Shown: positions 1-64,000 of the stretch, in pieces
Layout of the letters: every line of letters starts with the position of its first letter
Numbering within the stretch: the stretch's first letter is position 1
Source: Perkinsus olseni
Lineage: Eukaryota > Perkinsozoa > Perkinsida > Perkinsidae
Length of the DNA: 64,000 nt
Direction of reading: 5' to 3'
Assembly (NCBI GenBank): GCA_013115135.1
Contig: JABANP010000071.1
Location: 106,305 to 170,304 of the forward strand
Program-made: the position numbers and the translations under genes
Notes under the pieces: generated by a model
Databases searched by the model: none
What the model saw: only the letters and a program-made list of their open reading frames with translations
What the model was told of the DNA's origin: nothing

Positions 1-1507
1 AGAAAGAATTGGCTGATGCAGATTGTCGAAGCTGGAAATTGTCATCGAGATGTCTGTGAGGTGAATGACTCTCTCTGACTTGGTACTGTAGTAGACGGTA
101 AAGAAACTGAAGGCATGACAAAGCGTCCTCAGATTGGCTGGTCGAACAGCAGCCGACATACCAGACTCTGGACAAGCGCTCGGGCCTTCTTTAGCAGCAG
201 ACAGTGCGGATTTTTGGCTGCACTCCGCGGGTTGCAGCAGCACCGCTTGTGACCGGGGTGCGGCATCGTACCAAAGCGAGGGCTGAAGACCCTGCGAAAA
301 GCACACCAATGCCTTGCAGAATAGCGTTGTTCACCGACCTAGTCTGCGAAGGAATGATGGTGGTTTACGCTCACGCGTAGTGGTAGTGTCATCAACCGGG
401 CGAGGTGCTGGCCCTGAATTGAACAACGCTTACATCGGTCGCTGCGAGAGACGGCGATTTTGACGAACACGCGCAGTCGTGAAGTAGCTGGTCCGATCCT
501 CACCCCGTTCATAGCGTAGTTGGCGTTGGTACTCTTTAATTATCCCAATCAGAATTGGATCATGGGCCTGAGTGCACGGCAGAGGGAAGTGAAACGACGG
601 CCTGTGTTTACTTACATTAACCATTCGGTCTGGCATCGAGAATAGCTCGAACTCGTGTGGCTCACGCATACCAGTCGTACCTAGGGACAGGGCCAGTGAC
701 CAGTGGTCGAGCATCTCGAGATGGTGTCTCCCACTACCGCGAGCACCGCCATAAGGCAGATTGTGCGCAGTACGACCAGGGTGACGTGCGGTGCCTGTCA
801 GGGGCGTTAAGGTACTTTTTATGCTCAACCAACCTGTCTCACTACGATGAGGCGTCGGTACCGCGAACAGACTTTCCCCACTTAACGTCCGTCGTTTGAC
901 TGCCCTCCGATGGGCCACAACAGAAGCAGCAGCGGCTGCTGCGTACATTTAGTCGGTGATAGTTGCGAACTGCATGAATATCGGTGGCAGGCAGGCGATA
1001 TGCCCAAAGCTCTGCATCACCTACTGGTACGTAGCTGCTTCTGTAAGGTCCGCTCCGAACGTTGTGGCCTACAGAGACTTTGAGAGCAGCAGAGCGCGAT
1101 GCCGCGTTGAGAAACTTCAAGTGCGCAAGTGACTGTGGAAATGCGCGGGTGATTCAATGAACGCGAGGCAAGGTCAATAGTTCAAGCGGTACAAGACTCA
1201 CATTCACTAGCTTAGCCCGACGCATTGTAGTACCCCGTCCCAACCGGCCGACTCCCCGGAGAATTGCTCGGCCTTGGGCGTCTCACTGGGGACTCGTGGC
1301 CGTGTCAACGTCCGTTTTTCGACGCGCGTTGGTTCAAAGGTCGTAGACGGTAGACGCCAGCCGTGGTATTGAACGTTATTTCCTCATGCAGGAGTTTTCA
1401 TTCTCCTCCTCTTTGTCTACCAGACCACTCCAGTCTAGTAGACTAATTTTCATTCAACTAGAAGCAGCATCAGTAGAAGTTAGCAACGACGTGCAGCCCC
1501 TCATAGC
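1..1507. other. No recognisable gene
   Basis: Only short ORFs on both strands (for example minus 430-948 and 842-1120). None shows a motif I recognise, and I could not chain them into a conserved protein through GT-AG introns. The region holds the upstream flank of the PNO gene. A leader exon or a divergent gene could be present, but nothing in the sequence supports one specifically. Confidence 0.4.
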
Positions 1508-4500
1508 ATGTTATCGTCAAGATCACTATTTACCACCTCCAGTACCGCCGCCGCTCGCACTGTCGCAGCCGCTGCATCCGCCACGCGGATGTCTAAGCAG
1601 GCATTTGGTAGTGCAGCTGCTGCCAACCACCCGTCGTCAGCCGAGGGTTACACGGAGCTTGTTGAGCCTGCATGGAAACGGAAAGCAGCTAAGGTCGGTT
1701 GGTGGCATTTCTAGTGCTCTTTCTGGCATCGCGAGTATTGACCTTTGTCTCTGGTTGTGGTTGACGAAGTGTTCTTCCTTTCAGGGGTTGAAGGAGTTCC
1801 CTCAGAAGCAGTTGCCCTACGATGGCTGCACTGCCGCGGCCTACGTGGCTTACGCTTGGTCCGAGCAGGCCATGGTGAGCGTTCGCGTACTGTCTTCGTC
1901 ATTCGTATACGCTTTCTATTCAGATCTATCCCATCACACCTGCCACACCAATGGGAGATGTTATGGCCAACTGGGCTGGTCAAGGCCGCAAGAACCTCTT
2001 TGGTAGCGTCCCTAGGGTTACCCAAATGCAGTCAGAAGGCGGTGCAGCTGGTGCTGTACACGGCGTCCTCGACGTTGGTGGCCTTGGTACCACTTTCACC
2101 TCCTCGCAAGGTCTACTACTGATGATCCCTAATATGTACATAATTGCCGGTGCCCTCAACCCCTGCGTCTTTCATGTCGCTGCCAGAGCAATATCGAAGC
2201 ATGCGCTGTGTATTTTTGGTGACCATACGGACGTTATGGGTACTCGACAGACTGGTTGGGCACAGCTCTCTGGTCATAGTGTCCAGGCGTCTATGGACAT
2301 GGCCTTGGTTGCGCATATTGCTACTATGAAGAGCTCAGTGCCCTTCGTCAACTTTTTCGACGGCTTTCGTACTTCTCATGAGATTAACAAGATCAACATC
2401 ATCCCCTACGAGGCCATGGACCAGCTCGTTCCCTGGACGGAGTTGGCCGCCTACCGTGCCCGAGGGCTCAACCCCAACAAGCCTCACTCCCGCGGTCTCG
2501 GCCAATTCGCCGATACCTTCTTCCAGAACTCTGAGGCTGTTAACAAGTACTACGACAACACCCCTGCGATAGTGCAATCGGTCATGAATGATGTTGCCCT
2601 TGTGACCGGTCGCCACTACAAGAACTTCTTCTACTACGGCCATCCCCAAGCCGAGTACGTCACAGTCATCATGGGCTCTGGCAGCTCGACTGTTGAGGAG
2701 ACTGTTAATTACATGACCGCCCGTGGTGAGAAGGTCGGTCTAATTCGAGTCCACCTGTATCGACCGTGGGATGCCGAGTCCTTCATCAGCGCCTTGCCCC
2801 ATTCGGTCAAGCGTATTGCAGTGCTTGACCGTACCAAGGAGCAAACAGCTATTGGCGAACCATTGTTCTTGGATGTTGCAGCGACGCTACAGTCTGTTGG
2901 CAGCACTATGAAGGTGGTCGGTGGTCGCTATGGTCTCGGCTCTAAGGAGTTCACCCCCGCCATGGCCGAGGCTGTCTTCGAGAACTTGAAGCAGTCCAGG
3001 CCGGTGGAGAACTTTGCTGTTGGTATTGAGGATGATGTCACTCACAGATCCATCAAGGTCGGCCCTGAGCCTGACGTCTCCGCCCCTGGTACAAGACAGT
3101 GCCTGTTCTGGGGTATGGGTTCTGACGGTACCGTCTCCGCCAACAAGAGTGCCATCAAGCTCATCGCTGACAACACTGGATCAGTTCGTGCAGGCTTATT
3201 TCGCCTACGACTCCAAGAAGTCCGGTGGCTGCACTATCTCCCATCTCCGTTTCGGCCCTGAGAAGATCGAGTCGCCGTATGCCATCATGAACGCCGATTA
3301 CATTGCCGTCTCCCAACGGACGTGGCCGCATAAGTTCCCGAGGGTCATTGTGGAGACCCTCAAGCCTGGTGGTATCGCTGTCTTCAACTCCGCCTCTAAG
3401 ACTGCTGAGGAGTTCTTGTCTGAGATGCCACAACCAGTCATCAACCAACTTGGTGAGAAGAAGGCTCACATCTACACCATCGATGCCTCGAAGGTTGCTA
3501 GGGATAACGGTCTCGGTCGTCACACCAACAACGTCCTTGCTGCTGTATTTTTTAAACTGGCTGACATCATCCCCTACGAGAGCGCTGAGAAGCTGTTGAA
3601 GGACGCCATGAAGAAGGCTTACTCGTCCAAGGGTGAGGACTTGGTGCAGAGGAACTTCAAGGGTGTTGATGCTGCCATTGCCAACTTGGTGGAGATCCAG
3701 TACGACCCTCAAGTCTTCAGCTCCTACGCTAAGCCCGAAGATGTCGATCCTACCAGGCCCGCTTTCTGTACTGATCTCATGGACAGGCTCAATGCGTTGG
3801 AGGGCAACAACTTGCCTGTGTCGTCCTTCGACCCTCGTGGTCACTATCCTCCTGCCACCACACAGTACGAGAAGCGTGGTGTGGCTCTCACCATCCCCAT
3901 AGTGGACATGGACAAGTGTACCCAATGCAACAAGTGCTCGGCTATTTGCCCTCATGCCGCTATCAGACCCTTCCTCATCTCCCAGTTGGAGGCTGATGTC
4001 GCTCCCGAGGCCTTCGACATGCGTATGGCCAAGGGTGGCAATGACGTTGCTGGTATGATGTACCGCATCCAAGTGGCCCCTGAGGACTGCACTGGTTGCG
4101 AGGCTTGCTCTTGGGCTTGCCCGGACAACGCTCTCACTATGACCCCGCTCGAGGACGTCGTCGAGGTCCAGCGTCCCAACTGGTCCTTCGCTACCGAGCT
4201 TACCCAATAGAGGGTACATGGTGGACCGTCACACTCTCAAGGGTTCTCAATTCCAGCAGCCTATGCTGGAGTTCTCGGGCGCGTGTGAGGGCTGCGGCGA
4301 GACTCCCTATGCAAAGCTCGTCACACAGCTGTTCGGTGAGCGCATGGTCATCGCCAACGCCTCCGGCTGCTCTTCTGTATGGGCTGGTACTGCTGCCTTC
4401 AACCCACTGGCTGTTAATGACAAGGGCCAAGGGCCCTGCATGGGGTCGCTCCCTATTCGAGGATGCTGCTGAGTACGGTCTTGGTATGGCTCGAGCCGTC

Positions 4501-7178
4501 CAGGAGCGTCGCCTCAATCTGAAGGAGAAAAGGTGCAAGAGCTGGTCGATGACGAGGAGTACAAGGCCTTGCTCAGCCCTGAGCTCAACAATGCCTGCCA
4601 CGAGTGGTTGGAGAAGTACCACGACTCCAAGATCTGTCAGGAGCTCTCTGAGCAGATCCCAGCCATGCTAGAGGACACCAGTGGATTGCGCCATGTCCCG
4701 TTGGTCCAGGAGATCCTCTCCGATGAAGGACCTCTTCCCGAAAGATTTCCCAGTGGGTTTGGGGTGGTGATGGTTGGGCTTATGACATCGGCTTCGGCGG
4801 TCTCGACCACGTGTTGGCCTCCCAGACGGACCTCAACGTCCTGGTCATGGACACCGAGGGTTACTCTAACACCGGTGGTCAGGTCTCCAAGTCCACCAAC
4901 TTGGGCGCTGTGCAGAAGTTCGCCCCTACTGGTTACCGTCGTGCTAAGAAGGACCTCGGTGCCATTGCCATCGCCTACGGTGACGTCTATGTTGCTTCCA
5001 TCGCTATCGGTGCCAACTACGCTCAGTCGGTGAAGGCATTGGTGGAGGCCGAGGCTTTCCCTGGCCCCTCGCTGGTGCTCTGCTATTCTCCTTGCATCGA
5101 GCATAAGATCCTCTACCCTCGTGGCCTCTCTCGATTGGCTGAGGAGATGAAGAAGGCCGGTGGACTCGGGCTACTGGACGCTGTACCGTTACAACCCGGC
5201 CCAAACCCCGAACGGTCAGAACCCCTTCACGCTCGACTCCAAGCACCTGTCGATTGACGTGCACCAATTCACCAAGCTGGAGAACCGCTTTGAGATCCTC
5301 AAGCGTACTCATCCCGAGGTCGCTGATCAGCTCAAATCGAGCCTTCAGCAGTGGACTCGTGACCGCCTGGAGAACTACAAGTGGATGGAGAAGCGTGGTG
5401 CCCCCTCTGACGAAGCTTCTGGTCCTGCTCTCGACATCCTCGTTGGCTCTGATACCGGTACCACCACTGAGCTCGCCAGCCGCTTCGCTGGGCTGTGCCG
5501 ATCTAGACAGTTCAACGTTGCCGTCCACGAGTTGGATGAGGTGACCCCTGAGTCTCTTAGGGCTATGAGCAACGTAGTCGTCCTTTGTTCGACTGCCGGT
5601 GAGGGTGACTTCCCCAACAACGCCCATGCCTTCTGGGAGGGAATCAACGACCCTGAGCTCGAAGAGGGCTTCCTGGCTTCAACTAAGTTCTCAGTGTTCG
5701 GTCTTGGTGATACTGGTTACAAGCACTTCAACGCCGCTGCTAAGAATATCGAGAGCCGTCTGCTGGAGCTCGGTGCTGTGAAGTCCCAGGACATTGGTCT
5801 CGGCGATGACAAGGACGAGGACAAATACGAGACTGCCTTCGAGTCTTGGCTCCCTGATTTCTGGAAGATCCAGAACGCTCCCGAGTCCCCTGACGAGCAC
5901 GAGATCCCCGAGCCCATCGTGGAGTTGGAGGTCGTTGGTAAAGAGCTGGCCCACAAGTATGAGAGAGTTCATCCGCCTAAGACTAAGACTATCACTCTCA
6001 CCAAGAACGAGCGCATCACTGCCCTTGACTACGACCGGATCATTCGCCATCTTATCTTCGACGTGCGTGGCGTTGACTTCTCCTACCTTCTGGGCGATGC
6101 CCTTACCATCTACCCTGACAACGACCCGGCCCTTGTTGAGGACTTCTTGGACTGGTATAAGGTCGACCAGACCCAGTGGTATCATGTCCGCGGTACGAAG
6201 GATTTGGACCCGCGCCGGGCGGCCAGTTATCGTCATCCGATGACTGCTCGACAGATCTTTGGTGAGGTGGTGGACATCACGGGAAGGCCTAACAAGTTCT
6301 TCTATAAGCAGCTCGCTAAGTTCGCTGTTGACGAGGAGGAGCGGAAGGCCCTCGAGCTGATCGTTGCCGACACTCCTGAGGGTAACGCTGCCTACAGCGC
6401 TCTGTCCTCGGAGTCGGTGAACTACATTGACGTCTTGAAGAAGTTCCCTAGTGCCCATCCGCCACTGGAGCATCTCATGTCTCTCGTGCCCTGCATCAAG
6501 CCCAGGCTCTACTCGATCGCCTCCTCTCAGCGATTCGTCAACGACAAGGTTGAGCTGGTAATTGTCGTGAATGACTGGAAGACTCCCAGTGGGGCAACGA
6601 AGCGTGGTCTCTGTACCAACTACATCGATCGTTTGGCTACCGATGGCCACGAGGATCTTACTCACAAGGTTGTGGTGTCGGTCACTCCGGGCACTTTCAA
6701 CCTCCCTCCTACGCTGATGGAGCCCTACGTTATGACTGGTCTTGGAACTGGTTTGGCGCCCTTCCGAGCATTCATCCAGGAGAGAGCTTTCTTCAAGAAC
6801 TTGGGTTACGAGACTGGCCCCATGTGGCTTTTCTACGGCTGCCGGTATCGTGCCAAGGACTACATTCTGGGTCACGAGCTCGAGAAGTGGGCTGAGGAAG
6901 GTGTCATCACTCATCTCAAGCCAGCCTTCTCGCGTGACCAGAAGGAGAAGGTCTATGTTCAACATAAGATGCTCGAGAGCAAGGACGATCTCTACGAGGA
7001 CCTCATCAACAAGGGTGGCTACTTCTACCTCTGTGGTCGGGCTGGGCAGTTGGAGATTGACGTCCGGAATGCTATCTTGACGGCCATCAGGGAGGGTGGT
7101 AAGATGTCGGCTGAGGACGCGCAGAAGGTTTTCGACAAATTCGAGGAAGAGGGTCGGTACTGCCTAGAGCTGTATTAA
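1508..7178 (+). CDS. PNO: Pyruvate:NADP+ oxidoreductase (PFOR-cytochrome P450 reductase fusion), six frame breaks
   Basis: Oxidative decarboxylation of pyruvate to acetyl-CoA, with electrons passed through Fe-S clusters, FMN and FAD to NADP+. The ATG at 1508 opens an Arg/Ser/Ala-rich, acid-poor leader of about 40 residues that looks like a mitochondrial transit peptide. Introns are 1694-1784 and 1875-1923. Then come PFOR domains: DGCTAAAYVAYAWSE and IYPITPATPMG at the N-terminus, two CxxCxxCxxxC ferredoxin motifs (CTQCNKCSAICP near 3917, CTGCEACSWACP near 4090), GACEGCGETP near 4280 and GGDGWAYDIGFGG near 4766 (TPP binding). From 5160 one open frame carries the flavodoxin fold (VGSDTGTTTELASRF, STAGEGDFPNNA, FGLGDTGYKHF), the FAD motif RLYSIASS and NADPH motifs GTGLAPFRAF and YFYLCGRAGQ, ending EGRYCLELY. 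The reading frame changes at about 3178, 4200, 4435, 4530, 4759 and 5160. Each break is one base in a short homopolymer, and homology continues straight across. Assembly indels are the likeliest cause. The reductase half (2.0 kb) has none. Confidence 0.93.
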
Positions 7179-8053
7179 TCACCACAGTGCATGACAACAA
7201 CCGGCTGTCTGTGACTGCTACTGAGGATACTCTGCAAAATGCGTACCATTGTGTCACTACTTACCTACTTCTCCCTCGATGGCCATGTGTTGCTCATAGG
7301 GGCAGCGCTGACCTCAACTCCACTACTGCAGTGCAGACCATTTTGCTCTGGTTAGGTGATGTACAGTCGCCATTCTTTATCATGTAGACGACGACAACAA
7401 CAGTAGTGGTGACTGTGTCAGATTTTTTAAAGGCGAATTGGCAGCTACTGTTAACACGGGGATGTGGCATTCATCAGCCCTAATATAGATACGTTATGAT
7501 GATACTTTTTGAGTCGACGATTATGGTGGAGGACCTACTTGATACAGATACTCATCTATTTGTTGTCTGTGTACGTTAATAACACTGAGGCAGTTGCGTT
7601 GTAAGTTGAGGGATGTCGCAGGGCATGAAGTTGAATCGAGGATCTCGTACACTCCTCAGTGAAACCATCGGCAAGAACGAGTCGAAACGGCAGCGGGGGA
7701 GCGCATTTAATTGCTTCTATCGATAATTAGTGATACACTGAGCTAGGTTAGTCCAGATGAGAGCATGGCATCGTATGACGATGGTAGAGAGCTGCCCATG
7801 AACCGAACCAATCCACCGGCCGGAGCTTCTATCAGTTCTTACCAACTTTTACCACCATTAGATTACCTGCAGGCCAGTAGATCCTCAAAGTTGCACCACG
7901 ATTTCTGGCTAGTGATCGACTGTACAGCTTCCGGCGTGATCTTATTCGTATAGCGACCGTCTGGCAGCAATCCTCTCCGACCTACGTGGTTACTATTCAA
8001 CGCAAGCGATAGAATTAGGCAATAGACCATCACAAAAAGTATACACGAGGAGC
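7179..8053. other. Intergenic between PNO and UBE2J 3' ends
   Basis: Convergent 3' flanks. Only short ORFs without recognisable motifs. No tRNA or repeat was seen. Confidence 0.45.
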
Positions 8054-9155
8054 TCATATGGAATTCTCATTAGCGTCGTCCAGTGATGAAATAACGGCAT
8101 AGCCGATAGCAGTGAATACGGCCACAGCTGCTAGGATAGTTGGCAGTAAATAGTGATGATCATTGACCAAGTCGAGACCACCGAAGAGATCGCCTCTGTC
8201 TTTTGAATTTGGATCGTACACATTGTTCTCGCTTCCCCCGAGCCGTTTGCAAAACTTGGAGAAATCCTGAATCAGGGGCTGCCGAACGGTGACACTACGC
8301 AACGCTGTTACCTTGCAGGCGAATACAGCATCTTTGTCAGGGAAGCCGCACTCAGTGCAGGTCTTTGCTCCTTCGGGAGGAGGTATTCGATGAAAGTACC
8401 CATGGGTGGGATAGAACCTGAGACCTCCCCATGCACACCCGTGGACTACACGAGGATCGCAGCTCTCACCGAGTGGTATCCAGGAACTCCGGAAAGAGCT
8501 CTCGGAAGTCCTTGTCCTGAAATAAGGTAATCCTGTCATTGCCCTTCAATACCACCAACTTACGAGTTTGTTTTTGACGAAGCTATTGATCGCACACTTC
8601 TCCCTGTACGCAGTCGATGCCGACATCCCGCCGGTCGTTCTGGGCTCAGTTTTGTCCAACATGAAACTCACAAGGCCTGATGAGTGGTGAAGTAAGAAAA
8701 CGGTGAGAAAAGAGTTGAACTCACCGATAAGGATAGTCTCCACTCGCCAGCTGGGATTCCAAGATTCTGGATGGAAGTCGGACATGGACAAACATAGCTT
8801 CGTATGCGTTTCGAATCTCCCTAAGGAGCGGTGGTTGATAATGACGATGATGGCAGTTGGCAGGCGTAATACCATTGGGAGTAATCATGTAGATCGCCGG
8901 CGGCTTCAGCGGATACATCGGTGGGAATACTAGCTTCCCGTGATACACGCCGCCGTAATAGGGAGTGTCTTCGGGAAGATCAAAAACAACAAAGTGCCAT
9001 TCAAGCATGCTCTTAGTGGAGGGCATGGCATCTATCTGTGCTGGGCAGGCCCTGATGGAGTAAAGGGTTGAGGGTGGTAGCTCGTCCGGGACCTACTTCT
9101 TCAAAGCCTGCAATTCCCGTGTCAGCCGCGCCACCGCCTGGCGATTCTCCGACAT
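8054..9155 (-). CDS. UBE2J2: ER-anchored ubiquitin-conjugating enzyme E2, UBE2J/UBC6 type
   Basis: E2 enzyme of ER-associated degradation that transfers ubiquitin to substrates at the cytosolic face of the ER. The ATG at 9155 starts MSENRQAVARLTRELQALKK, followed by a 45-nt intron. The next exon has EWHFVVFDLPEDTPYYGGVYHGKLVFPPMYPLKPP (UBC core, given as two adjoining blocks: EWHFVVFDLPEDTPYYGGV and YHGKLVFPPMYPLKPP) and MITPNG. Then come ETHTKLCLSMSDFHPE, where the Cys is the UBC6-type active-site residue, and NPSWRVETIL. The exon after that begins GLVSFMLDKTEP. The C-terminal exon ends in a hydrophobic tail-anchor (LLPTILAAVAVFTAIGYAVI) and DDANENSI. At least five short introns are needed. 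The one at about 8351-8469 carries a T-arm-like core. The exon between DTTR and the tail is less certain. The symbol follows the human UBE2J family; I cannot tell J1 from J2. Confidence 0.85.
8351..8469 (-). repeat. Intron with T-arm-like core (UBE2J)
   Basis: Sense strand contains GGTCTCAGGTTCTATCCCAC, a tRNA B-box-like block in gene orientation. The GT donor at 8469 follows DTTR. The AG acceptor at 8351 is the best but not the only candidate. Member of the intron family described in the findings. Confidence 0.5.
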
Positions 9156-9371
9156 TATCGAAAAACAATTCTTGCTTATGTAGAGGTGTATAACATGACA
9201 GTTAACAGGCGCGGCCACTGAGTGGCAGTCGCATCAGATTTCAGTAACCCCAAGGTCATTATAAATGACTGCTGTTCCCATCCCTCCTGTCATCAGACTT
9301 CCAACCAAGCCGCCTAGGTAGCTGGAAACGTTTGGTAAGGATAAACATTCTCATCAGCACACTCAACAACT

Positions 9372-12307
9372 CTAGGGAGCTTTCTCAGAAGTCGGCGAAG
9401 TCACAGCCGCTCGGTCCAGCTCAGTCTGACGCTCCGCCTCTCGACACTTGAGCGGGATGTAGTCCTTCATGTCCTCCTCTTCCACCAAGTCACCGACATC
9501 AAGCTGCAGTATATCACAACTGAGGACGATTGAGGGTGAAGGTAGCCAGCAGCAGAGGCCACCTACTGTTTCGATCCGAGGAGGTCGGCCATTGATGGTC
9601 TCGTCCGGCCGAAGTCACCATGCACAAACTCCTTTATGTACATCCCTGCGCTGCACGCCAGAGACACCTGACCACACGGAGTTGCTCACTGAGATGAGCC
9701 CCCTACGGCGATGCCGACCTTGAGGTAGTGGGGGTTTATAATCTCGCAAGTGATGCTGTGCATGATCTTCCTTCGCATGGCGTTGGCCCGACGATGCATC
9801 ACTCGGAGGGGAGTCCGCTGCTGGATCTCCACCTCCTTCATAGCGTTCACTCGCTCCACTACTTCTGCACTCACCGGGTCCTCACTCCAAACCATGCAGA
9901 CATAACTGAGAGAGCGTCAACCTCACAGTCGAGTGCTACTACTCCCACCAAGGCCTACACTTTCGTGTGCCGCTCACTAGACCAGCCAAGCCACTCCATC
10001 ACGTGCTTGTCGGCGGGGTGGATGAACATGACCTCAAAGGCGTCAGTCTTGGCTGCTAGAGACTCCCACTCCACCTTATGATGGGGTAGTAGTAGATTCC
10101 GGTGGGCATCGGGGATCTGTCCATCACAGCGTGTGCACCAGTGGGGGCCGAGAGCGAGGCCAGCTCACCTCGACAGCGAAGGGACGACCGTTGCCAAGCA
10201 TGCGGACGTCGACATCCTCGCGGCCGGCGCTACAGAAGCTGCATCGCGTCCAGTCCGCCCCGAGGGCCTCACAGATCGGCTCTGAGAAGCGAAGGAGAAC
10301 TCCACAGTGGTGACAGCCGATAGACCATTGACGCAGAACAACATGCGACCTACTGAGCGCTATCTCTGATGCTGAGGTCTCGCAGCGACTGCGAGGCTTG
10401 GCCCCATCATGGACCAGCCAGGGCGTCTGTGATATCTTCCGACTGAACTTCCTATACCTCCCGAAGAGGTATATGCTATCCCGGTTTATCACTGACTCCA
10501 AGGTCGGCCTGAACTCTGCTGTGTTGGGGTAGGCCCTCATGCACTTAGCCAGGTCATCAACACCTACGCACTGATGATGCCAACTCGAGTGGGGCTAACG
10601 GAGGCTCACCCAACAGAGTCTCGAGCCTGTCGGAGCTCTGGCCCTTCATTGCCTTGATAATGGTATTGGTAGATGGCAGCTCGGCCTCGGCATCAGAGGT
10701 CTCGGGAGAGGAGGCTGTGGGGGGCTGAGCAGTACAACTGGCTGATGAAGGGTCGGGCCAGCCCTTACCTCAGTAGAGGAATCCCGCCTGTCCTTGTCCC
10801 TCCGCCATCGACCCTTGCCCTTCCCTCCTTTCCGAGCGAACTTTCGGTCATCCTTCCACCCTGAGGAGGATAGGTCCGCCTCCTACCCGTCAGCAAAGGG
10901 GCCTACGTGACGGCGGTTTGATGCGCTGCTCACTGGCCAGCACCGAGCACTCAAGTTTGTCTGCCGCTGGCGAATTCACCTGACAGCGCAACGGGATGAT
11001 AGACCAGACCGCAGCCTGGACGAGTAATGCTACTTCCAGTGTGACCCTGAAGTAGGCCTCTGCCACAGGGTTCGATGCCGCCAGGACCTCCTCCGTCAGG
11101 CCAGGGGTCATGGCTCTCATTTTACGGTGGAGTTCTGGTAGCAGCACCCATCGGAGGACCTCCCGAACCTCCGGTACCTAAAACTACTACTGTCGTCGTC
11201 AACTACCACGATGACAGGCTTGACAGGACGGGTAACAGGCAAAGATATTTCACTTCACGTGAGAAGAGGTCACGAGAAAATGCCCCCGGCGACGACCGAC
11301 CTCTTCCACCGCTCCTCTTTCGTATAGTATCTTCTCGACGAAGCCTCGGACGACCAGAGCAGGCGGCAGGCGAGTAGAGAGTACAAGGTCGTAGGTGTCC
11401 TCAAACCTGTTTGAGCACTTCAAGATGACCCCCAACGCTAGATGCTGTACCCTGATGCATCGATAGCAGCAACGATGTCCTCCATGACGCGGTTCTCGTG
11501 ACCAGAGAGGCAGGGGTCCTCCAATAGACCAAAGCAACCACCACAGAGATGCTCGGGCTCAGGCCTGCACAGGCAGGGGAGAATGGGAAAAGACAGACAG
11601 CCCATTAGATAGAATGCCACTACGAGCGATTGAGAGCGCTCGCAGAGATGAGGTCACTATGCCACTGAATTAGTGAGGCGAGAGCGGTACAGCAAAGCCC
11701 TTCGGAAACAGAGCCAGCCGAGTGCTGCCCCTATGCTACGTGGCATAGCGGGTCAATTTGTGCATGCTACATTGTTCTCGTCACTGTGTACGTGACACAG
11801 CGCCTCTCAGTCTCATATGGATTCTCGAAGTCGAGAGTCCCGCTACCCGGTATCGTTAGGGATCGACAGAAAGGGCGAAAGTGACAACGGTCAAATAGCA
11901 GGAGGCCACTGAACCCTATTCGCTAGTTTGACAAGACGAGTAAATGACGAGCCCCAAGCAAGTGCCCTCGTTCGGCTGCTGTTTCATCGCCAGTTCTCTA
12001 CGGAGCCATCGGACGTTGCCTCGGCTATCCGAGGCGAGGGCTCTCAATCTATCCCAAGATGAGCCGAACAGCCCATAATCTATATCAGATACAACAGGCG
12101 ATATGCTATTGCCTGCATGAGTAACGCGGCGGCGGCGGCACAAGGCCAAGTCGAGCCAATCCCAACACACTACCTGTCCTCCTGTGGTGGTCCGACCCAG
12201 TCTTCTGCCTTGTACTTCTCAGGGTCCTTCTCTCCTTTAAACCGGAGCTCACATCGCCAGCAGAAGTAGTCCGCTAGCTCAGGAGCCGAGGCTTCAGACG
12301 CGGTCAT
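9372..12307 (-). CDS. PUS10: tRNA pseudouridine synthase Pus10
   Basis: Pus10 makes pseudouridine in the T-arm of tRNAs (positions 54/55 in archaeal and animal enzymes). The ATG at 12307 opens MTASEASAPELADYFCWRC with a first CxxC and ELRFKGEKDPEKY. A later exon (about 11600) has the second zinc pair CGGCFGLLEDPCLSG. Downstream, LFGRYRKFSRKISQTPWLV aligns with human Pus10 GRYNKYSRNLPQTPW. The catalytic segment GREDVDVRMLGNGRPFAVE (about 10180-10240) holds the conserved Asp of the REDVDVR motif. QRTPLRVMHRRANAMRRK and AGMYIKEFVHGDFGRTRPS follow, then the C-terminal exon CDILQLDVGDL. The stop is at 9372-9374. There are many small introns; for example the one after ADLLGSKQ starts GTAGGT. The middle exons (10.6-11.6 kb) are assigned only from order and frame. 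The length fits the roughly 500-residue family. Confidence 0.88.
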
Positions 12308-13126
12308 TACTACGGACAAACCCTGCCGCCCGCTGATCTTCACTCACGACTACAACATAACACTTCTCAATAACGGACGATAATAGCGTTGAGCGCTGCG
12401 AGGCTCGGATGACCCCAACACCGGAGTAACAAACACTGAATAGACGGTACGACTACGGCAGCAGTCAGACCAAGCAACGTGCTCTGTGAAAATAGCAGTG
12501 CTCCGAGAAGGCCAGGTCTCCTCGCCTGGAGAACTAACAACAACCGGAACACCACAACGCACGACAAAAATCCGACTGCTACCATTGTTCGCTCAACGAT
12601 CGCTGACAGCAATTTAATCAGTTCTGCTACTACTACTTCTGATACTCTTATCGTTCAGTTTCCTCCTGAGCCCCGCATCACTGTTGAGGAAGGGGAGGGA
12701 ACAGGCAGGAGGAGAAGGAGGGGATGAAGGGTCCTCGAGATTATGATGATGCTATTATTATTGAGTTACATGATGGCCACACAAGGCGACCGACTAATGT
12801 TAATGGTACAGACATATTACTAGTAGATTTCGAAACCAAGACGACAACAACAACAACGACTACTACTACAACATTCTGTCGGGGAAAAGCGTCAAATACA
12901 CCACCACCGCGGGCCAGTAAGAATAGGGCAACGACAGATACGAATAGAACAGCACAAAGTGTCACGGAACTATCCAGCTTCCTCCGCTTGGACCAAGGCA
13001 AGCATTGGTATGATCCCCAAAGACTTGGCCCTCGTAACAGACGACTACTGCCTTCAAATAGCGGCGGAAAGTAGGTTGAAAATACTTGCCTATCACTTGG
13101 AAGAGGAGCCCGGGAGAGAATCGTCA
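12308..13126. other. Intergenic, low-complexity trinucleotides
   Basis: Upstream flank of PUS10. Contains an ACA/ACT trinucleotide-rich run near 12840-12875. ORFs here are low complexity and I do not regard them as genes. Confidence 0.4.
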
Positions 13127-15960
13127 TCATTCTGAGGGAGAACATAGGTCGACCAGAACAGGCATCACACTATCATTGGTTGCTCCGACTTTCCCTACCG
13201 ATGGTCTCTGTTGTCCTTCTACACTCCCCTCCTGATCAGATTTGCTCTCTCCCTGCTGCTGTTGTTGCTGTTGGGCCAAGCCATTAGCTAAAACCTCCGT
13301 GTTGATATTGTGGTCACTTGCAACGGAGACGTGAGGTGTCGAGGAAGCTGATGAGGGGGAAGTGGAAGACAGGTTAGCAATGAGCGACGCTAAAGTCGCG
13401 GTGTCCACGGTATCTGTATTGCAACTGAAGGCCAACACGATGCTGTGCTCCTACCCCCGGCCTCAGCATTTCCCCACCCTGCTAGATTCGAAGAAGCAGC
13501 GAGGTTGGCTGGATTCGTATTGGACGGTGGAATGGCAGCAGAGGACCTGAGAGGAGAAGGTGGGGGTCAGCTGGCTGGGTAGGGTGACTACTCTGAAACC
13601 GAGGAGGATGTGGGGGCTGAGCTCATAGGGTTCCACCAACTCTGAGAGGGAGGAGAGAATTGGAGGAGCACAACGGTATGGACGGCCTACTGCGTTGCTA
13701 GGGGTGAAAGCTGGGGCAGTGGCGCTCAGGTGACTGCTTCCAGAAGTCCCACTGGTGGAAAGATCTGGGAGAGGTGTGGTATGAAAAGCGCGCCGCCCAC
13801 AGGTGAACCTCACCAAATTGGCCAGACAGTCCTCCCATAGAACACAGCCCGACACTATCGCTGCTGCTACTACTAGCATTAGTCCGTGGACCCGAACCCG
13901 CCACAGATACATTGGTCCCTGAGTCACCGACTACTACCATCATCAACCCCTCAAAGCCAATACTACCCGTCGTAGGTGCATTCCGTGGGGAGGCGGCCAG
14001 TCCAGGCAGGCCGACCATATCGGCGCGACCCAGGCCATAAGTCCTCACCAACTGCTCTGCCAACTTAGCCAAAGAATCACTGAGGAGCGGGCGAGGATGA
14101 AACTGTACGACGAAAGGAGCATGCCTTACTCGGCTGGAGCGGTATCCAATCTTGATGCTTGCTGCTGATGCGACAGTGACTGAGTATCCCACGAATAGCG
14201 TCCCCGTTGTAGCTCAGTCTGAGGGACTGGATAGACGAAGAGCGGAAAAGGCGGTATTACGTTGGGAGTAAAGGAGGGTGCATCGACGCTCAGCGTACTG
14301 GCGGCACTGCTACCCCTCTCGGCCTGGACCGAGACTGAGGCCATGTTGTCGAAGGAGGACAGGGAAGGCGCGACGTCGTCCGAAGCTGATGCCACGGACG
14401 AGTAGGGCTGCTGCTGCTGGGGGCCAAAGAGGGTTGGTAGGACGGACTCGAAGCCGGGGGGAGGGGTGGTAACTTCGTCATCATCACTCACGCCGTTCCC
14501 TAGCGAGGCTGCTGAAATCGACCAGAAAGTAGCGGCATCATTCCAAAGGAGGCTAACGTACAAATCTGTGTAGTGAGTCCATCGGCCCTGAGAGGAGCAC
14601 CCTGAGCACCGGTAGTAGTAGCAGCGGCGGCGGCGGGCGCCTGACCGCCAGCAGTAGTAGTCTGGCCACCTGTCACCCCTAACGACGACACGGCAATACA
14701 AACAGCCGATGGGTGCCCTGAGTAGTACTACCCATCTTGGCTGCGATCGAGGCTGCAGTGGCTGCAACCTGTGGGTCGGTCGGCAGGCTAGCGCCGTTTT
14801 GGAAACCACAATAAACTATATAGTTCTCCATTAGCTGCTCAGCAAGCTGTACGAACTGGCTGTGGGATCGAGACCTGAGAAGAGTATCTTCTGACCGATT
14901 GCGCAGCTGGAAGATTTCCTCACTTGATGGCGTTGTAAATCTGGCCTTTGAGATTGTACTCTTCTAGGAAAGCATCCGGGGCGTGACGTCTGATAATTCT
15001 GAGAAGCTCTCGCTTGCTGAGGTCGGCATATCCCGGCCCAAATTCTGCCAATACCTAGAATGGAGCTCTCAGCCGATCCACCCCTTCCGAACCCTTCCAC
15101 TACTACCATCTCAGTGGTCGAGTATTGGGTTGGCGGGTACTGCTCGGCCAATGGGGGAACTTCTACCCTCAGCATGCTGTTCACTTGGCCTGGTGCATGG
15201 TTATGGTGGGGAGGGCGGACTCCAGAGGGGCCTTGTGGACCCCCACGGGGTGTCCTGTGAGGGGCGGCCCCCCAGGGTAGAGCGATAGAGCCGCCGCCAG
15301 TAGTGCCGTTACTGACCCCTTGATTGTACAGTAATGATGACAAGGATGTTGGCGAGAGTGAAGATGATGATGCTGTCGAGCGAGGGGCGGCAGAGGCCAC
15401 AGGATATGCGGCTGTCACTGCTGCTGCTGCCGCCACAGGGGCGTTGTTATAGGCTGGAGGCACAAGGGCGTCTGAGATCAATCACTCGACCGTAGCGAGG
15501 ATGCGTCCTTACCACCCTCAAAATTCCGTCCCCTGGCGGTTCTCATCCCCGTGGAGACTCTCGGCATCACACTGGCTCCGCCGAGCCACTGCTGTTGTTG
15601 CTGCTGGGCAGTGGTAGCGGGCCCTCTTTCACTACCTTGATAATCATGACGAGCCCCACCGTAATTCCGGGCACCTCTGGCCGCCGATTGAGCGGCTAAT
15701 AGGTTATTCCGCCTAGCACTGGTGACCGGAGTCGGCGACGTGCTCGATGGTTGACTGTAAAGGGCCGATCCGACCAGGGCAGAGACATCAGGGGCGCTGC
15801 TGGTAGTGGGGTAGTAAGGAGCAGGGTAGGGATGGTAATCAGAAGGATTCCGACCAGTCGATGGAAGGATCCCCAGCCCCTGCTGAGCCGACGCGCGAAT
15901 TGTGGGACGGCACCGCCATGATGATACCAATTGAAAATAAAACCCTTCCATACCATACAT
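13127..15960 (-). CDS. Ala/Ser/Thr/Gln-rich protein of unknown function
   Basis: I do not recognise this gene. Consecutive minus-strand exons encode low-complexity stretches (poly-Gln at 15590, Ala/Ser/Thr runs at 15380-15440 and 14620-14650, a Gln run at 13260). They flank one ordinary-looking segment, VLAEFGPGYADLSKRELL then RIIRRHAPDAFLEEYNLK (15050-14930). Two related helical pieces follow, FVQLAEQLMENY (about 14850) and LAKLAEQLVRTY (about 14060), which suggest a short internal repeat. Plausible introns are a 54-nt one starting GTAGTAGTGG after the STTEM residues, and one after NAIK. The start is uncertain: ATG at 15960 (MYGMEGFY) or a nearby ATG giving MAVPSHNSRVGS. Composition resembles RNA-granule or scaffold proteins, but that is only an impression. 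Confidence 0.45.
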
Positions 15961-16149
15961 CCCCCAATTCTCATCTCGACAACACCCAGCATAATCTCAT
16001 TTATACTACCATCACAGCCCAACACAGTCGGTGACGATTGAAACGACAGTCATCAGTGTCCTCAGGCAATGTACCCTTTAATAATCATCACCTCTTGTGA
16101 CAACCTCCTTGCATGTACCTAGGATGATCAAAAGATACGCTCTCCGGTA

Positions 16150-18177
<2,028 letters not shown>

Positions 18178-18328
18178 GATGTTCTGGTAGGATTAATCAA
18201 CTGACCACGTCAGTGCCCCCACACTTTGCTCGACGCGTCACCACTGCTAAGCTTTTCCTTGTGAACATATGCCCCTTGAAGGCATAGTCGTAGGGGAAGC
18301 TGATCGATTCGTGGCCGACTTAAGGGGA

Positions 18329-18372
18329 GTGGGAATAGTCCCAGGTTCGAGCCCGGCACACGTCATTTTTAG
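18329..18372 (+). repeat. Candidate 44-nt leader intron with T-arm-like core (V-ATPase a)
   Basis: GT at 18329 and AG (TTTTTAG) at 18371-18372 enclose GTCCCAGGTTCGAGCCCGG. It lies 156 bp upstream of the V-ATPase a ATG, so it would be an intron of the untranslated leader. No protein evidence fixes the ends. Confidence 0.35.
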
Positions 18373-18527
18373 CGTCAGGAAATGGCCGACGCATCTTGGA
18401 ACTGCTGAGGTCGCACAACCCATAGTTACCCCGCTGCCCAAAGGGCTCTTAGATCTGCCTAAGCTCTCAGTTCAACTTAGCTTGGACGACAGCCTCCTCA
18501 GTTGTGGTTATTATCCTAACCTCGTCT

Positions 18528-21500
18528 ATGGGCCTCCTGCGTAGTGAGACCATGAAACATGGGACTCTGGTCCTTCCCACCGACAGGGCCAGGCAGTTCA
18601 TAGACGTCATAGGATACTCCGTGAGAACAACACCACCAATGCTTCTCCTTCCTCGTCGTTGCAGTACTGCCCCTCTCAGACCCGGATAGAATTCGAGGAC
18701 ATGAACAGTGCTAGTATGAATCGGAACTACAGGAAGTACGTTCAGAGGTAGTAGTAGCATCAGCGAGGCGAGAGAGGCCGCAGAGGAGGTTATGGCAGGA
18801 TCGAGGAGCTCGAGAGGATAATACGGTTCCTAGAGGCCGAGATAGAGGAGGCAGCGCCGCATACTAGGATACGGAAAGGGCATATCGATGCCTTCCTGAT
18901 GGACACTGCTGATGTAGTCGTAGTGGGGTTGGCGGGGGGGAGGTATTGAGGTGATGCTCAGAACTACCGGTTGGATACACTAGAGGCCGACCTCAAGAGG
19001 CTATACCAACGCTTTGTCGAAGTTCCAGGAGAACAACGCGTAAGGGTCTGTCGATTGATACTGAGGCACAGCCCGTCCCTCTTAGGGAACTCATATCATC
19101 GCGGAACGCAGCGTTGGAGGAGAAATACGTGTGCTTCGCCGCGAGCACCTCTCAAGTGTACCTCGGCACCACAGGGGATGGTCAGTTCGATAACTACGCT
19201 CTCGTCACCATCACTCTGTCCTCTTCAGATTTGTCCTCGACAGCCTTGATGAGTCCTCACGAGGTAGGTGGGCCATCCACGTAGCACTAGGTTGAAAGTA
19301 CTTCCCTCAGGCTTCTTTGATAGAGGAGGGGGAGGCTCTCACTGGCGGCTACGGTGGCAGGTCTTCCCGATCCACGGCCGGTGTCACCTGCATTGCGGGG
19401 GTCATCCTGCAGGTAGGAGCGGTCCGCCCTTGACGCAGCTGATTGGTGTCTGTGTCAGTCGGACCAAGCCAGGTTTGCGAGAGTCTTGTTCCGAGCAACA
19501 TTCGGCAACACGTAAGGAGGATATCTTTGCGCACGTAGAAGATTCCGAGGTGCTCGGATCAGGTTCACCGACTTCGTTCAAATCCCGGAAGCACTTCGGG
19601 ATGCAAAAACGGGCGAGAACGAATACTACAGCGTTTTCGTCGTCTACTTCCAGGTGAGCGTATCTTAGGTCGGAAGCGTGTCTTTTGTGAACAAACCTCC
19701 CTTTTTAGGGTTACTCTTCGACCACTGGAAGTATGGCTCAGAAAATCCGCAGAATTTGTACGGCATTCGGCGCTCGCATATACCCCTGGCCCAACAGCGA
19801 GGCTGAGGCTACATCCCGCATGAGGGTAGGGCCTCCCTTGCGTCCTCATCGTCGCTTCATTCGACTTGTAAGGTCCTGGACGAGCTGCTTATAGACAAAC
19901 TGCAGGCCTTGGACGCCTACCGGAGATTCATAGGGGTAAGCAGACCTCGGCGGTAGCGATCACGACTGATGCTGTTGTTCGTCAGGAGGAGATAGAGCAG
20001 TTAGTGGAACCGGTGCATCTGGGTGGGAACTCCCTGATCGAGGATTGGTCATTATTTTTGGCTAAGGTGAGCGCCTTCGACTGGCCTAGGGGTGCCCGGG
20101 AGTCGTAATATTGTGGCTTGCAGGAGAAGGGTATTTACACCTTACTGAACATGTTTGAAGGGGATGTGACCCTACGATGCGACTGCTGGTACCCAGCAGA
20201 GGAAGAGGACGACATCCGCCATACACTGGTCAGAATGAGTTCTACTAACATGGTAGTATTGGTGCATAGGAGAGGGTCCTGGGTTGACGGTGGTGCAGGT
20301 GGGGGCGATGCTACTGACGGACCATGACCAGCTCTATGCGCCTGCTGGGGATGACCATGAGACGGGTGGCGGTCATGGCAGAGGCCCTCCTACCTATATG
20401 AAGACTAATGAGGTCACACAAGTGGCACAAGATCTGGTGGACACGTAATAGTTTAGTAGTATCTTTCGTCCTCGCAACATCCCTGCTTCAACCTTAGATA
20501 CGGCGTCCCACGGTATAAGGAGGCTAACCCAGCACTCTTCACAGTGGTCACTTTCCCCTTTCTCTTCGGGGTCATGTTTGGTGACGTCGGCCACGGTGCT
20601 ATGCTCTTCCTACTAGGAACTTGGGCTATAATTCAAGTAGTACCACTCCTTCACCGCCTCCTGAGATCACTATCCTTCCTCAGGGGCCTCAATTGGACCA
20701 TACCCTAGCTTCATTGCGGAAGATGCGGTTCATGGTCACAGCCATGGGCTTCTTCGCCATATTCGCCGGTAGTAGCCCTCCTCAGAGCCTCTGCAGCGAT
20801 TCCCTCCCTCCTCAGGTCTGATGTATAACGACTTCTTCGCTGTTGGACTTAACCTCTTCGGCAGTCGGTAATAAACCGTGGGAATGTGCTGCCGTGTTGC
20901 TTACCAGTACTTTGTTCAGTTGGGACTGTTCTGGTATCACTTGCCGTCCACTATACGATGTCACCAATACGGGAAATCAGCAAGGTAAAAGCAATCACAA
21001 CAGTCGGGGGGGGCAGCTGCTGGCATCTTCCGTCCTTCGCAGGTTCGTACCCGTACACTGGGCCTTATCCCTTTGGATTGGATCCAGTGTGGCATGGCGC
21101 TACCAACGAGTTGGTGTACGTCAACTCGATGAAGATGAAGACATCCGTGCTCTTTGGTGAGCCTTCGCTCATCTCTACGTTGCCAAGTCCGGGGTTCCTC
21201 AGGCGTTGTCCAAATGCTGTTGGGTATCTTCCTCAAGTTCTCCAATGCTATCTATGACCGTAGTGCCGTGGACTTCTTTTTTGAGTGCATACCGCAGGTG
21301 AGGGAGTCTCTCCGTTATCCCCATCGGGAGCTCCCACCAGTGATCAGCAGCAGTATTCCTCTTCTCTTTCAGTTGGTATTTCTGCTGAGCTTCTTTGGTT
21401 ACATGGACTGGATGATTCTGTACTCCCTCCTTTGCCCCCTCCAGCGCGCACTGCTACTGTCTGTCAGGTACAAATGGACCCACGACATCACCTTCAATCC

Positions 21501-22604
21501 GGCCCCAGGCCTCATCAACACCCTCATAGCGATGGCACTAGGCCAAGGCGTTAGACCAGGCCAAGCGCTCTACCCTGGTAGGGAGTACCTGGGCTGTTGG
21601 CTGAGTGTTGATCGCCCCTTCGTCAGACCAAGGGGTGGTGGCAGTCGTTGCTGATTCTGTTGGCAGTAGTGAGCGTGCCAATAATGCTGATACCGAAGCC
21701 TCTCATCCTTTGGTGGAAGCACCGGCAATCTGAGTAGGGCGGCTGGCAGCGCCATTTATTCTGTCCTCACAAACGCCCAATCTTCTCAGTGAGCAGTTCA
21801 TGCAGCGGCAGCGAGCCCATGCAGCGCGACGGAGTGACGAGGCCGGACTTGGGCTGATGGACCATCGGACAGATGCTGTGGAAATGGTTAGTCTTCGAGC
21901 GCTCCTCCTCCTCTTAGCACCGCAATCCCCTGCAGGTTGAGGGTGGTTCGTCGTCCTCATCATCATCAGCTGGGCCGGCGAACCGTGGCAAGACCGGAAG
22001 CTGCAGAGGAGGAAGGCTTTGACTTTGCCGACGTCGTCATACACCAAGTCATCGAGACCATAGAGGTAGTCCTCCCATCACTAATGGGGCTCGATATCCC
22101 TTCCTTCACAGTTCGTCCTCGGCACGGTGTCCCATACAGCCTCCTACCTTCGTTTGTGGGCTCTCTCCTTAGCCCATCAGCAGCTCAGTCTGGTCTTCTT
22201 GGAAATGACGGTACCATCCTACCACTCCTCCCCCGCCTCAGCCTACTGTATGCCCCTTGACAGGTGTTCCACGCTATGTCTAGCGGCCCGTATATACTGA
22301 ACGCTGTGGGCATCTACATCTCCTTCGCCATCTTTTTTGGTATCACGCTAGCGGTTCTCATGGGCATGGACGTCCTCGAGTGTTTCCTCCACGTTTTGAG
22401 GTACCTCCGTGATTCTCCTGCCTGCTTCGCTCCGCCCCTCTTTTCAGGTTACACTGGGTGGAGTTTCAGTCGAAGTTCTTCCGTGGTGACGGTCATAAGT
22501 TTGAGCCCTATTCTCACGAGAGCGTGAGTGCCTATCGATGGACAACGCGATGGAAGCGTGACGCTGTTTGCCAGGTCCTCGAACAGGCGACTGAGCACAC
22601 TTGA
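18528..22604 (+). CDS. V-type H+-ATPase subunit a
   Basis: Membrane subunit of the V-ATPase Vo sector that forms the proton half-channels with the c-ring. The ATG at 18528 gives [19 protein letters not shown], like the family start (LFRSEEM). Later exons have [140 protein letters not shown] (first transmembrane region), [20 protein letters not shown] (with the proton-path Arg), [20 protein letters not shown] and the C-terminal [20 protein letters not shown]. The stop is at 22602. More than ten small introns are present; the loop exons (20.8-21.9 kb) are only approximate. The target membrane (vacuole, plasma membrane) cannot be told from sequence. Confidence 0.88.
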
Positions 22605-23054
22605 CCGAGATGCGAAGGCGTCCCATTTTCATGCATAATTGATGACCAGGCAAATTTAAGAAGAATCTTCGTGCGCACCGTGATGATTAAAGACACTCTC
22701 TTTGCGATTGGCTATGATGATAGATTGATATTAATAATTACTCTCACCGGGGATCGAACCCGTGTACTGCTGATGATTTGGTTAATTGCTACTACAACTA
22801 CAACATTTACGTACATCATTCCTCTCGAAGGAGGGTGCCACGAGCCTGTGTTTGTGTTCAGTACCACTCCTTTGTCAATTTCCAAGATATATCACCAAGG
22901 CCCCTGTGGTGTTGTTGGAGGAAACTGATGTCCCTATTACGGAGAGCACGTAACGACTGGTGCCGACTCAAGTCAATGGTGTATACTTTGTGTACATCTT
23001 GATGAAGGTTACATGCAAGACTTAAGGCAATCTGAAATCCGCGACTCGCTCGTT
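22605..23054. other. Convergent intergenic region with an isolated T-arm-like block
   Basis: Lies between the 3' ends of the V-ATPase and kinase genes. The minus strand at about 22745-22775 reads ACGGGTTCGATCCCCGG, a good T-arm, but I could not fold a full tRNA around it. It may be a degenerate tRNA or an unspliced relative of the intron family. Confidence 0.4.
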
Positions 23055-24926
23055 TCACTCAGTCATTGAGCGTAAGCGCTCTACCAGCCGTAGCACGACC
23101 GTGTTGGTAAAAATACTCCGATCGACATACCACACGGCGGAGAAATCGTCGGCAGTAATAGTGAGGAAACCCTTAGAAAGTTTGGTAGGGAGGAATTCAG
23201 TCGACAGTAGGCGTGCACAGTCAGGTCTCAGCTCCGGGTCCTGCACCAGCATTCCCTCCCTCAAGAGCAACAACAGCTGCTTGCTGTGGATCCAAGACGG
23301 GCCTCCCGGCCGCCGCATGGGCCCTTCCAGTACGTCTATGGACTTGTTTTGGTAGGCTAAGAGGACCCTGGAGTTGAAAGGGCGTTCCAAGTAGCCACAT
23401 TCCCACAGGACACACCCCAAGGACCATACGTCGCAAGCCGGGGAGATGTAACTGCAACAAGCGGAAGTATGGCGTTGATGAATCCTTGGTAGCTCACCCG
23501 TATCTTATAACTTCGGGAGCTGCAGTCCAGAGAGTGCCGACTAGACGATCTGAGGTGAAGCGTTGAAGACATGGGAGACTGGAGGGGGCTACCTGATGAT
23601 TTTATCCCCTCCCAGCCTTCGGGAATGCTACGACTAGAGCCGAAGTCGCAGAGCTTCCACGACCGACTGGCTGAATGGTACACCAGATTGTCCAGCTTTA
23701 CATCACAGTGGACCTATGAATCCCTTTAAGGGCAGCTGGCTGTGGACGGGCGAGTGAACTCACCACCATGTTGTTGTGAAGATAGTCCATGGCCCGACAC
23801 GCATGTGTGAAGATCCGCAGCATCTCCTTCGGGTGCAGCCTTACCCTCCACTGCTGGACCTACGAGACACTCGAGTCTTCGAGCGCTACCAGCCTAGGGA
23901 AGCCAACTACGTTCATCCCGCCCTCCACTGAGTTGGCGACGCTGTTGCGCAGGCCCTGGTCTCTGCTGAGACGCTCCGAGGTGGCGTTGAGCACACAGAT
24001 GAAGTCATCGAGGCAGAAGTCGCATCTACGCTAGGCAATGCCTACCGAGGTAACACAGCCACTACCTTTCCATGACTATCCCCAACTCCTGCTGTGACGG
24101 CGAGAGGAACCAATCTGAGGCCTGGACCTGAGAGGGGGGCCTTGAGAGAGTGTCGGAGTTAGTATTATTGATTGGTACCAAGTGACCAAGCGAGCTGGGT
24201 GCATCAGCCCCCCGACCTTCCTCCTGTCGCTTCATCAGTCCGAAGAGCACAGCGAGCTGCTCAGAAGTAGATCATCGAAGAATGCCTTCGCCTCCTCCCT
24301 TCTCACCTCCTGGCGGGCGTGCCGACGTACTGCAGCGGACCGCAACTTGACGATCTTGATACAGAGGCGCTGGGATGTGTCCCTCCGCGAGGCTGCCTGG
24401 TAAACCTGCACTCGAGGGTGATGCCGCGGCTGGGCGCATGGGGGCCTACGTCTCCTTCTGAGCCTTGTGCTAGCAAGTGGGTCAGACTGTAGCCGACGGG
24501 GCTGCCGCCAGAGGGCTGTGATCCGTACACATGGGCACCACTACAGTACTGACCGAATTCGGCCATCAGAGAAGTCGGCTTCGACCGCGATGTCCCTGAG
24601 GAGATCGGCAGTGCGTGTAGAGGGCGTTGGCTGCAGAATTCTACCGAGAGCTGCCTTGCGCGCAGGAGAGACACTCTGACTGTCTGATCGACCCGACCGT
24701 CCGTGGAACGAAGAGGACCTGAGGCACCCAGAGTCACGGAGCCACCGCAACTGGCACCCTAGCACCTCCTCGGACTCCTTCGGAGCGGCTCGAGATGGTG
24801 GCCTTCGTCACTCACATACGGATGGGGCATGGACAGTTGGCATCAGTGCCGACATTCAGCTGGGGAGAGGCCGGCGAGTAGCGAATTGACCAACTCTACA
24901 GTCTGACCGATACTCGAAGGCTTCAT
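23055..24926 (-). CDS. Ser/Thr protein kinase domain protein
   Basis: The kinase C-lobe is clear. MLRIFTHACRAMDYLHNNM precedes a short intron. The next exon opens HCDVKLDNLVYHSA (catalytic Asp, Lys, Asn) and continues KLCDFGSSRSIPEGW (DFG). SDRLVGTLWTAAPEVIRYG gives the activation-segment APE motif, and CDVWSLGCVLWECGYLERPF the DVWSLG motif. The tail is PELRPDCARLLSTEFLP, then a C-terminal extension to the stop at 23055. Upstream exons include CDFCLDDFICVLNATSERL and an unplaced N-terminal region with LFGLMKRQEEGRGADAPSS. The proposed ATG at 24926 (MKPSSIGQTVELVNSLLAGL) is plausible but not proven. The N-lobe Gly-loop and VAIK Lys were not located with confidence, so the family cannot be named and activity is not assured. 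Confidence 0.7.
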
Positions 24927-25238
24927 TGTGGTTGCCACATCTTCACCATTGTACATGCTATCAGCTACTCCTACTAGCACTCAGTGGACTGGTCAGATTG
25001 GGCCGTGTATCGACGCTGGTTATGTTCGGAGATGGCAGTCTGCCGTGGGATGCGGGACCCTTCCCTCGACTGCTGTTCAAAGAGGAGTGGAAACCCCCTT
25101 CGCGAGGCATCACCGAACCTGACATACCGGCCCTTCCCTCCACAATCTACAACATCCCTTACTCCTGAATGCTGCGATACTCGACGCTGTAGGGTACCTG
25201 AAGGGGCGTCGCGACCACCCTTGGCACCCCTTGGAGGT

Positions 25239-26390
25239 TCACTTCTCCGCCCTCAACCGTATGAGATGCTGTTGTTTTTCCAGCTGAGTCTTCACATTGT
25301 GGTACCGCTGCAGGAGGCGTTCGAGCTCAGTACGCCTGGCCGACTTCTGCTCCTACAACAGCCACCATGTCCCGTCGCGCGCCACTAAACTCGCTGACCT
25401 CCCTGCCAGACTGAATTCTCTTCAACAGTCCAGCCATTTCCAGCTGTTGCTTATGGGCGTACTGATCCAGCAGGCCTACGGGCACCTCCACGTCCCAGCA
25501 CTAGCGTTTCCCCTCACTCCCCCAGTGGGGGACCCCCACCCTTCATTTTCTTGTCCCTCCTTTTCTTCCAAACCTCGGTCTCCTTCACCTCGAGCAAGTC
25601 CGCCTGTGCCTTCGATCGAGCCGCGTCCGCGTACTGCCTCTGTTTGGCTAGAGTTTCCTGAAGGCTCGCCGTAACCATACCGCGACACGTAGCTACTGCA
25701 CCTCTATTCTTCTGAGGTTCAAAAGCTGTTTGCTCCAACGCGGAGTCCTGGGCTGCGTTTCGCGATTTAATTTATCCGTGTAACTGCCCACAGAGCGGTC
25801 CGGCTGGCACGAGGTCAACTCAAGCCTACGCCAGATGCTCCTGCATCTGCCTCTCAGCCAACTGTTGCTGTAGCGACATCGAGTGCTGTTCGAACTCCGT
25901 CATATTCCTGTCCCACACCTCGTTGAACTCCTAAGTAGAACCACCCCTCTCCCAAGGCCCTCCACCATCCTCCCACCTGCAGCTCCTTCATGTGAGCTTC
26001 CTCTACGCTGAGCCGCTCAGCCAGTTGCTGAGTGCGGAGTTCCTAAGGCGTTCACTGCTTCACTGTGCAAAGGCGAATCGAGCGTGCCACCTCCCTTGCT
26101 CTGTTCTGCTCGTTTTCCCTTAGTTGCTTCAAGAGCCGCTGTCGTGTGGCCTCGGCCTCGCTGTACCGACTGGTTCTCTCGCATTCAATTTGATGGCGTT
26201 CGAGGACGTCTATGTAGTCATCTAAGGCGGTGGCATCTAGCCCCTCTACTGATGTGTTGAGGATATCCTCCTCGCCCAGGACGGCAGCGGCCATTGTCTG
26301 CACAACTGACCGAAGGGGCAAAGGGAGACCAGCCTCGCCCTGACAAGCGTACTGCAACGTCGTGTACAAGAGGATGGGCTCACTTCCCTC
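25239..26390 (-). CDS. Coiled-coil protein conserved in alveolates, function unknown
   Basis: The exon starting at 26390 reads EGSEPILLYTTLQYACQGEA and then ALDDYIDVLERHQIECER and RYSEAEATRQRLLKQLRENE. Further exons give RTQQLAERLSVEEAHMKELQ, EFNEVWDRNMTEFEQHSMSL, QETLAKQRQYADAARSKAQA, AGLLKRIQSGRE and ELERLLQRYHNVKTQLEKQQ, ending LRLRAEK* at 25239. Nearly the whole protein is charged, heptad-like coiled coil. The spacing and motifs match, from memory, a conserved but unnamed protein of ciliates and apicomplexans that is presumably cytoskeletal. The first exon(s) lie upstream of 26390 and were not fixed. Reading through 26043-26063 without removing about 21 nt hits a stop. Confidence 0.6.
26043..26063 (-). 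other. Candidate 21-nt intron or sequence break
   Basis: Sense sequence GTGAAGCAG...CGCCTTAG contains an in-frame TGA and is bounded by GT and AG. Removing it joins AREVARSIRLCT to ELRTQQLAERL in frame. Other introns here are at least 44 nt, so an error or a different splice is also possible. Confidence 0.3.
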
Positions 26391-26782
26391 CTATGGAACA
26401 AGCCAAGCCAGTCCGGCTGAAGCGCATGAAGAAGGTAAGGCTCAGCACTCAGTGATACTACAATCTCGGGGGAAACCGTTGTGTATAAAGACTTGTGCTG
26501 TGAGCAGCCCGACGGGTTATGCCGGCGGACTACCTAACTACCCGTACAACGGCAACACGAACAAGCCTACGACATCCACTCGACAGGCGGGGATCTCTAC
26601 TGCGAACAGAGGCATCAGGCATGCCGCCATGGTGGCTATAGCGAATGCCCAAGTCGATCGACAAGACCGCGGAGGGTCATCGTGGGAGGAAAATGGTCCG
26701 ATATATAGCGTGCGCCCAGGTGATCGATTTGTTTCCCAATAGCTATTGCCCACCGTCTGCATCTCGGCTTCACTCACCGACC

Positions 26783-27625
26783 ATGGGAATCAGCAGGGAT
26801 AGTCGTCATAAGCACAGGTAATACGATCGCTTACTATCTCTCTTATGTTGGCAATAGAACCGTAGCCGTAATGAGTCTCGCCCACTGCCGCCTGAGTGTC
26901 GTTGCCATTTGGATCAGCCCTGATGTTGGCTGATCACTCCGAACCTAGGGAAAGGTCTGGTTGATGCTGTGGCTATTTATCCCTGTCTGTTTGCAGAGCT
27001 ACCGGAGGCGTTCGCGCCATCCACCAGAAGAAGCGTCAGTTCGAGCTCGGCCGCCCCGCTGCCATGACCAAGCTTGGCAACAGGCGTGTCCGCGTTGTCA
27101 GATGCCGCGGTGGCAACCTCAAGTTCCGGTACTATTCCCATAGTTAATCTAGTCGACTCATTCTTATTGCTTCTGTCTTCCCTCAGCGCCCTTCGTTTGG
27201 ATACCGGTAACTACTCTTGGGGTTCCGAGGGTGTCTCTCGTAAGACCCGTATCTTGAACACTGTCTACAACGCCTCCAACAACGAGTTGGTCCGTACTAA
27301 CACTTTGGTCAAGAACACCATCGTCCAGATTGATGCCGCTCCCTTCAAGCAGTGGTACGAGCAGCACTTCGGCATTGAGCTCAGCAAGAAGGGTGCTGAG
27401 GTTGTTGAGGAGACTGGCAAGTCCAACTCCGTCGTTGCCAAGCTGAAGGCCCGCCGTGCCGATCGCTACTTGGACCCCGCCGTTGAGGAGCAGTTCGCCG
27501 CTGGCCGTCTTTTGGCCTGCATCTCGAGCCGCCCCGGTCAGTCCGGCCGTGCCGACGGATACATCCTTGAGGGTGAGGAGCTTGCCTTCTACATGAGGAA
27601 GCTCGAGAAGAAGGGCAAGAAGTAA
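26783..27625 (+). CDS. RPS8: 40S ribosomal protein eS8
   Basis: Structural protein of the small ribosomal subunit. Exon 1 (ATG at 26783) gives [12 protein letters not shown], with the last codon split by an intron of about 180 nt that ends TTTGCAG. Exon 2 gives [40 protein letters not shown] and LKFR. The second intron (about 60 nt) ends CCCTCAG. Exon 3 runs [38 protein letters not shown], a variable linker, [20 protein letters not shown] and ends EKKGKK* at 27625. Length (about 200 residues) and all conserved blocks fit eS8, with no frame break. Codon choice is strongly C-ending, as expected for high expression. The leader has a GATATATAG block near 26700 that could be TATA-like. Confidence 0.95.
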
Positions 27626-27782
27626 AGGAGTCCTCCTCAGTAGCAGCTCTGCTGTTCCCCTACTTGACGAATATCCTTCAAGCCGTTCCGGTGGATGCAT
27701 AACTCAGTGTTACGTTTAGTCTTAATTCGTGGTACCACAACTTACGCAACTCAAATGCGATCATCCTGTTGTTTGATTCACA

Positions 27783-28653
27783 TCAGACATGTTCTGCTGC
27801 TGCTGCAGTACTTCTGCAGTCTGCACTAGCCAGTATAGAAGGGGCTGGGTGGTACATCTCGGTAGCTTGGAGACTAGGGAGGAATCTCTCACAAAGGACA
27901 AGGCAGATGGGGTCGTAGGACTTACCTTCCTGACTGGCGGTGTAGTGGCGTAGGGCGCCTTGATGCCGCCATCCCTTCACAGCCAAGGCACCGTTGATCT
28001 TCTGGAACACTTCGCGGGGTATCTGTACATGATGATGGAGAAGGGACTGTTGGCGCGCTTGCCGCACTTTGTTGGCCCCTCGAGGGTTCTGGCAGAATTG
28101 CGGTACTCCGGCCTTCTGTCCGCCGAACGCCGGTAGCCTATCGGTCACTTTGATCTCTGTCTTAGCATCTACCCGGTTGACCACTTCCGAGTTTCATCAA
28201 CTCCAAAGGCTCACCTTCCGTGCAGCTCACCCCCACAGGGTCCACGTCTTTCCTGTCGAACTCGTGCTGGAAGTCCTGCCACAGCTTGGTGTTCTTGAAG
28301 AGCAGATCGTGCTTTCAAGGTGGGCACGTGTCCAGCGTAGCCCGAGGGGAAGTCGCTGCGGACGGCCACTTCCCTCAGGTTCACCATGTCGTGGTAGTTG
28401 GTGCGATACCTAGTAACCAGGCAGTACTGAGCGGTCCTCGACTCGAGCCTCACATGTTCTTGGCGGTGTCTCCTGAAGGCTTGATGCCAGTGCCACTGGC
28501 TAGACAGGTCCGTAGGGTCGCGAGACTCGGGAGTGTCGGCCGGTTGCGGATTCTCGTCTGATGAGGAATCCTCAGATACCGAGGTCACGCAGCTGTCTCA
28601 CCAACAGGTTCGAGAGGTTCCAGCGGCGGCGGAACATCGGTGTCAGTAGTCAT
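27783..28653 (-). CDS. Possible ciliary microtubule-associated protein
   Basis: Not firmly recognised. ATG at 28653 gives MTTDTDVPPPLEPLEPVGE, then an acidic Ser-rich part (SEDSSSDENPQPADTPES). A core follows, RYRTNYHDMVNLREVAVRSD and FPSGYAGHVPTLKHDLLFKN, then RLPAFGGQKAGVPQFCQNPR, PREVFQKINGALAVKGWRHQ and HYTASQEG. The GYxGHxP motif followed by Lys-rich text, and the later GxPxFxxNPRG, are typical of small axonemal inner-microtubule proteins, which is the basis of the guess. The core needs one A removed from the A-run at 28313-28315, and a second break is likely near the N-terminus (about 28590). The 3' end is uncertain. Confidence 0.4.
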
Positions 28654-28823
28654 ACGGGAAGAGGGTTAAACCTCAGCTTGGTGCTCTCGCCCGACGGATG
28701 CAACGCGACACGGCTTTTGGCTGTGAATGACAGCGGAAGAGCTTGACATGGCAAGCCTGAGCATCAATGACTTGTAAATTGATGGTCCTTTCCGTCGCAT
28801 CATTCTGATACGATAAGTGAATG

Positions 28824-30120
28824 TCAGGTTGACGATGATCCGGCGGGGGCGTCGTCTATCTCTTTTACGTCCTCCTTGGGCTTATCGAAGCATCTCATTT
28901 TTTCTATCAATTCCTGAGCCGATGCGAATGCTGTAGATGAGAAGTGGTCGAAGTGCCTACCTGCTGCATCTCCTTCGAGAATGCCGCTGCTTTCTTCTCC
29001 AGTCTGGCGCGTTGTGACTCGTCTAGGGTTTCGATGTCCGCGGCGCCGAGTTTCACTGCCGATGAATATCCTTCATCCTCTGGCAGCGTGGTCTTGAGGG
29101 CTTGTCTGGTAGCAGCACAGAAATCAAAAAGGATCGGTTCTCTTCGCCGTGGATTCGTGATCGAGCTCAGCCTGTGGTTGGCTAGCGGCAGAGATTGGGT
29201 ATTGTAGTGAAGGATGTTAGCCTTGACTTCCCGCGAAGTCCGAGAGAGCAAAGTTGCATAGGACTCACCGAAGTTTCGCGACGAGCTCTTCCATCATCGA
29301 GCTGAACTCTGAGGCCATCTGGTCTATCTTCTCTCGAATTTCATGCTCTTGTGCATCCACTAGGGCGAACTCGTCTTCCTGGAAGCGGAAGTCAACGAAT
29401 GTGGTGTTCATGTAAGTCACTAAAATCGTCTGAGTCACCTTATCCCGGAGGATTTCTTCCATCTCGTGAACGCAGAGCTCCCGATCCTCGCGAAGTTCTG
29501 CTAAATTTGTCTCCAGCGCATTGATCTCTTGAATAAGAACATCTTGCGTTGCCTTGTAGCTGCAAAAAAGAGACGTGACATCAAACAAGGGCGCGCCCGG
29601 ATTTGAACCGAGGACCTGCTGATCTGCAGTCAGCCGCTCTACCACTGAGCTACACACCCTCTGGTAATGTGTCGCTCCCTGCCAGGTGGAGACTGCTTAC
29701 CTCCGCGCGTGATCCCCGAGTATGCTCGTAGTTATCGTTCTATCCGCCTTGAGCACCTCTTCTATTCGATTGACCTGGTGAGCACATCCTTACATCTCAT
29801 GCATTTCTGGGTGTTCTCCTGATGGCGTGGTCACCTCCTCCTTGTAATCATTCAGACTTTTCAGATCGGCCTCAGCAGCTCGTGTTCGTTCCTCTAACAC
29901 CAACTCGGCACCATCCACTTGGTTTACAAGGTCTTCGTACAACTCCTCTGCTTTAAAAGACACCTAGCACAACATGCACGTGAATGGATCTTCGCCGTCA
30001 CTCCTTGCGTGAAGTTGAGCTGGTAGTGTCAGCGAGAATGTCGGATCGAAACGATAAGCCTCCCGCTACGCCTTCTCTCACCCCGATTGGCTCTTCCTTT
30101 TTCGCGGCCTTTTTTCCCAT
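28824..30120 (-). CDS. Coiled-coil protein, perhaps DRC12/CCDC153-like; hosts an intronic tRNA gene
   Basis: ATG at 30120 gives MGKKAAKKEEPIG. A coiled-coil exon follows (VSFKAEELYEDLVNQVDGAE, VLEERTRAAEADLKSLNDYK), then a short exon VNRIEEVLKADRTITTSILG. After the tRNA-bearing intron come YKATQDVLIQEINALETNLA, ELREDRELCVHEMEEILRDK, EIREKIDQMASEFSSMMEEL and VAKLR. The C-terminus has ETLDESQRARLEKKAAAFSK and a final exon ELIEKMRCFDKPKEDVKEID, with the stop at 28824. The YKxxQ...LE...L pattern and the SSMMEEL tail resemble dynein regulatory complex subunit 12, a ciliary protein. This is a weak family call; a generic coiled coil is the alternative. Confidence 0.5.
29560..29700 (-). other. 141-nt intron containing a complete tRNA-Cys gene
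   Basis: Donor GTAAGCAG at 29700 follows the GDHARR residues. The acceptor TTTTTTGCAG at 29560 precedes YKATQDV. The tRNA gene lies inside on the same strand, about 40 nt from the donor and 27 nt from the acceptor. Confidence 0.8.
29588..29659 (-). tRNA. tRNA-Cys (GCA)
   Basis: Full cloverleaf on the minus strand. Acceptor GGGTGTG pairs with CGCGCCC (two G-U pairs), then T8-A9 and D-stem GCTC/GAGC with AGTGGTA loop. Anticodon stem is GCTGA/TCAGC with loop CTGCAGA, giving anticodon GCA. Variable loop AGGTC and T-arm CTCGG-TTCAAAT-CCGGG follow. The discriminator is T, as usual for tRNA-Cys. No intron, no encoded CCA. A T6 run ends 4 nt before the host intron's 3' end and could serve as Pol III terminator while also being the polypyrimidine tract. 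Confidence 0.93.
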
Positions 30121-30825
30121 GAAAAGTGTCTACAGAAGCTGCTCATAGAATGATTCAATTGCGATGCGCAATACTATTGTGGCGATAGCGACTCTCTGGT
30201 TTTCTACGCTGTAATTTCTTGCGAAGCCTCTCCACACCGCCCGACTTTTTGTAACGCGATACAACGGCTACAAACAGAACCTTAGAACTGCGAAACCGAC
30301 GACGTTCTTTACACTGCTGGTTATCGGAAAAAGTCGTCTACGATGGTACAGTATATGCTTATATAGATCGTATATGAGATTAGTCTTAAACTGCGGTCAC
30401 TAGGTTGAGCAGAGGATTTGGCCGATGATATCTCGTGCGGTCGTCTGAAAGACCGCTGTATGAGAGGAAGTGAGCCACGTCGGGCCCACCTGCACGCGAA
30501 TGAAAGGCAGCCGAATCGCTGGACATGACCTCATCACTGATGCTTGTAACGGAGCTTCTCATGTCTATCGACCCCCTTCTGAAAATAATCACCACCCTGT
30601 AACGAACCCAAGCAAGAAAACTACTATTGTGGTTCGCCAGTAGTAGCCCACAGGAAATATCCTCAAATTACAGGTTCAATATTAGCTTCTTGAATAGTAC
30701 GAGAAGAAACTTTAGCAATCGGCTATCGTCATTCTCATCGGAAGAGCTTTGCGCTCACAGTGCAGGTAAATCGTCAACTTTACGTCATTGTCAGGAACCG
30801 AAATCGATCAACCGATCGACAAACA
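30121..30825. other. Intergenic between DRC12-like and SRPK genes
   Basis: AT-richer than its surroundings in places. Only short ORFs; no recognisable feature. Confidence 0.4.
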
Positions 30826-35432
<4,607 letters not shown>

Positions 35433-35858
35433 CTCAGGAAACGAATTCGGAAGAAGAAACACTCGACGTTCGGGCCAAATCACACATCGCCACGATTACA
35501 ATCGCGCTCGCCCCGGTAATCGATTTACCACCGTCCACCACCTGGTACTAACTCGACACACTACAGCGGCGAACAACATAAGTAATCACAACAAGACATG
35601 CTGGCAGGAAGCCATTGGACCGGACAAGTTTTGACTCTCTTCAACTTCTCTCCTGAAATCATAACAGCCACCCCTCAGCCATAACAATACTCGACTGCTG
35701 CTGCTTGACGTAGACGGCTACTACCACTACTTTTATGAGCCTCATAAGCTCCTTTGGAGGAGTATAGACTATGCCACTGTGCTCCGCTGCATGAGTATTA
35801 CCAACCTTATTAACTCGATCCAGGACCTGAGAATGTGAGGATGCCTTCAAAGAAGGGA

Positions 35859-38800
35859 TTAGCGGTACCACACCTTCTGCATATCCTCCACCGAGGCCGA
35901 GGTCTCCAAGGCCCATTCGTTAGCCCACTGTGCGAGGTTATTGACGAGGTAGTTGTCAGACTCGTACAGGGATGGCAGTAGTTGCACCTGATTTGAGTTG
36001 TCGCCGCCCCGGGGATCGAACCTGCGCCTCCTCTACCTGCAGCAGGAACAGAGGCGCCACCAAGAACTCTAGGAAGCCGATCTGAGAGTGTGGTCTCGAG
36101 ACGGTATTGCGATCATTGAGCATCTGGACTGGGATGTTCTGAGCCTTCTCGAGGTCACCCTGAGAGACGAACAACATCCCTCCCGAGGACTATGCTCTAT
36201 GCGCCATCAACCATCGGAGACGGACCCTATTGCGGACATTGAACGAAAAACGAGAGCCTATTAGTGTCGAGTGACTCGTACGACTAGCACTCTCTCTATG
36301 CCGGTGTGAGACATAGAAAACATGCCAGTCGATGATAGAAAGTCGGCCACGTTGTCACCTGGGCGAAGAACTCATCGAGGACTCTGTTAGCCCAAGCCTT
36401 GCAGCTCTTGAACGGCTTAGTCGGATTCGATATATCTGCTGCGTGAAGGAACAGTTGAAGTAGAGTCATACGAACCTGAGCATCGAGCCCGTCAACGACC
36501 TAAGACGCTACGCTGCTGTATCCTCGTCACTACGTCGTTGGTGGAAAACAATGCTACACACTCGGCCGACCATTCCTCCTCGTCCGCATCGTAACCCTCG
36601 TCCACGATCTAACAAGAGAGATCAAGTACATAACAATTCCTCGCATAAGGCTTCTCAAGATACTCAACCGGAGGGGCTTCTCAAGATACTCAACCGCAAC
36701 CGGAGGGGCTTCTTAAGATACTCAACCGGAGGGGCTTCTCAAGATACTCAACCGGAGGGGCTTCTCAAGATACTCAACCGGAGGGGCTTCTCAAGATACT
36801 CAACCGGAGGGGTTTCTCAAGATACTCAACCGGAGGGGTTTCTTAAGATACTCAATGAGAGCGATTTCTCAAGATACTCGAAGGAAAGGACAGAGGCGCT
36901 ACGTTCGAGCTGCTCGACTGTTCTGACTCGGGCTTTGACAGGGAGCACTTCCATTGGTCGTCGTCGTTACCTCTCTGTTGAGTTGATAGAGCATTTGCAA
37001 GGCCTTTATCATCTCGAAATGGTGGGCGTTATCAGTGTGAAGGATGCACTCGATCATTATCCGCCGCACGTCTCGGTACCTTCAGGCCAACACCACGAGA
37101 TAGCGAGAAGGTTTCCCGACATCGGAAGATAGGAAATCCCTGCGGCTACGAACCCTAACGATCCAACCTCGCTATAACAATGGCAGCAAGACAACCATCC
37201 CTCCTTCAGAGACTGACCAGCTCCTTACTGCTGCTTGGATAGCTCTTGAAGGACATTAGCCTCGGCTTCCCCGCACAGCTCGAAAAACCGCGCACAGTGC
37301 ATGTTCTCTAGCGGCGACTTGTCGTTATACCTGACACCAGCCCACCTCCACCCTCGATCTCGCTGCCCACCCATCATCACCGAAGGGCCAGCTCGTGGGC
37401 GGTCTCGATCAGGTAGGGATTGTTGACCCCTGGATGACCGATATCATGCACCACTGCGGCTAGCAGTACCGCTAGACAGTCCAACGGCTGAAGGAATGCC
37501 ATGCTCTTGGCGAGGGCCATGTACCTAAGAGGGACGACGATAAAGGCAGAGACTGCACCCAAGCAGTCCCTTCTAAATTCAATGCTGAAAACCCTCGAGG
37601 AAAAGAACAGATTCACGCGCACTTAGAGTATGACCACGAGTACTGCCCTCACAGTCGGCCATTGATCGACAACAACAGTGGACGAACAGAATATACGGTC
37701 GAAATCTTCGACCGAGTATTCGTGTACGAGCCAATCCACAAAGATTCCACCGTCACTGACCTGTATACGGTGTGGGTGACGTCAACCGCATGATACCAGT
37801 TATGGTAAGGGTTGTCCAAGTAAGCCAGCCGAGCCCTCGCTAAGAAGACCTAAAAAAACTCGCCATCGTGCGAGGGAGGAGGGGTAGTGTCAAAAGCACC
37901 ACCTCGAAAACATCCAACGTGATTAAGCCGTTAATGAAATAGGAGAGCTCCGATCCGAAAAAGATATACCTGCAGGAGGTATCGAATGCCATCGTCACGC
38001 GCCACGAAATTAACCCGACTTCAGTAGTGCATCGTTCTGTTCATCACTGTGTTCCAAGACATCATAGTGCCAACTGTCGGCCAGGGCGGAGTCCAGCAGT
38101 CCAGCTTTCTCCAGATCAGCCACGAAGGTTTGTAGATTCTGTTGTCCCTATAAGTGATACCAATACAAGCCCTTCCACTAGAGAGGGGAGATTCCGTTTT
38201 TACTCCGTCTTATCTTTGCGGCAAGTCCCTCCTTATCCAAGCTCGCCTTACGCGCCTGACAACAGCGCCGCCGATGATGAGGAACGCGGGAGCGCTCTTC
38301 CGGGACACCTGATTCTGGGTGATCATATCCAGAACGGCAAGATCGTCTGATCCGAGGTTCTTCATGGCCTCCTCATCCACGGGTTGCTTCGCGACGAACA
38401 TTTCCGACAGGACTGCCAGCTTTTCTACCACAGCTTCGAGGACCTAGGCCGACTCGACAGGTCCCTGGTTCGATCCCGGCGACAGCCATTTTCCCACCGA
38501 TGCCTCGCTCATGAACGCTCCTGAGTCTTCTAGATCCTCGTCGTTGTAGTCGATATTCACAGCTTTCTCCTCTTCTTGTCGCTGGAACGACAAAGATATG
38601 CGCGCACAGCAAAGAATATCTTTCCTTCATGCCCACCTCTTCCACGGCAACCTTGCTAATCTGACTGACCGTTTTGAAGATATTCTTGGCCATGTCTCTG
38701 ACCCGACAGAAAAGCCCCTCCAGCGGCGACAGCACCTATCAAGGTGCGACAATTTCGTGGCGCAGCGCAGATATAAACACAGTCACTCACTATTTGCGAT

Positions 38801-40317
38801 ACGCTGTTACTGAGCAGGGTTGCCGAGAGTAACATAACGATAATGACCGTTACCTGGGAACGTGAGGGGTCCCAGGATCGAATCCCAGGGGCGGTATGTT
38901 CTCACCACTAAAGCTATGTTCATGCCGGCCTCTGTCTTACTGACCGAAGTAAAGTCGAACATGGCCTGCACCTTCGTACCAACGTAACCGTAACTCGTGA
39001 CCCAAAGCTCGTTGGATATCCTATTCGGTGGATCAGCGAAGGTCTCCGCATACACTAGGCCAGCAGGTGAGTGCTCTATGACCAGCGCCACTGGCTTGTA
39101 TTCTCGGAAGTCGTAGAAATCGAGGAACTCAGCAACAGTTTGGTTGAAGGACCTGCCCATCGGCAGCAACTTTATGCAGCCTAGACGATGGAGACGGCCC
39201 ACCCTCCTCCAATGTAGCTATCGCCAAACATGTGAATATGGCTGGCGAACTGCTGGGTCCAAGCTTGCATCGAATGGTCTTCATCCGGATACCTTCACGA
39301 CAACAGTTCTCATTCGACTGTCTACTTTGCTATTCGGATGGTGACCAAACTGATGGCGATATCCGAGCCTTACTTCATCACGTCAAAGAGCGGCAAGACC
39401 ATCACCAGGCCAATCGTCAGCATCGAAACTCTAGTAGAGAGTGCGTTGATCAGCCGCGATCCGAGGACCTAGGAGGAAGGGGCGCCGCTACCAGGCCTGC
39501 CTGTGAGCGCGTTGTATCTCGAGTACTTTGGCTGTGCCAGCACTCTCGTCTTGGATACTGCTGACTCCAGGCAGCCACTTGAGCAACCTCATAATCCGAG
39601 TTATCCGTCCAGCTCGTGCGCCGAGTTTGGTAGTACGGGCGGCACGGAGAAGGACGACGTTGGAGCCGACACCAGAATTGACTGACAGCAAGGAAGATCC
39701 GCCCGCCCCCGGAAGAATGACGCATTCTCACATTTTAGGCTCTGGTCGTTGTCACCGAGGGCCCAAGAAATATCGAGGAATAATGAGAATGCTCCAATGA
39801 AGTCCATAATGAAAAAGAACCCTCCCAAGTATCTGCCAGGGTCGTTCTGCGGGCGAAGCGTTGGCATGTTGATCCCTACTTGCGAGTGCTCGAGTGAGAG
39901 GACGACCATTTCCACAACGAAAAGGACGAATATAACGATGAGGATGTGATCGAGGACTTGGTAGCTGTTCTCGATGTCGAACAAAGTCTGAGGAGAGGCG
40001 TGGGCTTTGGGAGGCCATATCCAGTGACGGCTCACCCAACAGTCCGGCAGAAACAGTGCAATGAGTAGAGCAATGTTCATGATGGTTTGGAAGGTAAAAG
40101 AGTGTGCTGCTCGAGATGCCGTTCGCAACACCCACGGTCTCCGTTTGAAGAACGGAACCCTGATCAGCCATGAATCGTCCAAGACACACTGACCGAACCT
40201 GCCCAGTTACGCTAGAAGGGAGCGTCGGCCCTCAAAGTGGGTAGTCACAGCTCGCACAGATTTTCTCTTTGAATATGCCATTGTCGAGGTTTTTGATATT
40301 CCGTTCACTGGTGATAC
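35859..40317 (-). CDS. Voltage-sensor-like membrane domain fused to cyclic-nucleotide phosphodiesterase
   Basis: Class I phosphodiesterase with an ion-channel-like N-terminus. Upstream exons hold [17 protein letters not shown], then [19 protein letters not shown] (S1-like), [20 protein letters not shown] (S2-like), [20 protein letters not shown] (S3-like) and an Arg-rich S4-like helix [20 protein letters not shown] with MRLLKWLPG. Next are [20 protein letters not shown], a loop ([15 protein letters not shown]), another membrane span ([19 protein letters not shown]) and a coiled linker [20 protein letters not shown]. The PDE domain shows [37 protein letters not shown] (metal HD), [31 protein letters not shown] (metal Asp) and [20 protein letters not shown], ending DMQKVWYR* at 35859. 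cAMP versus cGMP preference cannot be told. Introns 35988-36036, 38444-38497 and 38854-38905 carry T-arm-like cores. A 26-bp minisatellite lies in another intron. The true start may reach about 40800. Confidence 0.82.
35988..36036 (-). repeat. 49-nt intron with T-arm-like core (PDE)
   Basis: GT at 36036 after [11 protein letters not shown] at 35988 before LLPSLYESD. The sense core is GCAGGTTCGATCCCCGG, in tRNA-sense orientation relative to the gene. Boundaries are fixed by PDE homology on both sides. Confidence 0.8.
36646..36881. repeat. Tandem repeat, 26-bp unit, about 9 copies
   Basis: Unit AACCGGAGGGGC followed by TTCTCAAGATACTC, repeated head to tail with few changes (C/T at two positions, one 6-bp AACCGC insertion, degenerate last copies). 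26 is not divisible by 3, so the plus-strand ORF across it cycles through three peptide versions every 78 bp. It sits in an intron of the PDE gene between [13 protein letters not shown] and [10 protein letters not shown]. Confidence 0.9.
38444..38497 (-). repeat. 54-nt intron with antisense T-arm-like core (PDE)
   Basis: GT at 38497, AG at 38444. The sense core is GCCGGGATCGAACCAGGGAC. On the plus strand it reads like a tRNA 3' end: GGTCCCTGGTTCGATCCCGG and then GCGACAGCCA, ending in CCA. Removal joins the exon with FMSEASVG to [16 protein letters not shown]. Confidence 0.72.
38854..38905 (-). repeat. 52-nt intron with T-arm-like core (PDE)
   Basis: GT at 38905 after [11 protein letters not shown] at 38854 before [11 protein letters not shown]. 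The sense core is CCTGGGATTCGATCCTGGGA, a near-perfect palindrome. Confidence 0.75.
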
Positions 40318-41088
40318 CTGAGAGTCTCCTATTGAACGTGAAAGTAGTCCCCTCGAAGCTTCGCTGCAGCTGGAGCCACGGGGCTGCTAGTCGGGAGGAA
40401 CGTCACCTTCGTGCCCATCAAATGATCTCTCGGTTAATTGCTTGCGAATCCAACGGGAGATAGAACTCGTCGTTGTTTCCACTTCAGCGTGTAGGAGTCA
40501 CGAAGAAGGTGAAGCCAGCAGCAGCTTGAGCGGGTTGTCGGAAGGCAACACACTCGGAGAGATCGAACAACTGCAAGTGGTTGTGAAGTCTATGCGAGTC
40601 CGCTACTGTTATCATTTAAGCCTGCCGAGCCCGTAATACGTGTCAGTGTCAAAGCGGCACTAAAATTCGGCACTGTAAGGACGCGAAACAGAGGATGAAG
40701 CGCAGCGTCATTGGGATCACAACGGAAGTCGTGCTTGCTGGATACGGAAAGCATCGAACGCTCAACGCATGTTTTTCGTGCCCGGAAATCTAGGAGCTCG
40801 AGAAGTGAGAAATAAGCCACCTGCCGGGATTGAACCGACGACCTTCTGCTTACGAAGCAGACGCTCTACCACTAAGCTAAGGTGGCGATGCTACACGTGG
40901 GGAGGAGCCTCTTGCAGCTGGTGCCTCATTGGCAAGGGTACTAATTTACACTGTTCAGAATGATCCCCTTAGGCCAGAAACTAGTCTCTCGGTTTTTGCC
41001 CTGTGTGCGCAAGCATTGTACCGCTAGGGTGACGTCACTCGCTTCCGCTATCGGTCATCCTCTGCAGTTTGGTTTCTCTCCTGCCTTC
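40318..41088. other. 5' region shared by the PDE and BMS1 genes
   Basis: Divergent genes. Holds the tRNA-Thr gene and a possible upstream PDE exon on the minus strand (SSKHDFRCDPNDAALHPLFR, 40590-40790). If that exon is real, the tRNA would again be intronic or leader-embedded. Confidence 0.4.
40815..40886 (-). tRNA. tRNA-Thr (CGT)
   Basis: Cloverleaf on the minus strand. Acceptor GCCACCT/AGGTGGC pairs perfectly. T8-A9 is followed by a D-arm GCTT...GAGC, weak at one pair. Anticodon stem is TCTGC/GCAGA with loop TTCGTAA, giving anticodon CGT (codon ACG). Variable loop AGGTC and T-arm GTCGG-TTCAATC-CCGGC follow. Discriminator T, no encoded CCA, no intron. No T-run is seen in the first 20 nt downstream. 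Confidence 0.92.
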
Positions 41089-44000
41089 ATGGACGGAGGA
41101 GGATCTCAATCAGCCGCCAAGGCGCATAGGAAGCCCACTTCAGGTAGTAAAGGCTGCTGCCTGTGCTCAGCAGGGCACCCGCCAATGCGTATACGGTGTT
41201 TTTGTCGACGGATAAGCGTGTCAGTCCCTGCGTGATCTTTCTCGAATTATTTCTCTCTTCTTGTCGATACTTGGACGTGGCTGGACCTATTGGCCTCTAA
41301 GCGTTTCCCTCACAATGATCTCGTCGTGGGCCTTGCACGATGCTACGCAGGAAGGCATTACAATTGTTATGACTCGCCTTGCATGATCGGGGAAAACTAG
41401 TCTTTACTGTAGGTGGGAAGGCTAAAAAGAAAAGAGAGAAGACGAATGTCGAACGGCACAACCCGAAAGCCTTCACCTTCTCTGGTGGAATTCACAGTGT
41501 CCAACGCCGTGTACAGAGAGGCCTCGATGTGAAGGCTAAAAGGGAGAAAATAGAGAAGATGGACAAGCGCCCAGAGGGAGTAGAAGCGCCACCGTAAGCA
41601 GCAAATAGGGACCTGTACAGGATAGGAGAGTCCGAAGTTGACGCCGTTGCTGCAGATATGTAGTGGTAGTACAGGGGCCACCTGGTTGCGGCAAAGACGA
41701 CGCTCATTCGAAGTCTGGTGAAGCACTACACCAAGACGACGCTTGGAGCAACCATAGAAGGTACGAGGATTCGAAAGGGGAACCGCCGGGGAGGAGATTG
41801 TCCTCTTTCGCACAGGCCCCATCACAGTGGTGTCTGGCCGCAACCGTCGTTTGACGTTCATAGAGTGTCCAGCAAACGACATGCGGGCCATGATAGACTT
41901 GGCAAAAGTGGCAGACTTGGTATTTCGGCTGCTGCGTTGTATCATCGGCAACACGTTGCCGGCCTCTCAGGTTTTACTAATGGTAGACGCCGCCAGAGGC
42001 TTCGAAATGGAGACCTTCGAGTTCATCAACATCATGCAGGTAAGTGACACCTTGTCTCCTCCTTCTTCCTGATCTTGCCTTCCGTAGGTCCATGGCTTCC
42101 CTCGAGTACTCGGCATCCTAACACACTTGGACGGGTTCAAAGAATCGAAAAGTAGGTATCGCCTCGCCCGGATTACCTTACAGTATCGCTCCTAGGCATC
42201 CGTAAAATGAAGAAGCGATACAAAGCACGATTCTGGGCGGAACTGTATGATGGTGCCAAGATGTTCTACCTCAGCGGCATCCAGTACAGCGGCTCTCGCT
42301 ACAACAAGACCGAGGTGACCAACCTGGCTAGGTACTCCTTCTTTGCTGCTCTCTCGGGAAACCAGTGCACCTGCGTCCTCAGGTTCATCGCCATCCAAAA
42401 GTTCGCGCCTTTGTCATGGCGCCAAGACCACTCCTACATGGTCGCTCACCGGTGGGAAGATCAGACCCTCGTCCCCAATAGCGATACCAGGACGCTCGCG
42501 CTCTATGGCTACGTGTCGGGGTGCCGGCTGCGCACTGAGGGCCAGGCCTTCCACATAGCGGGAGTTGGAGACTTCCCCGCGGCATCCGCGGCTGCGGCCC
42601 TGGATCCCTGCCCTCCTCCGACCAACCAGAACCCCAAGATGAAGGGGCTGGCGTTGAGGACGCTAAGCGACAAGCAGAGGAACCTCTACGCGCCCTACTG
42701 TGAGCACCAGCACATAACCGTGGACTTCGGAGGCGATGTACATCAACACGAGGGAGGCTGAGGAGAGCTTCACTAGGAAGGAAGACGATGATGCGGATGA
42801 TGGTAGTAAGGTTGGCAGGAGGTTGGATTGGGACTGGCTCGGTTGCGCTTAGAAACCACCGACGATGAGGGCCCTGATGGAGGGGTGTCGAGTGATGATG
42901 AGGAGGAAGATGAAGAGATGGACCCTAGTGAGGCTGTGAAGATGGTCCGAGAACTGCAGGATGTCCATCTGGATCTCGACGATAGAGAAGCACCTATGCC
43001 GTTGGTGGCTGGAGGGGCCCAAGTCCCGCCTACTAGACGCCTTGCTGAGGATGAGGAAGAAGAAGAGGACTGGGACGAGGTGCTACACGTTCTTGCCTTT
43101 TCGGTTTGGTGGAATTAGGAGGGCATTGTACCGCAGCAGTTAGCCGGGCGCCATCGGGACTGTAATCATTCGCGCGAAGTTATTCAGAATCCTTCTCTAT
43201 TTTTCTGGCTGTGTGAGCCGAGCTCGCTGTAGGATGGACTCTGTCGAATGATTGGGGCCGAGCTATTGTGGTCGCTGTAGTAGCATAAAAATATCAGAGG
43301 CATCGATGGCTTGTGGGAGGGCTTAGATCAGAGCAATGGACACTCTCGGCTGAGTAAGGTGTACCGCATCTCCATTCAGGATGATAAGGACCGATCTGAT
43401 GATGACGAGGAGGAGGAAGAGGAAGAGGGGGACTACGTCAATCCATTCTTGGAGGTCTCCGACAAGCTTGACGCTGTGGCTCGGGGGTTCGAGGCAGGCG
43501 ACGATGAGGAAGATGATGAGGAGAGCCCCTCGTCGGCTTTCACCTCGGCGCAATGGGACGCCCTTGTCTATGGAGATGGTAGTGCTGCTGGCCTGCCTAG
43601 GGAGAAGGTAGTGGGAAGGTGGGTGTGCTGTGGCCGCCAGTGTTATCGAGGCCTCAAGAGTGAGTGCGATCAACACTCGTGTACTGCCTTTCAATTCTTA
43701 TGTTCTATCTACACTCTCACGCATGCGGGCATGACATTCAGCACGTAGCGCGCTGGCGATGGAAGGGTTTCCTTGCGCGCCAAGCTGGGGAGACGCTCGG
43801 GATGACTCCGTCCTTCCGGTTCAGAAGGAGAAGGCTCCCGAGGAGGAAGGGAAGGTGCAGCTGTTCGACGACGAGGACGAGGATGAGCAGGACTTGGAGG
43901 GCGAGGTTGATGATGATGTGGATACATCGAAGCCGAGGGGGCCCTTCCTGGCCGGCAGAGCACAGTCTGCTGACGACGAGGATGAGGAAGAACAGCAGCT

Positions 44001-46453
44001 GGAATCGGAGGCCTACATCAGACAGTTGAGATGCAGAAGATTCTTTGTTGCCAAGAATATCACCAAAGAGCTTGAAGGAGGGGGAGATCAAGGTACTCCG
44101 ATTGAAGTAGAAGTAGTGCTGGGTTATGGTTGTGGTAGGGTGGCTCGACCAGCGCTGAGGGCGGCATGGATCTGGAGGCTGAGCGACAAGCCAACGCTGA
44201 GGCTAAGGAGAAGGCGGCTATGGAGGAGTCTAAGGGGGCTGATGACGAGGAGGAGGATGAGGTAGTGGCGGGAGTTGATGTCGATGCGGATAGACTGGTG
44301 AACAGGACACTGCCCGCCTGAAGGGCGTGGTGGCTACGAAATCGGAGTTGGACGAGGTCCGGGACTTCAGTGCTGATGATGGAACTCTCGCCATCGGCAC
44401 TTACGCGAAGGTAAGCCCACTCGGTCGTGCATGGAGTCCACTACGTTCGCCGTCCTCCCCCAGCTGGTGTTCGAGAACGTGCCAGCGGAGTCCGTGGAGG
44501 CTCTGAAGGAGAGAAAGTGGCCGCTGATCTTGGGCTCCTTGCTGCCCAGTGAGATGAAGATGGGCTTCATCCAGATGAGGGTAGGCAGCAGCAGCAACAG
44601 CTTCACAATGGTTGCAGTGGGTTCGTTCTTCAGGTCAAGCGACATCGGTGGCATCCGAAGATTCTCAAGACGCGGGACGTGCTGCTGTTCTCGGTTGGGT
44701 GGAGGAGATTCCAAGGCCTGCCAGTCTATGCTTTGGAGGACAGGAATCATAGCCGTGTTAGGATGTTGAAGTAAGCTAATGGTGGTGCCTGACGGAGCAC
44801 AAAGATATGCCCGGCTGGACCCCTCTGGCAGGGCAGTAATCAGATTATTGACAGATTGAATGGAGAGGTTATTATAACCTCCCCATTCGGTAGTCTAACA
44901 CTCATACAAGAACATTTTCCTCACATTCTGAGAGGAATCCCGAATGAGCGAAGCGAAGTTCATCCTGCATTAGAAGTCAGACTGCTGCTCCGCTGGTGTA
45001 CTCGGAATCCTCGTCATTCGAGAGCTCTCGAATAGAAATGAAACGCTGAATGAGAAAGCGACAGAGACAGTGTCTGGTCTGATGCCCGATTTCCGCATGC
45101 TCTATGATGCTCGCTCCATTCGTGATGCCTTGGAAGAGTACTGAACGAGTATGGAGGTATACCTCTGCTGTAGATACACCCCGGAGCATATGCATTGCCT
45201 CGCTACAGTGTACGGTCCCAGTATAGCCCCTAATACTGGTGTCTTGGCTATCCGTAACTGGAAGGCCGTGCCCAGCTACAGGGTCGCTCTTACAGGACAG
45301 GTGAGGCTAGCCTCCGTAGTCATCCGTCTGATAGTGCCGGTCGGGCGTGTAGGTGATGGAATCGGCCGAAAAGTTCGACATCGTTAAGAAACTTAAGCTG
45401 GTAGGAGAGCCGACGAAGGTCTTCAAGAACACCGCCTTCATCAAGGGTAAGTCTTATTGAGGGCCTGCGGCTGTCCCTCTAGCTCTCCGTCAGGAATGTT
45501 CAACTCCGATTTGGAGGTCTCCAAGTGCATCGGTGCGAAGATACAGACGGTGTCGGGTATTCGTGGTGAAATCAAGAAGGCCCATAAGGCCAATGGCGAC
45601 TTCCGTGCGGGGTTCGAGGATAAGATCAAGATGTCGGATTTGGTGATGCTGAAGGCTTGGGTCAACGTCCCTCTGCCGAAGTTCTACAACCCCAATGTTG
45701 GACGTACCGGAGTGGCGACGGATGAGGACCATTGCGGAGCTACGGAGGGCTACCAACACGCCGATACCGAACAAGCTGGACTCTAGCTATGGGCAGGGAA
45801 GACAGGAGAGAGTCGATAGGAAGTAAGCGAAAGGTCTCCGGATCGATCCTCGGCAAGGGCACTTTTCAGATCCACGCCGTTGAACATACCGGACTCCCTT
45901 AAGAAGCAGCTGCCATTCAAGAGCAAGGCCAAGGTAGGTTGATGGGTCGGAGTACCCCTGGCGATATTCAGTCGTCTATTCTCAGGTACAAGAGGCTAAG
46001 GAGAAGACCAAGCTCGACAAGAAGGCTGCTGTTGTTCGCAGTAAAGAGGACAAGGACGTAGGGCAACTCGAGTGTTATCGCGATTATTAGGGCAAGGGGC
46101 AAGTTTGGATCTCTATTATGGTGTATCCCTTTCAGGTGGCGTCCCTGCTCCAGAGGCTGTACACTATTCGGCAGCAGCGCACGAAGCAGCGCAGGGAGGT
46201 GAGGGATAGAGTCACTGTGGATGAATTGTGAAGTCCGTCTGTAGGCGAATGAGAGAAGGTGGGCGAAGAAGAAGGCGGCCCAGCATGAGGTTGATGTCAT
46301 TCGAGAGGACAACGCCAAGGAGAACCGCAAGAAGAGGTCAGCCAGAGGCACGAATTTCGTGGCGCAGTGACGGTCCCGAGTGTTAGGTATGTTAAGGAAG
46401 GCATGCGACAAGAGCAGCAGAAGAAGCGCATGCGGCTGGACCGAGCTGATTAG
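41089..46453 (+). CDS. BMS1: Ribosome biogenesis GTPase BMS1
   Basis: Nucleolar GTPase of the SSU processome needed for 40S maturation. ATG at 41089 gives [19 protein letters not shown] (basic start, as in BMS1). [20 protein letters not shown] precedes the P-loop [20 protein letters not shown] at about 41660-41720. Then come [79 protein letters not shown] and VTNLARY...[11 protein letters not shown] long acidic middle is split over exons 42.8-44.3 kb. The conserved C-terminal domain has [60 protein letters not shown] and [10 protein letters not shown], then [21 protein letters not shown] basic tail ends [15 protein letters not shown]. Single extra bases break the frame at the P-loop (A-run 41693-41695) and at 45698-45699. 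The exact joins of the acidic exons are unresolved. Confidence 0.9.
45823..45869 (+). repeat. 47-nt intron with T-arm-like core (BMS1)
   Basis: GT at 45823, AG at 45868-45869. The core GGTCTCCGGATCGATCCTCG is in gene sense. Removal joins [12 protein letters not shown] to [19 protein letters not shown], a conserved BMS1 stretch. Confidence 0.75.
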
Positions 46454-46618
46454 TTCCCGGCTGGGCGAGATCAAGTCGCTAACGTCTGTTCCACACGTAT
46501 TTACCATCATCAACTTGAACGTTTCTACCACATTTCTCCCGTGATCGTCGTGTTGAAGTTGGCACCGCTCTGAGTCTGCACGCGTATAGATTTTGTGAAG
46601 AGAACCCCCAGGAAGAGA

Positions 46619-49600
46619 ATGGATGACGAGTCACCATTGGACAGTATAGAAGATACGGTATTGCCGCCGTTGCCTTCAAAGCCACGGGAGGGAACCGCCG
46701 ATGACGCAACGCAGCGCGAAGATTCCCCAGTAGAGACATCAACGAGGGAGAGGAAAGAAGATGGTAGGCACGCTCAGTGGTTCCACTGCTGTGAATACTA
46801 CTGATCGGATAGTGTGATATTTACCACTAGCGTACTAGGATTACCATTGCATAGTTGATGCTGAGAACTCGGCTCCGTTTTTCTAGGCACACCACCCGCA
46901 GGGGCTGCTCCCAAGGAGCGTAAGGTCATCGTCGTGCCCTCCGAGAGCGTGCAGGTGATTGACTCTGAGCACGCTGACCCAGGACTGAAAACAGGTGAGA
47001 AGCCTCTCCCAAGATGGGCGGCATCATTCGCCCCCTCGAGGATTCGCCACACTCGTCAGCTGACTGTAGGAGTTGTGCTTCAGCCATCGCCACAGCAGTC
47101 CCCGCGAAGGAGATATCGGACCATGACCGCCTCTTCTACTTGGCGAGGACTTCCTGCTTCAAGGAGATATCGACCATGCCTCAGTGGAAGGAGGATCCTC
47201 ACATGTAAGCTGCTGGTGATGCGAGAACTCCAAAGTTGGCTTGTGCAGGATACTGACTGCTCGAGACGACGAGGGCCACTCGCTGCTGCATTGGGCAGCG
47301 CTGGTGGATGATTTCAATTTCATAGAGTAGGTCAACGGCGGAGCGGACGGAGGAGGAAAATCTTTTTCTGTACAGAGCGTTTTGTAACCTACCCGACTTC
47401 GACACCCTCGTCGGTCCGGACCCCAAGGCGAGTAACCTACAGACACCACTCATGTGGGCCATCATCAAGGGCAACCTCAGGAGCATGGCGTCCCTCTACG
47501 CCAGAGGGGCATCTCTCGCCGCGGCCGACTCCCTCAAAGTAATTCCCAAGCATCATCCTCATGGGGCTTACCATTTCTCCCGCTCAACTGTAGCGAGTTA
47601 CGTGGGCTAGGACATCCGCCAGACTGTGATTCATCAGCCCTAGCTCCGGAGTACTAGATCTCCTTCTTCTTGACCGAGTATCGTCTTCTGCATCGTCATA
47701 AACGTTGTTGTGCTTTCCCATGTTACCTATTTCAGGCCAATGGTGTGATACTAGCATCGCAGCACAACCAGCTGTTGGCCTTGTTGTTGCTCCATTATTG
47801 GTGCCAACAGCAGGGTGACCTCAGCCCTTTCCTAGACCAGCGTGATCAAACCGGATGCTCGGCGGCCCACTGGGCTGCCTACAAGGTGAGTCCACCTCTC
47901 CGTACCTCCTCGACATACGCCTCCTCAGGGGTATGTGAACATCCTGCGCTACTTGGACTACTTCGGCCTGCCCCTGGACGAACAAGATAACCAGGGCATG
48001 ACCCCTCTCCACCGAGCAACCATCTCCCAATGGCCAGAGGTGAGCTCACTTCTCCTCTGTCCTCTCCAAGACTGAGTGCTGCGTATGGGGTCCCTCGGCA
48101 CCTCCTGCCGTCATGATTATGTTACAATACTGTAACCTTCGTGCGGCCTCAAACTCAAATTCCGGGGCGTCACTAACTCAGCGTTATGGCGAGGATGAGA
48201 GTAGTTTTGATCAGGCATGCGACTTCCTGATTGGCAAGGGGTTGCAACCCACTGGCTAAAAACAACAGTGATGAGACACCGCTCGACATCGCGAGGAAGC
48301 AGGTGGAGGGAAGAGTGCCGCTGGGAGGATCGGAAGGACATCCTCTTCAGAAAAACAACTTCCTTGCGAATTCTATTTTAAAATCCATCGTGAAGCACAA
48401 GAGTAAACAGAGACGAGGGTACCGACAGCTGGAGGAGGCCAATGAACTCACCGTCAGAGCTAGCGGCCCGAGCTCCGCCACGCCGGTAGGCCAGCCTCGG
48501 CAAGTTGCTCCACCGCTTATGTTGTGTCCTTCAGGAGGTCATTCAGAACGATATGGAAGAGGGCCACTCCCATATGCCTGCCAGGGCCGCTCTTGATGAT
48601 GAGCTCATCGCGAAGGAGGCTCGTGTGCCGTGGTGGATGTCACTGCTTGGCGACAAACAGGTGGAGCGAAGCACTCTTCCCAATATGACTACGTCTTCCT
48701 CCCGTTCAGTCCTTGTGGGTCTTCCCTGGCTTCTACGCTCTAGTCGCCCTTGTCTGGATTTCCTCCTTCTTCCTCGATATTCGTCCCCCTCGGTTACGAC
48801 CTGGCACCCCGTGTCATACATCATAGCTGAGGTGACTGACAGCGGCAACGACCGGCCGAGCTCTCACGCTTCAGGTCCTGGCTCCAGTCTGTTTACTAAT
48901 GTTTGCAGTACTAGTTTTCGGCGACCCTGGAAGGCGCCCCAAACGGGCTAGAGGGCACTCCGCGGTGGAGGAGCTTTCTGAAAAGGTAGGGTTTTATACC
49001 GCTTGCTGTAGCGAAGCGACGGTTGTTCTTCTTCTCAGATAGTTGCCTTTGCCTTCCGGAGAGAGACTTTCGACAGCGTCATGGATCATGACCTGTCAGC
49101 GATTTCAGGGCAGCATGTTGCTAACATGGACCCCTCTCGAGTGTGCCATACTTGTTGGATCTGGAAAGGACTCCGGACGAAGCACTGCCCCGTAAGCATC
49201 CGTCGGTCGTCCTGGTCCGACTGCCGCTACGCCGATGGTTGTCCTTCTGAATGTCCAAAATATCTCTGCGATAAGGAGCCCCTCACAGTGAACGGGTCTT
49301 CGTCTGTATCCGGAGAGCTCGTTTTTTTGTCAGATATGCGACTGCTGTGTAGACGACTTTGATCATCACTGCACTTGGCTCAACAACTGTGTCGGTGGTG
49401 GTAACCAGCGGCTGTTCATAGTATTCTGCGTGGCGGAATTTCTCATCCAACTTTTCCACATTATAGTGGCATGGCAGTGCCTGGGCAGGATACCCGATGC
49501 CATGAAGACAGATTACTCTGGTAAGGCTGAGATCTCGGCGTAGTCCTTGACGTGTTGGGAGCGCCATCGCCTGGTTCAGGTTGGTGGGGCTGGATTACCT

Positions 49601-50151
49601 TCGTGGTGGGCAGACAGCCGTTGTTGTTGATTGTGTTCATAGTGGAAGTTATGACACTCCCTTGGGAGGCCTTCATCATCTTCTTCCAGTGTCGAGTTGT
49701 TGCTAAGAACATGTACACCAACGAGATGATCAACTTCCACAGGTAGTCTTGTACAGCAAGCTAGCGCTCTGCTGAGCAAGTCTCACTGAGAAGGGTGCCA
49801 GAGGTCGCCACTGGTCAGATATGGTCACTTCTGGCGAATGATGGCCACGGGCGGACTGTCCGGCGTCGATCCTGAGGAGGGGCGGGGAAGAGTCCACAGA
49901 GAATTCAGGAATCCTTTCGACAAGGTGAGGTTCATTCGAACGCCTGTCTCGATGTTCCCGAATCTCGCATGTGCCATGCTCGTATTCAGGGAGTAAAAAC
50001 CAATTGTTTGGACTTCTGGCTCGGCCATCGTGAGAATCGACGACGCGTTGTTGCTATGAGCGACACCGAGAAGGAGAATTTGACAGAACGATGCGCCCTT
50101 GGAGACCGGGAGATGGATCAATTCAGTGGCGACCTTCATCCCCATCAATAG
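46619..50151 (+). CDS. Ankyrin-repeat DHHC palmitoyltransferase (ZDHHC17/AKR1-like)
   Basis: Protein S-acyltransferase of Golgi or related membranes. ATG at 46619 gives MDDESPLDSIEDTVLPPLPS, followed by an intron. Ankyrin repeats follow: DDEGHSLLHWAALVDDFNFI, NLQTPLMWAIIKGNLRSMAS with LYARGASLAAADSLK, QTGCSAAHWAAYK, YVNILRYLDYFGLPLDEQDN with QGMTPLHRATI, and a last repeat CNPLAKNNSDETPLDIARKQ. After hydrophobic exons (48.7-48.85 kb) comes the CRD: CHTCWIWKGLRTKHCP, then CVDDFDHHCTWLNNCVGGGN with the DHHC active Cys. FIVFCVAEFLIQLFHIIVAW is membrane, then KNMYTNEMINFHR and YGHFW, NPFDKG and NCLDFWLG (the TTxE-like/NPF region). The stop is at 50149. Introns are about 50-100 nt. The exact boundaries of the second membrane pair are approximate. 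Confidence 0.85.
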
Positions 50152-51103
50152 ACAGCCAGAGCTACCTCCGATGAGCACCCAGGCTGTTACCTTAGGAGAT
50201 ACTATTTCGCTTCTTTAACTCACTTTCTCTTAGCTTTGCGCTGTAAAGTTGAATTGCGTCTCCGATCCTCGCCCCTTGTGTTGGTCCAATCCTCGGTAGT
50301 CCTCCAGTGGTGGTATTTCCGCACAGGTTCCATGTAATCTAACGGTAGCTTCATAGCCGGCTCGCTTCGGTGAGAGGCATGCAAAGAACTGGAACGTATG
50401 TTGCTCTCACAACCCTACGGTCTTCCGGCCTGGAGAATCGCCGATACTGTCCTGCTCGGCGCGATGGCACATCCACCGGCGTTGATGTCGTCGTTAGCGT
50501 GGCTGCGCACTATGCTCAGGCTTCATTTTGCACATTCACTATGGGGGAGTATATCAGCGTTTACAGCTGAAGTATGGGGAGACAATACTGCCGCGTGATG
50601 ATGAATGGGAAGGAATAATAGAATAGGTCGACGATAACGGACGGAGCTCATGGCAAACTGTTGGAGTTGTTAGTAGAGCCGTCTAGGTTCGGCGCGCCAA
50701 TCTATACGCGTACACATATGAAGTTGATCGATCTTTACGAGTCAGCTATTCTCGTAGTTGCCCTTTTTCATATACTGGCTCTTTCCGGCCTATCGTGTTC
50801 GTCAATCGTGGACTGGTCCTACCATCGTTAGTTCTCGTACGACTCCCTTAACACAAACTAAGTGGTTAAACATGAATGCCGCTGAAATACCTGCCGCAAA
50901 GTTTCAAGCAAATTATGTATTTGTAGTATTGATCACTCACAGCACAGTGCCAGTGGTGTGAAGTGTGCACGCATGCGCATTCGGCAAGTGATGTCGTGCG
51001 TACATCGCGGTGTGATCGATTCTTTCAAAGCTAACCAGTTTTCAGTCAGAAGTAGTTCTGGCTCGCTTGGGACATGCTTCCCTTAGATCTTCGTTCGCCT
51101 CGC
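50152..51103. other. Intergenic between DHHC and SLC35F6 genes
   Basis: Short ORFs only. No tRNA, repeat or conserved peptide recognised. Confidence 0.4.
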
Positions 51104-51161
51104 GTAAAGTCGAGTTGAACTGTGGAACCTTCCCGGATCGAATCCACTTTTCCCGCCGCAG
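51104..51161 (+). repeat. Candidate 58-nt leader intron with T-arm-like core (SLC35F6-like)
   Basis: GTAAAGTCGAG donor at 51104 and CCGCCGCAG acceptor at 51161 enclose TTCCCGGATCGAATCCACTT. It lies 17 nt upstream of the ATG, so it would be spliced from the 5' untranslated region. Confidence 0.45.
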
Positions 51162-51178
51162 AGTTGGGGTGACCAGCA

Positions 51179-52408
51179 ATGGCGCTCTTTAGAGCCTTTT
51201 TCTCCGTAGCCCGCTCGATATCCATGTCTCGCTACCTACTATACTTTCTGGTTGGTATTCTGTCTGGTACCGCAACCTACACTATCATGAAGACAATGTA
51301 TCAGACTTCGTCTGTCGGTATCGCTGACGCGGCTCCCCACCTCTTCGTCAAGCCAGGTTTCGTTACAACGGTCACAACGCTGGCAATGTTCACCTCCGCT
51401 TTGGTGCACTTGGTCTCTTTATCGTTCGAAAGATACCGTAAAAGCCTGCGGCCCGTGAAGGTGAAGATGCTTTTCGTTGTAGCCATCCCCGCTCTCTGCG
51501 ACCTTTGCGGCTCCTCACTACAGAACATCTCATTAGTCTACATTCCCACATCGATTTTCCAAATCCTCAAGGGAAGTGTCCTCATTTTCTCGGCACTTTT
51601 TCGCCGAGTTTTCCTACGTAAGAGGTTCACAGACAGTAACTTGGTCGGTCTGTGTATTTGCGTATTCGGTCTCTTCCCCGTCGGTATCGCGCACATCCTT
51701 TCTAAAGGGACCTCGAGCAGTTCCGGGAAGACTGATATAGCCCTCGGCCTCGGTCTCGTGCTGGCTGCCCAGTTTCTGAGAGGTGCTCAGTTCGTGGTGG
51801 AGGAGTATCTTTTGAAACCGCCGCACACATTACCCGCGCTGCTCATGGTTGGGGGTGGAGGGCTTCTGGGGGACTCTCGTGATGACATCTTTCGTCCTAC
51901 CGCTGCTGCAGCATGTATCCGGAAATGATGTTGGAAATGTCCTAGAGAATACTTGTGATACGCTGATGATGCTGTGGGAGTCTGCCACCCTTATGAGCCT
52001 GGCAGCGGGCCTCTTCACAGCTTTCTTCATATTCAAGATAAGTGCTGCATTGGTGACAGTAGAGGCATCAGCAGTGCATAGATCATTCTTACAAATTACA
52101 AGAACCGTATCCGTGTGGATACTATCCGTTCTAATGTACGTTCGGGTACCTTCTAAAGATGAGTTTCACACAGTTCTGTATCCTGTATCAGGCACTACAC
52201 AAGCACCGATCGTCACCTGGGGGAGCCTCTCACCTGGTACTCTATTCTACAGGCATTTGGTTTCGCAGTGCTCATATACGGTCAACTCGTTTATGATGAT
52301 GTTCTCGGTTTCCCATTCCGCTCAGTATGTTTCCGCTCGCCACCCGGAAAGGAACAGCTCACTAAATCTCATAGTGATGATCTCGAGGAGCCTCATCGTA
52401 GCCTCTAA
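51179..52408 (+). CDS. Drug/metabolite-transporter superfamily protein, SLC35F6-like
   Basis: Multi-pass membrane transporter of the nucleotide-sugar/EamA-like group. ATG at 51179 gives MALFRAFFSVARSISMSRYL. About ten hydrophobic segments follow, among them LLYFLVGILSGTATYTIMKT, FVTTVTTLAMFTSALVHLVS and MLFVVAIPALCDLCGSSLQN. YIPTSIFQILKGSVLIFSAL is the diagnostic SLC35F motif (xSFQMLRGAVIIFTGL type). Then come LVGLCICVFGLFPVGI, LAAQFLRGAQFVVEEYLLK (Q-x-VxEE) and GVEGFWGTLVMTSFVLPLLQ (GxEGxxG), and a last exon WYSILQAFGFAVLIYGQLVY ending HSDDLEEPHRSL*. One intron (about 55 nt) starts GTACGTTC after WILSVLM. The frame shifts by one G in the G-run 51851-51855; reading four Gs restores GVEGFWG. 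The substrate is unknown. Confidence 0.82.
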
Positions 52409-54132
52409 CTCTAATCCTCTAGGTCTCGTTCACGCTCTGATTATTGTATCCATCATGTGACGGATGAGGATAAGCAGATTGATCTCATCATTGTATTCCC
52501 ATCTAACCCACTCTGCGATGGTGACCGCACAGCGCTTCTGGCCACAACTGATTCTTATGCTGGTGTAGGTCTCGTATGTTCCATATGACGGATTTTATTA
52601 GGCAGATTTATCTGATGAATAGTGCGCGTTTATGACCATACAGCGGTTGCCCCTGCTGTTATAGGCTTCATCCCTCCTCACAGTGCTTGTAGCGCTTCCT
52701 CTCATGCTGTCTAGAGTGTCGAGTTCTACATTTCACTTCAACTGGATTTTGCTATCTCTTCCTCATCTCCCTGCTGTGCTACCGATACCATCGTCAAAGG
52801 AAAGAACCATACGCAGCAGGTATGTGCTGATGCGCCCGCCGCTCAAGTTTCGATAACGAAGAATTCGTCAAGATTCACAGAAGAGATGCAACGGTGTCAT
52901 GGTCAACTATCTTCCGCTGGCAGCGACTCAGGCGAACTCAATACCCAGTTTATTGATGGCGTTGACTCGTTCCATGTGATTCGTTAAATCTTTCTCTACT
53001 TCGCATATCGTCATTATTCAGTTCAGTCGGGGGTTCTGTGGATGTTGGCTCGGCAGTCTGCTCATGGCACGTGAGAATGTAAATAGCAAACCAAACAAAG
53101 CGCATCCGAGATTCAGAAACACTCGTAGCTACGTGAGGCGTAAGCGATGACACGGTGTACCAGCAGTAAGCTAAAGTGGTGCAAGAAACGAATTCTTCCA
53201 ACTCAGACAGCACTCGAAATCTGTTCACAAAATAAGAGACTTTCCAAGAAAGTCGTCGTAGCTGTCCGGTGATGCTCCGTCCACTCCCGCTCCGAACACC
53301 AGCGTCAGGCACTCGTTGAGATTGATTTTTCTCCCCGTCGGATCCCTGGGGCGGTACCCAAGTCGGGAGAGAGCCTGAGTTGGAAGGGGTGACGTCGAGC
53401 AGAACGGAACAGTGAGCTGCTACTGGGCCCGCATCTGCCCCAAGGTCAATCGTCCGTATCAATGCCAAACCGGAATGATACACCGCTCGCTCTAACGCCC
53501 GTCCTGGTCGATTGAACGTCTTCTGTCGGAGTAGTCTCAGATGAAGCTGATTCAGAAGAAACAATGAGCTGTGATGCCGGAGCCTTCGTCCAGACTAAGA
53601 TCGGCCAAAGCGTAACAATTCGGAGCTCGTTCAACGGGTAGGGACTCACTACTAGGGAACCAGATTGGAATTGGGATGCTTGCTCGGCAAAGAAACGAAG
53701 TTGAAACGAGACGCCGTTGACACTTTATTCTCGACGGACAGGGCTGCTCCGAGATGAGCCGAAGCGGTACTTCTCACGCGATGGCCGAGTTCTTGCTTAC
53801 CTCTCCATGTGGATGGCGGAGTGCGCCTTTAGCGGTAGCAAAGGTGGCCGTGAGATATCGATTGAGGGACGGGGGCTCCACATCTCTCACAAGTCCGGTC
53901 TCATCCGTGCTGGACTGTTCATTGGTATTACGAACCTTCGAGGACTTTCTTCCATGAGAAGTGACTGACAAAGGCTGCCAGTTACTCGGCGCAAGTATGG
54001 CGAGAGAACGATCAGAACTCAGCCAAAGGGACGCCTGCTAGTGTGGTCATGTTAATCACCCTGTTCCCGGTCCGCGGTACCCTTGACCTTGGCTATTTTC
54101 TTCGGCAGTAGGGCGTGGGGGAAGTTGATAAC
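52409..54132. other. No confident gene
   Basis: Contains minus-strand ORFs (for example 52950-53564) and plus ORFs without recognisable motifs. They may be exons of the weak minus-strand gene beginning near 55.1 kb or may be chance ORFs. Confidence 0.35.
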
Positions 54133-55272
54133 CTATGACGACCAGATAAAGGAAAGATGGGAGAGAGCATGGAATAATGGCGATGTAGTCCATTGAGCCT
54201 CCCGACTCACAATCTTGTCAAATTTCCGCTTCCGTAGTGTCTCAGACATCTTCTCGGGGCCGTCGCATTGTAACGTACCCACGCCGAGCTGTGCCTCCAA
54301 CCGAGTGATCTGACGAGGAGAGATCATCGGCAAACAAGGAAATCTGCCTTACAGTTGCTGCGCTGTATCGACCGAGGCCCAAGCTGTTGAGCAGAGTCAG
54401 AGATCCTTCTCGAGTTCTCAGATCGCCGCTGTTCTCCGAAAGCATCCGACAAAATGCGAAGTCCGGCGGGATGTCGTCTACAACGAGTACGTCTTCGAGC
54501 GAGAGGTCGTATCTGGACAACCAACAGCCGATGACAGGCCCAATCTGTCTTATCCAAAGGAACCCTGCAAGAGCATCAAGTTCGACTTCCACGTTCCATC
54601 TGTTCGAAGGAAGCCCTAGGCTACTGGCAGAGCGGTCACCTCCGTGACTCACGTGGCATCTGCAACGATGATGCCGGCATGTCTAGGGACCGCTGCCTCG
54701 CCCAGTCGCCGATAGTCAGGCAACACCTGTCGACAAAGGCCGTCCTCGCAATGACTTTCTCCGGCACTGTAAGATAAGTGAGAGAACCTCTCACCTTAGT
54801 TCCAAGAGGGTAGCTGAACGCAGATGTGCAGTAGCTCGCTGTTGCCAACTCCCGCGGTAGATGACGCAGTTGTCGTTGCAGCAGGAGTGCCATGAAACAG
54901 CGTGAGTCCAGCTGGCCAAGTTTTGAAAGGGGCCCCGCAGGAAGGCCTGTCTTCACGAGAGTTCGTGAATGCCGATGCCAGAAGTGAAGATCCTGCGCTA
55001 CCGTAACTGATACGGGCCCGTTGCCCATGATCCCAACAGCCTTTATCCCAGAAGCATGGCTGTCCGTAGAATAGACCAATTTGTATCGCAATGGAGTGCA
55101 TACATATTTTTCGACGTTCCAGAGGTTTAGACGGGAGAATGGGCCAAGTCAAAGGGGACGTAGTGCTTCCGCCTGAGGTAACTCTACGTTCCTGGCATGG
55201 CGCGTAAGCTTTTGAGATGGGTTGCGAGCATCGCCCCCTTGCGACAGAGAACTCCACAAAACCCAAGCCCAC
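54133..55272 (-). CDS. Probable protein-coding gene, unknown function
   Basis: Not recognised. The minus strand carries consecutive stretches of normal-looking protein: GTKVRGSLTYLTVPEKVIAR, TAFVDRCCLTIGDWARQRSL, then VELDALAGFLWIRQIGPVIG, LSRYDLSLEDVLVVDDIPPD, FAFCRMLSENSGDLRTREGS and LEAQLGVGTLQCDGPEKMSE. Short gaps between them could be introns. No conserved domain came to mind. The start and end are guesses. Confidence 0.35.
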
Positions 55273-55573
55273 AATAGCTTCAAATCAAATACTCATACAT
55301 GATTGTGAATCGATACGATACATAGTTCGGGATCGGAGCTGACCCATCCTGATGGAGGTAGGACGTCGCTACCACTTGTGAGGAGTCAGCAAACTGCCGC
55401 AGTCGGGCACAGGCCTGGAACACCGCGTACGCACCCATTCTTTTCCCGTGCCGAGTCTCACCATGTTGGGGTGTAAAGGCCGATCTTGGCTCCGCATATG
55501 CCGATGAGCGAGGCTAGAGCGATACCAGAACCCACCCGAGCAGCATCATACCACCTTATTGCAAGAGAGAAAA

Positions 55574-55632
55574 ATCACATTCATACCGTTGATAGGGTTA
55601 TCCGATAACCCTATCAACGGTATGAATGTGAT
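55574..55632. repeat. 59-nt perfect palindrome (29-bp arms, 1-nt centre)
   Basis: The left arm begins ATCACATTCATACC and ends GGGTTATC. After one C at 55603 the right arm is its exact reverse complement. The centre reads GGTTATC-C-GATAACC. As RNA it would be a very stable hairpin; as DNA it is a cruciform candidate or paired binding site. Confidence 0.95.
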
Positions 55633-55870
55633 AACCATTGATAACGATAACCCTTATCGCAGTTCGTTAATCGCTCATGTTGATAACGACGGGAACAACT
55701 GCGCACTTATCGCTGGCTCTCACCTCGGCTTGTATTGATCCGGCATGTCGCTTATCATAGTAGCAGCAAGGAAACCCGCCAAAGCACCTCCTGAAATCAC
55801 ACCAACACTGCTAGCTGGAGGCAAGGTAAGCGATAAGAGCAATCTAATCAGTGATTAGAGCGATAACAAC
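55574..55870. promoter_or_regulatory. Cluster of GATAA motifs and small palindromes
   Basis: About eleven GATAA/TTATC cores lie within 300 bp. They include the 59-nt palindrome, CGATAA-CCC-TTATCG at 55645-55659 and TCTAATCA-G-TGATTAGA at 55843-55859. The region separates the unknown minus-strand gene from sequence to its right. A regulatory role is inference only. Confidence 0.45.
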
Positions 55871-55983
55871 GACCGTCGAAGAGGTGTTGGTAGAAGTTGT
55901 TTGACTCTGACGACGCGACGTCAGGCTGACGTGCGTAAGAGAATGAAACGCAGTACTCTCGTTCATGAAAAGACTCATTTCAA

Positions 55984-57100
55984 ATGCAGAGAAATACAAC
56001 GAGAGAGCGTGAAGATAGTCAGATCTTGCCCCTCTCCGTAACTCGCGGCCTCCGAGGCGCGGCCGTAACGCGAGCTGGGCCAGCTCGCCACCCGGCCAGC
56101 TCAGCTGGCTCGCTGCAAAGTGAACCTTTCTGGTTGGCTAGGAGCACCCACCATTTGCTCACCCACAGGGTCTTCAAAGTAGACACCATTGGTGACCAAT
56201 GCTCCCAAGCCGAGCGTTGCATTCGTCAGTTTCGAAGCGCTAACTCACCCTCACTAAATTCGCGCACGGCGGCCTTTTCGAAGTCCGTCAAGCAGCTCAT
56301 ATCGATCAACAGTGTTGCCACAGTCACTGGTCTCCCACCGAGGGTCCCCGGGAATTCGTTTTTAATGTTTATGATCGGTCATCATGATGCATATTCAACA
56401 GCTATAAACCTTCTCAACTCCAAGACTCTCTCGTCGGCCTGCTTCCTCAGTTCACAGAAGCGGTGCGCGGCGGCGGTCTCGAAGGCAGAGTAGGCCCTCC
56501 GTAAAAACTGGCCGGAAACGGAAAGATTCACGAGCCGCTGCTCTATGAAGAATGGCCGCAACACCATCCGTATCCGCGCTAGCCTAGCTCCTAGCGCCGC
56601 TAGGAGGACTGAACAAGACTGACCACGATGGCCGGGCCTCGAGTGAGCACCGAGTTGCCTCGACGAGGATCGACGCAAGGCCGGACCTTACCCGGACCTT
56701 GAGGAACGGGGAAGGCCACCGACTCTGGCAGCGTGCAGCGGCAGGAGCTTAGACACGACTTTTGGCACGGGCCGTGGCTCAGCCAAGTTGGCTTGGAGAA
56801 CGCGTTCGTCCGACGAAGGCGAAGACGTATTGGCCAACACTGACGATACCGAGAGTGTGGGTAGCTGGGGAACGCTCCGCGGAGTCGCTGTTCAGTCAAT
56901 TATGATACGATATCCGACCTTGGGGTAGCAAGTTGCTACTAGCAATCAGCTTCAGCCCGAGACTACGTCCGCCGTGAACTTTGAACATTCCAAACTTGAG
57001 CCAGGAGCCTCCACATACTCAGCCCTCACGCTCAAAACTACAGCCTTAGTGAGCAAACATTAGAGCACGAGGTGCACATGAAAGGAGAACCCCATTTTAG
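55984..57100. other. Unassigned coding fragments
   Basis: The minus strand has RRAYSAFETAAAHRFCELRK and QADERVLELRRFIAVEYAS* (56382-56560), which looks like a real C-terminal exon, but no upstream partner was found. The plus ORF 55984-56493 overlaps it and is not preferred. The 3' end of the rhomboid gene may also reach into this region. Confidence 0.3.
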
Positions 57101-57117
57101 CCGTACCCAGCTCTACC

Positions 57118-58526
57118 GAAATGCCCGAACATGTCGATATTAGGCTGCATGGTCGACATTACAATGCACCCTACAGTGACAAATGCAACCCAGACCATAG
57201 TGCGGTCACGGTGAGGTCCAAGTACGTGCCAAGACAGGAACTGAAATACAGAAAAGATAGATTGAGCTTCTGTTACTGCGGAAGCGTGATGTCAGCTGTT
57301 AATTTCTTGTACCGCCGTGATCATTATACGATGCTTCAGAGAATTGCTTCATGATCCACGGACCGAGCTACATTCTCGTTGCGACCCGACGACAGCGGAG
57401 TTATCGAAGCGCCTTCAAATTTTCTGCCTGGGCGAAACAGCACAAATGTTTAGCAAATTTCTCCTGCTCGAGCTCTCCGTAAAAGTGCACTCCCTTGTTA
57501 ACGGTATGAATGCCAATGAATCGCGCAGGGCAGAAACGGTTCCCGACTCTGGCTCACAATCTCAGCCAGCCAAACTCCCACCAGACCGAAGCCTGCCGTT
57601 GATGCACCAACTGCCAACTTGAAAGGATCCACTGCCACCGATATCAAGTTACCGACCAACCTGAGCCGAAAGACTCCAATGAGCACAACAAGATACTCAA
57701 AGACCAAGCGCCGGCGGAAGCCGCTCCAGTGCGAGAATCCGAGAGGCGCAACCCCGCGGAGGGCCTCACCCGCAAAGCATATATAGACCCATGAATTTCT
57801 TGAATCCGAACTGCCGTTCCATGCCAAATCCCATTCGCAGCTGGAAAAATATGTTGAACTGAAAGGCAGCCGTATCCTCGCGGTTGATCTTGAACCGAAA
57901 GATCTTACGAAGAGGTGTAGCATATTAGCGTGCAGCCCCATCGGTGCGATTAGTCTCCAAAGTCCGCCCCTGCAAGAGACAGTGCGGACCACCAGAGCCC
58001 AGTGTTCATTACTTTGCTATACTCGGGCCCCAGCTTGCCCCCATCAAAAATAGGGTGCAGGTAGCCGGCGCGCCGTTCTGCTGTCCTACGGCCAATGATG
58101 AGATGAATTCGAGCACCTGATGCCGCATGACCATATCCCATGACCTGTCATCCTCGCAATTAGCGAACAGAGAACCGCACGATAGCGGAAAACGGGAACT
58201 CGAGAGTAGCCCACCTGGAGGCACGAGACGCGCCATATGAAACTGCGGGAGTCGAAGCCGGGGAATATGAGCTCCGCAAAGGTCTCGTTATGCATCATTG
58301 ACGGGGGAGCTACGTACCGCATCGGCCCAAGCCCACCCGGTGTCATCGACAGCAGCAAGATCTGAAACATGCTCGAAGAAGAAACCGCAGCAACGGAGGA
58401 GCTCATAGTTATATTCAATATAGACGGTACCAGTCTGGTACTACCAGATGAAGCGCGAAGCATGATAGGGTAACAGAACTGATCGATGGCTGGTACTGAC
58501 GCAAACTGGATACTGACGCTAGACAT
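57118..58526 (-). CDS. Rhomboid intramembrane serine protease
   Basis: Cleaves membrane proteins within the bilayer. Exons in order on the minus strand: IFPGFDSRSFIWRVSCLQ (TM1-like); WRLIAPMGLHANMLHL (TM2, WR and HxxxxH region); FQFNIFFQLRMGFGMERQFG and KKFMGLYMLCG (loop/TM3); VAVDPFKLAVGASTAGFGLV with GVWLAEIV, where GASTAG carries the catalytic Ser at about 57570; then after an intron TMVWVAFVTVGCIVMSTMQP and NIDMFGHFG, which supplies the catalytic His at about 57135. This is the classic Ser-His dyad. The last span (GGxxxG) and stop codon were not found, and the N-terminal exons upstream of 58526 (a hydrophobic segment at 58560-58740) are uncertain. Several introns are short. Confidence 0.75.
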
Positions 58527-59690
58527 TCCTCAAGATATCACAGAGAAATCCCATAGAGTCCTCCTGCCTTCGGATTGAGCAACGCTCCCTTAGCGATCAC
58601 CCCTTTGACCAACACGCTTGCTGTAGTTGCTGCCAGTGCAAGACCCGTGACGTCAACTTCCGTAGAGACAGCTGGCACAGGGGAGGGATTCGTTACCTGT
58701 AAGAGTACGGCAAGAGTAGAGGCGCGCGCCGGCTCCTCCAAAAGTACGGCAGCTTCGGTGTGACGACCTTATGACCCAATTCAGCAACGACAAGTTGACG
58801 CCGTGAACCCGCGCGTCCAACAGGTAAAGCCCAGTCCCACTTCCTCCGGCTCAGGTTCCGCCTCCGCTTCCACCTGGATAACGTCCGATGACCTCGTCGA
58901 ACTCGGTCCACAATCTATAGAATTCGCATGCAGAGAGAACGTGGAGACTTTCACTGGTTGTTCACCAAGAAAGTCGAGGCAGCTGTCCCTTCCGGGTCCC
59001 TTGCTTGCTTCTGGGCCGCCGGTGTATAGACTAACGGTATTGACTGCCGACCTTCTGGCGGCCCTGAGCGGTTTCTGAGGTCAAACGAGAAATGGCTAGC
59101 CAGTTCACTGGTGAGCTTCCATGAGAGGCATGCACGGACGGCGAGACACCGGGTCGGGATCCCTGATGCGTCCTGAGCATCTCAAACTCACTGTTGGAAC
59201 GTCGAGTCTACCAGTCGCGACGGCCTCCGGCAGCTGTAGGAATTTAGACAGCATCCATATGATGAGTACAGCGACTACTGCAGACAACCAGAAGTTCTCA
59301 TCTGGAAGCCGGGCTGTCGAGGCAACCGAGTCTCCCTCGACCACTGGCCACCACCAGCAGTTCTCCTATAGAGCACGCTACGAGCGGGCACAACTTGCAA
59401 GAATGCTCCTCTCAGGAAATCACAGGCCACTCTACTCAGCCACAGTGGTAACAGCTCCCAATAGCGAGGCCCTCCGAGTATAGGGTCGTCAGACTGTCGG
59501 GGTAAGACTATAATTCTCTCCTCGATGAATTGACCAACTGCGTCGTAACAGCACGATGAACTTCAGAAACTAATGGGGGCGCGTTACGTATGCGCGAAAA
59601 ACTCTAAGATAGAGCTACACTGCTCCTGTCAGGGCCGCCTCAGTGGCCACTCATAACCTGAGAGAGGAGAGGTGAACCATGACACGGCCA

Positions 59691-60215
59691 CTAACTTCCT
59701 ACATAGTAAGCCACGAAGGCTACACCAGCAATCAAAATGACAGGTAGAACTCCAACGCCAACGACTCCGCCGCTTGATTCGAGCTCCGAGTTCATAGGAA
59801 TCCCCTTAGACTGAAAGGTTGAGCGATCAAACGGTCACGCTGAAGGTCCCCGGATCAAATCCCGGCCGCATTACGTCTTCGTGTCCTTCCAACACCCCAA
59901 TCCTATGAGCCTTCGCCTGCCTTCTCGCTTCATCAGAATGCCCGATCTCCTCGAAATCCTCCGTGACGTTCCCACCGCTAATTGTGGTGATGACCTATAC
60001 ACCAAGCATGACCTCGACAGCCTAGAAAGATACCCCACCTCCGGTCCGCCAGGATGGCTCTCAACGAAGTCCGTGACGTCATACACCGAACCGTGGACTA
60101 TGATCCAGCAGTCATCGCCCTTATTGTGCGCTTCAACCTCCTCCTTAGTGTACACTTTCACCGTTTCATCCTCCTGCTTCTTGTCTACGTGATTAGGTGT
60201 TGTGGAGGCCGGCAT
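59691..60215 (-). CDS. Tail-anchored cytochrome b5
   Basis: Electron carrier on the ER face, donor to desaturases and sterol oxidases. Three exons: 60039-60215, 59875-59994, 59691-59810, coding for 138 residues. The ATG at 60215 gives [20 protein letters not shown], then [38 protein letters not shown] (first haem His in HPGG), [20 protein letters not shown] (second haem His in GHS) and [20 protein letters not shown]. The C-terminal anchor is [20 protein letters not shown]. Length and order match the family. Intron 1 (59995-60038) is 44 nt. Intron 2 (59811-59874) carries an antisense T-arm core. Neighbour on the same strand: a sterol-oxidase family enzyme, its likely redox partner. Confidence 0.93.
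59811..59874 (-). repeat. 64-nt intron with antisense T-arm-like core (cytochrome b5)
   Basis: GT at 59874 after LEGHED, AG at 59811 before SKGIPMNSE. The sense core is GGCCGGGATTTGATCCGGGG. On the plus strand it reads GCTGAAGGTCCCCGGATCAA then ATCCCGG, matching the end of a tRNA anticodon stem, variable loop and T-arm. Confidence 0.85.
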
Positions 60216-60459
60216 CGTTTGGATGGGAGGCCGCAAAAAACTTCGAACGTCATATCAGCAAACCCACATTACAGGCATAATCGACGGTCACAAGTCCACT
60301 ACAGCCACTCACCACTCGCTGACGATCACTCACAGGCTGTGGGAACGCGAACAGTCCGTGCTTTTTCCCACACTTCGGTACCGACTAGACACTCCTGCCC
60401 TTCGTGTGAAAGACGCAACAATACACATCTTGAGCTCGTAAAGTTCGTGCACAACAACG

Positions 60460-60511
60460 CTAGTAGACTGGCAATAGTAACACCCAGGTTCGAACCTTGG
60501 GGGATCCATAC
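60460..60511 (-). repeat. Candidate 52-nt leader intron with T-arm-like palindrome (cytochrome b5)
   Basis: GTATGG donor at 60511 and CTACTAG acceptor at 60460 enclose CCAAGGTTCGAACCTGGG. It lies about 250 bp upstream of the cytochrome b5 ATG and would be an untranslated-leader intron. No protein evidence. Confidence 0.4.
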
Positions 60512-60663
60512 TCCATTAGCGTTAGGCGTTGGAATGATTCAGACGAAGACTGCCATGCGAGCACCGATACCACAAGATGAAGGAATTTAAAAAAGTAGAC
60601 ATTGGACGTCGAGTGACAAATCCTGCCTGCTGTACGCAATGGGACTCTGATGCATGGGAATCG

Positions 60664-62918
60664 CTAGTCACAATAGCGATTTAACGCGGTCACAGACTCT
60701 GGTCCCTCCTTTTCCCGTGAAGCCCTCAGTTGAGCCAGATGGGCTCTCCACAGACCATCAGTACCTGCCGAGTAGTTCAACAGTGGGCGCACCAGACTAC
60801 AGATCGAAAGGCATGTTTCGGCCCAGGTTCAATCCCCGGTGCTACCATGCATTTTATCTACGAATCCTATATTCCCGTAGTTGACATGGAACTTTTCATG
60901 GTGAAAGTCGTGGAAATCGGGCTGATGATCAAACCACACAATCCACGGCCACCTAAAACAAACTTTTCACTTTTCCACCGCTTCACGGAGCTACAACTTC
61001 GACTATGTGCGCCTGCCTGCGCGAAGGTCGAGATCCCACCCGAAAGGCCGCAGCACAGACCGAGCTACCGAGAGACTACCGTATGCCACTGTGATGACCC
61101 TCTGTCCCCAACACCGCATAAATCGACCACAGCAGGAAGGTAGCTGAGGAGGAAACGTCGTTGTTATTGTCACGGAGGGAACTTGGTAGACCGATGATGC
61201 TGCATTCCACAGGCGGAAAACCGAGAAAACGCTTCACCGAAACGGTCACTCGAGAGCGGCCAACGAGCGGCAAGCACTGTTCAGAGCACGAAGACTCCTC
61301 CATCGCGCCGATGACGGGCGACCGAAATATTCTACAAATCGATCGTCGTATTCCTATACTAGTCATCAGTTGCAACAATTGACCAGCCCTCATGTATTAC
61401 AACAATGCGCGCCAAGACAGAAAGCTCCAGCTCCGAGAGGAACGAAATCCGCTATGACCAACTCCAACGGGTGGCAATACCTAAACATATCCAAGTCATT
61501 GTGCCGGCCAAGGGCAAAACATTCATGAACAACCGTTCGTGGCACAGGAATACTTGGCCGATTAATCTTTACGATCTTACAGTGAGGCGAATACATTGGG
61601 TGCTGGATACTCGTGATGCATCTTGTGAATCTTCTTGTATAGATAGGGACTAGCGTGGAATAACCAATGACCGTAAAAGAAGAGGAACTCGTTGACTAAT
61701 ATAAAGTAACTGAGCAACGACAAGGAAACCAATCTCAGCGATCCAGCACTCTTCATTCTCATCACGAGCACACAAAAGTGACACAGCGAATTATCATCAA
61801 CTGGTACTATGAGTTCTCACGACAAGCTGTAAAACATGGGCGCTTCTCTCAAGCCCTCGGCCGGAATAGACGAAGCGTCACCATGCCATACAATGAGGCC
61901 AGGTGGCTACTTATTACATCATCTGCACTGCTATCTCCAGCTTCGACGGGAGCCTCTCGGGATCCATGTCCACGTACAACCCAATGGTGTCTCGGTACTG
62001 CTGCAGGTAGAAGCTTCCCATACCAATAAGGGGCACTAGTACGATCGTGCTCAATGCGCATACTCGTAGCAACCTAAGAGCAATCTGAATCTAGCCTTCA
62101 CTCGATTGCATAGGAGCGTACTTGTGGAACTTGGGATCCTTGGGTAACAGTCTCCTACGGGGCTGAATGATTCTATCCTCCACTGGGAACAAGTTAAAGT
62201 ACTCAATTATATACGCGACCGTCGACGTCAGCCAGTATGTGCAGCATATCGTGTACGGAACAACAAATGCCTGCGACAAGATCGTAGCATGACGACCGGA
62301 TCGTGTTATGAAAGGACCAGGTCCTCGTGCACGGCAATCGTTTATGATACCGGAAAGAACAGAGTCGTCCGATACCCGCCCATTACCATGAAGCTCCACT
62401 CGTCAACATAACTGAGCATCGCCTTCACTGCTGTGCCGTAAACCTGTAGGAAAACTACGCCGGTTCGACCACCAGAAAGTCCCCGCCTACATGCATCGGA
62501 ATGGACGCAAGTGTGGCAGCTACTGTCACAACTAATGGACCAGGCAAGGGAGCCTCAGCCAGTACCAAAAATAGGAGGACCACACCCGCGGCGTCCGCCA
62601 GAGCATTTCCTGTCGTCCTGAAGAAGACACTCGACTGGCAGTCATTGCGGCGACTAGATCTTACCCCTGACCATTTAGATCGATTCCGGCAGCCACTGCG
62701 CATCGCCTCAGGATTGTTGGACCAAAAGCTAGTACCATAAAATACCCAATGCAAGGAAGAATCACGCCCATGGCCTTCGAAGCATGAGAAGGTTCCTTCA
62801 CGACGGAACCTCTCTTTTTGGGAGATTCTGTCATCACAGTACTGCTATCCTTTCCCAGCGCCCATAATACACGATGGTGAACCGTGCTCAGCTCACTGGT
62901 GAAAACGGCCATGTTCAT
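60664..62918 (-). CDS. Fatty acid hydroxylase superfamily, sterol C-4 methyl oxidase/desaturase-like
   Basis: Membrane di-iron oxidase. The ATG at 62918 gives MNMAVFTSELSTVHHRVLWA. Exons with membrane spans follow (AMGVILPCIGYFMVLAFGPT, AGVVLLFLVLAEAPLPGPLV, YTICCTYWLTSTVAYIIEYF). The His-box exon has EFLFFYGHWLFHASPYLYKK and IHKMHHEYPAPNVFASL (HxxxH and HxxHH boxes). Next are HPLELVIADFVPLGAGAF and TEGHHSGIR. After an intron come PWIVWFDHQPDFHDFHHEKF (third His box), HVNYGNIGFVDKMHG and TDGLWRAHLAQLRASREKEG, with the stop at 60664. All three His clusters are present. The family includes ERG25/SC4MOL, ERG3 and plant SMO; the GHW..H, HKMHHEY and FHDFHHEKF set fits C-4 methyl oxidase best. Introns 60765-60845 and 60953-61079 carry T-arm cores. 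A cytochrome b5 gene lies directly downstream. Confidence 0.85.
60765..60845 (-). repeat. 81-nt intron whose donor overlaps an antisense tRNA-like 3' end (sterol oxidase)
   Basis: Donor at 60845 follows VDKMHG; acceptor CTCGGCAG at 60765 precedes TDGLWRAH. The first bases GTAGCACCGGGGATTGAACC are, on the plus strand, GGTTCAATCCCCGGTGCTAC followed by CA, i.e. T-arm, acceptor-like stretch and CCA. Confidence 0.85.
60953..61079 (-). repeat. 127-nt intron with weak antisense T-arm-like core (sterol oxidase)
   Basis: GT at 61079 after EGHHSGIR, AG at 60953 (GTTTTAG) before the PWIVWF exon. The sense core GGTGGGATCTCGACCTTCGC is a diverged copy. Confidence 0.6.
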
Positions 62919-64000
62919 AACCAACGCAACTTACCAACAAATATCACCCCCGCTTCGAACCAAAGATTCCCATCTCTAACGTAAGAAATTTAACGTTACT
63001 TTCCTGAGCCGGAGCATGCCGTCAGTTTCGAAGTATCAGAACCAAGAACAGTTCCCGCGACGCTACTGCATATCGGATGCAAGCGTTAGTGCGATACCAA
63101 CCACCGCTTCACATATTGTTTAGCCAACTCGCTGCTGTGCATAGCGAGAAGCTCATGCCGCCCCTTGACTGAGGGCCACGAAGGTGTCTCAATGAAGAGC
63201 GCACACTGAAGCCACCTTCTTGCGAGGATGAGAATAACTCTACGTCCACAACCTTCGTAATCGGAAGACACGGCACAATCAGGCGCGGGCGAAGTACTCG
63301 ATGGTAAGGGGATGTTCTCTAGCTTACCTATCTACCCGTATGCATGCCACGATCTACTGAATCTATGAATGACGGCACCCGCACTGCTAGTGACCTACCA
63401 CAACCTCTGGGGATTAACATCCACCTCTAACGGCATGGAGAAGCATCTCTAGGCGACCGAAAAACGTATCTTGAGCACATCAACCGCATGCCACAATGCA
63501 ACACGGCGAGTGTCCCCAGTATAACGGGCGCTACAACCACTTCCGAGTGGTTGCAACTCGCACGAAGCTCCCTCACTGCCGTGTTTCCCTGCGAGAGAAA
63601 CTCGAGCGAAATACTCACAATTCCTTCGTTTCAGTATCGTACCGCTCCTCTCCCACTTCGATAGTTGTAACACCGTCCAAGCAACGCCTGAGTTGATCAC
63701 GCCACTGAGTGAACAGAGTTGATCGTCGAAATGTGACAAGCTCGTCAGTTGGGCGCTCGCCTCGTCGTTTCGACAGAGCTCGTATCGCATCGGATTCCCC
63801 AAGTCCTCCGCCCTGACCTAGGGCAGAATCAAACCTCAGCCGTATGGCCGGAGAGTTTGCCAGTAACGTAGCAACACTTCCACTGTGGAAGCATTGAGTT
63901 GGGAGTGTCCATTAATTCCTATGAACTTTCTTTAGCGGCACCATTCTTCAGCAGCCATTTTCCGATTGTTCGGGCCGCCTGGACAAGATGATGGATGATA
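62919..64000. other. No recognisable gene
   Basis: Short ORFs only (for example minus 63449-63802). Upstream flank of the sterol-oxidase gene. Nothing conserved recognised. Confidence 0.4.

Follow-up and report, generated by a model that had tools for sequence, protein, structure and literature searches.

A short element that resembles a tRNA gene's 3' half is dispersed through the genome of Perkinsus olseni in thousands of copies, far beyond the 64,000-nucleotide stretch of contig JABANP010000071.1 in which it was noticed (hereafter, the window). As a whole, it is best explained as a dispersed introner-like unit of about 35-50 nt, tRNA 3'-half-like and enriched in introns, a reading that we consider probable.

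Abundance in the genome and in the window

The whole genome was searched with AGGTCNNNGGTTCRANYCC (up to 2 mismatches), giving 5,333 matches against 363 for the reversed pattern, real tRNA genes counted in; a stricter form of the motif gave 1,954 matches against 13. The number of elements in the genome, in either orientation, is up to about 5,000. An initial annotation of the window had proposed a dispersed family of introns with a common tRNA T-arm-like core, and the genome counts bear out its dispersal.

In the window, GGTTCGATCC (up to 2 mismatches) matched 84 times against 58.5 +/- 8.0 in 100 shuffles, none of which reached 84; taken alone, this excess is modest. A profile of 44 positions (tRNA positions 35-78) was built from 89 copies (94 motif matches minus 5 real tRNA genes) and was used with a cut-off of at least 12 bits. 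The profile matched 12 times in the window, whose own copies had helped to build it, and not at all in the reversed window; two of the 12 matches fell on real tRNA genes, covering their 3' halves (Table 1). The 3' half of the tRNA-Thr(CGT) gene starts with GTAAGC at the anticodon, and TTATTTCTC comes directly after this half. When the window and ten loci were searched with Rfam, nothing but the two window tRNAs scored above the gathering score.

Table 1. Element copies and comparison tRNA genes in the window (profile scores in bits)
Feature	Coordinates	Strand	Details
Marginal profile match	473..516	+	13.0 bits
Element copy, sense	8392..8435	-	32.9 bits; adjoins an exon of a - strand gene (upstream exon DKDFRELFPEF) that we take by eye, from its likeness to UBE2J2, to be UBE2J-like; no gene-finder intron
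Element copy, new relative to the initial annotation	18327..18370	+	32.3 bits
Element copy, new relative to the initial annotation	22734..22777	-	26.2 bits; exact B box
Intact tRNA-Cys gene, not element (comparison)	29587..29660	-	ARAGORN; Rfam 68 bits
Weak element copy	35996..36039	-	13.4 bits; exact B box
Intron (54 nt) predicted in a - strand gene	38444..38497	-	Antisense element 38450-38493 (+), 40.0 bits; gene finder
Element copy, antisense	38858..38901	+	30.4 bits; predicted intron 38736-38905 of a - strand gene; an alternative, shorter GT-AG intron with a CCCAG end is possible
Intact tRNA-Thr(CGT) gene, not element (comparison)	40815..40886	-	ARAGORN; Rfam 69.4 bits
Intron (47 nt) predicted in a BMS1-like gene	45823..45869	+	Almost all sense element (45823-45866), 44.4 bits; gene finder
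Element copy, antisense	59835..59878	+	30.6 bits; edge of predicted intron 59658-59874 of a - strand gene, presumably cytochrome-b5-like (by eye)
Weak element copy	60470..60513	+	13.8 bits

Seven of the 11 positions listed in the initial annotation passed the profile (8351, 38444, 38854, 45823, 59811 and, weakly, 35988 and 60460) and four failed (16282, 34095, 60765 and 60953); 34095 has an exact B box and 60765 a B box with one mismatch, the rest of the profile being missing. The orientations given there agreed with the gene finder for 38444 and 59811 (antisense) and for 45823 (sense), and 38854, called near-palindromic with no orientation, was antisense by the gene finder. Exon homology in the window was examined for BMS1, the exon upstream of 45823..45869 matching PF04950 (E 1e-34, residues 4-103, junction at 120).

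Anatomy of the element

In the 277 kb of genome examined, conservation was almost limited to tRNA positions about 37-78, and these limits were unchanged when the core was fixed on one side only. The conserved order comprised the 3' strand of the anticodon stem, the variable loop AGGTC, the T loop/B box, the 3' acceptor strand to C72-A73, and T5. Between unrelated loci, the likeness mostly began at positions 37-52 and stopped at 76-82. GT was found at positions 35-36 in 18 of the 89 copies (12 or fewer at the other positions listed), and the anticodon-loop edge was sometimes GTAA.

Three fuller structures were rejected. A complete cloverleaf was discarded because acceptor-stem and anticodon-stem pairing was not found among the 89 copies, and an RNA T-arm under structural constraint because the T stem lacked covariation (pairing at 49-65, 50-64 and 51-63 was no commoner than independent columns predict). 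The A box was dropped as a general feature: remnants were found in only about 4 of 89 copies (controls 0-2, other offsets up to 6), one of them in CK2 alpha, with the B box present.

The 5' half was missing from nearly all copies. This bears on the view that the copies are tRNA pseudogenes, or ordinary tRNA genes in decay, lying in introns by chance, which we judge very improbable: nearly all copies are also without acceptor pairing or an anticodon stem, and the element's CC at 49-50 recurred in tRNA-Met and was absent from the other tRNA genes seen (the isoacceptor set being incomplete). Compatible with decay are the few retained A boxes and the degenerate full-length tRNA-like sequences, whose A and B boxes are spaced as in a tRNA, at 11 of 26 places; about a dozen such were seen by eye among 100 listed of 212. 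As regards the tRNA derivation proposed initially, the order of features fits (variable loop, T arm, C72, A73, T-run) and the 5' half does not, being missing almost throughout. For this last reason descent from a tRNA gene can only be inferred, and a tRNA origin of the element is likely but unproven.

Location in introns and genes

Introns were taken from gene predictions. A first gene finder over-called introns and was dropped; a second missed CK2 alpha and was retrained with a lower intron cost. The retrained gene finder recovered both CK2 alpha element introns, which were confirmed by alignment, and misplaced other CK2 alpha introns. Settings were picked with the element counts in view; at costs from 8 to 6.5, intronic matches were 2.5-2.8 times as many as expected (29 against 10.2, to 50 against 19.5). 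A first local coding-score scan, in which elements did no better than random places (medians 10.7 and 10.3), counts against the introner-like reading; it was dropped.

Fifty of the 94 motif matches were in predicted introns and 3 in exons, where 19.5 and 24.5 were expected by length. Two of the 50 were tRNA genes and the remainder were 25 sense and 23 antisense, so that both orientations, which the initial annotation had also listed, are represented about equally. The 112 non-tRNA profile matches fell in predicted introns (57), in exons (4) and outside predicted genes (51), an intron enrichment with p 7.5e-8 against all non-coding sequence, the genes being predictions. The core occurred at 1.02 per kb of intron against 0.37 outside predicted genes. 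Of the 508 introns predicted, 58 contained it, or 55 once real tRNA genes are set aside; its absence from some introns had been remarked upon correctly. Introns also carry five further families of short motifs, and one of these, M1, is tRNA 5'-half-like.

Eleven element introns (8 sense, 3 antisense) had conserved protein on both sides. Two were in CK2 alpha and one in a PP5-like gene (all three gapless), one in a kinesin and one in a USP. The others, a histidine kinase among the proteins concerned, were in HATPase_c, Response_reg, guanylate cyclase and TPP enzyme (two) genes, with junctions checked, and in an AGC-type kinase that was below Pfam's cut-off; a predicted 39-nt choline-kinase intron (L006) was excluded. 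In sense and antisense copies alike, the mRNA strand was G-rich at positions 66-71 (Fisher p 5e-8, positions pooled), a sign that gene direction was called correctly. Compact element introns measured 44-60 nt and contained hardly anything besides the element, whose likeness reached both ends; longer introns, many of them above 100 nt, held unrelated additional sequence.

Copying, subfamilies and intron gain

A 27-mer subfamily was matched 26 times, 11 of them within one mismatch, where 0.54 and 0.04 were expected (5,000 copies, independent columns). As the 27-mer was common, within one mismatch, to nine unrelated loci, copying and shared descent are established for subfamilies. At loci outside duplicate groups the match was restricted to the element, except that a few also had 17-21 nt from an unrelated motif family in common. 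L012 and L025, which carry the element in sense and antisense respectively, had 50 nt at 92% in common. A 41-mer from L012 matched only itself and its gene duplicate, and L012 and L049 were rejected as independent copies, being one duplicated gene. Column-shuffle linkage looked strong at first, weakened after stratification, and was set aside. Common minority bases were not in excess among 88 copies, and lineage structure is therefore weak outside a few subfamilies.

These results can be set against a model of constraint, in which old introns have retained the core, or evolved it anew, because it functions as DNA or RNA, for instance as a TFIIIC-type B box or by aiding splicing. Positions 55, 56, 58 and 61 were more than 90% conserved with only 44-53 fixed, while 51 and 63-71 varied; this pattern, the lack of a minority-base excess and the presence of the core in both orientations would suit such a motif. 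We nevertheless regard it as improbable, given the long subfamily matches between unrelated loci, the conservation extending to C72-A73-T5, and the L012/L025 pair.

Target-site duplications and presence/absence differences, both raised in the initial annotation, were not seen, the latter in a comparison of gene duplicates. Fixed-register target-site duplications were not found, direct or inverted repeats flanking the core in any register were not in excess among 61 copies, and inverted ends were not found; element gain or loss was absent from five groups of close gene duplicates (12 loci), all of which keep the element. With neither T-stem pairs nor flanking repeats in excess, the suggestion that a palindromic core works in both orientations found no support. 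The absence of target-site duplications, like the intron-precise ends of compact copies, would be in line with reverse splicing, whereby excised introns are put into other transcripts and then copied back to DNA. The near equality of sense and antisense copies and the close sense/antisense pair disfavour this route, which we hold to be extremely improbable.

A kinesin P-loop element intron was not seen in 12 other matched kinesin-like loci, which read through its site, with the caveat that paralogues split at that site could be overlooked, their short pieces perhaps falling below the threshold. Together with the compact element-only introns, it supports the creation of introns by element copies, which would stand against a passenger role. 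As a passenger, a tRNA-like repeat would have entered pre-existing introns, exonic insertions being purged by selection, and would mark introns, not make them. Such a history accommodates the profile matches outside predicted genes (51 of 112), the many element introns above 100 nt and the gene duplicates with neither gain nor loss. We find it unlikely: for the 44-60 nt introns that are nearly all element, an older intron must have shrunk around the element, and the kinesin intron, subject to the same caveat, also speaks against it.

Comparison with known systems

tRNA-derived SINEs carry a B box, a discriminator A and a T-run, and occur in many dispersed copies. The element shares the B box, discriminator A and T-run, and its 5' part is missing as in truncated retroposons; unlike SINEs, it is without an A box in nearly all copies, has no body, has the T-run as its sole tail and no detected target-site duplications, and its compact copies coincide with introns. 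The GGTTCGANNCC B box and the AGGTC variable loop are features of tRNA genes and B-box-only TFIIIC sites. Both features recur in the element, which differs in having no cloverleaf and in lying in introns in either orientation.

The family behaves like introners, as far as its sequence indicates. As in the accounts of Gozashti et al. (2022; PMC9860276) and of Amoebophrya (PMC7789003), a short sequence is common to introns of unrelated genes, the likeness is not caused by gene duplication, copies are gene-enriched and, as in some introner families, target-site duplications (TSDs) and terminal inverted repeats (TIRs) are lacking. Unlike the introners in those two accounts, the element has a tRNA 3'-half-like core, introns of 44-60 nt, wide divergence between copies and no TSD or TIR found. 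Weighing against the introner-like reading are the lack of any excess of flanking repeats, of T-stem covariation and of acceptor or anticodon stem pairing, the scarcity of A boxes, the gene duplicates that all keep the element, the 41-mer confined to L012 and its duplicate, the weak lineage structure, and the 51 of 112 matches outside predicted genes. In PMC9860276, one or both of TSDs and TIRs are given for 59.2% of 130 families, not as a required feature, and most of the families assessed bear one or more marks of DNA transposition. The words tRNA, SINE (as whole words) and Perkins are absent from the main text of that article.

Proposed origin of the element introns

The source of the element would be a tRNA gene or a Pol III transcript, and its insertion would make the intron. 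DNA resembling a tRNA 3' half may have been inserted, either RNA-templated or captured during repair, leaving no lasting target-site duplications. In a sense copy, the donor GT would be at or ahead of the 5' edge of the element and the T-run, which is Pol III terminator-like, would be the polypyrimidine tract ahead of the 3' AG; in an antisense copy, the A-run would fall near the donor. We tentatively propose, as a possibility, that introners were born from tRNA 3' halves, in which the anticodon-loop GTAA can be the donor and the terminator T-run the polypyrimidine tract, and that they made thousands of introns in this perkinsid, beside five or more further families of short sequences carried by introns, M1 among them.

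The origin of new introns is a long-standing question, and the element points to a little-known source. If true, a tRNA-like family with no transposition marks would tie Pol III genes to the birth of introns, with a T-run terminator turned into a 3' splice signal.

Sequence searches and intron prediction

Genome searches covered the assembly of 61,483,535 bases in 968 contigs, in which the window lies at C679:106305-170304. Local analyses used a sample of 276,995 bases, made of the window and 27 fetched loci (L numbers) after removal of the overlapping L007; each locus was picked for a strict motif match, so density in the sample differs from that in the genome. Introns (508) were predicted with a gene finder trained solely on this sample (donors AG/GTRRG, acceptors TCAG/G). 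Several exon joins were set by hand ahead of the homology searches. Features with their coordinates and support are listed in the table.

Abundance of the T-arm-like motif

The T-arm-like core, proposed in the initial annotation to mark a dispersed intron family, was mildly over-represented in the window alone (84 matches to GGTTCGATCC, versus 58.5 +/- 8.0 in shuffles) and gave a strong signal genome-wide, where AGGTCCCNGGTTCGATCC (at most 2 mismatches) had 1,954 matches versus 13 for the backwards pattern. The looser motif AGGTCNNNGGTTCRANYCC (at most 2 mismatches) had 5,333 genome matches versus 363 backwards; real tRNA genes are included in both genome counts, which makes 5,000 a ceiling for the looser motif. 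The sample held 94 matches to the looser motif (Markov control, 1; reversed sequence, 2). Five were true tRNA genes with full acceptor pairing, leaving 89 element copies, one of which (L001, plus strand) mirrors another copy on the opposite strand and was left out of the minority-base test only.

Anatomy of the element

tRNA positions are numbered by counting from the T loop. Across the 94 matches, the information profile was nearly flat except at positions 37-78; C40, R42, R43, C49, C50, C63, G64, C72, A73 and T74-78 were enriched beyond the search-fixed positions, and 51 and 66-71 were variable. With only 44-53 fixed in the search, positions 54-62 remained at 65-93%, and with only 52-62 fixed, positions 44-48 remained at 75-90%. 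In tRNA numbering, the conserved block corresponds to a tRNA gene's 3' half with a T-run behind it. Covariation in the T stem was not detected: pairs 49-65, 50-64 and 51-63 formed at the independent-column rate. No upstream partner for the acceptor strand or the anticodon stem rose above shuffled controls either, so the element, judged by its pairing, is not a working tRNA half.

A remnant of the A box (5'-half promoter box) was present in about 4 of the 89 copies (controls, 0-2), GT at 35-36 in 18 and GTAA at 35-38 in 14. In addition to intact tRNA genes, patterns with both the A box and the T-arm B box retrieved tRNA-like sequences that are full-length but degenerate; these made up 11 of the 26 places in one genome search and, by eye, about a dozen among 100 listed of 212 in a second. 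Tandem arrays of tRNA genes were seen on contigs C778, C823, C142, C153 and C179; on C14 a T-arm word resembling that of tRNAs recurred in an array, which is perhaps also one of tRNA genes.

Residence in introns

Predicted introns held 50 of the 94 matches (19.5 expected by length) and exons 3 (24.5 expected). Of the intronic matches, 26 ran in the direction of the gene and 24 against it, or 25 and 23 once two real tRNA genes were set aside, which bears out the earlier claim of residence in both orientations. A profile of 44 positions (35-78) gave 118 matches at 12 bits in the sample and none in reversed sequence; removal of six tRNA genes left 112, of which 57 fell in predicted introns, 51 beyond the predicted genes and 4 in exons, so the core is commoner in predicted introns than in all non-coding sequence (p 7.5e-8). 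The finder misses introns: matches in L001, L002 (2148) and L023 lay outside its predictions yet were bracketed by homology to kinesin, PP5 and WD40 (the last weak, below Pfam's cut-off). Compact element introns measured 44-60 nt.

Eleven element introns (8 sense; 3 antisense, in TPP, cyclase and USP) lay within conserved protein. Junctions fell within homology-matched stretches (checked directly for some, by count for others). The kinesin intron interrupts a P-loop codon. Elsewhere in the genome, 12 kinesin-like places were uninterrupted there, although any paralogue with an intron at this site might have fallen below the search threshold.

Features and intron families, with coordinates where available
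Feature	Location	Sequence or state	Support
CK2 alpha, two element introns			aligned without gaps to a solved CK2 alpha chain (E about 6e-148)
CK2 alpha, compact intron		GT[AGGTCCCCGGTTCGATCCCGGCATGTTGCA]TTTGTGTGCATTTTTTCTCAG	
Compact antisense intron	L006	GTATGCTTGAAAAG[TGCACGCTGCGGGGATCGAACCCGGGACCT]CAG	
PP5-like element intron			junction crossed gaplessly, E 9e-8
Kinesin P-loop element intron			PF00225, 3.7e-14
USP element intron		antisense	PF00443, 1.4e-8
AGC-type kinase element intron			PF00069, 1.7e-5, below cut-off
HATPase_c, one element intron			protein-bracketed
Response regulator, one element intron			protein-bracketed
Guanylate cyclase, one element intron			protein-bracketed
TPP enzyme, two element introns			protein-bracketed
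Single predicted gene	L010:434-5711	histidine-kinase HATPase, response regulator and class III cyclase domains	several element introns
Degenerate tRNA-like sequences	C419:18147; C604:18106	full length, both boxes	matched letters identical at both
Tandem repeat	window 36649-36879	26-bp unit	8.7 copies
Family M1		AATTTCGTGGCGCG	51 copies in 277 kb; reversed control 0
Family M2		GTATCTTAGGTYGA	49 copies in 277 kb; reversed control 0
Family M3		AATCTTCGCTGTGCG	14 copies in 277 kb; reversed control 0
Family M4		ATCGCTTCGCTCCGC	20 copies in 277 kb; reversed control 0
Family M5		TTGAGGAAATGCAAG	16 copies in 277 kb; reversed control 0

Other repeated families

Families M1-M5 were found from 14-mers repeated in the sample, and 104 of the 508 predicted introns contain at least one of the six families (element included). 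Some M1-M5 copies constitute predicted introns of 46-76 nt, and M1 was likened by eye to a tRNA 5' half with an A box. The main text of PMC9860276 contained neither tRNA nor SINE as whole words, nor the stem Perkins, and no title among the journal papers covered, on introners (in Perkinsus, or since 2016) and on SINEs, introns and splice sites of Perkinsus, concerned a tRNA-half-like intron family, which may nevertheless have been described earlier.

The dinoflagellate/perkinsid spliced leader matched 183 genome places (at most 2 mismatches; control, 0), many exactly or near-exactly, which marks the organism as a dinozoan and probably a perkinsid; the site of a Perkinsus ITS primer was absent. 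Some spliced-leader matches were arrayed (contigs C268, C41, C871); others, isolated and mutated, may derive from trans-spliced mRNAs that were retroposed.

Descent of the copies

A 27-mer, selected for recurring within the sample, was found at 26 genome places (at most 2 mismatches; reversed control, 0) versus 0.54 expected under independent columns in 5,000 copies, and at 11 within 1 mismatch (9 once duplicates were joined) versus 0.04. Pairwise comparison of 23 of the 26 places gave four duplicate groups with long matches; in other pairs similarity mostly began at 37-52 and stopped at 76-82, in some at up to 95. L012 and L025, in opposite gene orientation, shared 50 nt at 92%. L052 and L053 were 97% alike from element position 31 onwards and unlike upstream, with a hairpin in L053 just before the breakpoint. 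A 41-mer from L012 found nothing in the genome beyond itself and its gene duplicate. In shuffles respecting copy quality and orientation, minority-base sharing between pairs of the 88 copies was at expectation; total matches were in excess (72 versus 42 pairs at 18 of 28; 1 of 500 shuffles). From the 27-mer matches set against the 41-mer and minority-base nulls, copying is demonstrated for subfamilies, and most sampled copies are far apart, being either old or from a varied source. All 12 loci of five duplicate groups retained the element, and thus no recent gain or loss was seen among them.

Strand bias and proposed mode of insertion

At positions 66-71 of the element strand, G outnumbered C in sense introns (65 versus 20), and C outnumbered G in antisense introns (60 versus 34; Fisher p 5e-8, with the positions of each copy pooled), the mRNA strand being G-rich for both orientations. 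C49 and C50 were retained in 22/23 and 23/23 antisense copies, and in 13/25 and 16/25 sense copies. Together these patterns support the called direction of transcription and suggest strand-biased change or selection following insertion.

Target-site duplications, which the initial annotation had proposed to look for, did not emerge: neither direct nor inverted flanking repeats were in excess among 61 copies, and classical DNA transposition or fresh retroposition thus left no visible mark. Reverse splicing as the origin of the element introns is disfavoured, because sense and antisense copies are both present. We prefer a reading in which DNA copies of a tRNA-3'-half-like sequence would have been inserted, the T-run of the inserted copy then acting as a polypyrimidine tract.
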